Of a stretch of 64,000 nt of DNA, positions 1 to 64,000 are shown piece by piece. A model generated the notes under the pieces. The model worked only from the letters and a program-made list of their open reading frames with translations, did not search any database and was not told the origin of the DNA. This DNA comes from Krasilnikoviella flava. GTDB taxonomy: Bacteria > Actinomycetota > Actinomycetes > Actinomycetales > Cellulomonadaceae. Within the stretch, counting starts at the first letter, position 1, and each line of letters opens with the position of its first letter. The DNA lies in assembly GCF_900167525.1 (NCBI RefSeq), contig NZ_FUZQ01000005.1:446572-510571 (forward strand). Reading direction: 5' to 3'. Both the position numbers and the translations under genes were made by a program.

Positions 1-499
1 GGACGAGGCCGGTGTCGTCGAGCATCGCGTCCGTCGCGTTCGCGCCGAGGAAGCCCGAGGTGTCGAGCGTGGTGTGCACGCCCAGCTCCTTGGCGCCCCG
101 CAGGACGCGCGCCGCGAACGCGGGCTGCATGAGCACCTCGCCGCCCGAGAGCGTGAGGCCGCCCCCCGTGGCGTCGAAGATGCCGCGGTACCGCGCCACG
201 CGGGCCAGCAGGTCCTCGGCGAGCACGGGCTCGCCGTCCTTCATCGCGAGCGTGTCGGGGTTGTGGCAGTACAGGCACCGCAGCGGGCAGCCGCTGAGGA
301 AGACGGTGAGGCGGGTCCCCGGGCCGTCGACCGCGGTGACGAGCTCCCAGGAGTGCACGGAGCCGAGCTCGCCCGAGCGCATCAGCGCCAGGCGCTCGGA
401 CCGCCCGACGTCGGTCGGGTCGAGCGTCTCGATACCCCGCAGTCCGGCGCCGGCCCGGCGCCGGGAGGGGGCGTCCAGCAACGCCGGGCCGGCAGTCAT
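1..499 (-). CDS. pflA: pyruvate formate-lyase activating enzyme (3' part missing)
   Basis: Radical SAM enzyme that installs the glycyl radical on pyruvate formate-lyase. The visible 166 codons show the radical SAM cysteine motif CPLRCLYC (Cx3Cx2C), which binds the 4Fe-4S cluster and SAM, followed by HNPDT and the glycine-rich LTLSGGE segment typical of this family. The ATG at 499 lies only 2 nt after the pflB stop, so the two genes form one leftward operon with pflB first. The N-terminal stretch before the radical SAM core is about 40 residues longer than in E. coli PflA. The C-terminal part lies beyond the left edge. Identification is firm because of the motif and the pflB neighbour. Confidence 0.93.
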   Translation of the reverse strand, partial: MTAGPALLDAPSRRRAGAGLRGIETLDPTDVGRSERLALMRSGELGSVHSWELVTAVDGPGTRLTVFLSGCPLRCLYCHNPDTLAMKDGEPVLAEDLLARVARYRGIFDATGGGLTLSGGEVLMQPAFAARVLRGAKELGVHTTLDTSGFLGANATDAMLDDTGLV

Positions 500-501
500 G
501 G

Positions 502-2772
502 TCAGAGCCCCCCGTGGAAGGTCCGCGACAGCACGTCCAGCTGCTGCTCGCGGGTCAGCCGCACGAAGTTCACCGCGTATCCGGAGACGCGGATCGTGAG
601 CTGCGGGTACTTCTCCGGGTGCTCCATCGCGTCCTCGAGCGTCTCGCGCACGAGGACGTTGACGTTCATGTGGTAGCCGCCTGAGCCCACGGACGCGTCG
701 AGCAGGCCGGCCAGGTTCGCCACCTGCTCCTCGCGGGTGCGGCCGAGGCCGGACGGCACGACGGTGTTGGTCAGCGAGATCCCGTCCTGCGCCTGGTCGT
801 AGGGCAGCTTGGCCACCGACAGGGCGGAGGCGAGCATGCCGTGGGTGTCCCGGCCGTTCATCGGGTTGGCGCCCGGCGAGAACGGCTCGCCCGCGCGGCG
901 GCCGTCCGGGGTGTTCCCGGTGGCCTTGCCGTAGACCACGTTGGACGTGATCGTCAGCACCGACTGGGTGGGCACCGCGTCGCGGTACATCTTGTGGCTG
1001 CGGATCTTGGCCATGAACGACTCGACCAGCTCGACGGCGATCGCGTCGACACGGTCGTCGTCGTTGCCGTAGGCCGGCCAGTCACCGTCGGTCTCGTAGT
1101 CCACGACGATGCCGCGCTCGTCCGCCACCGGGATCACGGTGGCGTACCGGATCGCCGACAGGGAGTCCGCTGCGACCGACAGACCCGCGATGCCGCAGGC
1201 CATCGTGCGCAGCACGTCCCTGTCGTGCAGGGCCATCTCGAGCCGCTCGTACGCGTACTTGTCGTGCGACCAGTGGATGCAGTTCAGCGCCTCGACGTAC
1301 GTCTCCGCGAGCCAGTCCATGGTGCGGTCGAAGCGGGCGCGCACGTCGTCGTAGTCGAGCGGCAGGCCGGGGGCGACGGCGGGGAACGCGGGCGAGACCT
1401 GCTTGCCGGTGACCTCGTCCTTGCCGCCGTTGATCGCGTAGAGCAGCGCCTTGGCGAGGTTCACGCGAGCGCCGAAGAACTGCATCTGCTTGCCGACGGC
1501 CATCGGCGAGACGCAGCACGCGATGGCCGCGTCGTCGCCCCAGGCGGGCCGGATCTGCTCGTCCGACTCGTACTGCACGGCCGACGTGTCGATCGAGACC
1601 TTGGCGCAGAAGTCCTTGAACCCTCGGGGCAGCCGCGGGCTCCAGAAGACGGTCATGTTCGGCTCAGGCGCCGGCCCCAGGTTGTACAGGGTCTGCAGGA
1701 AGCGGAACGAGTTCTTGGTGACGAGCGGGCGGCCGTCCTCGCCCATGCCGCCGATGGTCTCGGTGACCCACGTCGGGTCGCCGGAGAACAGGGCGTCGTA
1801 CTCCGGGGTGCGCAGGAAGCGCACGATGCGCAGCTTGATGACGAAGTCGTCGACGATCTCCTGCGCCTCGGGCTCGGTGAGGCGCCCCGCGGCCAGGTCC
1901 CGCTCGATGAAGACGTCGAGGAACGTCGACGTGCGTCCCAGCGACATCGCGGCGCCGTTCTGCTCCTTCACCGCGGCGAGGTAGCCGAAGTACAGCCACT
2001 GCACGGCCTCGCGGGCGGTGGTCGCCGGGCCGGAGATGTCGTAGCCGTACGACGCGGCCATCTCCTTGAGCTCGCCGAGGGCGCGGATCTGCTCCGCGTG
2101 CTCCTCGCGCTCGCGCGCCACGGACTCGCCGAACGGCTGCACGTCGAGGCCGAGCTTGTCGACCTTCTTGGCCGCGACCAGAGCGTCGACGCCGTACAGG
2201 GCCACGCGGCGGTAGTCGCCGATGATGCGGCCGCGCCCGTAGGCGTCCGGCAGGCCGGTGATGATGTGCGAGCTGCGCGCGGCGCGGACGGCGGGCGGAT
2301 AGACGTCGAAGACGCCCTGGTTGTGGGTCTTGCGGTACTCGGTGAAGACCTTCCGCAGGTTCTCGTCGACCGGGTAGCCGTACGTCTTCAGGGCGCCCTC
2401 GACCATGCGCCAGCCGCCGTTCGGCATGATGGCCCGCTTCAGCGGGGCGTCGGTCTGCAGGCCCACGACGAGCTCGGCGTCCTCGTCGATGTAGCCCGGT
2501 CCGTGCGCGGTGATGCCCGCCGGCGTGTGCGGGTCGACGTCGTACACCCCCCGCTCGCGCTCGGCCGGGAACATCGCCGAGAGCTTCGCCCACACGCCGG
2601 TGGTGCGCTCCGTCGGCCCCGCGAGGAACGAGTCGTCGCCGGTGTACGGCGTGTAGTTGCGCTGGATGAAGTCGCGCAGGTCGATCTCGTCGCACCACGG
2701 GCCGGGGGTGAATCCCTGCCATGCGGCGGTCGTGTCACCGGCGGTCGTGGTGCGTGCCGTGTCGATCGTCAT
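502..2772 (-). CDS. pflB: formate acetyltransferase (pyruvate formate-lyase)
   Basis: Cytoplasmic glycyl-radical enzyme converting pyruvate and CoA to acetyl-CoA and formate during fermentation. At 756 residues it has the usual family length. The catalytic cysteine pair is in IACCVSP (Cys419-Cys420) and the radical glycine is in RVSGYAVNF (Gly731, near the C-terminus); both sit almost exactly where the E. coli enzyme has them. The ATG at 2772 is preceded by GAGGAG at 6 nt. The activase gene follows 2 nt after the stop. A Rex-type operator about 40 bp upstream suggests derepression at high NADH/NAD+, as expected for a fermentation gene. Presence of this pair implies the host can grow without oxygen. 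Confidence 0.97.
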
Positions 2773-2810
2773 GCCTCGCTCCTCAGGGTCGGGCCAACGA
2801 CCTCAGGATA

Positions 2811-2828
2811 TCGTGAAAACTTTCACAA
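2811..2828 (-). promoter_or_regulatory. probable Rex (redox) operator upstream of pflBA
   Basis: Read on the minus strand, the 18 bases match the Rex consensus TTGTGAA-N4-TTCACAA at all but one of the 14 fixed positions (TTGTGAA AGTT TTCACGA). A -10-like TATCCT (2810-2805) directly abuts the site, so a bound repressor would block the pflB promoter. Rex is the NADH/NAD+-sensing repressor of fermentation and respiration genes in Gram-positive bacteria, and pfl genes are known targets in some of them. No rex gene lies in this window. Confidence 0.75.
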
Positions 2829-2868
2829 GCGAGGGTGCGGGGCTGTGACGTCCGAGACAGGGAGCGCG

Positions 2869-3531
2869 CTACCGCGACCGGACGGCGGGCGACGCCGCGC
2901 GCGCGATCGCCTCGCGCGTCGTCGCCGCGACGACATCCGGCCGGTCGGGTCCGTCCCACGACCGGCCGTGCGAGACCCACGCGGTGCGGGTCCCGGCGGC
3001 CCGGCCGACGGCGACGTCCGCGTGCGCGGCGTCGCCCACCATCCAGACCTGGTGCCGGTCGACGTCCGCGGCGCCGAGCCGGTCGAGCGCGATCTCGACG
3101 ATGCGCGGGTCGGGCTTGGCGACCCCCTCCTCCTCGGAGACCACGACCGCGTCCACGTGCGTCTCGAGTCCGCAGCGCGCGACCTTGCCTCGCTGCTGCG
3201 CCGAGGTGCCGTTCGTGACGACGGCGACCCGGTGCCCGGCGCCGCGCAGCACGTCCAGGGAGAACAGCACGCCGTCGTACGCGCGCACGTGCTCGAGGAT
3301 GCCGCCCCGGAACCGCTCGATCCCCGCCGGCACGTCGTCGGCCCAGCCGAGCCGGTCGATCAGCTCCCGCGCCAGCGCCGCCTTGGAGCCGAAGCCGCCC
3401 TGGTCGGCCGCGACGATCGCGGCGAGGTCGTCGGGCCCGCGCCCGGCGTCCGCGACGGCGGTCGCGGCCCAGGCGGCGAAGGCGTCGTCGCGCCCCACGA
3501 GGGTGTTGTCGAGGTCGAACAGCCAGATCAC
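2869..3531 (-). CDS. HAD-family hydrolase (phosphatase-like)
   Basis: Small HAD hydrolase of 220 residues with all four family motifs: DLDNTL near the N-terminus (nucleophile Asp and acid/base Asp), VVTNGT (motif II), the lysine in KPDP (motif III) and MVGDAAHAD (motif IV). The cap lies between motifs I and II, as in subfamily I phosphatases and the YjjG or GPH group. The substrate cannot be told. The GTG start at 3531 follows a -10-like TAGAGT by six bases, suggesting a leaderless mRNA. It ends about 40 bp from the Rex site of pflB and runs in the same direction, but probably has its own promoter. Confidence 0.85.
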   Translation of the reverse strand: MIWLFDLDNTLVGRDDAFAAWAATAVADAGRGPDDLAAIVAADQGGFGSKAALARELIDRLGWADDVPAGIERFRGGILEHVRAYDGVLFSLDVLRGAGHRVAVVTNGTSAQQRGKVARCGLETHVDAVVVSEEEGVAKPDPRIVEIALDRLGAADVDRHQVWMVGDAAHADVAVGRAAGTRTAWVSHGRSWDGPDRPDVVAATTREAIARAASPAVRSR

Positions 3532-3574
3532 GGCCCGACTCTACGAGGGCCCGGCGCCGGGACGCACCCGCGTC

Positions 3575-4003
3575 TCAGCCCTCCGCGGGCTGCCACCACC
3601 TCAGGTGCGCGGCAGACTCCGCCGCCGGCTCGAGGATCTCCCACGCCTCGGCGATCCGGCCGTCGTCGAACCGCCAGATGTCGATGCCGGTGATCGAGGC
3701 GCCGCCGGGGAGCAGGCGTCGCGAGTGCATGACGACGTGGTCGCCGTCTGTCAGCAGGTGCTGCACCTCGACCTGCATGCCCGGGGCCCCCGCCAGCGAC
3801 TCGCGGAGACCCGCCACCCACTCCTCCCGTGTCCTCGAGGAGTCCGGTCGATGGTGCACGAAGCCGTCCGCGAGGATCCGCTCGAGCGCCCCGAGGTCGC
3901 CCGACCCGAACACCTCCCCCACGACCTGCTGGACGTGGCGCAGGTTCTCCGCGGCCGCGCTCTCGGTGACAGGGTTCTCTGTCGCTGTGCTCGTCGTGTT
4001 CAT
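3575..4003 (-). CDS. SnoaL/NTF2-fold protein (ester cyclase-like)
   Basis: Protein of 142 residues with the SnoaL-like pattern: a helix, then GSGDLGALERILADGFVHH, then EEWVAGLRESL, and a C-terminal IDIWRFDDGRIAEAWE strand pair. These alpha+beta barrels include polyketide cyclases and many uncharacterised small-molecule enzymes; no specific substrate can be assigned. It is transcribed divergently from an XRE regulator with an 88-bp gap, an arrangement often seen with MmyB-type regulators, so it is a likely target of that regulator. A -10-like AACACT lies 7 nt before the ATG. Confidence 0.8.
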   Translation of the reverse strand: MNTTSTATENPVTESAAAENLRHVQQVVGEVFGSGDLGALERILADGFVHHRPDSSRTREEWVAGLRESLAGAPGMQVEVQHLLTDGDHVVMHSRRLLPGGASITGIDIWRFDDGRIAEAWEILEPAAESAAHLRWWQPAEG

Positions 4004-4091
4004 GCCAGTGAGTGTTTCCGGCGCCCCGGCCGGTGTCGATGAACTCCCGTTTCATGGCGCTCGGCCACGCGGCCGTCTACCGTCGTGGTCC

Positions 4092-4898
4092 GTGCAGACG
4101 GTCGGGGAGTTGTTGCGTGGCTGGCGCCGTCGCCGGCGGATCAGCCAGCTCGACCTGGCGATCGCGGCCGACGTCTCGGCCCGGCACGTGAGCCTCGTCG
4201 AGACCGGCAGGTCCAACCCGAGCGCCGAGATGGTCCTCCGGCTCGCACAGCAGCTGGACGTGCCGCTGCGCGAACGGAACCGGCTCCTGCTCGCCGCAGG
4301 CCACGCGCCGCGCTACACCGAACGCCCGCTGGGCAGCGACGCCCTCCGGGCCGCCCGGGACGCCGTCGCGCGCGTGCTGCACGCGCACGAGCCGTACCCG
4401 GCGGTCGTCTTCGACGGGCGGTGGGACGTGGTGATGACCAATCGGGCCGTCGAGCCGTTCTTCGCCCACGTCGCCCCCGACCTGCTGCGCCCGCCGGTCA
4501 ACCTGGTGCGGCTCGGCCTCGACCCGCGCGGGCTCGCTCCGCTGGTCGTCAACCTGGCCGACGTGCGGGCGATGTTCCGTTCCCGGATCGGACGCCAGCT
4601 CGCCGCCGCGCCGGACCCGGTGCTCACGGCGCTCTACGAGGAGCTGTTCGGGGCGGGCCCCGACGACAGCGACAGCCCGGAGGGGCGGGCGACCCCGTCG
4701 ATCGACTCCGACGTCGCGATCCCGATGCACCTGCGGGTCGACGGCCGCGAGCTGCGACTGTTCTCGACCATCACGACCTTCGGCACCCCGCGGGACGTCA
4801 CCCTCGACGAGGTGGCGATCGAGATGTACTACCCGGCCGACGAGGAGAGCGCCGCCTACTTCGAGACCGGCGGCGCTCCCGGGTCGCGCGCGAGCTAG
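4092..4898 (+). CDS. XRE-family regulator with MmyB-like ligand-binding domain
   Basis: Transcriptional regulator of 268 residues. Residues about 5-60 form a Cro/C1-type HTH ([16 protein letters not shown], then [20 protein letters not shown]). The rest matches the MmyB-like PAS-type domain ([20 protein letters not shown], then [18 protein letters not shown]), which binds small hydrophobic ligands in homologues. The GTG at 4092 was chosen because the HTH begins about 5 residues later and a -10-like TACCGT ends 8 nt upstream, pointing to a leaderless mRNA; the same frame is open much further upstream but that part is non-family. It is divergent from the SnoaL-like gene, its probable target. 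Its stop overlaps the convergent dxs stop by 4 bp. Confidence 0.88.
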
Positions 4899-6790
4899 TC
4901 GCGCGCGAGCACGGCCAGCGCGTCGCGCACGGCGTCCTCGGCGCGCATCCGCTGCGCCGTCAGGATCTGGTCGCGGCTGGCGTGGTCGAGGAAGTGCACC
5001 GGCAGGCCCACGTGCACGAACGGCGTGCGCACGCCCTGCTCGGCCGCCCGCTGCGCCACCATCGCGCCGATCCCGCCGTCCACCACGCCGTCCTCGAGCG
5101 TGAGCACGAGGTCGTGCTCGCCGGCCAGCTTGACGAGGGCCTCGGGCACCGGCATCACCCAGGTGGGCGCGACGACGTCGACGGCCAGACCGTGGGCGGC
5201 CAACGACTCCCCCGCCCCGAGCGCCGCGGGCGCCATCGAGCCGACGCCGACGACCAGCACGCGGCGCCCGTCCGGGCCGCCCGCGCGGGTGCCGGGCACG
5301 TGCCGCGCGACGACGTCCACGCCGTCGAGCTCCTCGAGCGCGGGGATCGGGTCGCCCACGGCGCCCTTGGGATAGCGCACGACGGTCGGGGCGTCGTCCA
5401 CGTCCACCGCGGCGCGCAGCGCGGCGCGCAGGGTCGGCTCGTCGCGCGGCGCCGCGAGCCGCAGGCGGGGCACGATGCGCAGCATCGCCATGTCCCACAT
5501 GCCGTTGTGGCTGGCACCGTCGTCCCCCGTGATGCCCGCCCGGTCGAGCACGAACGTCACGCCCGCCCGGTGCAGGGCCACGTCCATGAGGACCTGGTCG
5601 AACGCCCGGTTGAGGAACGTCGCGTACACGGCGACGACGGGGTGCAGCCCGGCGAAGGCCATGCCCGCGGCCGACGTGGCGGCGTGCTGCTCGGCGATCC
5701 CGACGTCGAACGTGCGCGCCGGGAACTCCTCCGCGAACGGCGCCAGCCCCACCGGGTGCAGCATCGCCGCGGTGATCGCGACGACGTCGGGCCGGTCGCG
5801 GCCGATCTGCACGATCTCGTCCGCGAACACCTTGGTCCAGCCGAACCGGGACGGCGCGACGGGCAGGCCGGTCTCGGGGTGGATCTGCCCGACGGCGTGG
5901 AACCGGTCGGCGACGTCCTGCTCGGCCGGCGTGTAGCCGCGGCCCTTCTCCGTGATCGCGTGCACGATCACGGGGCCGCCGTAGGCCCTGGCGCGGCGCA
6001 GCGCGTGCTCCATCGCGGACACGTCGTGCCCATCGACGGGGCCCACGTACTTCAGCCCCAGGTCCTCGAACATGCCCTGCGGGGCGACGACGTCCTTGAG
6101 GCCCTTCTTCAGCCCGTGCAGCCAGTCGTACGCGAACCGCCCGGGCGCGCCGGTGCGATGCAGGGTGCGCTTGCCCCACGAGAGGAAGGCCTCGTAGCCG
6201 CGGGTCGTGCGCAGCGTGTGGAGGTGGTTCGCCACGCCGCCGATGGTGGGCGAGTACGAGCGGCCGTTGTCGTTGACCACGATGACGAGCCGCCGGTCCT
6301 GCGACGCGGCGATGTTGTTGAGCGCCTCCCAGGCCATCCCGCCCGTGAGCGCGCCGTCGCCGATGACGGCGGCGACGTGCCGGTCGGGCCGGCCCTGCAC
6401 GGCGTTGGCCTTCGCGACGCCGTCCGCCCAGGACAGGGCGGTGGACGCGTGCGAGTTCTCGACCACGTCGTGCTCGGACTCGGCGCGCGAGGGGTAGCCG
6501 GACATGCCGCCCGCCTTGCGCAGCGCCGAGAAGTCCTGCCGCCCCGTGAGGAGCTTGTGCACGTACGCCTGGTGGCCCGTGTCGAACACGAGGGTGTCCC
6601 GGGGGGAGGCGAACACGCGGTGCAGCGCGATCGTCAGCTCGACGACGCCCAGGTTCGGACCCAGGTGCCCGCCGGTGCGCGACACCTGGTCGACCAGGAA
6701 GGCCCGGATCTCCGCCGCGAGCTGCGTCGTCTGCTCCGGCGAGAGCCGGCGGACGTCCTCGGGCGAGCCGATGCTGCTCAGCAGGCTCAT
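4895..6790 (-). CDS. dxs: 1-deoxy-D-xylulose-5-phosphate synthase
   Basis: First enzyme of the MEP isoprenoid pathway; condenses pyruvate and glyceraldehyde 3-phosphate using thiamine diphosphate. The 631-residue protein has [16 protein letters not shown], the TPP motif [16 protein letters not shown], and the pyrimidine-binding region [11 protein letters not shown] followed by [16 protein letters not shown] chose the ATG at 6790, not the one 24 nt upstream, because a strong GGAGGT precedes it by 4 nt and the protein then begins MSLLSSI as in relatives. Divergent from guaB1. Its end overlaps the XRE gene tail to tail by 4 bp. It stands alone, with no other isoprenoid gene nearby. Confidence 0.97.
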
Positions 6791-6879
6791 GCGTACCTCC
6801 ACGTTCATAGCCACACCACAATATGCGGTCCGCAGCGTCCCACGGTCCGCGCGCCGCCACGTGCGGGCGCGGCAGGGGG

Positions 6880-8433
<1,554 letters not shown>

Positions 8434-8440
8434 GCGAGCG

Positions 8441-9136
8441 ATGACCGCGGGGTCTGACGCCGCCCGGGCCCAGCTCGCCGCGCTGGCGTCGGACGGGGCG
8501 TTCCTGTCCGACTGGGGCCTGTCGCGGGGCGACCTGGACGCCGCGTCCGCCCGCCCCGCGGCGGTGCTCGTGCTCTTCGGCGTCCTCGACGACCTCGACG
8601 CCGACCACGACGCCCAGGCGCTCGCCGTCGCCCACGACCTCGACGTGCTGCTCCTGGAGCGTGCCGCCACCCTGCGCTCGCACGCGGGGCAGGTCGCCTT
8701 CCCCGGCGGGCGCGCGGAGGACGGCGAGACGCCGGTCGACGCCGCGCTGCGCGAGGCCGTCGAGGAGACGGGGCTCGACGTCGGCGGCGTCGAGGTGCTC
8801 GGCACGCTCGCCGAGCTCCCCATGCCCGTGAGCAACCACCTCGTGACGCCCGTGCTCGGGTGGTGGGCGCGGCCTACCCCCGTGCGCGTCGTCGACGTGG
8901 CCGAGTCGTCGCACGTCTTCCGTGCGCCCGTGGCCGACCTGCTCGACCCCGGCCACCGGGTCACGACCGTGCTGCGGCGCGGCGACCAGACCTGGCGCGG
9001 GCCGGGATTCGAGATCCTCGACGCCGAGGGCGTGCCGCACCTGGTGTGGGGGTTCACGGCGGGCATCCTCGACGCCGCCTTCCGGCGGCTCGGGTGGACG
9101 GAGCCGTGGGACCGCGGCCGCGAGCGCGAGCTCTGA
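8441..9136 (+). CDS. Nudix hydrolase, CoA-pyrophosphatase type
   Basis: Protein of 231 residues with a complete Nudix box (GGRAEDGETPVDAALREAVEETGL, given in parts: GGRAEDGETP, then REAVEETGL), preceded by the LRSHAGQVAFPGG segment that marks the UPF0035/NudL-NUDT8 branch which hydrolyses coenzyme A and acyl-CoA to phosphopantetheine and 3',5'-ADP. The specific activity is inferred from this signature. The ATG at 8441 lies 7 nt after the guaB1 stop, so it is probably co-transcribed; no strong Shine-Dalgarno is seen, so coupling to guaB1 translation is likely. A GC-rich hairpin follows the gene. Confidence 0.88.
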   Translation: MTAGSDAARAQLAALASDGAFLSDWGLSRGDLDAASARPAAVLVLFGVLDDLDADHDAQALAVAHDLDVLLLERAATLRSHAGQVAFPGGRAEDGETPVDAALREAVEETGLDVGGVEVLGTLAELPMPVSNHLVTPVLGWWARPTPVRVVDVAESSHVFRAPVADLLDPGHRVTTVLRRGDQTWRGPGFEILDAEGVPHLVWGFTAGILDAAFRRLGWTEPWDRGREREL

Positions 9137-9195
9137 CGGTCAGGACCGCCCAGCGGGCGACGGCGGGCACGACGGGCCGCCGCTCGGGGTAGGGG

Positions 9196-9228
9196 GGCCG
9201 GCGCAGGGCGCCGGGGACCGCGCCGGCC
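9196..9228 (+). terminator. GC-rich hairpin after the Nudix gene
   Basis: Perfect 9-bp inverted repeat GGCCGGCGC/GCGCCGGCC with a 15-nt loop, 60 bp after the Nudix stop and 27 bp before the next start. There is no T-run, as is usual for actinobacterial terminators. Confidence 0.45.
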
Positions 9229-9255
9229 CGGCGACGAATCGGCGATGATGTCCCG

Positions 9256-10206
9256 GTGCCTGCCGCCGAGATCGACGTCGACGTCCCCCTGACCCGCGCG
9301 CTGCTCGCGGAGCAGCACCCCGACCTGGCCGGACGCCCCCTGGAGATCGTGGCGAACGGCTGGGACAACGTCATGGTGCGCCTCGGCGACGACCTCGCGG
9401 TCCGGCTGCCCCGGCGCGCGCTGGCGGCGCCTCTCGTCGAGCACGAGCAACAGGCGCTGCCCGCGCTGGCCGCACGGCTCCGCGCCGTGGTGCCCGACGT
9501 CGTCGTGCCGGCGCCGGTTCGCGTCGGCCGCCCCAGCCCGGCGCTGGGCTACCCGTGGTCGTGGAACGTCGTGCCGTGGGCGGACGGCGTGAGCGCCGAG
9601 GCCACCCCGGTGCCCGCCCGCACCGCGTGGGCGCGGACGTTCGGCCGCCTCCTCGCCGCGGTGCACGTGCCCGCACCTGACGACGCGCCGGCGAACCCTG
9701 TGCGCGGCGTGCCGCTGCGCGAGCGCGCGGAGGCGCGCGACCCGTCGGCCCTCGATGCGCGCCTCGCGGCCGCCCCCGCCGGGGTGCGCGGCGCGGCGGC
9801 GCGGCGCCTCTGGGACCGCGCTCTGGACGCCACCGCCCACGACGGACCGCCGGTGTGGCTGCACGGCGACCCGCACCCGGCGAACCTGGTGGTGGCCCCC
9901 GGCGGCGACGGGCGGCCGGACCGGCTTGCCGCCGTCGTCGACTGGGGCGACGTGACCTCCGGCGACCCGGCCTCCGACCTGGGCTCGCTGTGGCTGTGCT
10001 TCGACGATGCCGGACGCGCCGCCTGCCGGGCCGAGATCCAGGCGCGCGCGAACGGGGGCATCGGCTGGGACGACGGGACCTGGGCGCGCGCGGCGGGCTG
10101 GTCGTTGCTGTTCGCCACGAACATGCTCGCGCACCCCGAGCTGCACCCCCGCATGGTCCCCATCGGCCGGCACGCCCTCCCGGCGCTCCTCGCCGAGGCG
10201 GACTGA
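9256..10206 (+). CDS. aminoglycoside phosphotransferase (APH)-fold kinase
   Basis: Kinase-fold protein of 316 residues. The N-lobe has NGWDNVMVRLGDDLAVRLPRR; the catalytic loop is WLHGDPHPANLVV (HGDxxxxN) and the metal-binding segment is VVDWGDVTSGDPASDL. These are diagnostic of the APH family, whose members phosphorylate aminoglycosides, macrolides, choline, homoserine and other small molecules. Nothing here shows resistance; the isolated setting suggests a housekeeping or unknown substrate. The GTG at 9256 sits six bases after GATGAT, another leaderless-type start. No partner gene is evident. Confidence 0.85.
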   Translation: MPAAEIDVDVPLTRALLAEQHPDLAGRPLEIVANGWDNVMVRLGDDLAVRLPRRALAAPLVEHEQQALPALAARLRAVVPDVVVPAPVRVGRPSPALGYPWSWNVVPWADGVSAEATPVPARTAWARTFGRLLAAVHVPAPDDAPANPVRGVPLRERAEARDPSALDARLAAAPAGVRGAAARRLWDRALDATAHDGPPVWLHGDPHPANLVVAPGGDGRPDRLAAVVDWGDVTSGDPASDLGSLWLCFDDAGRAACRAEIQARANGGIGWDDGTWARAAGWSLLFATNMLAHPELHPRMVPIGRHALPALLAEAD

Positions 10207-10383
10207 GGAGGGCCGAGGCGTCGGTCGCGCGTCGGCGAGCAGCGCCGCGCGTCCGCCGGGTCGTGGCGTGTCCGCTGGGGGCGTGAACGTGTCCTGCCGG
10301 CGGGGGCGCGCCCCGCGGGTGCTGCCGGAGGATCGGGACGTCCCCGTTTTCGCGGCTGCCGCCGCCGGCTCCAGGAGGCCCCC

Positions 10384-10686
10384 ATGTTCATCGCGATCCT
10401 CGACTTCAGGACTGCTGCCACCGACCGTCCCGCCGCCCTCGCCCAGTTCGACGCGGAGGGCGACCGGGTGCGCGCCATGCCAGGCAACGTCGCCTTCCGG
10501 GTCTACGCCGCGCGCGAGGACGACACCGCGATCGCCGTGGTCCACGAGTGGGACGACGAGGCCGCGTTCGCCGGCTACCTGAGGTCCGACTCCTTCGCGC
10601 GGTCGAGCGCGACGATCCGGCCGATGATGACCGACGCGCCCCAGAGCAGACGCTTCCGTGCCGACCTGCTGGAGACGGTGGCCTGA
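10384..10686 (+). CDS. antibiotic biosynthesis monooxygenase (ABM)-fold protein
   Basis: Small protein of 100 residues with the ABM/dimeric alpha-beta barrel layout: an N-terminal strand (MFIAILDFRT), a helix (RPAALAQFDAEGDRVRAM), PGNVAFRVYAAREDD, and a WDDEAAFAGYLRS helix. Members include small quinol monooxygenases and heme-degrading enzymes; the activity here is unknown. A good AGGAGG lies 5 nt before the ATG. It precedes an AraC regulator in the same direction, whose mini-ORF and promoter begin 20 bp after this gene. Confidence 0.75.
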   Translation: MFIAILDFRTAATDRPAALAQFDAEGDRVRAMPGNVAFRVYAAREDDTAIAVVHEWDDEAAFAGYLRSDSFARSSATIRPMMTDAPQSRRFRADLLETVA

Positions 10687-10706
10687 CCGGTGCCGCGACA
10701 GGCCCC

Positions 10707-10736
10707 TAGGATCGGCCTGTGCGAGACCGTCGATGA
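10707..10736 (+). promoter_or_regulatory. -10 element and 5-codon leader ORF ahead of the AraC gene
   Basis: TAGGAT (10707-10712) is followed after six bases by GTG (10719), the geometry of leaderless starts elsewhere in the window. That GTG opens a five-codon frame, GTG CGA GAC CGT CGA TGA, whose stop overlaps the ATG of the AraC gene (ATGA at 10733-10736). The regulator may therefore be translated by termination-reinitiation from a leaderless mini-ORF. It rests on sequence geometry only. Confidence 0.45.
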
Positions 10737-11485
10737 CCCGCGGGGCGTACAGCTTCGTCCGCACGTTCGCGCCGCAGCCCGCTCGCGACCTGTGCCCGGA
10801 CCGCCACTACCTGCTCTGCGCCTCCGCCGGGACCCTGCGGCTGGAGGCGCAGGGCCAGGCGTGGTTGTTGCCGCCGGCGCGGGCCGCACTGATCGAGGCG
10901 GGCCGGCCGATCCGGGTGAGCATCCCGCGGCCGGCCACGACCGCGTCGGTCCTCTTCGACACCGGGTTCGCCCCGACCCCGCCGGCACCCTTGACCGTCT
11001 TCGACCTCGACCCGCTGGCGCGCGAGCTGCTGGCAGGGTGCCGCACGTGGGGCGAGTCCGACGAGCCGCTCACGGCGTACGCGGAGGCACTCTTCGCCGC
11101 GCTCGCCGCCGTGACCTGGAGGCTCGCCCGGCAGCCGAGCCCGGTCGTCGTGCCCGCCGGCCGGTCACCGGAGCTGCGCCGGGCCCTCGCGCTGACCGAG
11201 CAGCGGCTCGGCGACGGGGTCCTGTTCGAGGACGTGGCCGCCGAGGTGGGCCTCGCGCCACGCTCCCTGGCACGGCGCTTCGAGGAGGAGGCCGGTATGA
11301 CCTGGCGGGCGGTGCTGCGCCGGATGCGGGTGGTGGCCGCGATCGAGGAGCTCGCCGCGGGGGACGCGCCGGTCACCGACATCGCGTTCGCGGTCGGGTA
11401 CGCCTCGCTGTCCGCCTTCAACGCCGCGTTCAAGGAGCTGACCGGCCGGACGCCGACGGAGTACCGGGCCAGCTTTCGGCCGTGA
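10733..11485 (+). CDS. AraC-family transcriptional regulator
   Basis: Regulator of 250 residues with an N-terminal cupin-like sensor (HYLLCASAGTLRLEAQGQ, then LLPPARAALIEAG) and a C-terminal double HTH of AraC type (EVGLAPRSLARRFEEEAG, then VTDIAFAVGYASLSAFNAAF and TGRTPTEYR). The ligand is unknown. The ATG at 10733 was chosen because it begins just before the cupin and overlaps the stop of a small leader frame. The SRPBCC gene downstream, separated by a tandem repeat, could be its target. Confidence 0.9.
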   Translation: MTRGAYSFVRTFAPQPARDLCPDRHYLLCASAGTLRLEAQGQAWLLPPARAALIEAGRPIRVSIPRPATTASVLFDTGFAPTPPAPLTVFDLDPLARELLAGCRTWGESDEPLTAYAEALFAALAAVTWRLARQPSPVVVPAGRSPELRRALALTEQRLGDGVLFEDVAAEVGLAPRSLARRFEEEAGMTWRAVLRRMRVVAAIEELAAGDAPVTDIAFAVGYASLSAFNAAFKELTGRTPTEYRASFRP

Positions 11486-11527
11486 GCTCACGGTCACCGC
11501 ACCGCGCGGATCTCGGTGGCCCGAGCG

Positions 11528-11573
11528 GGTCAGCAGGTCGGAGCACAGCCGGTCAGCAGGTCGGAGCACAGCC
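11528..11573. repeat. perfect tandem duplication, 2 x 23 bp
   Basis: The 23-bp unit beginning ggtcagcaggtcggagcaca occurs twice in a row with no mismatch, filling most of the gap between the AraC regulator and the SRPBCC gene and ending 22 bp before the latter's start. It may be a duplicated binding site or a recent slippage event. Confidence 0.9.
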
Positions 11574-11595
11574 AACGATGAATGGGAGCAGACCC

Positions 11596-11994
11596 ATGGC
11601 CACAGTGGTACGAGAGATCGTCGTCGACGCGTCGCCGGAATCGGTGTGGGCGATCGTGGGCGACTTCGAGAGCGGCCCGATGCGCATGTCCGGGGGTGCG
11701 CTGACCGGGAGCCGGATGGTGCGACCGGACGTCCGGGAGCTGACCTTCGCCGACGGCACGACCGCGCGGGAGCGGCTCGTGGGGCGCGACGAGGGGGCCC
11801 GCCGTCTGGCCTACGCCTGGATCGGCGACGAGGTGCGGCACGACAACACGTCGATGCAGGTGTTCGCCCTGGACGACGGCCGGTCCCGGCTCGTCTGGAC
11901 CCATGACACCCTGCCGGACGAGCTGACCGACTGGCTGGCCGCCACGATGGACCGGACGGCACCCCTGCTGCGACGCCACCTCGCGGCCGGGTAG
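11596..11994 (+). CDS. SRPBCC (START-like) family protein
   Basis: Protein of 132 residues beginning MATVVREIVVDASPESVW and VGDFESG, the N-terminal strand and helix pattern of the polyketide-cyclase/Bet v1-like SRPBCC fold; it ends with the long helix WLAATMDRTAPLLRRHL. These domains bind hydrophobic ligands; no enzymatic role can be read. The ATG at 11596 has GGGAG 8 nt upstream; a second ATG 18 nt earlier is less well placed. It lies downstream of an AraC regulator behind a 2 x 23-bp repeat. Confidence 0.8.
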   Translation: MATVVREIVVDASPESVWAIVGDFESGPMRMSGGALTGSRMVRPDVRELTFADGTTARERLVGRDEGARRLAYAWIGDEVRHDNTSMQVFALDDGRSRLVWTHDTLPDELTDWLAATMDRTAPLLRRHLAAG

Positions 11995-12039
11995 CTGACC
12001 GGCCGCCACCGCGGCCGCACGAGCAGGCAGACTGGTCCC

Positions 12040-12492
12040 ATGGCCGGAGACACCCCGCGAACCACCTGGACCGACGCCGACCCGCGCGCGTTCGTCGCCG
12101 AGGTCGCACGCCCGCTCCGGCGACGGGACGCGGAGACCCTGCTCGCGCTCATGGAGCGCGTCACCCGGCAGCCCCCGCGGATGTTCGGCGCCTCGATCGT
12201 CGGGTTCGGGGAGTACCGGTACACCTACGCCAGCGGGCGCACGGGCCACGCCGCCGCGGCGGGCTTCTCCCCGCGCGCGGCGGCGTGCGTCGTGTACCTC
12301 TCGGACGGCGTGGAGGCGCACGCCGGCGCGCTTGCCCGCCTCGGCCCGCACTCGACCGGCGTGGGTTGCCTGTACCTCAAGGACCTCGCGCAGGTGGACC
12401 TGGGCGTCCTCGAGGAGATCGTCGCCGCGTCGTACGCCACGCTCACGACCGGGACGTACGGCCTGCGGGCGCGCGAAGGCGGGCAGCCCTAG
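12040..12492 (+). CDS. DUF1801-domain protein
   Basis: Protein of 150 residues with the DUF1801 (YdhG-like) features: ADPRAFVAEV, RRRDAETLLALMERVT, MFGASIVGFGEYRYTY, the GFSPRAAACVVYL strand and CLYLKDLAQVDLGVLEEIV. The family's function is unknown. The ATG lies six bases after a -10-like CAGACT, suggesting a leaderless transcript. It converges on the TetR gene with a 37-bp gap. Confidence 0.85.
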   Translation: MAGDTPRTTWTDADPRAFVAEVARPLRRRDAETLLALMERVTRQPPRMFGASIVGFGEYRYTYASGRTGHAAAAGFSPRAAACVVYLSDGVEAHAGALARLGPHSTGVGCLYLKDLAQVDLGVLEEIVAASYATLTTGTYGLRAREGGQP

Positions 12493-12529
12493 GCCCCCAC
12501 GGGCAGGGCACCCGGTGGACGGCGCGCGC

Positions 12530-13219
12530 TCAATCGTCCAGGCCGTCGGCGGACAGTGCGGCAGGGTCGGCGCCTGCGGCGGCGAGCAGACCGCGCGCGG
12601 CGCGGCGCGCCCGCGCGTACGCGTCCGGGTCGGCGAGGAGCACGGACGCGAGGTCGGCGCGATCGAGCACCGCGTCGAGCGTGAAGACGAGCTGGCCGAC
12701 GTCCGTGCCCTCCGCGAGCTCGCCCCGCTCGACGGCGCCCGTCGCGAGGCGCACGAGGTAGGCGTCCCAGTCCCGCAGCGCGGCCACGACCGCGTCCCGC
12801 ACCGGGCCGGGCGTGCGGGCGTCGAGCTCCGTCGCCGCCGCACGGAAGAAGCAGCCGCCGTCGAAGACGCGCTCCTCGGAGTAGGTCAACCAGGCCAGCA
12901 CCGTGCTCCACAGCCTGGCGAGCCCGGGCTCCCCCCCGGCAGCCGGGAGCACCACGGTCGCGCGGTAGACGTCGCGCGCGTGCGCCACCACCGCGAGCTG
13001 CAGGCCCTCCTTCGAGCCGAACAGCCCGGCGATGCCGCTCTTGTTCACAGGAACGGACGCCGCCAGCGTGCCGAAGGTCAGGCCGTCGAGGCCCTCCACG
13101 GACGCCGCGTGCACCGCCCGGTCGAGGACCGCCCGGCGCGTGCGGTCACCGCGCAGTCGTCGGCCGTCGACGGCGCCGGGGGCCGCGCCGGTGGTCGCGG
13201 CAGGAGCTGAAGCACTCAT
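12530..13219 (-). CDS. TetR-family repressor
   Basis: Regulator of 229 residues with an N-terminal TetR HTH (RAVLDRAVHAASVEGLDG, then FGTLAASVPVNKSGIAGLFG, then SKEGLQLAVV) and a helical ligand domain containing ELDARTPGPVRDAVV, similar to the YcdC/SCO-type C-terminal domain. The ATG at 13219 lies 7 nt after TACACT, a good leaderless arrangement; a GTG two codons upstream is possible. It is divergent from an alpha/beta hydrolase across a 75-bp region holding a long inverted repeat, so it probably represses both itself and the hydrolase. Confidence 0.9.
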   Translation of the reverse strand: MSASAPAATTGAAPGAVDGRRLRGDRTRRAVLDRAVHAASVEGLDGLTFGTLAASVPVNKSGIAGLFGSKEGLQLAVVAHARDVYRATVVLPAAGGEPGLARLWSTVLAWLTYSEERVFDGGCFFRAAATELDARTPGPVRDAVVAALRDWDAYLVRLATGAVERGELAEGTDVGQLVFTLDAVLDRADLASVLLADPDAYARARRAARGLLAAAGADPAALSADGLDD

Positions 13220-13228
13220 GCGCACGAG

Positions 13229-13271
13229 TGTACGACCGTTCGTTCAGTGATACTGTGCGAACGATCGTACA
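13229..13271. promoter_or_regulatory. probable double operator between tetR and hydrolase genes
   Basis: Inverted repeat of two 14-bp arms (TGTACGACCGTTCG and CGAACGATCGTACA, one mismatch) around a 15-bp spacer. Each arm contains a smaller near-palindrome (ACGA-N4-TCGT on the left, ACGATCGT on the right), so two repressor dimers may bind. The left arm covers the -10 of the TetR gene and the spacer carries GATACT, a likely -10 of the hydrolase gene; binding would shut both promoters. Confidence 0.65.
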
Positions 13272-13294
13272 GTTTCTCGCTCAGGAGGTCTCTC

Positions 13295-14191
13295 GTGCCC
13301 TACGTCCCGACCGCCGTCAGCACGGGCTTCCGTGCGCTGTCCGCCGTCGCTCCCCCGCTCGCGATCCGCCTGGGCACGCGCGCCTTCTGGCACGTCGGCC
13401 CGCCCGCTCCCGTCCGACCCGTGGACCGCGCCGTCCACGAGCGCGCCACCCGCGGGACCGTCCGGGTCGCCGGCGACCGCATCGTCACCTACCGATGGGG
13501 CGACGCCGGCGCCCCCCGCGTGCTGCTCGTGCACGGGTGGCGGCACCGCGCCTCCCGGCTCGCCGCGCTCGTCCGGGCGTTCGAGGACGCCGGGCTGGCC
13601 GTCGTCTCCTTCGACGGCGTGGCGCACGGCGACTCGTCGGGGCGCCGGATGTCGGCCCTGGACCAGGTCGCCGCGATGCACGCGGTCCAGGAGGTGGAGG
13701 GAACCTTCGCCGGCGTCGTGGGGCACTCCGTGGGCGGGCTGGCCGCCGGGCTGGCGCTCCACGACGGTTTCGCCGCCGACCGGTTCGCCACCCTCTCCAC
13801 CTCGACGGGCTTCGACGCGGTGGCCGAGGCGTTCCTGCGCCTCGCCGGGCTCCCCGACCGGCTGCACGACCGGTTCTGCGATCACGTCGCCCTGAGCTTC
13901 CCCGGCGGCGTGACGGATGCGCGTGCCCGGATCGACCTCGTCGCGCACCCTGTGCCGGCAGGCCTTCCGACGCTCTTCGTCCAGGACGTCGACGACCGGA
14001 TGGTCGGCCCGGTCCAGGCACGTCGGTTGCACGCCGCCCACCCGGGCAGCGAGCTCCTCGTCACCTCCGGCCTGGGCCACAACCGCATCCTCGACGACCA
14101 CGACGTGCTGGACGCCGTCGTCGACCACATCACGGCGCGCAACGGCGCCCGCAGCGCCGCGCGCTTCCCGGCCTCGACGGCCTCCTCCTGA
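13295..14191 (+). CDS. alpha/beta-fold hydrolase
   Basis: Protein of 298 residues with a serine-hydrolase triad: oxyanion strand VLLVHGWRHR, nucleophile elbow GHSVGG, acid in VQDVDDRMV and histidine in GLGHNRIL. The substrate is unknown. The GTG at 13295 has AGGAGG 6 nt upstream and the frame before it runs into the operator, so this start is favoured over an ATG 48 nt upstream. Expected to be controlled by the divergent TetR protein. Confidence 0.88.
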   Translation: MPYVPTAVSTGFRALSAVAPPLAIRLGTRAFWHVGPPAPVRPVDRAVHERATRGTVRVAGDRIVTYRWGDAGAPRVLLVHGWRHRASRLAALVRAFEDAGLAVVSFDGVAHGDSSGRRMSALDQVAAMHAVQEVEGTFAGVVGHSVGGLAAGLALHDGFAADRFATLSTSTGFDAVAEAFLRLAGLPDRLHDRFCDHVALSFPGGVTDARARIDLVAHPVPAGLPTLFVQDVDDRMVGPVQARRLHAAHPGSELLVTSGLGHNRILDDHDVLDAVVDHITARNGARSAARFPASTASS

Positions 14192-14249
14192 CCCGTGCCG
14201 ACGAAGGCGACTCCCGCCGGCGGCACCGACACGACACCGTCAGGGAACG

Positions 14250-14287
14250 ACGGCGCCCCGCCCCTCTGCAGAGGGACGGGGCGCCGT
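14250..14287. terminator. strong hairpin between the hydrolase and acnA
   Basis: Nested inverted repeats: an 11-bp outer stem (ACGGCGCCCCG/CGGGGCGCCGT) enclosing CCCTCTGCAGAGGG. It lies between two convergent gene ends (14191 and 14302), so it can end transcription from both sides. Confidence 0.75.
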
Positions 14288-14301
14288 CGGTGCGAGACCC
14301 G

Positions 14302-17067
<2,766 letters not shown>

Positions 17068-17193
17068 TGCGGCTCCTTCTGCGGGGCTGGCCGGCGAGGG
17101 CACCGTGTGCGCGCTGCGGCGCGACGGTCCCGACGCCGTGGTTCTGGGGGGCTCCGCCCAGCGTACGCCGGGCACCTGGTCAGCATAGCCCAT

Positions 17194-17223
17194 ATATCTT
17201 GACGTCAAGATATCTCGGCGTCA
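17194..17223. promoter_or_regulatory. perfect 20-bp palindrome with an extra half-site upstream of acnA
   Basis: ATATCTTGACGTCAAGATAT (17194-17213) is perfectly symmetric and AT-rich against its surroundings. Its left part, TATCTTGACGTCA, recurs with two mismatches 16 bp on as TATCTCGGCGTCA (17211-17223). It lies 127 bp before acnA and 111 bp before the divergent DUF5701 gene. The size and symmetry suit a MarR-family dimer. From memory, the MarR-type regulator TamR binds upstream of aconitase in Streptomyces coelicolor, but I cannot confirm that this sequence matches its site. Confidence 0.65.
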
Positions 17224-17323
17224 GGTCCCCGGCGTACTCGATGGCGAGAGATCCCGTACGCCGCACGGGAACAAGCGCTGTGGCCAGGGCGTTGTCCAGC
17301 TGCCCTCGACCGGAAGGACGCCC

Positions 17324-18061
17324 ATGCCGTCGCGCACCCCCGCCGCCACCGCCGACACCCTGCCCGACACCCGGCCCAGCGCCGACCCTGAACCGCAGAC
17401 CGGTGAGCTCCTGCCGCCGCTCACCGCGCAGGCCGAGCTGCTCCTGGCGCGTGGCATCGTCCCGGCCGAGACGCTCTCCCCCGCCGCGCTGCGCGACGCC
17501 GCCGCGGCGTTGGAGCCGACGGCACCGGCCGGGTCGCTGCTGGTGGTCCACCCCAGGCTCCTGGCTCCGTCGGCGCTCGCCCCGCACCTGCGCCGCACGA
17601 CGACGGCCCGCGGGCACGCCGTGGAGCGCCGCGGTTTCGTCGTCACGGACATGACCGACGTGGACGACTTCGCCCCCGTGCCCGGCCTCGATGTGCCGGA
17701 CGCCGACGTCTACGCCGTCGCCGCCCCCGACCGGGGCGACGCGATGGCGAACTGGTCACCCGAGGAGGCGGAGCCGGCGATCGCCGCGCGCGGTCGCAGC
17801 CCGCTCACCCTCGCCGAGGGGATCCACTGGGTGCTGCAGTCCCCCGACGCGCTCGCCCGGAACGTCTGTTTCATGACGATCGGGTCCCGGCTGCGGCGGC
17901 CGAACGGCTCCTACGATGCGCGCACGCCCGCCGTCTGGATCTCGAACGGCACGGGCCGGGACGGGGCAGAGCGGCGCGGCGCGGCCAAGGTGGGCTGGTG
18001 CTGGTGGCGCAACCGGCACACCTGGCTCGGGTTCGCCTCGACCGCCGCGCGGCAGGCCTGA
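17324..18061 (+). CDS. DUF5701 family protein
   Basis: Protein of 245 residues with the DUF5701 pattern: QAELLLARGI near the N-terminus, ERRGFVVTDMTDVDDF, RGRSPLTLAEGIHWVLQSPD, LARNVCFMTIGSRL, and a C-terminal AAKVGWCWWRNRHTWLGFAS. The function is unknown. The first about 30 residues are low-complexity, so a later start cannot be excluded. It is divergent from acnA, sharing the palindrome region, and ends next to a long inverted repeat. Confidence 0.8.
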   Translation: MPSRTPAATADTLPDTRPSADPEPQTGELLPPLTAQAELLLARGIVPAETLSPAALRDAAAALEPTAPAGSLLVVHPRLLAPSALAPHLRRTTTARGHAVERRGFVVTDMTDVDDFAPVPGLDVPDADVYAVAAPDRGDAMANWSPEEAEPAIAARGRSPLTLAEGIHWVLQSPDALARNVCFMTIGSRLRRPNGSYDARTPAVWISNGTGRDGAERRGAAKVGWCWWRNRHTWLGFASTAARQA

Positions 18062-18072
18062 CCCGGCAATGA

Positions 18073-18135
18073 CATCGAGCGTGCTGGATTGATCCTCATT
18101 CGGCCCGTATGAGGATCAATCCAGCACACTCGATG
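18073..18135. repeat. 27-bp inverted repeat with 9-nt loop (bidirectional terminator or small repeat element)
   Basis: Arms 18073-18099 and 18109-18135 pair over 27 bp with one mismatch; the core arm is GTGCTGGATTGATCCTCAT. It lies between the convergent ends of the DUF5701 and RNA methyltransferase genes, so termination is the simplest role. The stem is far longer and more AT-rich than the other hairpins in the window and lacks a T-run, so a dispersed palindromic element is an alternative. Confidence 0.8.
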
Positions 18136-18142
18136 CGCGACC

Positions 18143-19456
18143 TCAGCGGTCGAGGACGGCCACGCACTCCACGTGGTGCGTCATCGGGAAGAGGTCGAAC
18201 GCGCGCAGCCCGGTCAGCTCGTACCCGTGCCCGGCCAGGTAGGCGATGTCGCGGGCCAGCGCGGCGGGGTCGCACGCCACGTAGACGACACGTCGCGGGC
18301 CGCGGGCGGCGATCGCGTCCACGACGGCGCGGCCCGCCCCGACACGCGGGGGGTCCAGGACGACGATGTCGGCGCCGTCCCCGACCGGCGCCCCGCCGGC
18401 GTCGCCGCCGGTGAGGACCTGGTCCACGGCGCCGAGGTGCAGCTCCACCTGCGGGAGGTCGTGGGCGTTACGGCGGGCGTCCTTCACCGCGCGGTCGTCG
18501 CCCTCGACCGCGACGACACGGCCGGAGGCGCCGACCGCCGCCGCGAGCGGCACGGTGAACAGGCCCGCGCCGGAGTACAGGTCCAGGACGGTGGCCCCGT
18601 CCGCATGGCCCGGGGCGTCGCCCACCGCGTCCAGCACGGCGCCGGCGAGCAGCTCGGGCGCCGCGCGGTGCACCTGCCAGAAGCCGTCGGCCGCCACACG
18701 GTACCGGTGCTCCGCGCCGCCCGCCCGCACCGTCTCGGTGACCGCACGCCGCGCGTTGGGACGCGTGTCCCCACGGCCACGGCGCCACGGCACGTCGTCC
18801 ACGAGCAGCACCGGGTCGGCCCCGTCCGCCGGCGCCGCGAGCTCGAGGCGGGCCCCGGGCTGCCAGCGCCGGGTCCACACGTCCTCCGCGTCCGCGAGCG
18901 CCGCCACGGTCTCGGTCGCGAGCGGCATCCCGTCGAGCGGGACGACGTCGTGCGAACGGAACCGCCGCATCCCCGCGCGCCCGTCCGCGTCGGCCACGAG
19001 GTCGATGCGGGTGCGGTAGCCGAGGCCGCCGCGTCCCTCGTCGCCCGGCACGGCCTCCACCTCGACGTCGCGGTCGATCCGCGCCAGCCGGGTGAGCTGC
19101 TCGGCCACCACGGCCGCCTTCCAGCGGCGCTGGGCGGGCAGGGCGACGTGCGCCAGCTCGCCGCCGCCCACCCCGCCGGGCCCCGCCTCGGGCCACGCGG
19201 ACGGGACCCGATCGGCGGACGCGTCGAGCACCTCGACCGCGTCCGCGCGCCAGAAGCGCGACCCGGTCTCGGTGACGCGGGCCCGCACGCGCTCCCCGGG
19301 CAGGGTGTGCCGGACGAAGACGACGCGGCCGTCCAGACGGGCCACGCAGTGCCCACCGTGCGCGACGGGGCCGATCTCGAGCTCGACCTCCCGGCCGACC
19401 TCCGGGTCGGGGGCGGTGGATCGGGGGCGCGGCGCGGAACGGCGAGGTCGGGGCAT
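18143..19456 (-). CDS. TRAM-domain RNA 5-methyluridine methyltransferase (TrmA/RlmD-like)
   Basis: SAM-dependent RNA methyltransferase of 437 residues. An N-terminal TRAM domain (LEIGPVAHGGHCVARLDG, VVFVRHTLPGERV) is followed by a central domain and a C-terminal Rossmann domain with DLYSGAGLFTVPLA (SAM), DPPRVGAG, the catalytic cysteine in YVACDPAALARDIAYL and the base in HHVECVAVL. The position where RlmD holds a 4Fe-4S cluster reads PGGVGGGEL, without cysteines, so the cluster is absent. Whether it modifies tRNA or rRNA cannot be told. The ATG is six bases after GAGAAT, a leaderless-type start. It lies 30 bp downstream of the KimA-like gene. Confidence 0.88.
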   Translation of the reverse strand: MPRPRRSAPRPRSTAPDPEVGREVELEIGPVAHGGHCVARLDGRVVFVRHTLPGERVRARVTETGSRFWRADAVEVLDASADRVPSAWPEAGPGGVGGGELAHVALPAQRRWKAAVVAEQLTRLARIDRDVEVEAVPGDEGRGGLGYRTRIDLVADADGRAGMRRFRSHDVVPLDGMPLATETVAALADAEDVWTRRWQPGARLELAAPADGADPVLLVDDVPWRRGRGDTRPNARRAVTETVRAGGAEHRYRVAADGFWQVHRAAPELLAGAVLDAVGDAPGHADGATVLDLYSGAGLFTVPLAAAVGASGRVVAVEGDDRAVKDARRNAHDLPQVELHLGAVDQVLTGGDAGGAPVGDGADIVVLDPPRVGAGRAVVDAIAARGPRRVVYVACDPAALARDIAYLAGHGYELTGLRAFDLFPMTHHVECVAVLDR

Positions 19457-19486
19457 GGGCCTATTCTCCCCCGGCCCGCGGCGGGA

Positions 19487-21478
19487 TCAGAACCGCGGGC
19501 CCCGCGGCGACGTCCCCTCCAGGCCGGTCTGTCCCGCCGACGACGACAGCTGCCACGGCACGGACGCCACGACGACGCCGGGCGTGAACAGCAAGCGACC
19601 CTTGAGGCGAAGCGCCGACTGGTTGTGCAGCAGCTGCTCCCACCAGTGCCCGACGACGTACTCGGGGATGTAGACGACGACCAGGTCGCGCGGCGAGTCG
19701 CGGCGCACCGACCGCACGTACTTCAGCACGGGCCGGGTGATCTCCCGGAAGGGCGAGTCGAGCACGCGCAGCGGCACGGGCAGGTCGAGCGCCTCCCAGC
19801 GCGCGCGCAGGTCGGCGATCTCCTCGGCGTCCACGCCCACCGTCACGGCCTCGAGGACCGACGGGCGCGACGCCCGCGCGTACGCCACGGCCCGCATCGT
19901 CGGCTTGTGGATCTTCGAGACCAGCACGACGGCGTGCACGCGACTGGGCAGGGCGCGCGCGCCCGCGACGTCGTCGAGCTCCAGCTCGGCGCGCACCCGG
20001 ACGTAGTGGGCCCGGATCCCCTTCATGAGCGCGAAGAGGACGCCCATCGCCAGCAGGGTGATCCAGGCACCGTGCGTGAACTTGGTCGCCAGCACGATGA
20101 CCAGCACCGTGGCCGTCATCACGAAGCCGACGCCGTTGACCATCCGGGAGCGCTGCATGCGTGAGCGCTCCTTGGGGTCGGGCTCCTTGCGCAGCGCGCG
20201 CGTCCAGTGCCGCAGCATGCCGAGCTGGGAGAGCGTGAACGACACGAACACGCCCACGATGTACAGCTGGATGAGACGCGTGACCTGCGCGTCGAAGGCC
20301 ACGATGAGGACGATCGCCGCGACCGCGAGGGTGATGATCCCGTTGGAGAAGGCGAGCCGGTCGCCACGCGTGTGCAGCTGGCGCGGCAGGAAGCCGTCCT
20401 TCGCGAGGATCGAGCCGAGCACCGGGAAGCCGTTGAAGGCCGTGTTCGCCGCGAGGACGAGGATGAGCCCGGTGACGATCGAGATCGCCACGAACGCGGG
20501 CGTGAACCCCTGGAAGACCGCCTCCGCGAGCTGGCTGATCACGGGGTGCTGGTTGTAGTCCTCCGGCAGCGGCTGCCCGCCCGCCGTGAGCTGGTGCGGG
20601 TCCTCCACGTACTTGACGCCGGTGGCCTGCGCGAGCATCAGGATCGAGATCATCATCGTGGCCGAGATGCCGCCCAGCAGGGCCAGCGTGGTGGCGGCGT
20701 TGCGCGACTTGGGCTTGCGGAACGCCGGGACGCCGTTGCTGATGGCCTCTACGCCGGTCAGCGCCGCGCACCCGGAGGCGAAGGCCCGCGCCAGCAGGAA
20801 GGCGCCCGCGAGCCCGGTGAGACCCTGGTCGAAGCCTGCCTCGGGCGTGATCTCGAAACCGGCGCTCTCCGCGAGCGGCAGGTCGTCGGCGAAGTACCGG
20901 ATCGCGCCGACGACGGCGAGGAGGCCGATGAGCGCCATGAAGCAGTAGGTCGGGATCGCGAAGACGGTGCCCGACTCGCGCACGCCGCGCAGGTTCATCA
21001 CCGTGAGGATCACGACGACCACCACGGCGAACAGCGCCTCGTGCCCGCGCAGGAACGGCAGGGCCGACGCCGCGTACTGCGCGCCCGAGGAGATCGACAC
21101 GGCCACCGTGAGGACGTAGTCGACGAGCAGCGCGGAGGCGACACCGATGCCGGCCGACGGGCCGAGGTTCGTCGTCGCGACCTCGTAGTCGCCGCCCCCC
21201 GACGGGTAGGCGCGCACGTTCTGGCGGTAGGACGACACCACGACGAGCAGCACGACCACGACACCGAGGCCGACCCATGGCGAGATCGTCGTCGCGGCGA
21301 TGCCGGCGACCGCGAGGGTCAGCAGGATCTCGTCGGGCGCGTACGCCACGGACGACAGCGCGTCCGAGGCGAAGACGGGGAGAGCGACGCGTTTGGGCAG
21401 CAGCGTGTGCCCCAGGTTCTCGCTGCGCACGGGGCGCCCGATGAGGAGCCGTTTGGCAGCGTCCGCGATGTCCGACAC
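19487..21478 (-). CDS. APC-superfamily permease, KimA-like potassium importer
   Basis: Integral membrane protein of about 663 residues. It begins with GRPVRSENLGHTLLPKRVAL and ALPVFASDALSSVAYAPDEI, the hallmark of the KimA (YdaO) family of high-affinity K+/H+ symporters, followed by about 12 hydrophobic segments and a C-terminal cytoplasmic domain of about 200 residues. Two TrkA K+-regulatory proteins are encoded divergently from the same short intergenic region, which strengthens the K+ assignment. The GTG at 21478 is placed 8 nt after TAGCAT; a TTG three codons upstream is also open. In Firmicutes KimA is inhibited by c-di-AMP; whether that applies here is unknown. Confidence 0.85.
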   Translation of the reverse strand: MSDIADAAKRLLIGRPVRSENLGHTLLPKRVALPVFASDALSSVAYAPDEILLTLAVAGIAATTISPWVGLGVVVVLLVVVSSYRQNVRAYPSGGGDYEVATTNLGPSAGIGVASALLVDYVLTVAVSISSGAQYAASALPFLRGHEALFAVVVVVILTVMNLRGVRESGTVFAIPTYCFMALIGLLAVVGAIRYFADDLPLAESAGFEITPEAGFDQGLTGLAGAFLLARAFASGCAALTGVEAISNGVPAFRKPKSRNAATTLALLGGISATMMISILMLAQATGVKYVEDPHQLTAGGQPLPEDYNQHPVISQLAEAVFQGFTPAFVAISIVTGLILVLAANTAFNGFPVLGSILAKDGFLPRQLHTRGDRLAFSNGIITLAVAAIVLIVAFDAQVTRLIQLYIVGVFVSFTLSQLGMLRHWTRALRKEPDPKERSRMQRSRMVNGVGFVMTATVLVIVLATKFTHGAWITLLAMGVLFALMKGIRAHYVRVRAELELDDVAGARALPSRVHAVVLVSKIHKPTMRAVAYARASRPSVLEAVTVGVDAEEIADLRARWEALDLPVPLRVLDSPFREITRPVLKYVRSVRRDSPRDLVVVYIPEYVVGHWWEQLLHNQSALRLKGRLLFTPGVVVASVPWQLSSSAGQTGLEGTSPRGPRF

Positions 21479-21567
21479 GTCGAGCAATGCTATGCCCGGT
21501 GCGGCCCTCGGGCGCGCGCCGTCCCGTCGCGATGACCGCGTGTCCCGCGAGGTATAGCGTTTCGCCC

Positions 21568-22236
21568 GTGCACTTCGTCATCATGGGCTGCGGCCGCGTC
21601 GGCTCGACGCTCGCGCAGACGATCGAGTCCCGCGGCCACTCGGTGGCCGTCGTCGACCAGAACCCCGACGCGTTCCGCCGCCTGCCGGCCGGTTTCTCCG
21701 GGCAGAAGGTGACCGGCGTCGGCTTCGACCGGGACACGTTGGTCCAGGCCGGCATCGAGGACACGTACGCCTTCGCCGCCGTGTCCGACGGCGACAACTC
21801 CAACGTGCTCGCCGCCCGCGTCGCGCGCGAGACGTACGGCGTCGAGAACGTCGTGGCGCGCATCTACGACCCGCAACGGGCCGAGATCTACCAGCGGCTC
21901 GGCATCCCGACCGTGGCCACGGTGCGCTGGACGGCCGACCAGGTGCTGCGCCGCATGCTCCCGCTCGGGGCCACCGACGAGTACCGCGACCCGTCCGGGC
22001 AGGTCCGCCTCGCGCAGGTGGACTACCACCCCGGCTGGGCCGGGACGACGGTGCACCGCATCGAGGAGGCCACCGGGACACGGGTCGCGTTCCTGTCGCG
22101 CTACACCGACGGCATCCTCCCCACGCCGGGCTCTGTCCTGCAGGAGAACGACGTGCTGCACGTCCTCATGCGCGCCGACGACGCGGCCGCCGTCGAGCGG
22201 GTCCTCACCCACGAGCCCCGGCAGGAGGAGAGCTGA
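21568..22236 (+). CDS. TrkA-family potassium uptake regulatory protein (first copy)
   Basis: Cytoplasmic RCK protein of 222 residues: an N-terminal Rossmann domain (VHFVIMGCGRVGSTLAQTIE, GxGxxG motif) binding NAD(H) or ATP, AVSDGDNSNVLAARVARE, and a C-terminal TrkA_C domain. Such proteins gate K+ channels or transporters. The GTG at 21568 follows -10-like TAGCGT by 7 nt, suggesting a leaderless mRNA; longer frames upstream run into the KimA promoter. It is followed by a second TrkA gene overlapping by one base (TGATG). The pair corresponds to the CeoB/CeoC genes of mycobacteria. No TrkG/TrkH channel gene is nearby, so the partner is probably the divergent permease. Confidence 0.9.
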   Translation: MHFVIMGCGRVGSTLAQTIESRGHSVAVVDQNPDAFRRLPAGFSGQKVTGVGFDRDTLVQAGIEDTYAFAAVSDGDNSNVLAARVARETYGVENVVARIYDPQRAEIYQRLGIPTVATVRWTADQVLRRMLPLGATDEYRDPSGQVRLAQVDYHPGWAGTTVHRIEEATGTRVAFLSRYTDGILPTPGSVLQENDVLHVLMRADDAAAVERVLTHEPRQEES

Positions 22237-22997
22237 TGCGCGTCGTCGTCGCCGGGGCGGGGTCGGTGGGCCGGTCCATCGCCCGCGAGCTGCTCTCGCA
22301 CGACCACGAGGTCGTGCTCATCGACAAGAACCCGGCCGCGATGCGGGTCGCCCAGGTGCCCGAGGCGGACTGGCTCCTCGCCGACGCGTGCGAGCTGTCC
22401 TCCCTGGAGGCGACGGACGTCACGAGCGCCGACGTCGTCGTCGGCGCCACCGGTGACGACAAGGCGAACCTCGTCTTCTCCCTGCTGTGCAAGACGGAGT
22501 TCGGGGTCCCGCGCACGGTCGCGCGCGTCAACAACCCGAAGAACGAGTGGATGTTCGACGGCTCCTGGGGCGTCGACGTCGCCGTCTCGACCCCGCGGAT
22601 CATGACGGCGATGGTCGAGGAGGCCGTGGCCGTCGGCGACCTGGTGCGGATCTTCACGTTCCACCAGTCCGGCGCGGACATCGTCGAGGTGACGCTGCCC
22701 GACGACTCGCCGCTGGTGGGCGCCCGCGTCGGCGCCGTCACCTGGCCCACGGACACGGTGCTCGCGTGCGTCGTGCGCGGCGCGCAGCCGTTGGCGCCGA
22801 CGGTGGACGACACGCTCGAGGTCGGCGACGAGCTCGTCCTGGTGATGGGAAGCCAGGCCGACGAGGAGTCGCTCCAGTACCTGCTCTCCCACGGCAGCCC
22901 GTCCGTCCCCGCGATCGCCGCTGGCGAGCCGCTCGTGCCGCCCGAGCTCGCCGCCGCCCAGGAGCCGGATGCCGACCGGCCCGACGCCGACGACTAG
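22236..22997 (+). CDS. TrkA-family potassium uptake regulatory protein (second copy)
   Basis: Second RCK protein, 253 residues, starting MRVVVAGAGSVGRSIARELL (dinucleotide-binding GxGxxG) with DEADWLLADACEL-like and GATGDDKANLVFSLL segments and a C-terminal TrkA_C domain (IVEVTLPDDSPLVGARVGAV). A short acidic tail rich in Pro, Asp and Glu follows. The start overlaps the stop of the first trkA by one base, so translation is coupled and the two proteins probably form a mixed ring. Convergent with DUF3159 with a gap of only 6 bp. Confidence 0.9.
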   Translation: MRVVVAGAGSVGRSIARELLSHDHEVVLIDKNPAAMRVAQVPEADWLLADACELSSLEATDVTSADVVVGATGDDKANLVFSLLCKTEFGVPRTVARVNNPKNEWMFDGSWGVDVAVSTPRIMTAMVEEAVAVGDLVRIFTFHQSGADIVEVTLPDDSPLVGARVGAVTWPTDTVLACVVRGAQPLAPTVDDTLEVGDELVLVMGSQADEESLQYLLSHGSPSVPAIAAGEPLVPPELAAAQEPDADRPDADD

Positions 22998-23003
22998 GCC
23001 AGG

Positions 23004-23858
23004 TCAGCCCGCGGGGCCGGCCGGTTCCGTCTCGCCGCGCTCGGGCCGGTCGTCGGGCCGTTCGTGGGCGCCGCGCACGACGACCCAGGTGAGCCACAGC
23101 ACCAGGCCCCACAGCGGGACGCCCAGCACCAGGTGGGCCGTGCCCAGCCAGCCGACGCTGTCCGCGAAGTACAGCGGCACCTTGACCGCCAGCCGCACCG
23201 CGAACAGCCCCGCCCAGAACCAGGTGGCGAGCGTGTAGCGCCGTACGAGCGCCGGGTCCTTGCGCCACGCCGCCAGGGCGGCGAACGGGCTTGCCGCCGG
23301 GGCGCTGCCCGCCTCGGGCGCGGCACCCGCGGTCTGCCCGCCGTCGTCGCCGCCGCGGGCACGCTCGGCGGCCACGTCGGCGAACCCGCCCCGCACTGCC
23401 TCGACCACGAGCCCGACCACGGGCCAGCGCACGGCCAGCGACACGAGGATGGCCGCGAGGTACGCCGCGTTGGTCCACAGCCCCCACACGTAGAAGTTCT
23501 GGGCCTCGCCGGAGCGCCACGCCCAGAAGACGCCGACGCCGATGCCGAGCAGCCCGCCGAGCGCCTGCGTGATCGGCGTGCGCTGGGCGAGCCGGGCCAC
23601 GACCGCGACGAGCGCCGCGCCCACGGACGCGACGAGCGCCCAGGTCAGAGCGGCACGGTCGTCGCCACCCATCGACGCGACGACGTAGACGACCACGAAG
23701 AGCAGCCCGGGCAGCACGGCCTCGACCACCCCGCGCACGCCCCCGACGGCCTGCGCGAACGAGAACGAGTCACCCGTGACCGCCCGCACCCCGCGACCGT
23801 CCGGGGGCGGGGCGGCCGGACCCGTCGGCTTCCCCGCCGCGGGATACCCGTCGCTCAC
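23004..23858 (-). CDS. DUF3159 integral membrane protein
   Basis: Membrane protein of 284 residues with about six hydrophobic segments. Diagnostic parts are GVRGVVEAVLPGLLFVVVYV, RTPITQALGGLLGIGVGVFW, and AWRKDPALVRRYTLATWFW. The family is confined to actinobacteria and has no known function. The GTG at 23858 overlaps the stop of the upstream OB-fold gene (GTGA), so the two are translationally coupled. It is the last gene of the leftward run DUF3710, OB-fold, DUF3159. Confidence 0.88.
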   Translation of the reverse strand: MSDGYPAAGKPTGPAAPPPDGRGVRAVTGDSFSFAQAVGGVRGVVEAVLPGLLFVVVYVVASMGGDDRAALTWALVASVGAALVAVVARLAQRTPITQALGGLLGIGVGVFWAWRSGEAQNFYVWGLWTNAAYLAAILVSLAVRWPVVGLVVEAVRGGFADVAAERARGGDDGGQTAGAAPEAGSAPAASPFAALAAWRKDPALVRRYTLATWFWAGLFAVRLAVKVPLYFADSVGWLGTAHLVLGVPLWGLVLWLTWVVVRGAHERPDDRPERGETEPAGPAG

Positions 23859-24223
23859 TCGCCGGCTCGCGCGCGCAGCTCGTACCGGGGGTTGAACATC
23901 GTGCGCCGCCCGTCGACGTCGCACACCAGCCCCTGCACGCGGATGCGCCGGCCCGGGTCGATCCCCGCGATGGACCGGCGTCCGAGCCACACGAGGTCGA
24001 GCGACCCGGAGCCGTCGTACAACTCGGCCTCCACGGTCGGCACGCCCTCGCGCGGGCGCAGCACGACGGAGCGCAGCACGCCGGCCGCGCTCGCGCGACG
24101 GCGGTCGCCGAGGTCGGACACCGGGGTGCAGCCGCGGTAGGTCGCGGCCTCGTGCCGCTCCTCGTCGGCGGCGACCTCGTCGGCCGAGGCCAGCGCGTGC
24201 TGGACGGCGGTTCGCAGGGACAT
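23855..24223 (-). CDS. OB-fold nucleic-acid-binding protein
   Basis: Protein of 122 residues with one OB-fold: a short helical N-terminus (TAVQHALASADEVAADEERH), then AGVLRSVVLRPREGVPTVEA, ELYDGSGSLDLVWLGRRSIA and the strand GRRIRVQGLVCDVDGRRTMF. It resembles the anticodon/RecG-type OB domains of larger proteins but stands alone. The role is unknown; nucleic acid binding is inferred from the fold. The ATG has GGAG 6 nt upstream. Coupled to DUF3159 by a GTGA overlap. Confidence 0.8.
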   Translation of the reverse strand: MSLRTAVQHALASADEVAADEERHEAATYRGCTPVSDLGDRRRASAAGVLRSVVLRPREGVPTVEAELYDGSGSLDLVWLGRRSIAGIDPGRRIRVQGLVCDVDGRRTMFNPRYELRARAGE

Positions 24224-24269
24224 CAGATGCTCCAGGCTGGCGGACGAGCCGGCGTCGTGGCCGGGTCGT

Positions 24270-25019
24270 TCACCGGATCTCGGTGATCTCCGGCCCGCGG
24301 GTGAGCGGGTCGAACGACGGCGTCTGCGGCGCGGCGCCCTCAGGGCCGGCCGCGTCGTCCCCGCTGTCCTGGCGGGCGCTCTTGGGCAGGGTCAGCGTGA
24401 GGAGGTCGCGCGGCGGCCGAGGGTTGCCGTCCCGCACGACGACGACGTTCGCGAACACGGACTCGAGCTGCTTGGCCGCCTCGGGGTCGACCGCGGCACG
24501 CCCGGACAGCACGCCGCGAAGGAACCACCGCGGCCCGTCCACGCCCACGAACCGGGCGGGACGCACGGCGGGCTGGCCGTCGGGACCGGTGGCCGGGATG
24601 CGGGCGATGAGCTCGCGGCCGAACATGCCCGGCACGTCGTCGACGGTGCCGCCCTGGCGGGTGATGGACGCACCGATCTCGGCACGCACCTCGTCCCAGA
24701 TGCCCTCCGTGCGGGGGGCGGCGAAGGCCTGCACCTGCAGGCCCGACCCGGCGAGGGTGGCGGACACGCCGGTCACCTTCTGGGTCTTCTTGTCGACCTC
24801 CATGCGCAGCTCGAGGCCGGGCAGGACAGGCAGCCAGATGGCGCCGAGGTCCACGCGCGGTCCCATGCCCGTCACCTGGTCCGAGTCGAACGGCCCGCGC
24901 TCGGGACGCTCCGCCGTGCCCTGGTCGTCGGCGGTGGCGGGAGCGTCGGCCTCCGCTGTCGCGGGCTCGAGGGCCTCGTCACTCGCCTTCTTCGACGCGT
25001 TGCGCCGGAACAACCCCAC
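24270..25019 (-). CDS. DUF3710 family protein
   Basis: Protein of 249 residues. After an acidic, low-complexity N-terminal tail (about residues 1-45) the family core begins RGPFDSDQVTGMGPRVDLG and continues AIWLPVLPGLELRMEVDK, LQVQAFAAPRTEGIWDEVR, DDVPGMFGRELIARIP and GPRWFLRGVLSGRAA. The function is unknown. The GTG at 25019 has GGAG 7 nt upstream. It is 46 bp before the OB-fold gene and probably co-transcribed with it and DUF3159. Confidence 0.87.
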   Translation of the reverse strand: MGLFRRNASKKASDEALEPATAEADAPATADDQGTAERPERGPFDSDQVTGMGPRVDLGAIWLPVLPGLELRMEVDKKTQKVTGVSATLAGSGLQVQAFAAPRTEGIWDEVRAEIGASITRQGGTVDDVPGMFGRELIARIPATGPDGQPAVRPARFVGVDGPRWFLRGVLSGRAAVDPEAAKQLESVFANVVVVRDGNPRPPRDLLTLTLPKSARQDSGDDAAGPEGAAPQTPSFDPLTRGPEITEIR

Positions 25020-25126
25020 GGAGGATCTCCTTCTCGTCGTCCTGCCCTCCCGGCGACCCGGGCGGGCACTACCCATCTCCCACAGTAGACCGGTTCGCGC
25101 GTTCCTCCGGTCTGCGTCCGGGGCGG

Positions 25127-25645
25127 TCAGCTGCCGGCGAACCCGCCGCTCGAACCGAGGCCGCCGTCGCCGCGGTGCGAGCCCGGCAGCGTCGTCGCGA
25201 CGAGGAAGCGCGCGTGCTCCACGCGCTGCACCACGAGCTGAGCGACCCGGTCGCCGCGCCGCAGGCGCACCGGCTCGGCGACGTCCGTGTTGAGGAGGAT
25301 CACCTTGATCTCCCCGCGGTAGCCGGCGTCGATGGTGCCCGGCGCGTTCACCACGGTGATGCCGTGCTTGGCCGCCAGCCCGGAGCGCGGGTGCACGAAC
25401 GCCGCGTACCCCTCGGGCAGCGCGATCGCCACTCCCGTGGGGACCACGACACGGCCCTGCGGCGGGATCTCGACGTCGACGGTGGTCACGAGGTCCGCGC
25501 CCGCGTCACCCGGGTGCGCATAGGCGGGGGTGGGCACGTCGTCGAGCAGCGTGACCAGCACATCCACGGTGCTCGGGTCGGTGCTCACGGCGCTCGCGTC
25601 GTGGCTCGCGGACGGGGTCACGGGCTGGCTGGCGGTGTCGGGCAC
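25127..25645 (-). CDS. dut: dUTP diphosphatase
   Basis: Trimeric dUTPase hydrolysing dUTP to dUMP, protecting DNA from uracil and feeding dTMP synthesis. All five motifs are present in 172 residues: AHPGDAGADL (1), HPRSGLAAKHG (2), GTIDAGYRGEIKV (3), RRGDRVAQLVV (4) and the C-terminal GDGGLGSSGG (5). About 20 non-conserved residues precede the core. The GTG at 25645 lies exactly six bases after TACGCT, a leaderless arrangement identical to metH. Divergent from DUF3093 with a 63-bp gap; DUF3710 follows downstream. Confidence 0.96.
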   Translation of the reverse strand: MPDTASQPVTPSASHDASAVSTDPSTVDVLVTLLDDVPTPAYAHPGDAGADLVTTVDVEIPPQGRVVVPTGVAIALPEGYAAFVHPRSGLAAKHGITVVNAPGTIDAGYRGEIKVILLNTDVAEPVRLRRGDRVAQLVVQRVEHARFLVATTLPGSHRGDGGLGSSGGFAGS

Positions 25646-25651
25646 CCGGGA

Positions 25652-25657
25652 AGCGTA
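25652..25657 (-). promoter_or_regulatory. -10 element of a leaderless dut promoter
   Basis: TACGCT on the minus strand ends six bases before the dut GTG, so transcription would begin at the start codon. The same hexamer and spacing precede metH. Confidence 0.55.
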
Positions 25658-25708
25658 GCCGACCGGCGGGCGGCCCCCCGGTGCCCGGGGTGCTGGGATG
25701 ATGGGGCC

Positions 25709-26179
25709 ATGAGCGAGCACGCGCCCGACCTGTCCCCCGTCACCGGCCCGGCCTTCCGGGAGCGGCTCTCGCCCGGTCCGGGAGCCTGGTGCGGCGCCGT
25801 CGGGCTGGGCGTCATCGTCGGGGTGACGCTGTGGCCGCTCGCGCACGTGGTCGCGGCCGTGGTCGGCGTCGTCGTCGCCGCGGGCACCCTCGCGGCGCTC
25901 GTCGCGACGTCGCCGGTCATCGAGGTCACCGACGGGAACCTGCGCGCCGGCAGGGCGCAGGTTTCGGTCGATCTCCTGGGCGAGGTGACGCCGATGGACG
26001 ACGCCGAGGCGATGCGCACCGCCCTGGGCCCGGCGCTCGACGCGCGCGCGTTCGTGTGCCTGCGCGCGTGGGCGCGCACCGGCGTGCAGGTGGAGCTGCA
26101 GGACCCGCTCGACCCGACCCCCTACTGGCTGCTGTCGACCCGGCGGCCGCGGGAGCTCGCCGCGGCGCTCCGGAGCTGA
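25709..26179 (+). CDS. DUF3093 membrane protein
   Basis: Protein of 156 residues with two adjacent membrane segments (about residues 27-65: GAVGLGVIVGVTLWPLAHVV, VVGVVVAAGTLAALVAT) followed by a cytoplasmic domain with EVTDGNLRAGRAQV, ARAFVCLRAW-like and DPTPYWLLSTRRPRELAAAL segments, as in DUF3093. It is a conserved actinobacterial neighbour of dut, of unknown role. The ATG lies six bases after GATGAT, another leaderless-type start. It converges on DUF4193 across a perfect hairpin. Confidence 0.85.
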   Translation: MSEHAPDLSPVTGPAFRERLSPGPGAWCGAVGLGVIVGVTLWPLAHVVAAVVGVVVAAGTLAALVATSPVIEVTDGNLRAGRAQVSVDLLGEVTPMDDAEAMRTALGPALDARAFVCLRAWARTGVQVELQDPLDPTPYWLLSTRRPRELAAALRS

Positions 26180-26197
26180 GCCCCGGCGTCCCCGGGG

Positions 26198-26240
26198 ACG
26201 ACGAAGGCCGTCACGTCTCGACGTGACGGCCTGTGTCGTC
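26198..26240. terminator. bidirectional terminator between DUF3093 and DUF4193
   Basis: Perfect 12-bp stem GGCCGTCACGTC/GACGTGACGGCC (26206-26231), extended outward by GACGAC/GTCGTC pairing, between the convergent stops at 26179 and 26271. Confidence 0.8.
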
Positions 26241-26270
26241 CGTGGTGCTGGTGCCCCGACCGGCAGTGGG

Positions 26271-26570
26271 TCAGGCGGCGCACTCCGTGCAGATCATCTG
26301 GCCGTTCTTCTCGTACGCCAGCTGGCTGCGGTGGTGGACGAGGAAGCAGCTCGTGCAGGTGAACTCGTCGGCCTGGCGGGGCAGGACGCGGACCGCGAGC
26401 TCCTCGCCGGACAGGTCGGCGCCCGGAAGCTCGAAGCCTTCCGCCGCCTCCGTCTCGTCCTCGTCGACGACACCCGACGACTTGTCGGAACGACGCGCCT
26501 GGAGCTCCTGGATCGAGTCCTGCTCCGCGTCTTCGTCGGTCTTGCGGGGGGCGTCGTAGTCGGTTGCCAT
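26271..26570 (-). CDS. DUF4193 zinc-ribbon-like protein
   Basis: Protein of 99 residues, the family's usual size. It begins MATDYDAPRKTDEDAEQDSI, is acidic in the middle and ends with a four-cysteine zinc ribbon: CTSC, then about 22 residues (FLVHHRSQLAYEKNG), then CTEC. It belongs to the conserved dut neighbourhood; its function is unknown, though transcription- or RNA-linked roles are plausible for such ribbons. The ATG has CGGAG upstream. The 270 bp upstream hold an AT-rich promoter region with a hairpin. Confidence 0.9.
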   Translation of the reverse strand: MATDYDAPRKTDEDAEQDSIQELQARRSDKSSGVVDEDETEAAEGFELPGADLSGEELAVRVLPRQADEFTCTSCFLVHHRSQLAYEKNGQMICTECAA

Positions 26571-26612
26571 CTGTGTGGTCACGCTCCGTGAGGTCGGTAT
26601 CGGTACGCGCTG

Positions 26613-26645
26613 ATAATGCTCGGTGACCGGGTTTTGTTCCCGGTC
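26613..26645 (-). promoter_or_regulatory. probable DUF4193 promoter with overlapping inverted repeat
   Basis: On the minus strand, GGGAAC (26641-26636) and CATTAT (26618-26613) are 17 bp apart. The first lies within an inverted repeat GACCGGG/CCCGGTC with a 7-nt AT-rich loop (26625-26645), so a regulator could bind at the -35. The rest of the 270-bp gap (26571-26841) shows no gene. Confidence 0.45.
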
Positions 26646-26841
26646 GGCCCACGGATTGTGCACCATTTCGCGCGGGCGCGCGACACCACGCGCTGTTCCC
26701 CGTGTCACAGCGTCGCCATCCGCCCCTGACCTGCACCGACACGTCTCGCCGGTGAGATGTTCGCCCTGGGCGTGACGGGGGCGCTGACACGTTTTTTCAC
26801 CCCGGCGAACCGCCGCGGAAGGGCCGAACCTCGTCAGCCGG

Positions 26842-27732
26842 TCAGCTGCGCGTCACGCCCTCGCGTCCGTCGGCGCCCGCGTCCTCCAGCAGCGCGACGA
26901 GCTCGGCCACGACCGGGACCGCCCCGGCGACGGTCATGGTGCTGCTCGGGCCCCGGCCGCGCAGCCCGCCCACCCAGGCGCCGGCCTCCGCGGCCACGAG
27001 GCCGCCCGCCGCCACGTCCCAGGCGTTGATGCCGCGCTCGTAGTAGAGGTCGAGCGCGCCCTCCGCCACCAGGCACAGGTCGATCGCGGCGGCGCCGAGC
27101 CGGCGGATGTCGCGCACGCGCGGCAGCACCTCGGCGAGGACCTCGGCTTGGCGTGCACGCCGCTCGGCCGCATACCCGAAGCCCGTGCCCACGAGGGACT
27201 GGGCGAGTGAAGGCGGCGCACTCACCCGCAGCGCGCGCCCGTCCCGCTCGGCCCCTCCGCCGCGGGCCGCCGTCCAGGTGCGACCGTCCACCACCGAGTG
27301 CACGCAGCCCGCGAGCGCAGTCCACCGCTCCGGGTCGGGCGGCCCGGCGACGACGGCCACCGACACCGCGTACGACGAGACGCCGTACAGGTAATTGACC
27401 GTGCCGTCGATCGGGTCGAGCACCCAGGTGAGCCCCGACGTGCCGGGGACGTCGTCACCCTCCTCGCCGAGGATCGCGTCGTCGGGCCGCTCGGCGGCGA
27501 GCCGCGTGCGCAGGAGCTCCTCGGAGGCCCGGTCCATCGCCGTCACCGGGTCGACGGCGCTCGACTTGGTCGCGGCGACCTCCACCCGCGCCGGGCGTCC
27601 CTCGCGCACCAGGGCTCCGGCCTCGCGCGCGAGGCTCCGGGCGAGCGCGCGCAGCTCCTCGACATCGGTGCCCGGGGGCACCGCACCGGCATCGTCGTCC
27701 GACAGGTCCTGACCAGCCGCTCGATCCTCCAC
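26842..27732 (-). CDS. inositol monophosphatase family protein
   Basis: Mg2+-dependent phosphatase of 296 residues. The metal motifs are clear: LGEEGDD (Glu), WVLDPIDGTVNY (DPxDGT) and INAWDVAAGGLVAAEAG (WDxAAG). Such enzymes dephosphorylate inositol 1-phosphate, histidinol phosphate or fructose 1,6-bisphosphate; the general SuhB-type branch fits best, and inositol supply for mycothiol or phosphatidylinositol is a reasonable guess. The GTG at 27732 lies three bases after the stop of the TRIC-type channel gene, so they form one operon. Confidence 0.9.
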   Translation of the reverse strand: MEDRAAGQDLSDDDAGAVPPGTDVEELRALARSLAREAGALVREGRPARVEVAATKSSAVDPVTAMDRASEELLRTRLAAERPDDAILGEEGDDVPGTSGLTWVLDPIDGTVNYLYGVSSYAVSVAVVAGPPDPERWTALAGCVHSVVDGRTWTAARGGGAERDGRALRVSAPPSLAQSLVGTGFGYAAERRARQAEVLAEVLPRVRDIRRLGAAAIDLCLVAEGALDLYYERGINAWDVAAGGLVAAEAGAWVGGLRGRGPSSTMTVAGAVPVVAELVALLEDAGADGREGVTRS

Positions 27733-27735
27733 GCG

Positions 27736-28398
27736 CTACATCTTGCCCGACCGTCGCCCCCAGCGGGCGGTCCAGCCCGGGCCGGGGTGCGGCACGGTCC
27801 AGCCGCGCGCGAGAGACACGATGCGGAAGCCGAAGACGAGCGCGACCACCGCGAGCGCGGTCCAGACCTCGAGCACCCCGGCGGACCAGAGCGCCGCGGT
27901 GAGGCCCGCTCCCACGAGGGCGGGCACGGCGTAGAGCTGACGGTCGGCGAACACGAGCGGGACCTCGCCGACGAGCACGTCACGCAGGACGCCGCCGCCC
28001 ACGGCCGTGAGCACCCCGACCACGACGGACGCCAGGATGCCCGCGTCGAGACCGAGCGACTTCGTCGTGCCCTGGAGCACGAACAGCGCGAGAGCCGCGG
28101 CGTCCAGCACGAGGATCGAGCGGCGCATGCGCTCCAGGCCGGGGTGGAAGAAGAAGATGATCACGCCGGCCGCCAGCGCGGCCGTGACCAGGCGCCAGCT
28201 CGAGATGCCGACCGGCGGGGTGTCCCCGATCAGGACGTCGCGCAGGATCCCGCCCCCGAGGCCGGTGACCCACGCGAGGACCAGGACGCCGAACGCGTCG
28301 AACCGCCTGCGCACGGCCGCGAGCCCGCCCGAGACCGCCGCGACGAAGACCGCGACGAGCTCTAGGTAGGAGACCGGGCCGGAGGTGAACGCGTCCAC
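27736..28398 (-). CDS. TRIC cation channel family protein (UPF0126)
   Basis: Integral membrane protein of 220 residues with an internal duplication: each half carries the glycine-rich signature LGGGILRDVLIGD or VGGGVLRDVLVGE, as in bacterial TRIC-type trimeric cation channels (YicG group). About seven hydrophobic segments are visible. It probably conducts K+ or other monovalent cations, but regulation and physiological role are unknown. Start is the GTG at 28398. First gene of the operon with the inositol monophosphatase, divergent from sepH across 154 bp. Confidence 0.88.
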   Translation of the reverse strand: MDAFTSGPVSYLELVAVFVAAVSGGLAAVRRRFDAFGVLVLAWVTGLGGGILRDVLIGDTPPVGISSWRLVTAALAAGVIIFFFHPGLERMRRSILVLDAAALALFVLQGTTKSLGLDAGILASVVVGVLTAVGGGVLRDVLVGEVPLVFADRQLYAVPALVGAGLTAALWSAGVLEVWTALAVVALVFGFRIVSLARGWTVPHPGPGWTARWGRRSGKM

Positions 28399-28552
28399 GG
28401 GACGTCATCCTCCCAGGCGCACCACGACAGGGCGCGCCAAATCGGCGGCACACCGACGCGCCTGCGCGACCGTGCCGCGCCCCGGTGGCACCCTCGAACA
28501 GGCGGACCCGCCCCGGCGGACAGACCCGCGGGCGACCTGTGAGGGAGGAAGC

Positions 28553-29776
28553 ATGGCCGAGCTCGAGCTCGTGAGGCTGCACGAGGACGGTGAGCGCCTG
28601 GTCCTGCGCGGTCCCGACGGCACCGAGAGCACGCTGCCCATCACGGAGGCGTTGCGCGCCGCGGTACGGCGCGACCGACCACGCACCGAGGCGTTGCGCG
28701 CCCAGGCGGCGACGACCCTGCGGCCACGCGACCTGCAGGCGCGGCTGCGCGCAGGCGCATCGGTCGAGGAGCTCGCCGAGGAGTCCGGGCTCCCCGTCGA
28801 GCACGTGCAGCGCTACGAGTGGCCCGTGGCCGCCGAGCGCGACCATGTCATCGGGCAGGTGCGCGCCCACCGGTTGCCGGGTGACGACGAGACCACGACT
28901 CTCGGTGAGGTCGCCGACACGCGCCTGGCCGCGCGGGGAGTGACGACCGCCGAGGCCCACTGGTCAGCCCGCCGCGACGGCACCGCCCCGTGGGTGGTGG
29001 AGGTGCGGTTCTCCGCCGGCGACCGCGACCGCTCGGCACGATGGACGTTCGACCCCAAGGGCCGTGTCGTGACACCGCTCGACGACGAGGCGCGCTGGCT
29101 CGGCCAGCCGGACGACCCGGTCTCCCCCGACGTGCTCGGGGTGCCCTCGATGAGCGGCCGCGCCGGCACGCCGCGGCGACACCCCGAGGACGACACCACG
29201 GCGCTGCTGCTGGACGACCTCGCCGGGCGGCGCGGGCAGCGCCCCGGCGACCGGCGGCGGCCGTCTCCCGCGCGCGACGCGGACGGCGGCGCGGCGGTAC
29301 CGACACCGATCCCTGTGGGGCACGTCAGCGCTCCCCCGGTCATGACCGGTGCAACGAACGGTGCCGCTCCCGACGCCGACCTCGGTGGCAAAGACCCCGA
29401 CGCCGCGCAGGCGGACCCCGCCGGGGCGAGCGTCGTGGACCTCGGGTCGCGGCGGGCGGGCCAGCGCGCCGCGGTGCCGGACCGTTCGACCCACCCGTCG
29501 GCCTCGCGACGGCCCATGCCGGGCGTGCAGCCGGACGAGTCGGACGGCCAGGCCGGCGACGCCGACCATGCCTCTGCCCAGGGGCGGGCCGACGTCGTGG
29601 AGGACGCGCCCGCGCCGAGCGGCCCGCCGGCCCAGGGCGCCCCCGGTCCGCAGCCCGCCGCACCCGCGCCCCGCACCGACAAGGCGTCGGGAGCGCGCCG
29701 CTCCGGGCGCAAGGGCCGCGCGCAGGTGCCGAGCTGGGACGAGATCGTCTTCGGCGGCGGCCGGCCGTCGTCCTGA
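28553..29776 (+). CDS. sepH: cell division protein SepH (DUF3071)
   Basis: Actinobacterial cell-division protein that stimulates FtsZ assembly, as shown for Streptomyces SepH. The 407-residue protein has the conserved N-terminal domain (LVRLHEDGERLVLRGPDG, LPITEALRAAVRRDRP), a helix-turn-helix-like part (LRPRDLQARLRAGASVEELA, SGLPVEHVQRYEWPV), then ARWTFDPKGRVVTPLDDEAR, and a long disordered Pro/Ala/Asp-rich tail ending KGRAQVPSWDEIVFG, a conserved terminal motif. The ATG at 28553 follows GGGAGG by 5 nt. It ends the conserved block. Convergent with thymidine kinase at 36 bp. Confidence 0.93.
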   Translation: MAELELVRLHEDGERLVLRGPDGTESTLPITEALRAAVRRDRPRTEALRAQAATTLRPRDLQARLRAGASVEELAEESGLPVEHVQRYEWPVAAERDHVIGQVRAHRLPGDDETTTLGEVADTRLAARGVTTAEAHWSARRDGTAPWVVEVRFSAGDRDRSARWTFDPKGRVVTPLDDEARWLGQPDDPVSPDVLGVPSMSGRAGTPRRHPEDDTTALLLDDLAGRRGQRPGDRRRPSPARDADGGAAVPTPIPVGHVSAPPVMTGATNGAAPDADLGGKDPDAAQADPAGASVVDLGSRRAGQRAAVPDRSTHPSASRRPMPGVQPDESDGQAGDADHASAQGRADVVEDAPAPSGPPAQGAPGPQPAAPAPRTDKASGARRSGRKGRAQVPSWDEIVFGGGRPSS

Positions 29777-29812
29777 CGGCCCGTCCCTGACGGACTGCCG
29801 CGGTCGCGCGCG

Positions 29813-30472
29813 CTACGCGCCGCCGCCCAGGTCGAGCTGGCCCGTGACGGTCGACCGGCGGCGGGCGTCGGCCTGGGTCATGCGCCGCATGTGGTGCCGG
29901 CGGCAGAGGACCTCGTAGGAGACCGGGCCGCCGTCGGGCGCTCCCGCGACGTCCCCGACCACCACCTGGTCTCCCTCGACGACCATGACGCCGCCCACGG
30001 TGCGCGCGTTGTGCGTGGCCCGCGCGCCGCACCAGCACAGGGACCGCACCTGCAGCTCCTCGACGCGGTCGGCGAGCTCGATGAGGCGGGCAGCCCCGGG
30101 GAACAGGCGCGTGCGGAAGTCCGTCGTGATGCCGAACGCGAACACGTCCAGCTCCACCTCGTCCACGAGGCGGGCGAGCTGCTCCACCTGTGCCGGGGAA
30201 TAGAACTGCGCCTCGTCGCACACGAGGTAGTCCACGACGCGACCGGACTGCCGCTCGGCGGCCACCATGTCCCAGAAGTCGGTGGCGTCCGTGACCTCGC
30301 GGGCGTCGACCTCGAGCCCGAGGCGGGACGACAGCCGGGACGTGCCCGCACGGTCGTCGCGCGTGAAGATCAGACCCGAACGGCCACGCGCCGCGTGGTT
30401 GTGGTCGGTCTGCAGCGCCAGCGTCGACTTGCCGCTGTCCATGGTCCCGGAGAAGAAGACGAGCTCGGCCAT
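29813..30472 (-). CDS. tdk: thymidine kinase
   Basis: Type II thymidine kinase, phosphorylating thymidine in the pyrimidine salvage pathway. In 219 residues it has the P-loop FFSGTMDSGKST, the Mg2+/base motif VCDEAQFYSPAQV, the lasso region (VGGVMVVEGDQV) and the two-part zinc site (LCWCGARATH and VLCRRHH). A basic C-terminal tail of about 25 residues is non-conserved. A -10-like CAGGAT lies 7 nt before the ATG. Together with dut in the same window it contributes to dTTP supply, but the genes are not in one operon. Confidence 0.94.
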   Translation of the reverse strand: MAELVFFSGTMDSGKSTLALQTDHNHAARGRSGLIFTRDDRAGTSRLSSRLGLEVDAREVTDATDFWDMVAAERQSGRVVDYLVCDEAQFYSPAQVEQLARLVDEVELDVFAFGITTDFRTRLFPGAARLIELADRVEELQVRSLCWCGARATHNARTVGGVMVVEGDQVVVGDVAGAPDGGPVSYEVLCRRHHMRRMTQADARRRSTVTGQLDLGGGA

Positions 30473-30552
30473 GGGCCAGATCCTGTCAGACCCGGGCGGC
30501 CAGCCGGGTCATCGGCTCGATCACCGGCTCGGTCGCCGGCGCCGGCCGCTCC

Positions 30553-31176
30553 TCACTGGCCGACGCGCCCGTCCACGCACTCGCGCAGCAGGTCGGCGTG
30601 CCCGGAGTGCCGCGCGTACTCCTCGACGTGGCTGAGAAGCAGCTCGCGCAGGGAGATCGCGCCGCCCGGCTCGGCGCCGAGGTCGGAGAACCCCGCGTTC
30701 GTGACGCCGAGGTCGTCGAAGCCCGCGATCATCCGGTCGGTGGCGGCCGCCTCCTCGTGCCAGCGTCGGAAGGCGTCCGCGACGACGGCGCGGTCGGCCA
30801 CCGCCCCGTCCCAGTCGCCGTCGCGGTGCTCGGACGTGCGGTACAGCCACGGCGCGTCCTCGCCGGTCATGATCCGGCGCACGTGCCGCTCGTCCTCCGT
30901 GAGGTGGCGCACCAGGCCCAGCAGCGACATCGTCGACGGCGGCACCGACCGGCGGGCGAGCTGTGCCGCGTCCAGGTCGGCGCACTTCATCTCGACGGTC
31001 AACCGGTACGAGCGCAGGGAGTCGAGCAGGATCGCCCGCTCGTCGAGCAGCTCGACGTCGCTCTCCCGCGGGTCGTCGTCCGGGTCCACCCACATGTCGG
31101 GGTACACGGTCGCGCGCGTCCACCGGGACGCGCCCGCTCCGGCCTGCTCCTCCGAGGACTGCTCACGGGGCTCCAT
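30553..31176 (-). CDS. DinB-family protein (DUF664)
   Basis: Protein of 207 residues with the DinB/DUF664 four-helix fold: LLDSLRSYRLTVEMKCADLD, PPSTMSLLGLVRHLTEDERH (first metal histidine) and ISLRELLLSHVEEYARHSGH (second and third histidines), the metal-binding pattern of mycothiol- or bacillithiol-dependent transferases. Activity cannot be assigned. The first about 35 residues are non-conserved and acidic. The ATG at 31176 was chosen; the frame upstream is a shadow of the neighbour. The 80 bp between this gene and tdk hold nothing evident. Confidence 0.82.
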   Translation of the reverse strand: MEPREQSSEEQAGAGASRWTRATVYPDMWVDPDDDPRESDVELLDERAILLDSLRSYRLTVEMKCADLDAAQLARRSVPPSTMSLLGLVRHLTEDERHVRRIMTGEDAPWLYRTSEHRDGDWDGAVADRAVVADAFRRWHEEAAATDRMIAGFDDLGVTNAGFSDLGAEPGGAISLRELLLSHVEEYARHSGHADLLRECVDGRVGQ

Positions 31177-31246
31177 CACGGCATCGTGGCACCGCCCGAT
31201 GCGGCCTGCCACGACAATTCCGGTTCGAGGGCCGCGCACCCGCGGG

Positions 31247-32467
31247 CTACGCCTGCGCGACGAGCAGCGGGACGACCATCTCCGCGGGGGTGAGCGACCC
31301 GTGCACGCCCGGCATCTCCCGGGCGCCGGACGGGTGCAGGCGCGAGTCGACGACGGTCGCCGCACCGCGCGCCGCCACCAGGACGTCGCCGACCGCGGGG
31401 AGCACGTGCTCGGCCACCGGGCCCAGCCACCCGGCCGCGATCGCGTCGTCGCGCACCGCGACGAGCGCGTCGTCCCCGAGCACCGCCGCCCAGCGCGCCG
31501 CGACGTCGCGCGGGTCGGTGCCGGGCGTGACGTAGACGTGGCCTGCCCGCGGCTCGCCGCCCAGCAGGGCGACGTCGTGCGCGAGCTCCGGGAGCGCGGC
31601 GACGTCGTGCTGCCGGGCCGGGTCGGCCGTCACCTGCCCGTGGTCGGCGGTGACGACGACGAGCGTGCCGCGCGGCACCGACCGGACGAGGCGGCGCAGC
31701 TCGGAGTCCGCCTCCTCGAGAGCGTCGCCCCACTGCCACGACTGCGGCCCGTACTGATGCCCGGCCTTGTCCACGGCGCCGTGGTACAGGTAGACGAGCC
31801 CGGGCTCGCGCAGCTCCCGCACCGCGACGCCCACCTGGGCGTCCAGGCCCTCGGCCGCCACGTACCGCGGACCGCGGAGCGCTGCCCGCGTCATCCCGGA
31901 GCCCGCGAACCGGGCCGGGCCGGGCGAGGTGACGCGCATACCTGCCCCGGCGAGCGTCTCGAACACGGTGGGCTCGCGCTGCACCGACTCCGGCTCGGCG
32001 CGCATCGGGCCCGAGAGCTTGGTGCCCGGCCGGTACGGGTCGGACTGCTCCGTCCACGACACGGTGGTCGCGAGGCCGCCGGTCGCCGGGTTGCGCTGGG
32101 TGTAGCCCAGCAGCCCGGTCCGGCCCGGGGCGGTGCCCGTGCCGAACGTCGCGAGCGCGGCCGCCGTCGTCGACGGGAAGCTGGACAGCACCGACCGGCC
32201 GTCCGCGGCCAGGGAGCGCAGGAACGGGGCGTGGCCGCCGCGCTCGGCGAGGTTGCCCAGGCCCAGGCCGTCCACCAGCACGACCACCGCCCGGCTGACG
32301 CCCGAGGGCAGCCCGAGCGCGTCGCGGCAGTCCGCGGACCGCAGCCCCGTGGCCGTCGTGACGTCCGTCCCGAGGGCGCCCGCGACGGCGGGCAGCACGG
32401 CGGCGAGCGAGCCCGTGCCGTAGGAGGGCGCGAGCAGGCCGTCGGGCAGCGCGAGCGTCGCCGTCAT
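31247..32467 (-). CDS. alkaline-phosphatase-fold nucleotide pyrophosphatase/phosphodiesterase-like protein
   Basis: Protein of 406 residues of the NPP/alkaline phosphatase superfamily. Metal and nucleophile motifs: VVVLVDGLGLGN, the nucleophile Thr in SFPSTTAAALATFGTG, HGAVDKAGHQYGP and VVTADHGQVTADP, with the last histidine in GVHGSLTPAEMVVPLL. No signal peptide, so it acts in the cytoplasm. It may hydrolyse phosphodiesters or pyrophosphates of nucleotides; the substrate is unknown. The ATG at 32467 overlaps the DUF5998 stop (ATGA), so the two are coupled, an association I also know from other actinobacteria. Confidence 0.87.
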   Translation of the reverse strand: MTATLALPDGLLAPSYGTGSLAAVLPAVAGALGTDVTTATGLRSADCRDALGLPSGVSRAVVVLVDGLGLGNLAERGGHAPFLRSLAADGRSVLSSFPSTTAAALATFGTGTAPGRTGLLGYTQRNPATGGLATTVSWTEQSDPYRPGTKLSGPMRAEPESVQREPTVFETLAGAGMRVTSPGPARFAGSGMTRAALRGPRYVAAEGLDAQVGVAVRELREPGLVYLYHGAVDKAGHQYGPQSWQWGDALEEADSELRRLVRSVPRGTLVVVTADHGQVTADPARQHDVAALPELAHDVALLGGEPRAGHVYVTPGTDPRDVAARWAAVLGDDALVAVRDDAIAAGWLGPVAEHVLPAVGDVLVAARGAATVVDSRLHPSGAREMPGVHGSLTPAEMVVPLLVAQA

Positions 32468-33063
32468 CGGGCGGTGCGCCCGCCCGCACCCGTCGCGGCC
32501 GACAGGGAACGCGAGAACCCGATCGCGCGGCGCAGGGCGTCGCGGCCCTCGGCCGCACCACTGACGCGCACGACGATGTCGTCGGGAGTGAGCTGGCCGG
32601 TGAGCCCGTGGTCGGCCTCGCACGCCGGGTCGGGGCACTGCGCCGGCTCGAGGTCGATGCGGGAGACGGCGCCCCAGCCGATCGCGAGCGTGAGCTCGGA
32701 CGCGCTGTCGCCGGGGCGGTGCTCGGCCGGCTCGTCGACGATGTGCGTGAGGGCGACGGACCGGATCTCGCCGAGGGGCACGGCCTCCGTCGTCGCGGCC
32801 GCCGACGACGGGTGGGCGGCGTCGCCCTCGTGGTCGTCCACGTGCGCCGTCACCAGGCGGGTGGGCGTGAGGGCCAGCACGGTCAGGTGCCGGCGGACGG
32901 CGTCGTCGAAGGTGGTCTCCGCCTGGACGAGGTGGGCGAGCACGTCCTCGTCGGCGAGCGCGACGTCGAGGACGTCCTCCACGAGGTCCGGGTAGTACCC
33001 GGCCCGGCGCACGTGGGCGGACAGGTCGGCACGGAGGTTCTCACGAGCGGTGGCATGCGGCAC
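32464..33063 (-). CDS. DUF5998 family protein
   Basis: Protein of 199 residues beginning VPHATARENLRADLSAHVRR and AGYYPDLVEDVLDVALADE; it continues HLVQAETTFDDAVRRHLTV, HVDDHEGD and ELTLAIGWGAVSRIDLEPA, then CPDPACEADHG with two cysteines, the pattern of DUF5998. The function is unknown. The GTG at 33063 follows GAGAAT by six bases (leaderless-type). Coupled to the phosphatase gene downstream. Confidence 0.85.
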   Translation of the reverse strand: MPHATARENLRADLSAHVRRAGYYPDLVEDVLDVALADEDVLAHLVQAETTFDDAVRRHLTVLALTPTRLVTAHVDDHEGDAAHPSSAAATTEAVPLGEIRSVALTHIVDEPAEHRPGDSASELTLAIGWGAVSRIDLEPAQCPDPACEADHGLTGQLTPDDIVVRVSGAAEGRDALRRAIGFSRSLSAATGAGGRTAR

Positions 33064-33142
33064 CCGCGCATTCTCCCACCGCCGCGCGGGCCGTGACCAC
33101 CGCCGTCCCCAGGCGGCCCCGGGCACGGCGCCGGCACCGCGC

Positions 33143-35965
33143 TCAGCCCGGCAGCGCGCGCCGCGGTGCGTCGGCCCGCTGGGCCGCCGACCGCAGGCGG
33201 ACGACCGCGTGCAGCACGCTCACGCCCACCGACCCCGCCACGACGGGGTACAGCTCCAGCGACGCCAGCTCGGGCAGGTCGTCGGCCAGCACCGACACCC
33301 GCGCGAGGACGTCCTCCAGGGCGTCGATGTCCGCCGGGGGCGCCCCGCCGTAGCCGAAGAGCCGCGGCGCCGCGCGCACGGTGCGCACCATGGCCGCGAC
33401 GTCGACGTCCGTCAGGGGCGGGATGCCATAGGCGACGTCGTCGAGGAGGTCGGTCGCGTCGCCCGCGAGCCCGAACGAGATCTTCGGGCCGAACAGCGGA
33501 TCCTCGCCCGACCGGATCACGCACGGCACGCCGACCGGGGCCATGGGCTGCACCTCCATCGCCGGGTCCTTCTCTCCCAGCACCTCGTGCGCGACCAGGC
33601 GGATGCGTTCCACGTCGGCCCGCAGCTCGGCCTCGTCGGCGATGTCCAGCCGCACGCCGCCCAGATCGGTGCGGTGACGCAGCGCCGTCGACGCCGTCTT
33701 GAGGGCGACCGGCCAGCCGAGCGCGTCGGCCGCCGCGACCGCCGCGTCCGCCGTGCGCACGGTCCGCGAGCGCCACAGCCGCACGCCGTAGCAGTCGAGC
33801 AGCTCCGCCGTCTCGTCCTGGGTGAGCACCCGCCCGTCCCCGCCTTCGGCCTCGCGGAGCCAGCCTTCGACGAGCCGGCGCGCGCGGCGCGCGTCCATGC
33901 CGTCGGGCCGCACGTGCGTGCCGCGGTCCTCGGTGCGCCAGCGCGCGTAGGTCACGACCTTGCCGAGCGCCGTCACGGCGTCCTCCGGCGTGGAGAACGC
34001 GGGGATGCGCACGGGCGTGCCGTCCGGCCCCGTGGCGGCCAGCTCGTCCGGCAGGCCGCTCAGGCCGAGCATCGACGCCACGGTGGTGCGCCCGGTCCGC
34101 GCGGCCGCCTCGGCGACCGCGCGCGCCACCGCCCCGGTCCGCGGCACCACGACGGGCACGTCGACGGCGACGACCACATCGCACGCCCCCGGCGCGTACA
34201 GCGCGTCCGTCACCTGGGCGATCTGCTCGTCGGTCGCGTCGGGCGGCAGGAAGTCGGACGACGCCGCGACGACCAGGCCGGCGGCGGCCGCGGCCTCCGC
34301 CACGAGAGCGGCCAGCGCGGCGGACGACGCGAGGATGCCGACCCGGCCCCCGGTCGGGAGGGGCTGGTGCGCCAGCACCTGCGCGACGTCCATGAGCTGG
34401 TGGGTGTTCTCGGCCCGGATGACGCCCGACTGCCGCAGCATCTCGTCGAGCAGGCGGCGGGGGGCGCGCGTGGCCCGCACCGCGTGCCCGGGCGGGACGA
34501 CCTGCCCGGACCGACCGGCGACCACCACGACGACGGGCTTGACCCCGGCGAGCCGGCGAGCGATCCGCGAGAACTTGCGCGGGTTGCCGATGGACTCGAG
34601 GTAGAGGCACACCACGGCGGTGCGCGGGTCGTCCTGCCAGAACTGCATGAGGTCGTTGCCGGACACGTCGGCGCGGTGCCCCGCGGACACCAGCGCCGAC
34701 ACCCCGAGCCCTCGGCGCTCGAGCGTCCGGGTGAGGGTGACCGCGGCGGGCGCCGACTGGCAGAACATGCCGACCACGCCGGCCCGCGCGGGCCGTTCGG
34801 CGAGGCTCGCGTGCAGCCGCGCACCGGGCGTGGTGGTGAGCACGCCGAACGACGCGGGGCCCACCACCCGCATACCGCCCGCGTGCGCGGCGCGGACCAG
34901 CTCGCGCTGCCGCGCCAGGCCGTCCGGCCCGGTCTCCGCGTATCCGGCGGCGAGCACGACGACGCCGCGCACGCCCCGGCCGGCCAACCGGCGCACGGCG
35001 TCGACGGCGTCGTCCGGCGGCACGGACAACAGCGCGAGGTCGACGCCGGTCGCGTCGTCGTCGTGGTCGTGGTCGTGGTCGTCGTCCGCACGGGCCGTGG
35101 CGTGCGCGGCGCCGTCGGCGCCGAGCGCCTCGTCCCACGATTCCGCGACCGCGATGCCGGGGGCGTCCGGGACCGGACCGGGTGCGCCGAGCACGGTGAG
35201 CAAGGTGTCCCCGGGATCCGCCGCCGCGGCGTCGACCACGCGCTGCGCGAGATGGTGCTCCGGCGTCGCGGGCCCCGGTCCCGCCGGGCCCGGGCCGACG
35301 AGCAGCACGCGGCGCGCGGACAGGAGCGCCTGCATCGACCGGGCTTCGGCACGGTGCTCACGGTCGGCCATCACCTCGCGGGAGCGCTCCGTGGGATCGA
35401 GGTCGAACGCGACCATCACCACCCCGTCGTCGAGGTGCTGGCTCACCGCGTACCCGGCGTCGCGGAAGACGGCGAGCATGGAGGAGTTCTGCGGCAGCAC
35501 GTCGGCGGTGAAGCGGCGCACGCCCCGCTCACGCGCCGCGGCCGCGACGTGCTCCAGCAGCACGGAGCCCAGCCCCTTGCCCTGCATGGCGTCGGCGATG
35601 TTGAACGCGACCTCCGCCTCGGCGGGCGAGACCTTGTCGTACCGGGCGACGCCGAGCACGTCCTCGCGCGGGCGGCCCCCGTCGTCGGCGCCGGGACGCA
35701 CGGCCACGAGCGCCACGCGGTCGCGCTGGTCGAGGTGCGTGAGCCGGGCCAGCTCCCGGTCGGTGAGGCGACGCACCGGCGCGAAGAACCGGAAGTACGC
35801 CGAGCGTTCCGACTGCGCCTCCTGGAAGCGCTGGACCGCGTCGGCGTCGTCCGGCCGCAGGGGCCGCACGTGCATGGTCGTGCCGTCGCGCAGCACGACG
35901 TCGGCCTCCCAGGCGACCGGGTACTCGGGGCCCGGCCGGTCGTCCGGCTGGTCGGGTGCGTCCAC
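33143..35965 (-). CDS. GNAT acetyltransferase fused to an acyl-CoA synthetase (NDP-forming)-like protein; Pat-type lysine acetyltransferase
   Basis: Protein of 940 residues. The N-terminal GNAT (about 25-190) has LRPDDADAVQRFQEAQSER, YFRFFAPVRRLTDRELARL and the acetyl-CoA loop MQGKGLGSVLLEHV. Then come a CoA-binding Rossmann domain, the succinyl-CoA-ligase-like middle domain (GMFCQSAPAAVTLTRTLERR) and a C-terminal ATP-grasp domain (GWPVALKTAS, DPLFGPKISFGLAG). The GNAT-first order is that of actinobacterial Pat enzymes, which acetylate acetyl-CoA synthetase and other lysines. An insert of 11 alternating Asp/His residues (about 294-304), coded by a microsatellite, interrupts the first synthetase domain. 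Divergent from the topoisomerase gene. The start codon is a GTG. Confidence 0.88.
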   Translation of the reverse strand: MDAPDQPDDRPGPEYPVAWEADVVLRDGTTMHVRPLRPDDADAVQRFQEAQSERSAYFRFFAPVRRLTDRELARLTHLDQRDRVALVAVRPGADDGGRPREDVLGVARYDKVSPAEAEVAFNIADAMQGKGLGSVLLEHVAAAARERGVRRFTADVLPQNSSMLAVFRDAGYAVSQHLDDGVVMVAFDLDPTERSREVMADREHRAEARSMQALLSARRVLLVGPGPAGPGPATPEHHLAQRVVDAAAADPGDTLLTVLGAPGPVPDAPGIAVAESWDEALGADGAAHATARADDDHDHDHDDDATGVDLALLSVPPDDAVDAVRRLAGRGVRGVVVLAAGYAETGPDGLARQRELVRAAHAGGMRVVGPASFGVLTTTPGARLHASLAERPARAGVVGMFCQSAPAAVTLTRTLERRGLGVSALVSAGHRADVSGNDLMQFWQDDPRTAVVCLYLESIGNPRKFSRIARRLAGVKPVVVVVAGRSGQVVPPGHAVRATRAPRRLLDEMLRQSGVIRAENTHQLMDVAQVLAHQPLPTGGRVGILASSAALAALVAEAAAAAGLVVAASSDFLPPDATDEQIAQVTDALYAPGACDVVVAVDVPVVVPRTGAVARAVAEAAARTGRTTVASMLGLSGLPDELAATGPDGTPVRIPAFSTPEDAVTALGKVVTYARWRTEDRGTHVRPDGMDARRARRLVEGWLREAEGGDGRVLTQDETAELLDCYGVRLWRSRTVRTADAAVAAADALGWPVALKTASTALRHRTDLGGVRLDIADEAELRADVERIRLVAHEVLGEKDPAMEVQPMAPVGVPCVIRSGEDPLFGPKISFGLAGDATDLLDDVAYGIPPLTDVDVAAMVRTVRAAPRLFGYGGAPPADIDALEDVLARVSVLADDLPELASLELYPVVAGSVGVSVLHAVVRLRSAAQRADAPRRALPG
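35054..35086. repeat. 33-bp GTC/GTG trinucleotide repeat inside the Pat-like gene
   Basis: Eleven triplets, all GTC or GTG on the plus strand, encode D-D-D-H-D-H-D-H-D-D-D on the minus strand. The tract is in frame, so copy changes alter only the length of the Asp/His linker. Confidence 0.9.
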
Positions 35966-36037
35966 CCGTGCAGGCTATCCGGGCCCTCCGACGGCGTCCC
36001 GTCGCCGCGCCTGCGCGGCGCTGTGGGCGCCGGCGGC

Positions 36038-36043
36038 TAGAGT
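36038..36043 (+). promoter_or_regulatory. putative -10 element of the topoisomerase gene
   Basis: TAGAGT in the divergent region, 70 bp before the ATG. The start itself is served by AGGAG about 10 nt upstream. No clear -35 was found. Confidence 0.35.
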
Positions 36044-36113
36044 CTGGTGCCGTCCACGGGAGGCACTCCCGCATCTCGCCCCGCACGTCACCGAGCACCA
36101 GGAGCCGCACCGC

Positions 36114-38597
36114 ATGGCGCGCAAGAGCAGCAGCGCACCCGCCACCGACGAGCCGTTCGACGAGAAGATCGTCGACATCGACGTCGCGGCGGAGATGGAG
36201 ACGTCGTTCCTCGAGTACGCGTACTCCGTCATCTACTCCCGCGCGCTGCCGGACGCCCGTGACGGCCTCAAGCCGGTGCACCGCCGGATCTTGTACATGA
36301 TGGCCGACATGGGGCTGCGGCCCGACCGCGCCCACGTGAAGTCCTCCCGCGTGGTCGGCGAGGTCATGGGCAAGCTGCACCCGCACGGCGACACGGCCAT
36401 CTACGACGCGCTGGTGCGCCTCGCCCAGGACTTCTCCATGCGCCTGCCGCTGGTGGACGGGCACGGGAACTTCGGCTCGCTCGACGACGGCCCGGCCGCG
36501 CCGCGGTACACCGAGGCCCGCCTCGCCCCGCCCTCGGTGGCGATGACCGCCGGGCTCGACGAGGACGTCGTCGACTTCGTCCCGAACTACGACAACAAGC
36601 TCACGCAGCCCTCCGTGCTGCCCTCCGCCGTCCCGAACCTGCTGGTCAACGGCTCGTCCGGCATCGCGGTCGGCATGGCCACCAACATGGCGCCGCACAA
36701 CCTCGTCGAGGTGGTCGCCGCGGCCCAGCACCTCATCGAGCACCCCGAGGCCACGCTCGACGACGTGATGCGCTTCGTGCCGGGCCCCGACCTGCCGTCG
36801 GGCGGCAAGATCGTCGGGCTCGACGGCGTCCGCGACGCCTACCGCACGGGCCGCGGGTCGTTCCGCACCCGCGCGACGGCGCGCGTCGAGAACGTCACCT
36901 CGCGCCGCAAGGGCATCGTCGTCACGGAGCTGCCCTACGGCGTCGGCCCGGAGAAGGTGATCGAGAAGATCGCCGACGGCGTGAAGGCCAAGAAGATCCA
37001 GGGCGTCTCCAACGTCCAGGACCTCACCGACCGCAGCCACGGCCTGCGCCTGGTGGTGGAGGTGAAGACCGGCTTCGACCCCGACGCCGTGCTGGAGCAG
37101 CTGTACCGCACCACCCCGCTCGAGGACTCGTTCGGCATCAACAACGTGGCGCTCGTGGAGGGCCAGCCACGCACGCTCGGGCTGCTGGAGCTGCTGCACG
37201 TGTGGGTCGCCCACCGCATCGACGTCGTGCGCCGGCGCTCGTCGTTCCGGCTCGCCAAGCGGCAGGAGCGCCTGCACCTGGTGGAGGGTCTGCTCCTCGC
37301 CATCGTCGACATCGACGAGGTCATCCAGGTCATCCGCTCGTCCGACGACGCGCCCGCCGCGCGCGAGCGCCTCATGAGCGTCTTCGACCTGTCCGACCCG
37401 CAGGCCACCTACATCCTCGACCTGCAGCTGCGTCGCCTCACCAAGTTCTCCCGCATCGAGCTCGAGAAGGAGCAGTCGGAGCTGGAGCGCGAGATCGCAG
37501 AGCTCCAGGAGATCCTCGCGGACGAGGCCCGCCTCCGGGCGGTGGTCAGCGCCGAGATGCGCGAGGTGGCGTCCACCTTCGGCACCCCGCGCCGCACCGT
37601 GCTGCTCGACTCGGCCGGCGGCGCCACAGCGCCCGCGGCGACGAACGGCCGCAGCAAGGCGCCGGCCATCAGCCTCGAGATCGCGGACTCCCCCACCCGG
37701 GCGCTGTTGTCCGCCACCGGGCTGCTGGCCCGCACGTCGGGCGAGGCCTCGGACGCGCCGGTCGAGCGAGCGGGCCGCCGGCACGCCCACGACGCGATGC
37801 GCGGCGACGTCCCGACGAGCACCCGCGGCGACGTCGGCCTGGTCACGACCGCCGGCCGCCTGCTGCGCGTGTCCGTCCTCGACCTGCCGGCACTCCCGCC
37901 GGTCGACGGCCCGCCGTCCCTGTCGGGCGGCATCCCCGTGAGCGAGCTGGTCGCGCTGGCACAGGGCGAGTCGGCCCTGGCCGTGGTCTCCCTCGAGGAC
38001 GACGCTCCGACCCTGGCGCTCGGCACCGCGAACGGCGTGGTGAAGCGCGTCACGGCGGGCGACGTGCCCGCGAACCGCGACGAGTGGGAGGTCATCGCCC
38101 TCAAGGACGGCGACCGTGTGGTCGGCGCGAGCCCGGTCGGCGACGAGGACGAGCTGGTGTTCGTCGCCTCCGACGCGAGCCTGCTGCACTTCGACGCCTC
38201 GGCGGTGCGCCCCCAGGGCCGCGCCGCGGCCGGCATGGCGGGCATCCGCCTCGGCGCGGGCGAGCAGGTCGTCTTCTTCGGCGTCGCCCGCGCGGCGACC
38301 CGCGACCTGCACACGGTCGTCACCGTGGCCGGGACGTCGGGTGCGCTGCCCGGGACGGGCGGCGGGTCCGCCAAGGTCACGCCGTACGAGCTGTACCCCG
38401 GCAAGGGGCGGGGCACCGGCGGCGTGCGCGCGCACCGCTTCCTCAAGGGCGAGGACGGGCTCGTCCTCGCCTGGGTCGGCGAGGGCCCCGCCCGCGCCGT
38501 CGGGGGCGCGGGTCAGCCCGTCGAGCTGCCGGAGAGCACCGACCGCCGCGACGGCTCCGGTCAGCCCCTGGGTGCGCCGGTCGCCGCGATCGGCTGA
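36114..38597 (+). CDS. DNA topoisomerase (ATP-hydrolysing) subunit A, ParC-like
   Basis: Type IIA topoisomerase breakage-reunion subunit of 827 residues. It has [40 protein letters not shown] and the catalytic tyrosine in [10 protein letters not shown] (Tyr132), a coiled-coil tower ([20 protein letters not shown]) and a beta-pinwheel C-terminal domain without a GyrA-box (QRRGGKG). The absent GyrA-box favours topoisomerase IV over gyrase. At the position of E. coli GyrA Ser83 it carries Thr94, and Asp98 replaces Asp87 unchanged. The ParE partner is not in the window. The protein starts at ATG 36114 with AGGAG upstream. Two hairpins follow it. Confidence 0.92.
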
Positions 38598-38612
38598 CCG
38601 CCGGCCCGCCGT

Positions 38613-38636
38613 GTCCACGACGCGCCCGTCGTGGAC
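38613..38636 (+). terminator. first hairpin after the topoisomerase gene
   Basis: Perfect 10-bp stem GTCCACGACG/CGTCGTGGAC with a 4-nt loop, 15 bp after the stop. Confidence 0.7.
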
Positions 38637-38650
38637 ATGACGTCTTCTTC

Positions 38651-38687
38651 CTCAGCAGCTGCCTGCCACCGTCCGGCAGTTGCTGAG
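38651..38687. terminator. second hairpin, between convergent genes
   Basis: 13-bp stem CTCAGCAGCTGCC/GGCAGTTGCTGAG with one G-T position and an 11-nt loop. It ends 11 bp before the stop of the convergent alpha/beta hydrolase, so it can serve both genes. Confidence 0.7.
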
Positions 38688-38697
38688 GTACACGCCG

Positions 38698-39402
38698 TCA
38701 GCCCCGGAGAGCCGCCACGATGATCTCCCCCAGGTCCGCCGGCCGGGTGAACATCGGCCAGTGGCCCGTCGGCAGGTCGACGATCTCGTAGCTGCGGTGC
38801 CGGGCGAGCTCCGCGACGAACGGGTGGCCCTGCGCCACGAGGCTGCGCAGCACCTCGCCCGACATCTCGGACGCGACGACGGTCGACGGGATGTCGAGGC
38901 GGCGGTCGTCGTCGCTCAGCCGGTGCGGCTCGCGCACCGTGCCCCCCGGCTGCGGCACCGACCGGGACATGACGTCGGCGCGGATCTCGTCCGTCATGCC
39001 GCGCAGCGAGTCCGCCTCGAACTCGTCCCAGTCGAGCGGGTACTCGACGGCGTCGGCCGGGAAGTCGGCGTTCACCGCCTGGCCGTCCGCCACGGGCCCG
39101 GTGTCCACGTACACGATGCGCGCGACCCGCTCGGGCCGGGCGTCCGAGGCCGCGTAGACGAGGCCGCCGGAGGCGGAGTGGCCGACGAGCGTGACGGGCA
39201 CGCCGCCGCGGACGGCGTCGATCGCCTCGACCACGGCGCCCACGTGGTCAGCGAGGTGGACGCCGGACCGGTCCGCGTCGACCGACCCCATGCCGGGCAG
39301 CGTGACCGGGTGCACGGTGTGGCCCGCCGCCGTGAGGGACGGGACGACCTCGTCCCACGCCGATCCGTCGAGCCAGAACCCGGGTACCAGGATGATGTCC
39401 AT
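38698..39402 (-). CDS. alpha/beta-fold hydrolase
   Basis: Protein of 234 residues, compact alpha/beta hydrolase: IILVPGFWLDGSAWDEVVPS, nucleophile in TLVGHSASGGLVYAA, and catalytic histidine in LPTGHWPMFTRP. It resembles the salicylate-esterase/hydroxynitrile-lyase-like group by its length and start. The substrate is unknown. The ATG follows TAATCT by six bases (leaderless). Divergent from the small GNAT gene with a 50-bp gap. Confidence 0.87.
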   Translation of the reverse strand: MDIILVPGFWLDGSAWDEVVPSLTAAGHTVHPVTLPGMGSVDADRSGVHLADHVGAVVEAIDAVRGGVPVTLVGHSASGGLVYAASDARPERVARIVYVDTGPVADGQAVNADFPADAVEYPLDWDEFEADSLRGMTDEIRADVMSRSVPQPGGTVREPHRLSDDDRRLDIPSTVVASEMSGEVLRSLVAQGHPFVAELARHRSYEIVDLPTGHWPMFTRPADLGEIIVAALRG

Positions 39403-39452
39403 GGCCCGAGATTAGGTGTGACCCCCGACACGCCGCCTGGTTCACTGTCGGG

Positions 39453-39914
39453 GTGCCCGACGACCTGGCCCTTCACGCCGACTACGAGCTCTCCGCCGAC
39501 CGCGCCCGGATCGACCCGGCGCGCGTGCACGACCTGCTTGCCGCGCACGCGTACTGGGCCGCGGGGCGCACCCGCGAGGTGCAGGAGGCGGCGATCGCCG
39601 GCTCCCGGAGCTACGCGGCGCTCAGCCGCGACACGGGCGCGCTGGTCGCTTACGCGCGGCTCGTCACCGACGGGGCCACGTTCGGCTGGCTCGCGGACGT
39701 CGTCGTCGACCCGGCGCACCGTGGGCGTGGGCTGGGCCGCGCCGTCGTCGCCGCGGCGCTGGCCGACGTCGAGGCCCTCGGGCTGAAGCGGGTCCTGCTG
39801 AGGGCCTCCGACGACGGCCGGCCGATCTACGACCGCGCCGGCTTCACGCCGGTGCCCGAGCCCGAGACCTGGCTGGAGCTGCGCGCGAGCACCCCCGCGA
39901 CGAGCAGCGCCTGA
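39453..39914 (+). CDS. GNAT-family N-acetyltransferase
   Basis: Protein of 153 residues with the GNAT core: VHDLLAAHAYWAAGRTREVQ, the strand WLADVVVDPAHRGRGLGRAV carrying the acetyl-CoA loop RGRGLG, and LRASDDGRPIYDRAGFTPV. The acceptor substrate is unknown. The GTG at 39453 lies six bases after TTCACT. Its last 88 bp overlap the convergent YhhN gene, which is unusual even in this compact genome. Confidence 0.88.
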   Translation: MPDDLALHADYELSADRARIDPARVHDLLAAHAYWAAGRTREVQEAAIAGSRSYAALSRDTGALVAYARLVTDGATFGWLADVVVDPAHRGRGLGRAVVAAALADVEALGLKRVLLRASDDGRPIYDRAGFTPVPEPETWLELRASTPATSSA

Positions 39915-40570
39915 CCCGCGACGTAGGTGAGCATCACCCAGAAGCCGGACGCGGGCGGCGCGAACCAGTCGGTGAACGCGCCCAGCGCGATCATCGCGTC
40001 CGACGCCAGGAAGACGATCCCGCCGGCGCCGGCCACCGGGTGCACGCCCGTGGCCAGCACCGCCATCGCGACGAGGCAGACCCCGTACACGACCACGGCG
40101 GCGAGCAGCGGCCCCGGCGCGCCGGGCGCGCACGCCGCGACGAGAGCCACCGCCGCGACCGCGTAGGGCGCCAGGAGCGCCGGCCGGCGCGCCACGCTCG
40201 CGCCGCGGGCGGGCCAGAACGCGACGACGTACGCCGCCTGGGCGAGCAGGAAGAAGCCCACCATGACGAGGAACGCGGCGTCACCGTCGAACGCCGCGGG
40301 CGCCGTGTCCCCGAGCCAGGACAGTCCCAGTGCCACGAGCACCAGGCGGACCAGCCTCGAGCGCGGCGCCGCGCACCAGAGCGTCACGGCGAGCAGGGGC
40401 ATGAGGCACGTCTGCGTCACGCGGGCCCACGTGCCCGCGTCCGCGACCTGTGCCGACAGGTGCAGCACGGTGAGCATCGCGAGCGCGACGGCGGCCGCGC
40501 GCGAGGCGACGGTGGGGAGCAGCCGGGGCGGCGGCGCAGGGAGCAGCCCGTGATGAACGACGTCGGTCAC
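39827..40570 (-). CDS. YhhN/TMEM86-family lysoplasmalogenase-like membrane protein
   Basis: Membrane protein of 247 residues with about eight hydrophobic segments, including the family signatures LGLSWLGDTAPA (WLGD), FFLLAQAAYVVAFW and GGIVFLASDAMIALGAFTDW. TMEM86 relatives cleave the vinyl ether bond of lysoplasmalogens; activity here is inferred. The GTG at 40570 follows TAGGCT by 7 nt. The last about 25 residues are hydrophilic and overlap the GNAT gene on the other strand. Confidence 0.82.
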   Translation of the reverse strand: MTDVVHHGLLPAPPPRLLPTVASRAAAVALAMLTVLHLSAQVADAGTWARVTQTCLMPLLAVTLWCAAPRSRLVRLVLVALGLSWLGDTAPAAFDGDAAFLVMVGFFLLAQAAYVVAFWPARGASVARRPALLAPYAVAAVALVAACAPGAPGPLLAAVVVYGVCLVAMAVLATGVHPVAGAGGIVFLASDAMIALGAFTDWFAPPASGFWVMLTYVAGQALLVAGVLARSSSQVSGSGTGVKPARS

Positions 40571-40658
40571 GTCGCGCAGCCTAGGCCCCCGGTGCGCCGC
40601 GCCGGAAGCCGGCCGGACACCCGGGACGCCGGCCGCGGTCCGCGCCGCCCGACGGTGT

Positions 40659-41780
40659 TCAGAACTCGATCGTGAGGAGCCGCGACCCGTGTCGCTTGGT
40701 GTAGCCCAGGCTGGCGTACAGGCCATGCGCACCGCTCGGGTTCTGCGTGTCCACGTCGAGCGCCGCGGCCGCCATCCCGTCGGCGGCGAAGGCCCGCATC
40801 CCCGCCGCGAGCAGGGCTGGGGCGACCCTGCGACCGCGGTAGGCGCGGCGCACACCCAGGATGTCGGTGTAGCCGAACGGGTAGCCGCGCACCGCGAAGT
40901 CCTCCGTGTAGCGGGCGGCGACGTGGTACCCGACGACGAGCGGCGCGCCCGCACGCAGCGCGGCGGCCGTCTCGGCGTCGGTGGCCGGGTCTGTCAGCAG
41001 GGCGTCGACGTCCGGCGCCGGGTCGACCACGACGAACGACCACTCCGGCGCGTACGTGCTGCGCCCGCTCGTCCACTGCTCGGGGGTCTGCGGCTCGCTC
41101 CCCCAGTGGTCGCGGAACGCGTCGTTGTGCGCGAGCCGCGCGGGCTCGTCGTGCTCCGCCCGAAGCGGCAGCAGCCGCAGCGCCGGATCGAGCCCGACGT
41201 CGGGCAGGGGGTGCGCGTCGAGGTCGCGCAGGTCGCGCTCCAGGTCGGAGTAGAACCGCTGCGCCGTGAACCCTGCCCGCTCGAAGAGCCGCAGGCGCGC
41301 GGGCGGCAGGTCGTCCTCCACGAAGGCGGCGAGACGGCCGGGCAGTGCCTTGCCCGACTCGCCCAGCACCTGTCGTCCACGCGCGACCAGCCAGGCGTGC
41401 AGCTCGCGCCCGATGCCCTCGCCGCGGCGGTCCGGGCGGACCCCGCCCCACAGGAAGGCGCGCACCCGGCTCACGTCGCCGGGCATCGTCTCGACGTACC
41501 CGTACGCGGCGAGCGAGCCGTCGGTGTCGAACCCGAGCACCGAGTCGTGCTCGAGACGCCGCCAGGGCGCCTCGAGGATCTCGACCAGCTCGCCCAGCGA
41601 CTCCCGGTACGGCTCGTGGTCGGCCTCGGCGATCGTGTTCCGCAGCCCGAGCAGCACGGGGGCGTCGTCGCGGGCCGCCGGCCGCCAGGTCAGGCCGCCG
41701 GCCGCGAGCGCCGGGAGGGCGGACGGCGCGGCGACGCGCTCCGCGAGGGGCGCGAGCGCGGTGGAGGTCGGGGTCGCCAT
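40659..41780 (-). CDS. tandem GNAT acetyltransferase (mycothiol-synthase-like layout)
   Basis: Protein of 373 residues with two GNAT domains. The first (about 30-185) carries WGGVRPDRRGEGIGRELHAW with the acetyl-CoA loop RRGEGIG; the second (about 200-373) carries ILGVRRAYRGRRVAPALLAA and VDTQNPSGAHGLYASLGY. The duplication recalls MshD, the last enzyme of mycothiol synthesis, but the family is broad and many members are not MshD. The ATG follows TAGCGT by six bases (leaderless). Divergent from the SMP-30 gene. Confidence 0.85.
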   Translation of the reverse strand: MATPTSTALAPLAERVAAPSALPALAAGGLTWRPAARDDAPVLLGLRNTIAEADHEPYRESLGELVEILEAPWRRLEHDSVLGFDTDGSLAAYGYVETMPGDVSRVRAFLWGGVRPDRRGEGIGRELHAWLVARGRQVLGESGKALPGRLAAFVEDDLPPARLRLFERAGFTAQRFYSDLERDLRDLDAHPLPDVGLDPALRLLPLRAEHDEPARLAHNDAFRDHWGSEPQTPEQWTSGRSTYAPEWSFVVVDPAPDVDALLTDPATDAETAAALRAGAPLVVGYHVAARYTEDFAVRGYPFGYTDILGVRRAYRGRRVAPALLAAGMRAFAADGMAAAALDVDTQNPSGAHGLYASLGYTKRHGSRLLTIEF

Positions 41781-41918
41781 GGACTCACGCTAGGTGCGCC
41801 CGCCCGCCGCGCGCACGGGCTTTTCGCCGGGCGGCGCCCGGTCCGGGCCTTGCCCCCGGCGCCCCGGTGTGGCACGGTGCAGCGTCCTGACCAGCACCGA
41901 CCCGCAACGGAGCGCGTG

Positions 41919-42812
41919 ATGACCGACGCCGTCCCCGCCGTGTACGAACGCCTCGACGAGCGCTTCGGCGCCGTGCGCGGCGACAGCCGCCTCGAACGCC
42001 TCTGGACGGGCGGACGCTGGACCGAGGGCCCGCTGTACGTGCCCGCCGGCCGGTACCTGCTCTTCAGCGACATCCCGAACGACCGCGTGCTGCGCTGGGA
42101 CGAGACGGACGGCTCGGTGAGCGTGTTCGACGCCCCGGCGGGCTACGCCAACGGCCGCACGATCGACCGGCAGGGCCGGGTCGTCACGTGCCAGCAGGGG
42201 CCGCGGCGGATGGTGCGCACCGAGCACGACGGCTCCACGACCGTGCTCGCGGACCGGTGGGACGGGCGCCGCCTCAACAGCCCCAACGACGTCGTCGTGT
42301 CGCCCGACGGCGCCGTGTGGTTCACCGATCCCCCGTACGGCATCACGAGCGACTACGAGGGCGAGCGCGCGGAGCCGGAGATCGACGGGTGCCACGTGTA
42401 CCGGGTCGACCCCGGCACCGGCGTGGTCGCCGCGGTCGCGACCGACCTCGAGCGGCCCAACGGCCTCGCCTTCTCGGTCGACGGGCGTCGCCTGTACATC
42501 GCGGACACGCAGCGACGGCACCTGCGCGCCTTCGGCGTCGACGGCGGCCGGCTGGTGGGCGGGGAGGTCTTCGCCGAGCTCGACGGCGGCCCCGACGGCG
42601 TGCGCGTCGACACCGCGGGCCGCGTCTGGGTGGCCGCCGGGGAGGCGCTGCACGTCCTCGACCCGGACGGCACCCTCCTCGGCCGCCTGCACCTGCCGGA
42701 GGAGGTGTCGAACCTCGCGTTCGGCGGCCCCAAGCGCAACCGCCTGTTCGTCACGGCGTCGACCTCGGTGTACTCGATCCTGCTCGCCGTGAACGGCGCA
42801 CCGCTGCTCTGA
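41919..42812 (+). CDS. SMP-30/gluconolactonase family protein
   Basis: Six-bladed beta-propeller hydrolase of 297 residues. Signatures: WTEGPLYVPAGRYLLFSDIP, ANGRTIDRQGRVVTCQQGPR, NSPNDVVVSPDGAVWFTDPP and RPNGLAFSVDGRRLYIADTQ, with the metal ligands Glu, Asn and Asp in these loops. Members open sugar lactones such as gluconolactone. No signal peptide, so the enzyme is cytoplasmic. ACGGAG precedes the ATG. The gene stands alone ahead of metH (63-bp gap) and is probably transcribed separately, since metH appears to have its own leaderless promoter. Confidence 0.9.
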   Translation: MTDAVPAVYERLDERFGAVRGDSRLERLWTGGRWTEGPLYVPAGRYLLFSDIPNDRVLRWDETDGSVSVFDAPAGYANGRTIDRQGRVVTCQQGPRRMVRTEHDGSTTVLADRWDGRRLNSPNDVVVSPDGAVWFTDPPYGITSDYEGERAEPEIDGCHVYRVDPGTGVVAAVATDLERPNGLAFSVDGRRLYIADTQRRHLRAFGVDGGRLVGGEVFAELDGGPDGVRVDTAGRVWVAAGEALHVLDPDGTLLGRLHLPEEVSNLAFGGPKRNRLFVTASTSVYSILLAVNGAPLL

Positions 42813-42863
42813 ACCGCCTCCGGGCCGCTGTGGACGCGCCGTCCGGGCGGCGCGGCGCGCCGC

Positions 42864-42869
42864 TACGCT
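42864..42869 (+). promoter_or_regulatory. -10 element of a leaderless metH promoter
   Basis: TACGCT ends six bases before the metH GTG. This leaves no room for a cobalamin riboswitch between promoter and start. Confidence 0.55.
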
Positions 42870-42875
42870 GCACGG

Positions 42876-45800
42876 GTGACGATCACGCTCGATCCTGCCG
42901 CCGACGCCCGCTCCACCGCCCTGCGCGAGGCGCTGCGCACGCGCGTCGTGGTGGCCGACGGCGCCATGGGCACGATGATCCAGGACGCGGACCCCACGCT
43001 CGAGGACTACGAGGGCCACGAGGGGTGCAACGAGATCCTCAACGTCTCCAGGCCGGACATCATCACGAGCGTGCACGACGCGTACCTCGAGGTCGGGGTC
43101 GACGCGATCGAGACCAACACGTTCGGCGCGAACTGGTCCAACCTGTCGGACTACGGCATCGACGACCGTATCCGCGAGCTGGCCCGCGCGGGCGCCGCGC
43201 TCGCCCGAGGCCGGGCCGACGCCTTCACCACGCCCGACCACCCGCGCTGGGTGCTGGGCTCGATGGGCCCGGGGACCAAGCTGCCGAGCCTCGGCCACAC
43301 GACGTACGCCCACCTGCGCAGCACGTTCGCGGAGCAGGCCGCCGGGCTGCTCGAGGGCGGCGCGGACGCGCTGCTCGTCGAGACGAGCCAGGACCTGCTG
43401 CAGACCAAGGCCGCGGTGACCGGGTGCCACGACGCGATCCGGGACGTCGGGCGGAACGTGCCCGTCATCGCGTCCGTGACGGTCGAGACCACGGGCACCA
43501 TGCTCATGGGCTCGGAGATCGGCGCCGCGCTGACGACGCTCCAGGCGGTCGGCGTCGACGCCATCGGCCTGAACTGCGCCACCGGGCCGGACCAGATGAG
43601 CGAGCACCTGCGCCACCTGTCCCAGCACTCCGAGGTGCCGGTGACGTGCATGCCGAACGCGGGCCTGCCGGAGCTGGGGCCGAACGGCGCGGTGTACCCG
43701 CTGACCCCCGAGGAGCTCGCCGCGGCCCACACCCAGTTCGTCGGCGAGTTCGGCCTGGGCCTGGTGGGCGGCTGCTGCGGCACCACCCCGGAACACCTGC
43801 GCCAGGTGGTCGAGTCGGTGCGCGGCCGTGAGCTGCCGAACCGCAACCCCGTCCGGGAGAACGGCGTCGCGTCGCTCTACTCGCACACCGACCTGCGGCA
43901 GGACACCTCCTATCTCGCGATCGGCGAGCGCACCAACGCCAACGGCTCCAAGGCGTTCCGGGACGCGATGCTCGAGGAGCGCTGGGACGACGTCGTCGAC
44001 ATCGCCCGCGCCCAGACGCGCGACGGCGCGCACCTGCTCGACGTCTGCGTCGACTATGTGGGTCGCGACGGTGTCGCGGACGTGCGGGCTGTCGTCTCGC
44101 GGCTCGCGTCGGCGTCCACGCTGCCGCTGGTCATCGACTCCACCGAGCCGGCGGTCATCCAGGCCGGGCTCGAGCTGGTGGGCGGTCGCGCCGTCGTGAA
44201 CTCGGTGAACTTCGAGGACGGCGACGCCCCCGGGTCGCGGTACGCCCGCATCATGCCGCTGGTGCGCGAGCACGGGGCCGCCGTCGTCGCCCTGACCATC
44301 GACGAGGAGGGCCAGGCCCGCACCACGGAGACGAAGGTCGCGATCGCCGAGCGCCTCATCACCCAGCTCACCGGCGACTGGGGCATGCACGTCGACGACA
44401 TCATCGTGGACACCCTCACGTTCCCGATCGCGACAGGGCAGGAGGAGACGCGCCGCGACGCCATCGAGACCATCGAGGCCATCCGCGAGCTCACTTCCCG
44501 CTACCCCGGCGTGCACACCACGCTCGGCGTCTCCAACGTGTCGTTCGGGCTCAACCCGGCGGCACGCACGGTGCTCAACTCCGTGTTCCTGCACGAGGCG
44601 ACGAAGGCCGGGCTCGACTCCGCCATCGTGCACGCCGCGAAGATCCTGCCCCGCACGGCCATCCCCGACGAGCAGTGGGAGGCCGCCGAGGACCTGGTCT
44701 TCGACCGGCGCCGCTACGACGACGAGGGCAACCTGGTCCACGACCCGCTGTCGCACCTGCTCGAGCTGTTCTCCGGCGTGGACGCGACGGCGATGCGCGA
44801 CCAGCGCGCGGCCGAGCTCGCCGCGCTGCCGGTCGGTGAGCGGCTGGAGCGCCGCATCATCGACGGCGCGCGCAAGGGCCTCGAGGACGACATCGACGAG
44901 GCGCTGGCGGACGGCACCAAGGCGCTCGACATCGTCAACACCTACCTGCTCGGCGGCATGAAGACCGTCGGCGAGCTCTTCGGCTCCGGGCAGATGCAGC
45001 TGCCGTTCGTGCTGCAGTCGGCCGAGGTGATGAAGTCCGCCGTGGCGCTGCTCGAGCCGCACATGGAGAAGGTCGAGGGCGACGGGGACCGGTCGAAGGG
45101 CACCGTCGTGCTCGCCACCGTGCGCGGCGACGTGCACGACATCGGCAAGAACCTCGTGGACATCATCCTCACCAACAACGGCTACACGGTGGTGAACATC
45201 GGCATCAAGCAACCGGTGAGCGCGATGATCGAGGCCGCCGAGGAGCACGGCGCGGACGTCATCGGCATGTCCGGGCTGCTGGTGAAGTCCACGGTCGTGA
45301 TGAAGGAGAACCTCGCGGAGCTGGCCTCGCGCGGGCTCGACCAGCGGTGGCCGGTGCTGCTGGGTGGCGCCGCGCTGACCCGCACCTACGTCGAGGACGA
45401 CCTCGCCTCCGCGTTCCCCGGCACCGTCCGGTACGCGAAGGATGCGTTCGAGGGGCTGCGGCTCATGGAGCCGCTCGTGGCGATCGCGCGTGGCGCGGAC
45501 CCCGAGTCGGTCGGCCTGCCCGCGCTGCGCAAGCGCCGGCACGGCGTCGTGACGGTGACGGAGACCGCGCCGGAGGACCTGCCGGCCCGCTCGGACGTCG
45601 CCGCCGACAACCCCGTACCCGCTCCCCCGTTCTGGGGCACCCGCGTCGTCAAGGGGATCCAGCTCGCCGACTACGCGGCGTTCCTCGACGAGCGCGCGAC
45701 GTTCATGGGTCAGTGGGGGCTCAAGCCAGGCCGCGGGGACGACGGGGCGAGTTACGAGGAGCTCGTCGAGACCGAGGGCCGGCCGCGGCTGGCCGCATGG

Positions 45801-46448
45801 CTCGAGCGGGTCCGCACGGACCAGATCATGGACCCCACGGTGGTGTACGGGTACTTCCCCGTGTGGTCGGACGGCGACGACGTCGTGGTCGCGCACCACG
45901 ACGGTCCCGACGGCGGCTCCGGCGGCGAGCCGGGCACCGAACGGCTGCGCTTCCACTTCCCGCGCCAGCGGCGCGACCGGCACCTGTGCCTGGCGGACTT
46001 CGTCCGCCCGCGGTCGTTCTTCGAGGAGACCGGCCGGTTCGACGTGCTCCCCGTGCAGCTCGTGACCGTCGGCGACCTCGTCTCGGGGCACACGGCGAAG
46101 CTCTTCGAGGCGAACAAGTACCGCGAGTACATGGAGCTGCACGGGCTGTCCGTGCAGCTCACGGAGGCGTTGGCGGAGTTCTGGCACTCGCGCGTGCGCG
46201 ACGAGCTCGGGTTCTCCGACGAGGAGCCCGAGGACGTCGAGGGACTGTTCAAGCTGCGGTACCGAGGCGCGCGGATGTCGCTCGGCTACCCTGCCTGCCC
46301 GGACATGGAGGACCGCCGCAAGGTGGTCGAGCTGCTGCGCCCCGAGCGCGTGGGCGTCACGCTGTCCGACGAGCTGCAGCTGCACCCGGAGCAGTCCACC
46401 GACGCGTTCGTCTTCCACCACCCGGAGGCGAAGTACTTCTCCGTGTGA
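42876..46448 (+). CDS. metH: cobalamin-dependent methionine synthase
   Basis: Transfers the methyl group of methyltetrahydrofolate to homocysteine through cobalamin. The 1190-residue protein contains all modules: the homocysteine domain (GAMGTMIQ, GLNCATGP and the zinc cysteines in GGCCGTTPEHL), the pterin domain (YLAIGERTNANGSKAF), the cap and B12 domain (B12-ligand His754 in DVHDIGKN) and the C-terminal activation domain (MSLGYPACPDMEDRRKVVEL). The GTG at 42876 is six bases after TACGCT. MetE-type relief is not visible. Its end, 46448, marks the last intact gene of the core region before the accessory cluster. Confidence 0.97.
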   Translation: MTITLDPAADARSTALREALRTRVVVADGAMGTMIQDADPTLEDYEGHEGCNEILNVSRPDIITSVHDAYLEVGVDAIETNTFGANWSNLSDYGIDDRIRELARAGAALARGRADAFTTPDHPRWVLGSMGPGTKLPSLGHTTYAHLRSTFAEQAAGLLEGGADALLVETSQDLLQTKAAVTGCHDAIRDVGRNVPVIASVTVETTGTMLMGSEIGAALTTLQAVGVDAIGLNCATGPDQMSEHLRHLSQHSEVPVTCMPNAGLPELGPNGAVYPLTPEELAAAHTQFVGEFGLGLVGGCCGTTPEHLRQVVESVRGRELPNRNPVRENGVASLYSHTDLRQDTSYLAIGERTNANGSKAFRDAMLEERWDDVVDIARAQTRDGAHLLDVCVDYVGRDGVADVRAVVSRLASASTLPLVIDSTEPAVIQAGLELVGGRAVVNSVNFEDGDAPGSRYARIMPLVREHGAAVVALTIDEEGQARTTETKVAIAERLITQLTGDWGMHVDDIIVDTLTFPIATGQEETRRDAIETIEAIRELTSRYPGVHTTLGVSNVSFGLNPAARTVLNSVFLHEATKAGLDSAIVHAAKILPRTAIPDEQWEAAEDLVFDRRRYDDEGNLVHDPLSHLLELFSGVDATAMRDQRAAELAALPVGERLERRIIDGARKGLEDDIDEALADGTKALDIVNTYLLGGMKTVGELFGSGQMQLPFVLQSAEVMKSAVALLEPHMEKVEGDGDRSKGTVVLATVRGDVHDIGKNLVDIILTNNGYTVVNIGIKQPVSAMIEAAEEHGADVIGMSGLLVKSTVVMKENLAELASRGLDQRWPVLLGGAALTRTYVEDDLASAFPGTVRYAKDAFEGLRLMEPLVAIARGADPESVGLPALRKRRHGVVTVTETAPEDLPARSDVAADNPVPAPPFWGTRVVKGIQLADYAAFLDERATFMGQWGLKPGRGDDGASYEELVETEGRPRLAAWLERVRTDQIMDPTVVYGYFPVWSDGDDVVVAHHDGPDGGSGGEPGTERLRFHFPRQRRDRHLCLADFVRPRSFFEETGRFDVLPVQLVTVGDLVSGHTAKLFEANKYREYMELHGLSVQLTEALAEFWHSRVRDELGFSDEEPEDVEGLFKLRYRGARMSLGYPACPDMEDRRKVVELLRPERVGVTLSDELQLHPEQSTDAFVFHHPEAKYFSV

Positions 46449-46569
46449 GGTTCAGGAGTCCTGGTCGGCGCCGCCCTGGGTGGCCGTGACCTGCAGGGAT
46501 ACCCGGAAGCCCACGGATCCCACCGTCGCTGGACGGAACTCAGCGTACCCAACTCGGACGACGATGGTC

Positions 46570-47493
46570 GAGATGGCCTGACGGCTCGAGGGCGCCCGGT
46601 CAAGGTGTCCCGGGCCTTCAACAAGCCGCGGCCGTTGCGTCCGGAGACGGTCGAGAGAATCCGCGCCACTGCGGCCCAGATGGGGTTCGCCCCCAACCAG
46701 CACGCCCGCGCGCTCATCACGGGACGGTCCGGCGCCTATGGGCCTCGTCATCCCGGACGTCACCAACCCGTACTTTCCGCCCTTGATACGGACTGCTGAG
46801 CGCGAGGCCGAGCGAAGGGAGCTCGGCGTCTTCGTCGTCGAGTCGAACAGCGGCCCCGAGCGCGAGGAACAGCTCGTCAGGCGTCTGGTGCCGCAGGTGG
46901 AGGGCCTCGTCCCGGCTCTCGGACGTGCGGTTGCGCGACCTCGCCGCCCACACCCGGACCGTACCGGTCAACCGCGATGTCGCCGGGATCGGCCGCATCC
47001 TGACCTCATCGCGAGAGGCGCTGGTCGAAGGCGTGCGGCGCATGCACGCCGCCGGCACGCGCGAGTTCTGCTACGTCGGCGGCCCCCGCAGATCCTGGTC
47101 CGAGAGCGAACGTCGCGACGCCAAGATGGACGCGGAGCAAGAGCTCGGGCTGCGGGTGCGCTATCTGGAGGTTGAAAGCGGGACGTATGCCGATGCGCGA
47201 TCGCTCGCGTCCAGCATCGGCGCGCGGAGACGCAGGCGGTGGTTGCCTTCGACGACGTCGTCGCCCCGGGTGTGCTCCACGGGCTCACCGCCCGCGGTGT
47301 TCGTGTGCCGCAGGATACGCAGTTGCTGGGATGCGACGACGCCCTGCCGATCGAGACCCACCCGCGGACCATCCGCTTGCAGATCGAGCGAGGGACCGGC
47401 ACAGCGCTGGAGATGCTCGGGGACACCGAGCCCCGCAACGCGCGAATGGAGATCCCTGGGACACTCGAACTGCGCGAGACGACGGGAGGCTGA
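46570..47493 (+). pseudogene. LacI-family repressor, broken by several frameshifts
   Basis: Pieces of one LacI-type protein lie in order but in three reading frames. First a partial HTH (VSRAFNKPRPLRPETVERIR, AAQMGFAPNQHARALITGR, about 46600-46735), then the sensor start MGLVIPDVTNPYFPPLIRTA (46738 on), then VPVNRDVAGIGRILTSSREA and GTREFCYVGG (about 46925-47220), then VAFDDVVAPGVLHGL and DTQLLGCDDALPIETHPRTI to a stop at 47493. At least three frameshifts are needed, and the beginning of the HTH and part of the sensor (around 46920) are lost. The gene cannot give a working repressor. It sits at the junction between core genes and the accessory locus. Confidence 0.85.
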
Positions 47494-47508
47494 CCAGGAT
47501 TCCCGCGC

Positions 47509-47548
47509 GCAGCCGTACTCGTCAGAGAGCAGCCGTACTCGTCAGAGA
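47509..47548. repeat. perfect tandem duplication, 2 x 20 bp
   Basis: GCAGCCGTACTCGTCAGAGA occurs twice in a row, 15 bp after the stop of the LacI remnant. The surrounding gap (47494-47631) shows no gene. Confidence 0.9.
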
Positions 47549-47631
47549 TACGGGCGGCGGGCAGCGTGGTGTGTTACCCGGCGAAGCGCAGCCAGGAACG
47601 GCCGCCGGCACGCGCGGCGAGTGCCGCGCGG

Positions 47632-48561
47632 TCACCGGGTCGCTTCCTGGGGTGCGAGGCCGAGCGCCGCGCGGCGTGTCGCGACGTATCTGCGCACGAA
47701 CTCGTCCGGGTCGACGTCGCCCGCCACCAGGCGCTGGTCATCCCCGCGCAGGGCGATCCAGTCGCCGCCGTGCGCCGCCGAGGCCCTCGCGCCGAGCACG
47801 GCGAGCTCCGGCTCGACGAGCTCGGCGAAGGTCAGGCCGAGATCGCCGCCGGCGAGGTAGGAGCACGTGGCGTCGAGGAACGCGCCGTACAGGTCGTCCT
47901 TTGTCGCGTCCAGGTGCGTGACGCCGTCGTCGCCCACGAGCGTCGCGACGAACCCGTAGCCCGTGCCCGCCTCCTGGACGTCGACGACGGCGGTGCGCCC
48001 GTCGTTCCAGCGCAGCTCCGCCCGGCGCCCTGTCCCGTCGAGCGCCCGAGCCGCCTCGATTCCCGGGCCGAAGATGCCGTGAAGCAGCGAGGATGCGTGG
48101 ATGCCGTAGTCCAGGTGGTGACCGAACGTGACCGCGTACGCGGACCGCGGACCGAGCCCGGCGCCCGTCCGCGCCGATGCCGACCAGCGCAGCGCAGAGC
48201 CTCCAGTGATCCGGGCGCCGTCGGCTGCCCATCCCTCGAGCGTGCGGATGTCCGCGACGCTGCCGGCGAATGGCTTGCAGACATGGACCCCGACCCCCGC
48301 CTCCACGAAGGGCCGCAGCCTCTCCACGTGGCGGTTCCAGTCGACGCTGTGCACGAACGCGGCGTCGACGTCGCCCACGATGTCCGCGGGGTCCTTGGCG
48401 ACCCGGCTGATCCCGCGTTCGGCGGCGTACGCGGCGGTATAGGAAGCGGTTGCGACGTCGTCACCGCCGACGACGGCGACGACGTCGTGGCCCCGTTCGA
48501 GGAGCAGCGGGTGGAAGGCGGCGGGGTGGGAGGTGTCCAGGTCAACGACTCCGATGCGCAT
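47632..48561 (-). CDS. Gfo/Idh/MocA-family oxidoreductase (first copy)
   Basis: NAD(P)-dependent oxidoreductase-like protein of 309 residues. The N-terminal Rossmann fold starts MRIGVVDLDTSHPAAFHPLL, lacking the usual GxGxxG (GVVDLDTSH), a variant seen in a subgroup of this superfamily. The lysine motif is VHVCKPFAGSV (EKP-like CKP), and GHHLDYGIHASSLLHG holds the HxxD/H active-site segment. The altered dinucleotide loop makes cofactor use uncertain. The ATG at 48561 lies 10 nt after CATAGT. Divergent from the regulator, so it is probably a target of it. Confidence 0.8.
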   Translation of the reverse strand: MRIGVVDLDTSHPAAFHPLLLERGHDVVAVVGGDDVATASYTAAYAAERGISRVAKDPADIVGDVDAAFVHSVDWNRHVERLRPFVEAGVGVHVCKPFAGSVADIRTLEGWAADGARITGGSALRWSASARTGAGLGPRSAYAVTFGHHLDYGIHASSLLHGIFGPGIEAARALDGTGRRAELRWNDGRTAVVDVQEAGTGYGFVATLVGDDGVTHLDATKDDLYGAFLDATCSYLAGGDLGLTFAELVEPELAVLGARASAAHGGDWIALRGDDQRLVAGDVDPDEFVRRYVATRRAALGLAPQEATR

Positions 48562-48693
48562 GCCGAAGAACACTATGAGTCACGACCATGATCCACAATA
48601 GGGCATGCACGAAATTCGAAATCAGCCCTCCGTAGAGCCCGCGTCCCATCGGAGCGCGGGCCCGTCGGGGGGTCACACGCCGCCCGCCGCCGC

Positions 48694-48699
48694 TACGCT
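48694..48699 (+). promoter_or_regulatory. -10 element of the PucR-like regulator
   Basis: TACGCT, the same hexamer as for dut and metH, but here about 30 bp before the start. It predicts a leader of about 22 nt with a GCGAGG Shine-Dalgarno-like sequence. Confidence 0.4.
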
Positions 48700-48727
48700 C
48701 GCGGGGTCGGGACGGGAAGCGAGGTTG

Positions 48728-50059
48728 ATGATGGCCGCACTCGGAGGTCCGGCGCCTGAGGGCGTCACGATCGGCGTCGTCGGCGCCGACAACTTCGTGC
48801 ACCGGATGGCAGGCGTCGCGCGCGAGGAGACGCGCACGCGGCTGCGGCTCGTCACGGCCGTCTACGATCGCGAGTCCGACGCGCACGAGAAGACGATGCG
48901 CATCATCGGCGACGTCGACGTCCTGCTGTTCGCCGGCCCGCTGCCGTACGACGTCGCCATGTCGGCCGGCCGGCTCCCGGTGCCTGCGACGTTCGTACCG
49001 ACGGGCGGCGCGGCACTGCCCACGACCCTGCTGCGCGGAGCGCTCGACGGGACCATCGACCCGGCACGGGTCAGCATCGACTCCGCCCTAGAGCGCGACG
49101 TCCGCGAGACGTACGCCGACCTCGGCGTGCCGCGGCGGCACGTCCACGTCATGGAGTACCACGAGTCCGTCGCACCCGAGCAGTTCCTCGCGTTCCACCG
49201 CGAGCTGTTCGAATCCGGACGCACGAGTGGCGCGATCACCACCGTTCCGTCCGTCGCCGCCGCGCTCACCGAGATCGGCGTCCCGAACCTCACGATGGTG
49301 CCCGCGCTGCTCAGCCTGCGGAACGCGCTGCGCACGGCCCGCCTCCTCGGCAGCGGCGCCCGCCTCGAGGACTCGCGCATCGCCGTGGTCATCGTCCGGC
49401 TCCCGTCCTCGGCGCTCCCGCACCGCACGAGCTCCAGCAACTACTGGTATCAGGAGCTCAAGCTCTCGCTGCACCGGGCCTTGCTGCACGACGCGCGCCA
49501 CATGGACGCAGCGGTCCTGCAGCGCGACGAGCACAGCTACCTCGTGATCACGACCATGGGCTCGCTGCGCTCGGGGACGGACGACCTCACACGCGCCCCC
49601 TTCCTCGCCTCGGTGCGCCAGGCGCTCGGGATCGAAGCCGAGGTCGGCATCGGCCTCGGCCGGACCACGCTCGAGGCGGAGGAGAACGCCCAGTCCGCCG
49701 TGAACCTGGTGGCCCGGGCCGGCAGCGACCTGGCCTACCTGGTCGGGACGCAGGGCAGCCCGATCGCACTGACCGACTCGGCCGACGACGACGCGCCCGA
49801 GCCGGCGCCCGTGGCGGACCCCCAGAACGAGACACTGCGCGAGATCATCACGCTGCTCGACGGATCGGGGGACGCGAGCCGCGTGGTCGACGCCGAGCGG
49901 ATCTCGCAGCTGCAGGGCGTCACGCTCCGCACCGCGCGCCGCACGCTCCGCTCGCTCGTGGACGCGGGGCTGGCGTGGCCGATGCCCCCCGCACGGGCAC
50001 AGAAGGTCGGGCGGCCGCCTGTGCGCTACCAGCTGTTGGACGAGCGCCTCACGGACTGA
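48728..50059 (+). CDS. transcriptional regulator with sensor, GGDEF/cyclase-like and winged-HTH domains
   Basis: Protein of 443 residues, not closely matched to a family I can name. Residues about 10-90 form an alpha/beta domain (VTIGVVGADNFVHRMAGVAR, DVDVLLFAGPLPYDVAM) reminiscent of PrpR-type sensors. The middle (about 200-330) ends with LGIEAEVGIGLGRTTLEAEE and NAQSAVNLVARAG, the pattern of degenerate GGDEF or cyclase-III palm domains found in PucR/CdaR regulators. The C-terminus (about 375-443) has a winged HTH (VDAERISQLQGVTLRTARRT, LRSLVDAGLAWPMP). It lies between the first Gfo/Idh gene and the hydrolase genes, so it is the likely local regulator. An ATG three bases on is equally possible. 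Confidence 0.7.
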   Translation: MMAALGGPAPEGVTIGVVGADNFVHRMAGVAREETRTRLRLVTAVYDRESDAHEKTMRIIGDVDVLLFAGPLPYDVAMSAGRLPVPATFVPTGGAALPTTLLRGALDGTIDPARVSIDSALERDVRETYADLGVPRRHVHVMEYHESVAPEQFLAFHRELFESGRTSGAITTVPSVAAALTEIGVPNLTMVPALLSLRNALRTARLLGSGARLEDSRIAVVIVRLPSSALPHRTSSSNYWYQELKLSLHRALLHDARHMDAAVLQRDEHSYLVITTMGSLRSGTDDLTRAPFLASVRQALGIEAEVGIGLGRTTLEAEENAQSAVNLVARAGSDLAYLVGTQGSPIALTDSADDDAPEPAPVADPQNETLREIITLLDGSGDASRVVDAERISQLQGVTLRTARRTLRSLVDAGLAWPMPPARAQKVGRPPVRYQLLDERLTD

Positions 50060-50133
50060 CCCGCCGCGGCCGCGCGCAATCGTCGCGGTCATTAAGCATG
50101 GACCGCAAGTGTCATTTGGCCCTGTACTTATGT

Positions 50134-50149
50134 CCTGCCCTCGGGCAGG
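50134..50149. promoter_or_regulatory. putative operator at the start of the hydrolase/transport cluster
   Basis: Inverted repeat CCTGCCC-TC-GGGCAGG ends 9 nt before the GTG of the deacetylase-like gene. TACTTA (50125-50130) just upstream is a possible -10, so the repeat would cover the transcription start. It could also form a hairpin in the leader. Confidence 0.45.
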
Positions 50150-50158
50150 CTGGGGCGC

Positions 50159-51925
50159 GTGACCACACCGCAGACCGTCGACCCCGCCCCCGAGACCGAC
50201 CCGACGTCCGCCATGGCGGGCGTGACGCTCTGGGCGTCGGGAAGGTCCGGCACACCCTCCCCGTGGGCCGCCTACGCCACCGAGGTGCTCGCGCACGCAG
50301 GCATCGCGCACACCACCTCCTCCGACCCGCGCGGCGTCGTTCTCGTCACCACACCCGTCACCGCCGACGACGCCGCCCGGCTCGCCTCGTTCGTCGCCGA
50401 CGGGGGCGCTCTCGTCCTCGCGACGGCGCCCGGCGCGCTCGCCGCGCTCGCCGGGGTGGAGGAGGGCGCAACGGTACGGACCGCGCAGGTCGAGATCGTG
50501 CCGGACGACGCCTGGACCCACCTCCCCCCACGGCCGCTGCGTGCCGTCGGTGGCGTCGAGCTCACACCCGCGCCGAGCACCCGCACGCTCGCGACCTGGC
50601 CCGGCGGCGCGGCAGCCGTGACCGTCCACACGCACGGCGACGGCGTCGTCCTCACCTTCGGCGCCGATCTCCTGCAGTCGGTCGTCCGCATCCAGCAGGG
50701 CTACGCCGTCACCGCCGACGGCGCCCCCGCCTCGGACGGGACCGCGCCCATCGACGACGACATCCTCAAGGCCGAGGACGGCATGGCCCTCGACCTCGAG
50801 ACGGACCGCGCCCTGCCGCCCCGCGAGGGCCCCGTGCCGGCCAACTACACGCACACCTATCCGCCGCCGTCAGCCGTTCCGATGTTCGACACACCGCACG
50901 CCGACTGGTGGCGCTCCCTCCTGCTGCAGGCGACCTGGTTCGCGGCGGAGCGTTCGGGCAGCGTCGTGCCATGGCTGGGCTACTGGCCCGCCGGGCTCTC
51001 AGCGATCGCGCACATGTCGCACGACTCCGACGGCAACAGCCCCGAAGACGGCCGCGCGGCGCTCGACGCGTTCGCCGACGCCGACGTCCAGGTGACGTGG
51101 TGCCAGGTGTTCCCCGGCGGGTACGGCCCCGAGATCTACGAGGAGATCACGGCCGCAGGGCACGAGCATGCACTGCACTACAACGCGATGCACGACGCCG
51201 ACCTCGCCTCGTGGGGCTGGCCGCAGATCCGCGCGCAGTACGCGTGGGCGCAGGCGGTGACCGGTCGCGAGCACATCGTCTCGAACAAGAACCACTACAC
51301 GCGCTGGGAGGGCTGGACGGAGTTCTACACCTGGTGCGAGCGGCTCGGCATCGAGATCGACGAGTCCCGCGGCCCGAGCAAGCAGGGCACCGTGGGCTTT
51401 CCTTTTGGGACGGCGCACGTCTCGTTCCCGCTCGCCGAGGACGGGTCCGAGCGCACGTTCCACGACGTGCTCAACCTGCCGCTCCACACCCAGGACCTCG
51501 CCTGGGCGGGGCACGCCTCGATCCGCGACGTGATCCTCGACGGCGCGCAGGAGCAGCACGGCGTCGCCCACTTCCTGTTCCACGGCCCGCACCTCAATAT
51601 CCGGCCGCTCACCCGCGCGGCGTGCCTCGAGCTCGCCGACGAGGCCCGGCGCCGCGGGATGGAGTGGTGGACCGCGGAGCGCATCAACGCGTGGGAGCGC
51701 GCCCGGCGCGGTGTGAGCGTCGAGGTCGTCGCCGACGGCGAGGAGCTCGTCCTCCGGGTCTCCTCCGACGCGTCCGTGGCCGGCGCGGCGATCCTCCTCC
51801 CGCCGGGCGTGAGCGTGGCGGGGCCGCCGCACGCGCTCACCGGCGTCACGCGCCACGGCCGGAAGTTCACGGAGCTCGCCGCCGACCTTCCCGCCGGGAC
51901 CACCACCTGGACGCTGGCGAGGTGA
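50159..51925 (+). CDS. GATase-like domain fused to a NodB-like polysaccharide deacetylase domain
   Basis: Protein of 588 residues, with no signal peptide. The N-terminal part (about 15-200) resembles class I glutamine amidotransferase/ThuA-like folds: VVLVTTPVTADDAARLASFV, then ADGGALVLATAPGALAAL. The centre (about 240-520) is deacetylase-like: AHMSHDSDGNSPEDGRAALD supplies His288-Asp289-x-Asp291 and AAGHEHALHYN supplies His335, His337 and His340, as in PuuE/PgdA-type metal centres. A short beta-rich tail ends the protein. Function as an N-deacetylase or related amidohydrolase is inferred. The GTG is followed by coupling to the next gene (GTGA overlap at 51922-51925). Confidence 0.6.
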   Translation: MTTPQTVDPAPETDPTSAMAGVTLWASGRSGTPSPWAAYATEVLAHAGIAHTTSSDPRGVVLVTTPVTADDAARLASFVADGGALVLATAPGALAALAGVEEGATVRTAQVEIVPDDAWTHLPPRPLRAVGGVELTPAPSTRTLATWPGGAAAVTVHTHGDGVVLTFGADLLQSVVRIQQGYAVTADGAPASDGTAPIDDDILKAEDGMALDLETDRALPPREGPVPANYTHTYPPPSAVPMFDTPHADWWRSLLLQATWFAAERSGSVVPWLGYWPAGLSAIAHMSHDSDGNSPEDGRAALDAFADADVQVTWCQVFPGGYGPEIYEEITAAGHEHALHYNAMHDADLASWGWPQIRAQYAWAQAVTGREHIVSNKNHYTRWEGWTEFYTWCERLGIEIDESRGPSKQGTVGFPFGTAHVSFPLAEDGSERTFHDVLNLPLHTQDLAWAGHASIRDVILDGAQEQHGVAHFLFHGPHLNIRPLTRAACLELADEARRRGMEWWTAERINAWERARRGVSVEVVADGEELVLRVSSDASVAGAAILLPPGVSVAGPPHALTGVTRHGRKFTELAADLPAGTTTWTLAR

Positions 51926-53190
51926 GCGCACCCGCCTTGCGGATCGGCGTCGACCGCACGGACGTCACGCCGCCGACACCGGTCCCGCTCGCCGGGTTCG
52001 CAGCACGGGCGGACCTGGGGCCGGCGACGGAGGTACTGTCCCCGCTGCACGTGCGCTCGCTCGCACTCCGCGCGGGCACCGCGGCACCCGTCGTGCTCGT
52101 CTCCGCCGACCTGCTCTGGTGGGGCGACGACGTCGTCGCGACGCTGCGCGAGGCCTACGCCGCGCGTTTCGGGCTGGACCCGGCTTCGCTCGTGCTGCAC
52201 GCGACGCACAACCACTCCGGCCCGCAGGTGGCGCGACGGATGACGCCGTCGCTGGGCGAGCCGGACGAGGACTACCTGGCGTTCCTCACGGACCGGACGC
52301 TCGCGAGCATCGAGCGCGCCCTGGCCGGCGAGACGCCCGTGCGCGTCCAGACGGCGCGCGCGGCCACCGATGTGGCAGTCGACCGGCGCTGGGCGCGCAC
52401 GGGTGGCGCCGTTCCCCGCTCGCCCATCGACCCCGATCTCACGGTGGTCAGCCTCGTAGACGACGACGGGGCTCCCGCGGCCGTGCTCACGCACCTCGCG
52501 TGCCACCCCGTGGTGCACCACGGCAACGCCGTCACCCCGGACCTCCACGGCACGGTCGCTGCTGCCCTCGAACGTGACACCACGCCGTTCGCGATGCCCT
52601 TGCAGGGGTGCTGCGGCGACGTGAACCCGGCCCGCTACGCGGCCGACGGCTCGTTCGCCGACGGCGACCAGGACGACGTCGAGCAGCTCGCCGCGGAGGT
52701 GGCGAGCGTGGCCAGAGACGCCCTCGCGCACGCCACGTGCGCCGGCGACGCCGCGCTGGCGGTGCGCCGTCGGCCCCTCGAGCTCCCGTTGCAGGACCGG
52801 TTGGCCCTGCCCCTGGTCGCGCGCATGGCGGAGCGGGACGACGTGCGGGGCGAGTGGGCCCGGCTCGCGCTGGAGGACCCGGGAGGATACGCACGCCCCC
52901 CCGTGCTCCAGCTCGTCCACCTCCGGTTGACGTCTGGGCTGTCTCTGCTCGGCATGTCCGGCGAGCCGGTGAGCGCCTACGGCCTCCACGTGCGCCGGGT
53001 GAGCGGCGGGACCTGCGTGCCGCTCGGCTACACCGACGGGATGACGACCTACCTCGTCACGGCCAAGCAGCTCGAGGAGGGCGGCTACGAACCGTGCGAG
53101 GCGCCCGTGTACTTCGGGATCCCGGCGCCGCTCGCTCCTGCCGCGGAGCAGGCGATCCGGACGGAGATCTCGGCCCTGGCGATGGGCTGA
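51922..53190 (+). CDS. neutral/alkaline ceramidase N-terminal-domain-like hydrolase
   Basis: Protein of 422 residues related to the N-terminal catalytic domain of neutral ceramidase: it begins RIGVDRTDVTPPTPVPLAGF, has VSADLLWWGDD and the zinc-site segment LHATHNHSGP (His96, His98), then LTHLACHPVVH and LQGCCGDVNPA. The C-terminal Ig-like domain of true ceramidases and a signal peptide are missing, so the enzyme is cytoplasmic and probably acts on an N-acyl bond in another compound. Its start overlaps the stop of the deacetylase-like gene (GTGA), so the two act together. Such short homologues are often found in sugar-catabolism loci. Confidence 0.78.
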   Translation: MSAPALRIGVDRTDVTPPTPVPLAGFAARADLGPATEVLSPLHVRSLALRAGTAAPVVLVSADLLWWGDDVVATLREAYAARFGLDPASLVLHATHNHSGPQVARRMTPSLGEPDEDYLAFLTDRTLASIERALAGETPVRVQTARAATDVAVDRRWARTGGAVPRSPIDPDLTVVSLVDDDGAPAAVLTHLACHPVVHHGNAVTPDLHGTVAAALERDTTPFAMPLQGCCGDVNPARYAADGSFADGDQDDVEQLAAEVASVARDALAHATCAGDAALAVRRRPLELPLQDRLALPLVARMAERDDVRGEWARLALEDPGGYARPPVLQLVHLRLTSGLSLLGMSGEPVSAYGLHVRRVSGGTCVPLGYTDGMTTYLVTAKQLEEGGYEPCEAPVYFGIPAPLAPAAEQAIRTEISALAMG

Positions 53191-53259
53191 CCGCGCCGTG
53201 GGCAGAGCGCCGGCAACGAGAAGTTGACATCGAGGTTACCGAACGGGACGCCGAATCCG

Positions 53260-53306
53260 TTGACGCCGACCACGCGGGCACCATAACGTCAGGCACCATA
53301 ACGCCA
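53260..53306 (+). promoter_or_regulatory. promoter and 2 x 15-bp direct repeat upstream of the transporter genes
   Basis: TTGACG (53260-53265) and CATAAC (53282-53287) are 16 bp apart. The -10 lies in the first of two adjacent copies of GGCACCATAACGYCA (53277-53291 and 53292-53306, one difference). The repeats may bind the local regulator. The 201-bp gap holds no other gene. Confidence 0.5.
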
Positions 53307-53391
53307 GGGCAGTACCAGAGTTACGGACAGACCGAATTTGGATCGAGTCGAGGAGGACTCGATGGGACCGTCTACCGAGAGAGAGATCCCC

Positions 53392-55173
53392 ATGACCCGC
53401 ACGCGCTGCCGTCGTACCGCCCGCGTCGCCGCCCTCACCGCGGCGGCCACGCTCGCCCTCGCCAGCTGTTCGCTGTTCCCCGACTCCGGGGGTGGGGACG
53501 GCGGAGGCGCCGAGGCCGGCGGCAGCATCACCGTCCAGGCGACGAACTTCGCCCACATCGACCCTCAGAGCATCACGTTCGGCATGTGGCTGGTGCAGAT
53601 GGGTCTGCTCGAGGGGCTTGTGCTGCAGACGCCGGACGGGACCGACGTCCGCGAAGGCGTCGCCGACGAATGGGAGGTGAGCGAGGACGGACTCACCTAC
53701 ACGTTCCACCTGCGCGACGGAGTCACGTGGTCGAACGGCGAGCCCCTCACTGCCGCCGACTTCGAGTGGACGTACGAGCGCCTCCTCGACCCCGCGCGCG
53801 GCGACAGCGGAGTGACCACCGGAGCGTCGTCGTACCAGGTACCGCTCGGCATCCTCAACGCCGAGGAGTACAGCACCGGCGTCGTCACCGACTTCGACGA
53901 GGTCGGCATCGAGGCCGTCGACGACCAGACGCTCGAGTTCACCCTCGCGGCGCCGAACCCCGGCTTCGTCATGGGCCTCACCTACCCTTCGATGCTCCCG
54001 CTCAACCCCGACGCGGTCCAGGGCGAGGGCGACTGGCAGCAGCCCGAGAACTGGGTCGGCAACGGCCCGTACAACCTCGTGGAGTGGACGGCGAACTCGA
54101 GCATGCGGCTCGAGAAGAACCCCGAGTACTGGGACGCGGAGAACGTCGCGCTCGACGAGGTCAACGTCCAGCTCATTGAGCAGGGGTCGATCACGACCAC
54201 CGTGCCGTACGAGAACGGCGAGGTCGACATCCAGGCCATCAGCGAGCCGGCCGAGATCACCCGGTTCCTCGCCGACCCCGAGCTGAGCGAGCAGATGTAC
54301 GTGCTCGAGAACGCAGGGACGGCCTACCTGGCGCCGATCCACAGCGCGAACCCGATCCTCGAGGACCCGAACATCCGGCGCGCCCTGAGCCTTGGCCTCG
54401 GTCGGGAGGAGATCGCCGGCATCAGCGACATGACGTCGCCCGCCACAACACTGACGTCCCCGGCCACGCCGGGCTGGAGCGAGGAGATGGCCGCCCACGA
54501 CGCCATGTGGGGCGAGGACGCCGTCGCCGAGGCGCAAGAGATTCTCGCCGACGAGGGGTATCCGGACGGCGAGGGGTTCCCGACGCTGACCATCCTGGCC
54601 GGCTCCGACTTCCCGCAGCTCGACGCGATCATCGACACCTGGAACACGAACCTCGGGATCGAGGCGGTCAAGGACGTCGTGGAGGTCGGCGTCTACGTCG
54701 AGCGCCGCGATGAGATGCACGACGCGGACTACGTCGGCTACTGGTACGGGTCGTTCTCCGGGATCAGCACGTGGCCGTACCAGGTCGAGCAGCTGTGGTC
54801 CCCGGAAATGGTCCGCCAGGCGGGGCTCGACGCCGCCAGGTACGAGCAGTTCCTCGCCGTCCAGAACGACGCCGCGCTCGCGCCGGGCGACCGCACCAAG
54901 CAGCTCGAGGACATCCTCAGCACGGCCTCGACCCCCGAGGCGCAGGCGTTCGCCGAGCGGGTCGGGGAGGCCAAGTCGACGACCAATGAGGCCGAGCAGC
55001 AGGAGATCTTCTTCGACGCCGCGACCCTGCGCGAGGAGGCGGAGCTGCTGCTCCCGGTCGCGTGGAACGATGTCGTGTACGTCGCTCAGCCGCGCGTCCA
55101 GGGCCTCGAGATCCGTGCTCAGGCCGACCGGTACTACTTCAAGGACGTCTCGGTCGACGACGTGGCGGAGTGA
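53392..55173 (+). CDS. ABC transporter substrate-binding lipoprotein, family 5
   Basis: Extracellular solute-binding protein of 593 residues. The N-terminus is a lipoprotein signal: positively charged RTRCRRTAR, hydrophobic stretch, and lipobox LASC with Cys26. After a Gly-rich linker the SBP_bac_5 core runs from about residue 43: LLEGLVLQTPDG, EVSEDGLTYTFHLRDGVTWS, GEPLTAADFEWTYERLLDP, and NWVGNGPYNLVEWTANSSM. Family 5 proteins bind oligopeptides, but also oligosaccharides and nickel; the locus suggests a glycan product. First gene of a five-gene transport run. ATG 53392 was preferred for the signal peptide. Confidence 0.92.
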   Translation: MTRTRCRRTARVAALTAAATLALASCSLFPDSGGGDGGGAEAGGSITVQATNFAHIDPQSITFGMWLVQMGLLEGLVLQTPDGTDVREGVADEWEVSEDGLTYTFHLRDGVTWSNGEPLTAADFEWTYERLLDPARGDSGVTTGASSYQVPLGILNAEEYSTGVVTDFDEVGIEAVDDQTLEFTLAAPNPGFVMGLTYPSMLPLNPDAVQGEGDWQQPENWVGNGPYNLVEWTANSSMRLEKNPEYWDAENVALDEVNVQLIEQGSITTTVPYENGEVDIQAISEPAEITRFLADPELSEQMYVLENAGTAYLAPIHSANPILEDPNIRRALSLGLGREEIAGISDMTSPATTLTSPATPGWSEEMAAHDAMWGEDAVAEAQEILADEGYPDGEGFPTLTILAGSDFPQLDAIIDTWNTNLGIEAVKDVVEVGVYVERRDEMHDADYVGYWYGSFSGISTWPYQVEQLWSPEMVRQAGLDAARYEQFLAVQNDAALAPGDRTKQLEDILSTASTPEAQAFAERVGEAKSTTNEAEQQEIFFDAATLREEAELLLPVAWNDVVYVAQPRVQGLEIRAQADRYYFKDVSVDDVAE

Positions 55174-55175
55174 AC

Positions 55176-56231
55176 ATGGGTTACCTCGAGTTCTTCGGCC
55201 GGCGCCTCGCGCGCGTGGGTTTCTCCCTCGTCGTCATCTCGGCTCTCACGTTCACGCTGCTGCAGCTGGCTCCGGGCAGCTTCGCGGACATCCAGCGGGC
55301 CAGCTCCGGTTCGACCGGGATGGCGGGTGCTGCGGCGCAGGAGGTCGCCGGCCAGTTCGCGACGCGGTACGGCGACGACGTCCCCGCCTGGCAGCAGTAC
55401 CTCGTCTTCATGAAGGGTGCGCTGACGTGGGACCTGGGGCCGTCGTACAAGTACCCGGCGCAGTCGGTGGAGAGCATCATCGCCCAGGGGTTCCCGGTGT
55501 CGGCGACCCTCGCCGTCCTCGCCACGCTCATCGCGCTGGCGATCGCGATCCCGACCGGGGTGTTCGCGGCACTCAAGCAGCGCACGGCGTGGGACACGGG
55601 GTCGATGTTCGTGCTGACGCTCGGGCATGCGCTGCCGAACTACCTCACGGCGGTGTTCCTGGTCCTGATCTTCGCGGGCGCGATGCACGTCCTCCCCGCG
55701 GCCGGGTGGGACGGCCCGCAGCACCTCATCCTTCCCGTCATCGCCCTGGCGATCGGACCCCTCGCCGTCCTGGCCAGATACGTCCGGTCCTCCATGCTGG
55801 ACACCCTGAGCGAGGAGTACGTGACGGCGGCGATCGCGAAGGGCGGGCGCCCCGGCGTCGTCATCCGCAAGCATGTGCTGCGCAACTCTCTGATCCCGCT
55901 CGTGACGGTCACGGGACCGATGCTCGCCGCGCTGATGACCGGGACGGTGTTCATCGAGACGATGTTCCGGATCCCCGGGCTCGGCCTCTCCTTCACCCAG
56001 GCCGCGTCCAGCCGTGACATGCCGCTCCTCATGGGGACGACGCTCTTCTTCGCGATCATCCTCATGGCGACGAATCTCGTGGTCGACCTCGTGTACGGCC
56101 TCCTCGACCCGCGCGTGCGCGCAGAAAGTGGGCGAAAGCTCCGTGGCAGCCGTATCAGCAGGAAGGACGTCGGCCGGCCCGGCGCCGGAAGCAGTGAAGG
56201 CAGCAGGGCCGTGGTCCAAGGCCTGGGGTAG
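55176..56231 (+). CDS. ABC transporter permease, DppB/OppB type
   Basis: Inner-membrane permease of 351 residues with six predicted membrane segments; starts MGYLEFFGRRLARVGFSLVV and carries the coupling-helix EAA motif EEYVTAAIAKGGRPGVVIRK. The start lies 2 bp after the stop of the binding-protein gene. After the usual family end (LLDPRVR) it has an extra tail of about 35 residues, rich in Gly, Ser and Arg, whose coding sequence overlaps the start of the next permease gene. Confidence 0.92.
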   Translation: MGYLEFFGRRLARVGFSLVVISALTFTLLQLAPGSFADIQRASSGSTGMAGAAAQEVAGQFATRYGDDVPAWQQYLVFMKGALTWDLGPSYKYPAQSVESIIAQGFPVSATLAVLATLIALAIAIPTGVFAALKQRTAWDTGSMFVLTLGHALPNYLTAVFLVLIFAGAMHVLPAAGWDGPQHLILPVIALAIGPLAVLARYVRSSMLDTLSEEYVTAAIAKGGRPGVVIRKHVLRNSLIPLVTVTGPMLAALMTGTVFIETMFRIPGLGLSFTQAASSRDMPLLMGTTLFFAIILMATNLVVDLVYGLLDPRVRAESGRKLRGSRISRKDVGRPGAGSSEGSRAVVQGLG

Positions 56232-57048
56232 GTTCCGGAGCAACCGGATGGCCTTCATCAGCCTGTGGGTCGTCCTGGTCCTCCTGCTCGTCGCGATCTT
56301 CGCGCCGCTCGTCGCCCCGTACCCGCCGCAGACGACGGACTACGGCCAGCAGCTCGCTCCCATCGGCTCGCCGGGGCACCCCCTCGGGACCGACACGCTG
56401 GGCCGCGACATCCTCTCCCGGCTGGTGTACGGGTTCCGGACGGCGTTCCTCGTCGCGTTCGTGGCCGAGGTGATCTCCGTCGTCGTGGCGCTGAGCGTGG
56501 GCGTCGTCGCCGGTTACCGGGGCGGCAGGGCCGACGGCGCCCTCATGGCGGCGACGGACATCATGTACGCATTCCCGACGTACCTGTTCGCCGTCCTCCT
56601 GGTGACGGTGTTCGGCCGGAACTTCTGGTCCGTGATGGCGGCGATCGCCGTCGCCGGATGGGTCACCCAGGCCAGGTTGGTCAGGGCGCAGGTGATGACC
56701 CTCAAGAAGCGGGACTTCGTCGAGGCGGCCCAGGGCATGGGTGCGAAGGGACCGACGATCGCGACCCGCTACATCCTCCCGAACGCACTCGGACCGCTCC
56801 TCGTCACGACGAGCTTCGCCGTCCCGGCCGCGATCACCACGGAGGCGGGTCTCTCAATGCTCGGGCTCGGGATCGCCGACATGCCGTCCTGGGGAGCGAT
56901 GATCAACGAGGGCGTGCGGTTCGCGACGTCGTCGCCGCACATGATCATCTCGCCGGCGATCGCGTTCGCGGTCACCCTGCTGGCGTTCACCTGGATGGGC
57001 GACGGCGTCCGCGACGCCTTCGACATCACGTCGGAGGGGCGGCGATGA
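56143..57048 (+). CDS. ABC transporter permease, DppC/OppC type
   Basis: Second permease, about 301 residues, six membrane segments, with LGTDTLGRDILSRLVYGFRT and the EAA motif KRDFVEAAQGMGAKGPTIAT. The start is uncertain: GTG codons at 56128, 56143 and 56194 all lie within the end of the first permease gene, and the ATG at 56248 would remove the RFRSNRM segment that normally precedes the first membrane helix. I use 56143. The 56128-56231 overlap is unusual. Followed by the ATPase gene with an ATGA overlap. Confidence 0.88.
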   Translation: MAAVSAGRTSAGPAPEAVKAAGPWSKAWGRFRSNRMAFISLWVVLVLLLVAIFAPLVAPYPPQTTDYGQQLAPIGSPGHPLGTDTLGRDILSRLVYGFRTAFLVAFVAEVISVVVALSVGVVAGYRGGRADGALMAATDIMYAFPTYLFAVLLVTVFGRNFWSVMAAIAVAGWVTQARLVRAQVMTLKKRDFVEAAQGMGAKGPTIATRYILPNALGPLLVTTSFAVPAAITTEAGLSMLGLGIADMPSWGAMINEGVRFATSSPHMIISPAIAFAVTLLAFTWMGDGVRDAFDITSEGRR

Positions 57049-58778
57049 GCAGGCGACCCGCACGCGTGCAGCTCGACGAGGCAGCCCCTCTGCTCGAGGT
57101 CTCGGGCCTGCGGACCGGGTTCCGCCGTGCCGACGGCGACGATTTCGTGGCAGTGAACGGCGTTTCGTTCACACTCCGCCCGGGTCGGTCCCTGGCGATC
57201 GTGGGTGAGTCCGGGAGCGGGAAGAGCGTGACGGTGCGGTCGCTGCTGCGCCTCCTGCCGAAGACGGGACGGATCCTGGACGGCGAGGCCCGGTTCGCGG
57301 GCGTCGACCTCGTCGGATCGCCGGACAAGGCGATGCGGACGATTCGAGGGCGCGAGATCGGGATGGTCTTCCAGAACGCCATGGAGGCGCTCAACCCGAC
57401 GATCCCGGTGGGGCGCCAGCTCGCGGAAGCCCTGACCTGGCACGGCCTGTGCTCACGGTCCGAGGCCCGGGAACGAGCGATCGCCACCCTGGCAGACGTC
57501 GGGATCCCGGGCCCGGAGCGGCGGGCGAGGATGTACCCGTTCCAGCTCTCGGGGGGCATGCGGCAGCGCGCGATGATCGCCATGGCGATCATCGCCGAGC
57601 CTCGGCTCGTGATCGCCGACGAGCCCACCACGGCGCTCGACGTCACGGTGCAGGCGCAGGTGCTCGACCTGCTCGCCGAGATCAAGGCCCGCGGCACGGG
57701 CATGGTGATGGTGACTCACGACCTCGGGGTCGCCCGCAGGTTCTGCGACGACGTGCTCGTCATGAACCAGGGGCAGGTCGTCGAGACCGGCCCGATCGCG
57801 GACGTCCTGGACTCCCCGCGCGAGCCGTACACGCGGATGCTCCTCGACGCGACGCTGGACGTGGGCGACGTCGCCCGTGCCGACGCCCGACCGGTCGTGC
57901 TCGCGGCTCCCGCGAAGCGTGCACCGCTCGAGGGCTCCGCCAGGGTCGCCGATCGCGGCACCGGTGACGAGGTGCCGGCCTCGCCCGCGGGTGCGCCGAT
58001 CGTCGTCGCCGAGCACCTCAAGAAGTCGTTCACCTCGCGCGGGGGCACCACGCACGCGGTGCGGGACGTCAGCCTGAGCATCGAGCGCGGCCGGACCCTC
58101 GGCCTGGTCGGCGAGAGCGGGAGCGGGAAGTCGACGGTGGCCCGCCTCGTCATGGGGCTGCACGAACCGGACTCCGGGCGGGTGCTCCTCGACGGGCACG
58201 ACGTGCACGGCGACGTGTCGGACGTCCAGCGCCGCCGGATGCAGATGGTGTTCCAGAACCCGTACGGCTCCCTCCTTCCGCACTACACGGCGGGCGCGAA
58301 CATCACGGAACCACTGCGCTTGCAGGGGATCGGCACACCTGCGGAGCGCATCGAACGGGCCTCCGAGCTGCTGCAGCTGGTAGGGCTCTCGCGGGACGAC
58401 GCGCGGCGGTACCCCCAGCAGTTCAGCGGCGGTCAGCAACAGCGGATTGCGATCGCTCGGGCGCTCGCGCCGGAGCCCGACGTCCTGGTGTGCGACGAGC
58501 CGACGTCGGCCCTGGACGTGTCGATCCAGGCCCAGATCCTCGACCTGCTGTCGGAGATCCAGGACCGGCTCGGCGTCGCCTACCTGCTCATCTCCCACAA
58601 CCTGGCGGTGGTGGAGACGATGTCGGACGAGGTCGCCGTCATGAAGGACGGCGCGATCGTCGAGCGCGGTGACCGCAGGACGATCTTCGCCTCCCCGCAG
58701 CACCCGTACACCCATCAGCTCCTGGGCGCGATCCTTCCCGTCCGCGGGGTCGGTGCCACCAGCGCAGCGACAGCTTGA
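57045..58778 (+). CDS. fused double ABC ATPase (DppD-DppF type)
   Basis: Protein of 577 residues with two ABC domains in tandem. Domain 1 (about 15-260): Walker A VGESGSGKSVTVR, signature LSGGMRQR, Walker B LVIADEPTTALD. Domain 2 (about 325-565): Walker A VGESGSGKSTVAR, signature FSGGQQQR, Walker B VLVCDEPTSALD. The oligopeptide-type C-terminal extensions are present (SPREPYTRMLLDA; SPQHPYTHQLLGA). The fusion replaces the usual separate D and F subunits and completes a binding protein-permease-permease-ATPase importer. ATG 57045 overlaps the upstream stop (ATGA) and has GGAGG upstream. Confidence 0.93.
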   Translation: MSRRPARVQLDEAAPLLEVSGLRTGFRRADGDDFVAVNGVSFTLRPGRSLAIVGESGSGKSVTVRSLLRLLPKTGRILDGEARFAGVDLVGSPDKAMRTIRGREIGMVFQNAMEALNPTIPVGRQLAEALTWHGLCSRSEARERAIATLADVGIPGPERRARMYPFQLSGGMRQRAMIAMAIIAEPRLVIADEPTTALDVTVQAQVLDLLAEIKARGTGMVMVTHDLGVARRFCDDVLVMNQGQVVETGPIADVLDSPREPYTRMLLDATLDVGDVARADARPVVLAAPAKRAPLEGSARVADRGTGDEVPASPAGAPIVVAEHLKKSFTSRGGTTHAVRDVSLSIERGRTLGLVGESGSGKSTVARLVMGLHEPDSGRVLLDGHDVHGDVSDVQRRRMQMVFQNPYGSLLPHYTAGANITEPLRLQGIGTPAERIERASELLQLVGLSRDDARRYPQQFSGGQQQRIAIARALAPEPDVLVCDEPTSALDVSIQAQILDLLSEIQDRLGVAYLLISHNLAVVETMSDEVAVMKDGAIVERGDRRTIFASPQHPYTHQLLGAILPVRGVGATSAATA

Positions 58779-58821
58779 CGTCGGCCCGCGGGCCGACGAC
58801 CTTCGAGGACGAGGAGTGCAC

Positions 58822-61800
58822 GTGACCATCCACCCTTCCGTGCCCCGAGCGCGGATCGATCTCGCTCTCAGCCGCCGCACCCTGCTGCGCCTCGCGGCTG
58901 CCGGCGCCGGTACCTACGGCCTGACGACCCTCGAGGCCGGCTCGAGCGCCGCCGCACCCCCCGGACCGGCCGGCACCGCCACGCCGTCGTCCACCCCGGT
59001 GAAGACCCGCGCGACGTATTACACGCCCGAGAAGGTGGCCGCTGCGCGGGCGAACGTCGCGGCGCTCGCCTGGGCGGCAGCCATGCGCGACGAGGCGGTC
59101 GCCGGGGCCCAGCCGCTGGTCGACGCGGGCGAGGACTGGCTGTGGCGCTCGATCACGAGCCAGGGCCTCCCCCGCAGCTACGCCGTGAACCAGGACCTCG
59201 GCTCGCCCGTGACCGGTGAGGAGATCTTCGAGTACGGGAACTACCCATGGCTCGCCGACCCGTACGCCCGACCGTGGAAGCTCGAGGACCCCTCAAGCGG
59301 CTACCTGTTCCCGACGAACGACTTCGCCGCGTTCTACGCGAGCGCCCTCGACGAGCACGGGAACTTCCAGCGGGAGCTCGGCGACCCCGCCCATCTCGTC
59401 AACACGCTCTACCCGGAGCGGGGCCCGACGTGGGGCGTCGACGACGGCTGGGGCTGGATCGACGACGACGGCGCCAAGTGGACGTTCTGCGCGTACTACG
59501 CGCACTGGTTCGGATGGTACGGCCCGCCGGCGGACGTCAACGGCGTCAAGCAGACGAGCCTGCGGCAGGGGCTGATGCGGCTCCGCGACTCGTACCTGCT
59601 CACGGGCGACGCGCAGTACGCGCGGCTCGGCGTCATCCTGCTCGACCGCTTCGCGGACCTCTACCCCGCCATGGACACGTCGGTGTACCCGCGGGCCGAG
59701 GGGTACCTGCACTCGGACGGGCTGCGCGGAGTCGGCAAGGCCGTGGGGTGCATCTGGGAGAGCGGCCTCACGCGGACGCTCGTCGAGTGCTACGACGCTT
59801 TCTACCCGGTGATCGCGGAGACAGACGACGCCGGCGTCGTCGAGTACCTGTCGGCACGCTCGGACGAGTACGGGCTCGCTCCCAAGGCCACGGTCGCCGA
59901 CATCCGCGCGAACATCGAGAACGGCATCCTGCGACAGGTGTTCCCGGCGGTGCAGGACACATCGATCTTCGGGAACTTCGGCATGCACCAGGCGACGCTG
60001 GCGATGACCGCCGTCGTGCTCGACGAGCCCGCCTCGGCCGCCGAGTGGCTCGACTTCCTGTTCGCGGCCGGCGGCCTGACCGGGAGCGCGGGATCGTGGC
60101 GCAACACGGGCGGGAACATCGGCCCGACGCTGGTCGACCAGGTCGACCGTGACGGCTGGTACGGCGAGGGCGCGCCGGGTTACAACATCCTGCCGATCAG
60201 CAATCTGCAGTCCGTGGCGGACGCGCTCGCCGGGTACGACACCTACCCCGCCGCCGACCTGTACGAGCACCCGAAGTACGCCGCGATGTTCGCCGGGCGG
60301 CCCGGGCTGACGATGCTCGGCGCGTACACGCCGTCGATCGGCGATTCCGGCCAGACGGGCAAGCCGTACCTGCTCGGGCTCGCGACGCAGTACGTCGCCG
60401 CCTTCGAGCGCTACGACCGCGCGGTCGACGCCCAGATGGCGCACCGGATGAACGGCGACTCGACGGACGGGCTGCGGGGCGACGTGTTCAGCGCCGACGC
60501 CGCGCGCATCACGGAGCGGATCCAGGCCGTGATCGACACCGAGGGTCCGCTCGACCTGCCGAGCGAGAACCTCACCGGGTTCGGGCTGGCGGCACACCGC
60601 ACGGGAACCGGGGCGCACGCTCGCGGGCTCACCACGTTCTACGGCACGAACCGTCTGCACGGTCACCGCAATGGTCTCGCGCTGGGGCTGTTCGCCCACG
60701 GCCTCGACCTCGCCCCCGGCCTGGGCTATCCCGAGTTCGCGGACAACAACGCGCGGCGCCGGGAGTGGGAGAGCAACACGGTGGCGAGCGCCACCGTCGT
60801 CGTGGACGCGACGCCGCACGCCACCCAGGTGGTGGGGCGACCCTTGGCGTTCCGTTCGGGCGGCGACGGCGTGCACCTCACGGACGTCGAGGCGCCGGCG
60901 GCATACCCCGACGCGTCCCGGTACCGGCGGACGTCGATGCTCGTGGACGTCGACGACGAGCGCAGCTACGTGCTCGACCTCTTCCGGGTGCACGGCGGGA
61001 GCGAGCACGTGTTCTCGTTCCACGCGGCCGAGGGTCCGGCGACGGCGGACGGCGTCACCCTGGCGGCACAGCCGACCGGTACGTACGCCGGCCCGGACGT
61101 CGAGCCGCCGAACCCCACCGGCCCGGCTCGTCCCGGCGCGAGCGGGTTCGACTGGCTGACGCGCGTCGAGCGCGGGACGCCTTCCGGCGCGTTCTCCGTC
61201 GACTGGGACATCACGGACACGTACGGCGTGCACGAGGTCGATCCGGACGTGCACGTGCGGCTCACCATGCTCACGCCCGTGGCGGAGGTCGCGCTCGCCG
61301 ACGGCATCCCGCCGCGCAACAAGCCGGGCAACCCGGCCTCGCTGCGGTTCATGCTGGCCAAGCGGTCCGGCGAGGGTCTCCGGAGCACGTTCACGTCGGT
61401 CATCGAGCCGTACGTCGACTCCCCCGTCGTTGCCGACGTCCGGGCGCTGCCGGTGACGTCACCGGACGGTGGGGCTGTGGACGCCGACGACGTGACCGCC
61501 GTCGCCGTGACGCTCGCCGACGGGCGGGTCGACTGGCTGGTGCACGACGCCGCGGGAGGCCGGCGCCTCGAGGTGGACGGGCGCATCGTGGTGGACGGGG
61601 CGTTCGCGCTCGTCCGCTTCGACGCGAGCGGCCGGCCGGAACGAGCCGTGGGGCACGACGCCGTCGAGGTGCGCGAGGGCTCGCGTGTGCTGGTTCGCCC
61701 CCGAGGTGGCGCCACGGGCATCGTGACCGGGCGGACGGCAGAGCTCGCGGCGTCGAGCACGCTCGTCGTCGAGCTGGACGCGCCGATGGACGACGCCGAC

Positions 61801-62028
61801 GCACAGTCGTTCGTCGGGCGGTGCGTGTACGTGGAGGACGACGGCGTCCGAAACGCCGTCTACCGCGTCACCGCTGCGCGATGCTCGGGCCGCCGGCTGG
61901 AGCTCGACGTGCCGACGACGTTCGTGCGGTCGTACGTCCGTGCGGCGAACCCGGATGCCGGGTTCCGCTACGACGTCGAGCCGGGCCGTACCGTGCAGAT
62001 CCCGGCCGATGGCGCCTGGACCCGCTAG
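58822..62028 (+). CDS. Tat-exported heparinase II/III-family protein (candidate polysaccharide lyase)
   Basis: Protein of 1068 residues. The N-terminus carries a twin-arginine signal (SRRTLLRLAAAGAGTYGL) and an Ala-rich cleavage region, so it is exported folded. Residues about 60-500 are a helical alpha-toroid (KWTFCAYYAHWFGWYGPP; FGNFGMHQATLAMTAVVLDE; NTGGNIGPTLVDQV). From about 600 comes the heparinase II/III beta domain, with TFYGTNRLHGHRNGLALGLF and LGYPEFADNNARR, where His612-614 area forms the family HGH motif. A further beta-rich tail completes it. The substrate is unknown; lyase action on a uronate-containing or related glycan is inferred. GTG 58822 follows GAGGAG. It lies directly behind the importer genes. 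Confidence 0.82.
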   Translation: MTIHPSVPRARIDLALSRRTLLRLAAAGAGTYGLTTLEAGSSAAAPPGPAGTATPSSTPVKTRATYYTPEKVAAARANVAALAWAAAMRDEAVAGAQPLVDAGEDWLWRSITSQGLPRSYAVNQDLGSPVTGEEIFEYGNYPWLADPYARPWKLEDPSSGYLFPTNDFAAFYASALDEHGNFQRELGDPAHLVNTLYPERGPTWGVDDGWGWIDDDGAKWTFCAYYAHWFGWYGPPADVNGVKQTSLRQGLMRLRDSYLLTGDAQYARLGVILLDRFADLYPAMDTSVYPRAEGYLHSDGLRGVGKAVGCIWESGLTRTLVECYDAFYPVIAETDDAGVVEYLSARSDEYGLAPKATVADIRANIENGILRQVFPAVQDTSIFGNFGMHQATLAMTAVVLDEPASAAEWLDFLFAAGGLTGSAGSWRNTGGNIGPTLVDQVDRDGWYGEGAPGYNILPISNLQSVADALAGYDTYPAADLYEHPKYAAMFAGRPGLTMLGAYTPSIGDSGQTGKPYLLGLATQYVAAFERYDRAVDAQMAHRMNGDSTDGLRGDVFSADAARITERIQAVIDTEGPLDLPSENLTGFGLAAHRTGTGAHARGLTTFYGTNRLHGHRNGLALGLFAHGLDLAPGLGYPEFADNNARRREWESNTVASATVVVDATPHATQVVGRPLAFRSGGDGVHLTDVEAPAAYPDASRYRRTSMLVDVDDERSYVLDLFRVHGGSEHVFSFHAAEGPATADGVTLAAQPTGTYAGPDVEPPNPTGPARPGASGFDWLTRVERGTPSGAFSVDWDITDTYGVHEVDPDVHVRLTMLTPVAEVALADGIPPRNKPGNPASLRFMLAKRSGEGLRSTFTSVIEPYVDSPVVADVRALPVTSPDGGAVDADDVTAVAVTLADGRVDWLVHDAAGGRRLEVDGRIVVDGAFALVRFDASGRPERAVGHDAVEVREGSRVLVRPRGGATGIVTGRTAELAASSTLVVELDAPMDDADAQSFVGRCVYVEDDGVRNAVYRVTAARCSGRRLELDVPTTFVRSYVRAANPDAGFRYDVEPGRTVQIPADGAWTR

Positions 62029-62978
62029 GAGTACTGCTGTCGGTCGGGTGTGTCCGCGCGCACCATGGAGCGCGGGCGCACCGTACGGCCGGTCCTGACC
62101 GACTCGCGGACGGCCTCGGCGAGCGCGACGGCCGCGACGCCGTCGGCTGCCTCCGTGACCGCGGCTCGGCCGGTCGCGATCGCGTCGAGCACGTCGGCCA
62201 TCTGGATCGCGTGGGCGTCACCGGGCGGAGTGGCAGGTTGATGCTGGGTCCACCAACGCTCGTCGAGCACACCCTCCGCCCCGACGACCTCCCATGCCGT
62301 CGAGAAGGGCCTCTCGACGTGCTCCCAGGACGCGGTGACGCAGCTGACCGCTCCAGAAGCGTGCCGCAGCAGGGCCGCACAGGACGTGCTCGCACCGGAC
62401 GGAGCGGCGGCGTCGACAGCGACGACCTCGCCAGCGATCCAGCGCGCCACGTCCAGGTCGTGGATCATCAGGTCGGTCTGAACTCCACCCGACACCGCGG
62501 GGTCCGCGAACCACGTCGCCCACGTCGGAGGGCCGCCGGTCCGCGACAGCCGAGTCATCCGGACCGTGCCGATCTCTCCCACGCGCGCGGCGGCCCGGGC
62601 TGCGGCGTACGGCTGCATGTGGCGCACCACGTGCGCCGGGAACAGGCGCACACCCGCCCGCTCGCACGCGAGCGCCGACGCCGCGGCGTCGGCGGATCCG
62701 AGGGACAGCGGCTTCTCGCACATCACGTGCACGCCCGCGGACGCGGCGCGCTCCACGAGCTCGCGGTGGCTCGGGGTCGGCGTCGCGACGACGACCAGTC
62801 CCACGGCATCGAGCAGGTCGTCGTACGTCTGGTATCGCGGCAACCCCGAGAGGACCCCCGGGTGTCGGGCCGACCTGGAGTACACCCCGACCTCCATGCC
62901 CAACGCGAGAAGTGCCGCGACGTGGCGCTTCGCCATGTACCCGGCACCGACTATCCCGACCCGGGAAACACCGCTCAT
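62025..62978 (-). CDS. Gfo/Idh/MocA-family oxidoreductase (second copy)
   Basis: NAD(P)-dependent oxidoreductase of 317 residues with a classical Rossmann motif VGIVGAGYMAKRHVAALL, the lysine motif VMCEKPLSLG (EKP) and the active-site segment VQTDLMIHDLDVARW (DxxxHDxD). This one, unlike the copy at 47632, looks catalytically normal. It probably oxidises a sugar or cyclitol hydroxyl. The ATG at 62978 overlaps the stop of the DegT-type gene (ATGA), so the two are coupled. Its end overlaps the heparinase-like gene tail to tail by 4 bp. Confidence 0.92.
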   Translation of the reverse strand: MSGVSRVGIVGAGYMAKRHVAALLALGMEVGVYSRSARHPGVLSGLPRYQTYDDLLDAVGLVVVATPTPSHRELVERAASAGVHVMCEKPLSLGSADAAASALACERAGVRLFPAHVVRHMQPYAAARAAARVGEIGTVRMTRLSRTGGPPTWATWFADPAVSGGVQTDLMIHDLDVARWIAGEVVAVDAAAPSGASTSCAALLRHASGAVSCVTASWEHVERPFSTAWEVVGAEGVLDERWWTQHQPATPPGDAHAIQMADVLDAIATGRAAVTEAADGVAAVALAEAVRESVRTGRTVRPRSMVRADTPDRQQYS

Positions 62979-64000
62979 CGACCGGCCCCGGCGTGCACCT
63001 TCTGGAGCGCGGCGGCGATGTCCGCGACGTCGTCGGAGGTGTACCTCTCGTTCCAGGCGATGACGAGCAGTCGCGCGGCGATGAGCTCCTCGGTCGTCGG
63101 GCACAGGCCCGGCGCGTACACCGGGACGGCATCGGCCGGCGGCGAGCTCAGCGGGTAGCCCGACGACCCGTACGTCAGACGCTCGGTGAACACCGGTGTC
63201 AGGTAGAGCGGTCGTTGGATGTACCCGCCCGACGCCGGGATCCCCTCGGCCGCCAGCGCCCGTGCGAACCAGTGCGCGTCCGCGCCGACGGCGTCCGGCT
63301 CGACGAAAACCGGGAACTGCCAGTAGCTGTTCCCCTCGCTCGCGGACGGGGTGAGCCCCGCCAGCCCCGCGACGACTTCGGTCAGAGCCTTCGCGGTCCG
63401 GCGGCGGTCGTCCACGACGTCGGCGAGCCGCGTCAGCTGCACCCGCGCGACGGCAGCCTGGAGCTCGGTCATCCGGTAGTTGAGCCCAAGGAACAGGTGT
63501 GTGCGCTCGTCGGTGTCGCGCGGCCACGCCTTGTCCGCGAACAGTCTCACGCGCCGCGCGAACGCGTCGTCGGCGGTGATGGTGAGGCCACCGTCGCCGG
63601 CGGTGATGTGCTTCGACTGCTGCAGGCTGAAGCAGCCGAGGTGACCGACGGTGCCCGCGAGCGCGCCGTCCGGACCGACCGCCGTGAGGTACGCCTGCGC
63701 GCAGTCCTCGATGAGCACGATGCCGTGTGCGTCGGCGAGCTCGCGCAGCTGCGCGACCGGTGCCGGCTGCCCGAACAGGTGGACGGCGATGATCGCCCGC
63801 GTGCGGGGCGTGATGTGTTCGCGCACCGACTCGACATCGAGGTTGCCCGTGGCGGGGTCGACGTCGGCGAACACCGGTACCGCGTTCTGCGCCAGGATCG
63901 GCAGCACGGTCCCGGCGTCGCTCAGGCCGGTCGTGATGATCTCGTCGCCGGGATCCGGGTCGACGGCGGCGACGGCCAGATGGATCGCCGACGTCCCCGA
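62975..64000 (-). CDS. DegT/DnrJ/EryC1/StrS-family aminotransferase (5' end beyond the window)
   Basis: PLP-dependent aminotransferase of the sugar/cyclitol type; about 341 codons are visible and the N-terminal part, including GTSAIHLAV at the edge, continues past the right border. Signatures: DPGDEIITTGLSDAG, FADVDPATGNLDVESV, IIAVHLFGQPAP, LIEDCAQAYLTAVG, and the PLP lysine in SLQQSKHITAGDGG. The Lys is followed by LNYRMTELQAAV. Coupled to the Gfo/Idh gene, a pairing used in amino-sugar and aminocyclitol biosynthesis and breakdown. Here, within a catabolic locus, it may remove an amino group after oxidation. Confidence 0.93.
   Translation of the reverse strand, partial: SGTSAIHLAVAAVDPDPGDEIITTGLSDAGTVLPILAQNAVPVFADVDPATGNLDVESVREHITPRTRAIIAVHLFGQPAPVAQLRELADAHGIVLIEDCAQAYLTAVGPDGALAGTVGHLGCFSLQQSKHITAGDGGLTITADDAFARRVRLFADKAWPRDTDERTHLFLGLNYRMTELQAAVARVQLTRLADVVDDRRRTAKALTEVVAGLAGLTPSASEGNSYWQFPVFVEPDAVGADAHWFARALAAEGIPASGGYIQRPLYLTPVFTERLTYGSSGYPLSSPPADAVPVYAPGLCPTTEELIAARLLVIAWNERYTSDDVADIAAALQKVHAGAGR

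Follow-up and report, generated by a model that had tools for sequence, protein, structure and literature searches.

In Gram-positive bacteria, polysaccharide utilisation loci are known whose lyases are of the heparinase II/III or PL17 type. Among the other protein families considered here, the canonical motifs of the CE4/NodB polysaccharide deacetylases (5lgc, 2vyo, 2c1i) are TFDDG and H(S/T)xxH (HxxxH), the catalytic serine of the neutral ceramidases (2zws, 4wgk) lies in the motif GDVSPN, and SBP_bac_5 importers frequently transport peptides. Aminotransferases of the DegT family are mainly known from biosynthesis, and together with a Gfo/Idh oxidoreductase they form a classic pair in amino-sugar synthesis.

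Here we describe a locus at the right end of a 64,000-nucleotide stretch of the Krasilnikoviella flava genome (the window) that resembles the Gram-positive polysaccharide utilisation loci in having a putative exported lyase, an ABC importer, intracellular sugar enzymes and a probable local regulator. It differs from them in that the conserved core consists of DegT, CE4-like and ceramidase-fold genes instead of the usual kinase/aldolase set, and in that the importer is of the Opp type. We consider, with a probability of roughly 0.57, that the locus was probably acquired horizontally and serves the breakdown of a uronic-acid glycan, or of its oligomers, containing N-acylated amino sugars. The matches listed from the open-licence literature, in the parts available, give no account of this gene set, which is a weak form of absence.

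Results

Gene content of the locus

The locus is a block of about 16 genes (g01 to g16) that is truncated by the right edge of the window, and all the genes named in an earlier note on this DNA were recovered in place. A degraded LacI-family regulator gene at its left border (46550..47490, plus strand; frame broken, family judged by eye from the sequence) probably lies outside the working unit. The first gene, g01 (47632..48573, minus strand), encodes a Gfo/Idh-like oxidoreductase with a sub-cut-off match to PF01408 (E 0.0035), and is divergent from g02 (48605..50059, plus strand), a probable regulator that gave no Pfam or NCBIfam match in single-protein scans. The following genes on the plus strand encode a putative deacylase that is CE4/NodB-like and has a GATase-like domain at its N-terminus (g03, 50159..51925) and a neutral-ceramidase-fold putative hydrolase (g04, 51922..53190). 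Their four-base start/stop overlap (50159/51922) bears out the proposal that a NodB-like gene is coupled to a ceramidase-like gene.

The importer, also encoded on the plus strand, comprises a family-5 solute-binding lipoprotein (SBP_bac_5; g05, 53338..55173; PF00496, 4.4e-68) and, as assigned by Pfam/NCBIfam scans, an OppB-type permease (g06, 55173..56231), an OppC-type permease (g07, 56014..57048, which are ORF bounds, the real start probably being more internal) and a fused double ATPase of the OppDF type (g08, 57045..58778). It is followed by g09 (58822..62028, plus strand), a putative polysaccharide lyase with a heparinase II/III domain (PF07940, 3.2e-6, above cut-off) and an N-terminus that, judged by eye, is of the twin-arginine type. 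This protein is similar to the PL17 lyase AlgL17 (1.1e-10) and to Uly1040 (5.5e-10).

On the minus strand, a Gfo/Idh oxidoreductase gene (g10, 62025..62978) overlaps by 4 bases with that of the aminotransferase DegT1 (g11, 62975..64000 within the window and 62975-64222 as a whole in extended coordinates), in agreement with the coupling of these two functions claimed earlier. The next 6 kb beyond the window contain, all on the plus strand and in extended coordinates, genes for a second, AHBA-synthase-like aminotransferase, DegT2 (g12, 64319-65593), two Gfo/Idh enzymes, GfoC (g13, 65590-66642) and GfoD (g14, 66639-67622), an NAD-epimerase (g15, 67739-68755) and a DHDPS-family protein (g16, 68755-69858). 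Those of DegT2, GfoC and GfoD are again joined by four-base overlaps. The expectation that sugar kinases and aldolases might lie past the right edge was thus answered in part: the epimerase and DHDPS-family genes are found there (67739-69858), but no sugar kinase was recognised in the locus, rightward extension included.

Conservation and co-occurrence

Relatives of g03 were found as 17 copies in 16 neighbourhoods, which belong to Ruaniaceae, Kribbella, Dactylosporangium, Paenibacillus and one further actinobacterium, the two Paenibacillus being the only Bacillota covered. Neighbourhood gene content was established from gene calls plus tblastn; g04 in genome G223 is an example of a gene that the gene caller missed or mis-framed. 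The core of the locus reappears in other bacteria of the soil type; its gene order is kept in a different family at 61-94% identity, and ABC-importer genes are present in all 16 neighbourhoods. Orthologs of g02 adjoin g03 in G223, G189, G063, G285, G245, G295 and two of the four Kribbella, and the divergent g01/g02 pair recurs in G223 (75%) and G517 (56%).

A DegT gene is present in 13 of the 16 neighbourhoods; the second G223 copy lacks its own, and none lies in either of the two Dactylosporangium neighbourhoods. In Kribbella it lies downstream of g03 with an ATGA overlap available (4/4), and in Paenibacillus it is the gene right after g03 (2/2). Within the order, g03 is present in 7 of 297 genomes, all seven of which have a DegT2 ortholog (E<=1e-90), as compared with just 1 of the 290 genomes without g03. 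The search for the gene set in other genomes proposed in the earlier note shows a core that is kept together and in which g03 and DegT travel jointly. The set as that note defined it is only partly a unit: a conserved, catabolic-looking core stands, but a PF07940 heparinase occurs in just 4 of the 16 neighbourhoods and the Gfo/Idh couplings are not constant. No g10 ortholog adjoins DegT1 in other loci, so that this coupling is seen in the window only, and that of DegT2 with g13 is restricted to the window and G223. The link of g14-g16 to the locus is weaker, since 21 of the 297 order genomes have g16, and g10 itself was seen in no other locus.

The g03-bearing locus is missing from five congeners; this, together with the high identity to a Ruaniaceae copy, suggests that it was acquired by horizontal transfer. 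A search of g03 confined to a plasmid collection gave no match. That these genes were assembled by chance in a variable region might be argued from the interval between metH and a gyrase-B-type gene, whose length varies among the five congeners. However, the order kept in another family, the gene overlaps and the co-occurrence control make such an explanation highly improbable, and for g02-g08 and DegT1/2 it is largely refuted. We also dropped the idea of a peptide importer beside unrelated neighbours, against which synteny and co-occurrence count.

Folds and motifs of the two putative hydrolases

The predicted structure of g03 (mean pLDDT 69.7, with some weak stretches) is a deformed (beta/alpha) barrel, a fold shared with the CE4/NodB deacetylases (5lgc, 4.4e-5, TMt 0.50; 2vyo, 7.7e-5, TMt 0.63), whereas its sequence departs from theirs in several respects. 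Besides carrying the additional GATase-like domain, it has SHD[SAT]D and GHExxxH in place of the canonical motifs in 16 of 16 aligned sequences, and the G517 relative, which is outside that alignment, reads SVDSD. Neither the window protein nor L044 gave a Pfam deacetylase (Polysacc_deac_1) match above cut-off, the Paenibacillus relative L046 matched below it (4.8e-4), and a single-sequence PDB search with g03 returned no useful match.

A similar picture emerges for g04. Its predicted fold (mean pLDDT 65.9) matches neutral ceramidase (3.4e-15), and its profile matches the Pseudomonas aeruginosa enzyme 2zws (2.3e-10), with which it has in common the N-terminal domain sequence, including a THTHSGP-type stretch. 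The Pfam match itself is below cut-off (PF04734, 1e-5), and a single-sequence PDB search gave no match. Compared with the neutral ceramidases, g04 is shorter (~421 aa) and has GDVNP where the serine motif is expected; GDVNP is found in five of six sequences and GQINT in G517. Since both proteins depart from canonical active-site motifs, the view that g03 and g04 are two amidases cleaving N-acyl bonds is no more than plausible on the basis of the modelled folds.

Carbohydrate-active genes in the variant loci

Several of the related loci contain other carbohydrate genes. G245 has a PL6 chondroitinase-B-like protein (9.8e-64) and a GH123-catalytic protein (3.4e-14), and G295 has another of the latter type (4.6e-15), which brings the tally over the 16 neighbourhoods to two with GH123 and one with PL6. 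In the vicinity of the G517 locus there are an amidohydrolase gene and genes of the hexuronate type (KDPG-aldolase, PfkB, mannitol dehydrogenase, enolase superfamily), as well as Amidohydro_3 and SIS proteins. Downstream of g16, G223 has GlcNAc 2-epimerase and amidohydrolase genes and G119 a glucosamine-isomerase family gene. The PL6, GH123-catalytic, heparinase II/III or hexuronate-type genes favour breakdown of a glycan with uronate and N-acyl-hexosamine; the earlier proposal of glycan breakdown gains from them and from the amidohydrolase genes, but its lyase step is not a constant feature.

It should be noted that the names pectate-lyase-like, SSS symporter, LacI, DedA-like, RidA-like, M81 and D-threonine-aldolase-like were given to translations by eye. 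In G245, a PL8-type lyase (Pfam 1.4e-69) encoded some 9 kb beyond DegT1 was excluded from the locus, unrelated-looking genes intervening. Two further proteins, of 501 aa and 322 aa, looked Glce-like and GH20-like by eye but matched nothing in Pfam. A beta-propeller partner known from other loci was not found in the K. flava genome (E<=1e-5).

The chondroitinase-B-like, GH123, GlcNAc 2-epimerase/amidohydrolase and glucosamine-isomerase family genes could also indicate an ordinary glycosaminoglycan locus of the chondroitin, dermatan or hyaluronan type, with DegT in a side role, for instance on an unusual end-group. We regard this as quite unlikely: what is conserved is DegT with g03 and not the lyases, and no NagB-type gene was recognised in the window's locus.

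Discussion

Both aminotransferases match the family profile and have the PLP-lysine motif, which is present in 15 of the 15 neighbourhood sets searched (a set without the Dactylosporangium loci, which have no DegT). The nearest solved chain is AHBA synthase for DegT2 (1.5e-81) and, for GfoC, 3q2k (4e-45), which we take to be WlbA, a UDP-GlcNAcA 3-dehydrogenase. In family, PLP-lysine motif and, in the window and G223, gene pairing, they resemble the DegT/DnrJ/EryC1/StrS systems (AHBA synthase 1b9h; WbpE) with their Gfo/Idh partners. A cluster for the synthesis or remodelling of an amino-sugar-containing envelope glycan of the bacterium itself would contain just such a pair, GfoC resembling 3q2k. 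We consider this improbable, however: no glycosyltransferase, nucleotidyltransferase or flippase was recognised among g01-g16, and the importer, the putative exported lyase, the hydrolases and the DHDPS-family protein suit breakdown. Unlike in the biosynthetic systems, the genes stand in a catabolic-looking context without NDP-sugar genes, and it is from this context that we infer the direction of transamination.

Among solved chains, DegT2 and DegT1 match AHBA synthase and the 2-deoxy-scyllo-inosose aminotransferases. This would also suit a locus that takes up and degrades, instead of a polymer, a small natural product (kanosamine- or aminoglycoside-like) of the N-acylated amino-sugar or aminocyclitol class, the lyase-like protein being a local addition. 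The inconstancy of the heparinase, the Opp-type importer and the Amidohydro_3 and SIS proteins of G517 fit such a substrate, while the PL6, GH123 or heparinase genes of several variants and the hexuronate-type genes of G517 do not; on balance we find it unlikely, if worth keeping in mind.

Breakdown of a uronic-acid glycan is supported by the synteny, the DegT2 co-occurrence, the adjacency of genes in Kribbella and Paenibacillus, the constant importer and the PL6, GH123 and hexuronate-type genes, and further by the PL17/Uly1040 similarity of g09, the CE4 and ceramidase folds and the nearest chains of DegT2 and GfoC. It is weakened by the rarity of the heparinase, GH123 and PL6 genes, the inconstant g10 and g13, the non-canonical motifs of g03 and g04 and the lack of a recognised sugar kinase, as well as by the mainly biosynthetic record of DegT, the frequent peptide specificity of SBP_bac_5, the three copies without DegT and the missing beta-propeller partner.

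In the route that we propose, the exported heparinase-type lyase would cleave the polymer, the Opp-type importer would bring the oligomers into the cell, and the CE4-like and/or the ceramidase-fold hydrolase would remove acyl groups. The two DegT aminotransferases, each paired here with a Gfo/Idh dehydrogenase, would then swap the amine for a ketone, which Gfo/Idh would reduce or oxidise; the DegT2-GfoC pair, which resembles enzymes that make 3-amino sugars, would here act in the reverse direction. Finally, the epimerase-like and DHDPS-family enzymes may pass the carbon skeleton to aldol cleavage. More tentatively, CE4-like deacylation, DegT transamination to a keto sugar and Gfo/Idh reduction could constitute a previously undescribed amino-sugar catabolic route that bypasses NagA/NagB and has reached Actinomycetota and Paenibacillus through gene transfer. 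Its targets may be uronic acids of the 3-amino or 2,3-diamino type in bacterial glycans.

If the DegT enzymes indeed remove the amine, a family whose presence is taken as a mark of amino-sugar biosynthesis in annotation would also serve breakdown, and many gene clusters would have to be reread. The locus would add two new putative hydrolases, a CE4-like protein with a GATase-like domain and a ceramidase-fold protein without the usual serine, for which the substrate class is testable. If true, this would point to bacteria that feed on what other microbes make, be it glycans or amino-sugar products.

Extent of the locus and its flanks

All genes named in the earlier note were present in the ORF list of the window (contig C5:446572-510571 of a 4.85-Mb genome in 10 contigs), and the rightward extension that it had proposed, carried out with gene calling on the contig, showed that the locus continues for ~5.9 kb beyond the right edge. 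The aminotransferase gene DegT1 (g11; gene calling and Pfam) runs past this edge to 64222, on the strand opposite to that of a second aminotransferase gene, DegT2 (g12, 64319-65593). According to Pfam, DegT2 is followed on its own strand by the Gfo/Idh pair g13 (GfoC) and g14 (GfoD), then by the NAD-epimerase family gene g15 and the DHDPS-family gene g16, which ends at 69858 and whose match (E 4.8e-5) is barely over the cut-off. Overlaps of 4 bases join g03/g04, DegT1/g10, DegT2/g13 and g13/g14. To the right of g16 lie DedA-like and RidA-like genes (both by eye) and then a gyrase-B-type gene (Pfam; here parE), while the left limit is a broken LacI-family gene (by eye) adjoining metH. This regulator gene lies in pieces at 46550-47490 of the window; a seemingly intact LacI gene is found ~5 kb beyond the g16 ortholog of genome G223 (both by eye).

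Distribution of g03 and its neighbourhood

The CE4/NodB-like gene g03 was found by protein search in 7 of the 297 genomes of the host's order, the host included, and was absent from all five other sampled genomes of the host's genus. The remaining six belong to one family (f13, Ruaniaceae), two of the carriers matching Occultella aeris and Occultella gossypii, and one Ca. Ruania gallistercoris. Across the phylum, g03 turned up in two of the 396 genomes scanned, the host and G517, and a further scan of genome contigs gave 11 loci, eight of them new (four Kribbella, two Dactylosporangium and two Paenibacillus). Altogether, the 16 neighbourhoods, of which the window is one, contain 17 copies, G223 having two that lie ~34 kb apart. 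The second of these (75%; G223:C1:3737808-3739532, stretch L021) is without its own DegT, and its neighbours are pectate-lyase-like and Gfo/Idh-like (by eye).

The expectation that the gene set would be kept together in other genomes held for the core formed by g03, DegT and the importer, but not for the lyase and the Gfo/Idh partners, which are inconstant. The order regulator, g03, ceramidase-like g04, solute-binding protein, permeases, ATPase, DegT1, DegT2 is kept in three genomes (G189, G063 and G285), and G223 has 15 of the 16 locus genes in an unchanged arrangement (72-94% identity), lacking only g10, which was found in no neighbourhood but the window's. DegT directly follows g03 in all four Kribbella loci, with an ATGA overlap available and an Opp-type importer within 10 kb of g03. 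Both Paenibacillus loci have a row consisting of a PF07940 protein, a sugar-type ABC importer, g03 (33-34%) and DegT (39-40%); the binding protein has a Pfam match in L047 and none at 1e-5 in L046. In G517, DegT, importer, g03, a SIS protein, a ceramidase-like protein and an Amidohydro_3 protein lie together, and g16, g15, g02 and g01 are at ~16-20 kb from g03. DegT is present in 13/16 neighbourhoods, the exceptions being the two Dactylosporangium loci, which instead have a class III aminotransferase ~9 kb off plus a sugar-type ABC importer, and G295, where the DegT pair is on a different contig from g03; in G245, 18 kb separate the pair from g03.

As to the parts that vary, g13 adjoins DegT2 in the window and G223 only. 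PF07940 heparinases, of the g09 type or other, occur in 4/16 neighbourhoods (the window, G223 with two genes, and both Paenibacillus), the remaining ones having been probed by tblastn with g09 alone within the available stretches. g04 adjoins g03 in the window, G223, G189, G063 and G285, and a distant relative of g04 lies one gene from g03 in G517 and beside DegT1 in G245 and G295. A large secreted, beta-propeller-like protein (likeness by eye) recurs in G223, G245, G295, Paenibacillus and Dactylosporangium (L046:287-3415, L044:7416-9959, L019:8282-11128, L031:12702-15338, L053:3906-6584); the two that were scanned, L031 and L019, had no Pfam match, and no such protein was found in the host genome at E<=1e-5.

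DegT2 (E<=1e-90) occurs in 8/297 genomes of the order, namely all seven with g03 plus G175, which retains DegT2, the regulator and a ceramidase-like gene, and in which a protein search did not find g03. It should be noted that these positives are not independent events, since most come from one family. g16 (E<=1e-60) occurs in 21/297 genomes, and g15 adjoins it in all six further neighbourhoods inspected (G119, G220, G216, G273, G074 and G013), which makes g15-g16 a wider module. In G119 it is accompanied by NagA-like and glucosamine-isomerase-family genes, in G220 and G216 by ceramidase-like ones. Stretches L078, L079, L080, L081, L082 and L083 contain the pair with ABC importers, NagA-like, glucosamine-isomerase or ceramidase-like genes.

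Possible horizontal transfer

In five congeners, metH and parE lie on one contig, 9.8, 11.5, 11.8, 23.9 and 27.2 kb apart, without g03; the host interval is 26.6 kb. This interval is a variable region of the genus. The locus shares 15 proteins with G223; identity is 73-77% for g01, g03, g04 and g14 and 81-94% for the other 11, versus 74%, over a longer stretch, for parE; metH was not found in G223. Against G189 and G063, metH and parE are 77% and 79% identical. The lack of g03 in the congeners and the locus-versus-flank identities to G223 suggest, from few yardsticks, that the locus was acquired by horizontal transfer. The GC content, which is that of the surroundings, adds nothing to this case.

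Predicted proteins

The earlier description of g03 and g04 as NodB-like and ceramidase-like hydrolases agrees with their folds, but the canonical active-site motifs of both families fail. The g03 model, predicted from 16 sequences (mean pLDDT 69.7; weak stretches 180-244 and 376-434), has Foldseek matches to domains of GH5/GH164-type enzymes and, for the barrel, to CE4 deacetylases; the former, listed without ranges, we take to correspond to the N-terminal part. SHDxD, GHExxxH, NKNH, RGP, GFxFGxxH, QDL and LFH are invariant in 16/16 aligned sequences and, in our view, reminiscent of, not identical to, CE4 motifs; G517, outside that alignment, has SVDSD. g04 has the neutral ceramidase fold and profile match (model mean pLDDT 65.9), with Asn in place of the catalytic serine, and "putative hydrolase of altered chemistry" would be a fair description. 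g09 matches PF07940 above the cut-off, and its own profile matches, through the C-terminal part, PL17 AlgL17 and Uly1040, with the HGH..L motif aligned for AlgL17. The PLP-lysine motif is kept in DegT1, DegT2 and the DegT of 15/15 neighbourhood sets searched.

Substrate and reading of the locus

We consider the locus best explained as catabolic, acting on a uronic-acid glycan with N-acylated amino sugars, at odds somewhat better than even (roughly 0.57). That the substrate is an amino glycan with uronic acid is supported by three variant loci. In G245, the stretch that bears g02, g03 and the DegT pair, along with the importer and a class III aminotransferase, also encodes chondroitinase-B-like and GH123-catalytic proteins; in G295, a GH123-catalytic protein is on the contig of the DegT pair; and next to g01-g02 of G517 stand KDPG-aldolase, PfkB, mannitol-dehydrogenase and enolase-superfamily genes, which we take to be a hexuronate route via mannonate and 2-keto-3-deoxygluconate. 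Because the Gfo/Idh partners are less constant, this reading was marked down slightly and its rival, an ordinary glycosaminoglycan locus with DegT in a side role, was marked up, to a level that we still regard as unlikely. Within the preferred catabolic reading, a 3-amino sugar as substrate may be considered only a lead, prompted by the likeness that GfoC and DegT2 bear to enzymes making such sugars: the nearest match of DegT2 is AHBA synthase, and those of GfoC are 3q2k and 3q2i, well ahead of its third match.

The host has seven PF07940 places, including further heparinase II/III proteins at C10:822623-828026 and C6:133145-143274 (L032, L034), the latter contig also with a chondroitinase-B-like protein, away from the locus; these are separate polysaccharide loci. 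In G245, a PL8-type polysaccharide lyase (L052:14520-16940) lies ~9 kb beyond DegT1, behind unrelated-looking genes.

As far as summary listings of the literature go, we met no earlier account of the recurrent coupling of a CE4-like enzyme with DegT in a breakdown setting. The component families are already known, as is the general plan, in which a lyase, an importer and sugar enzymes are combined.
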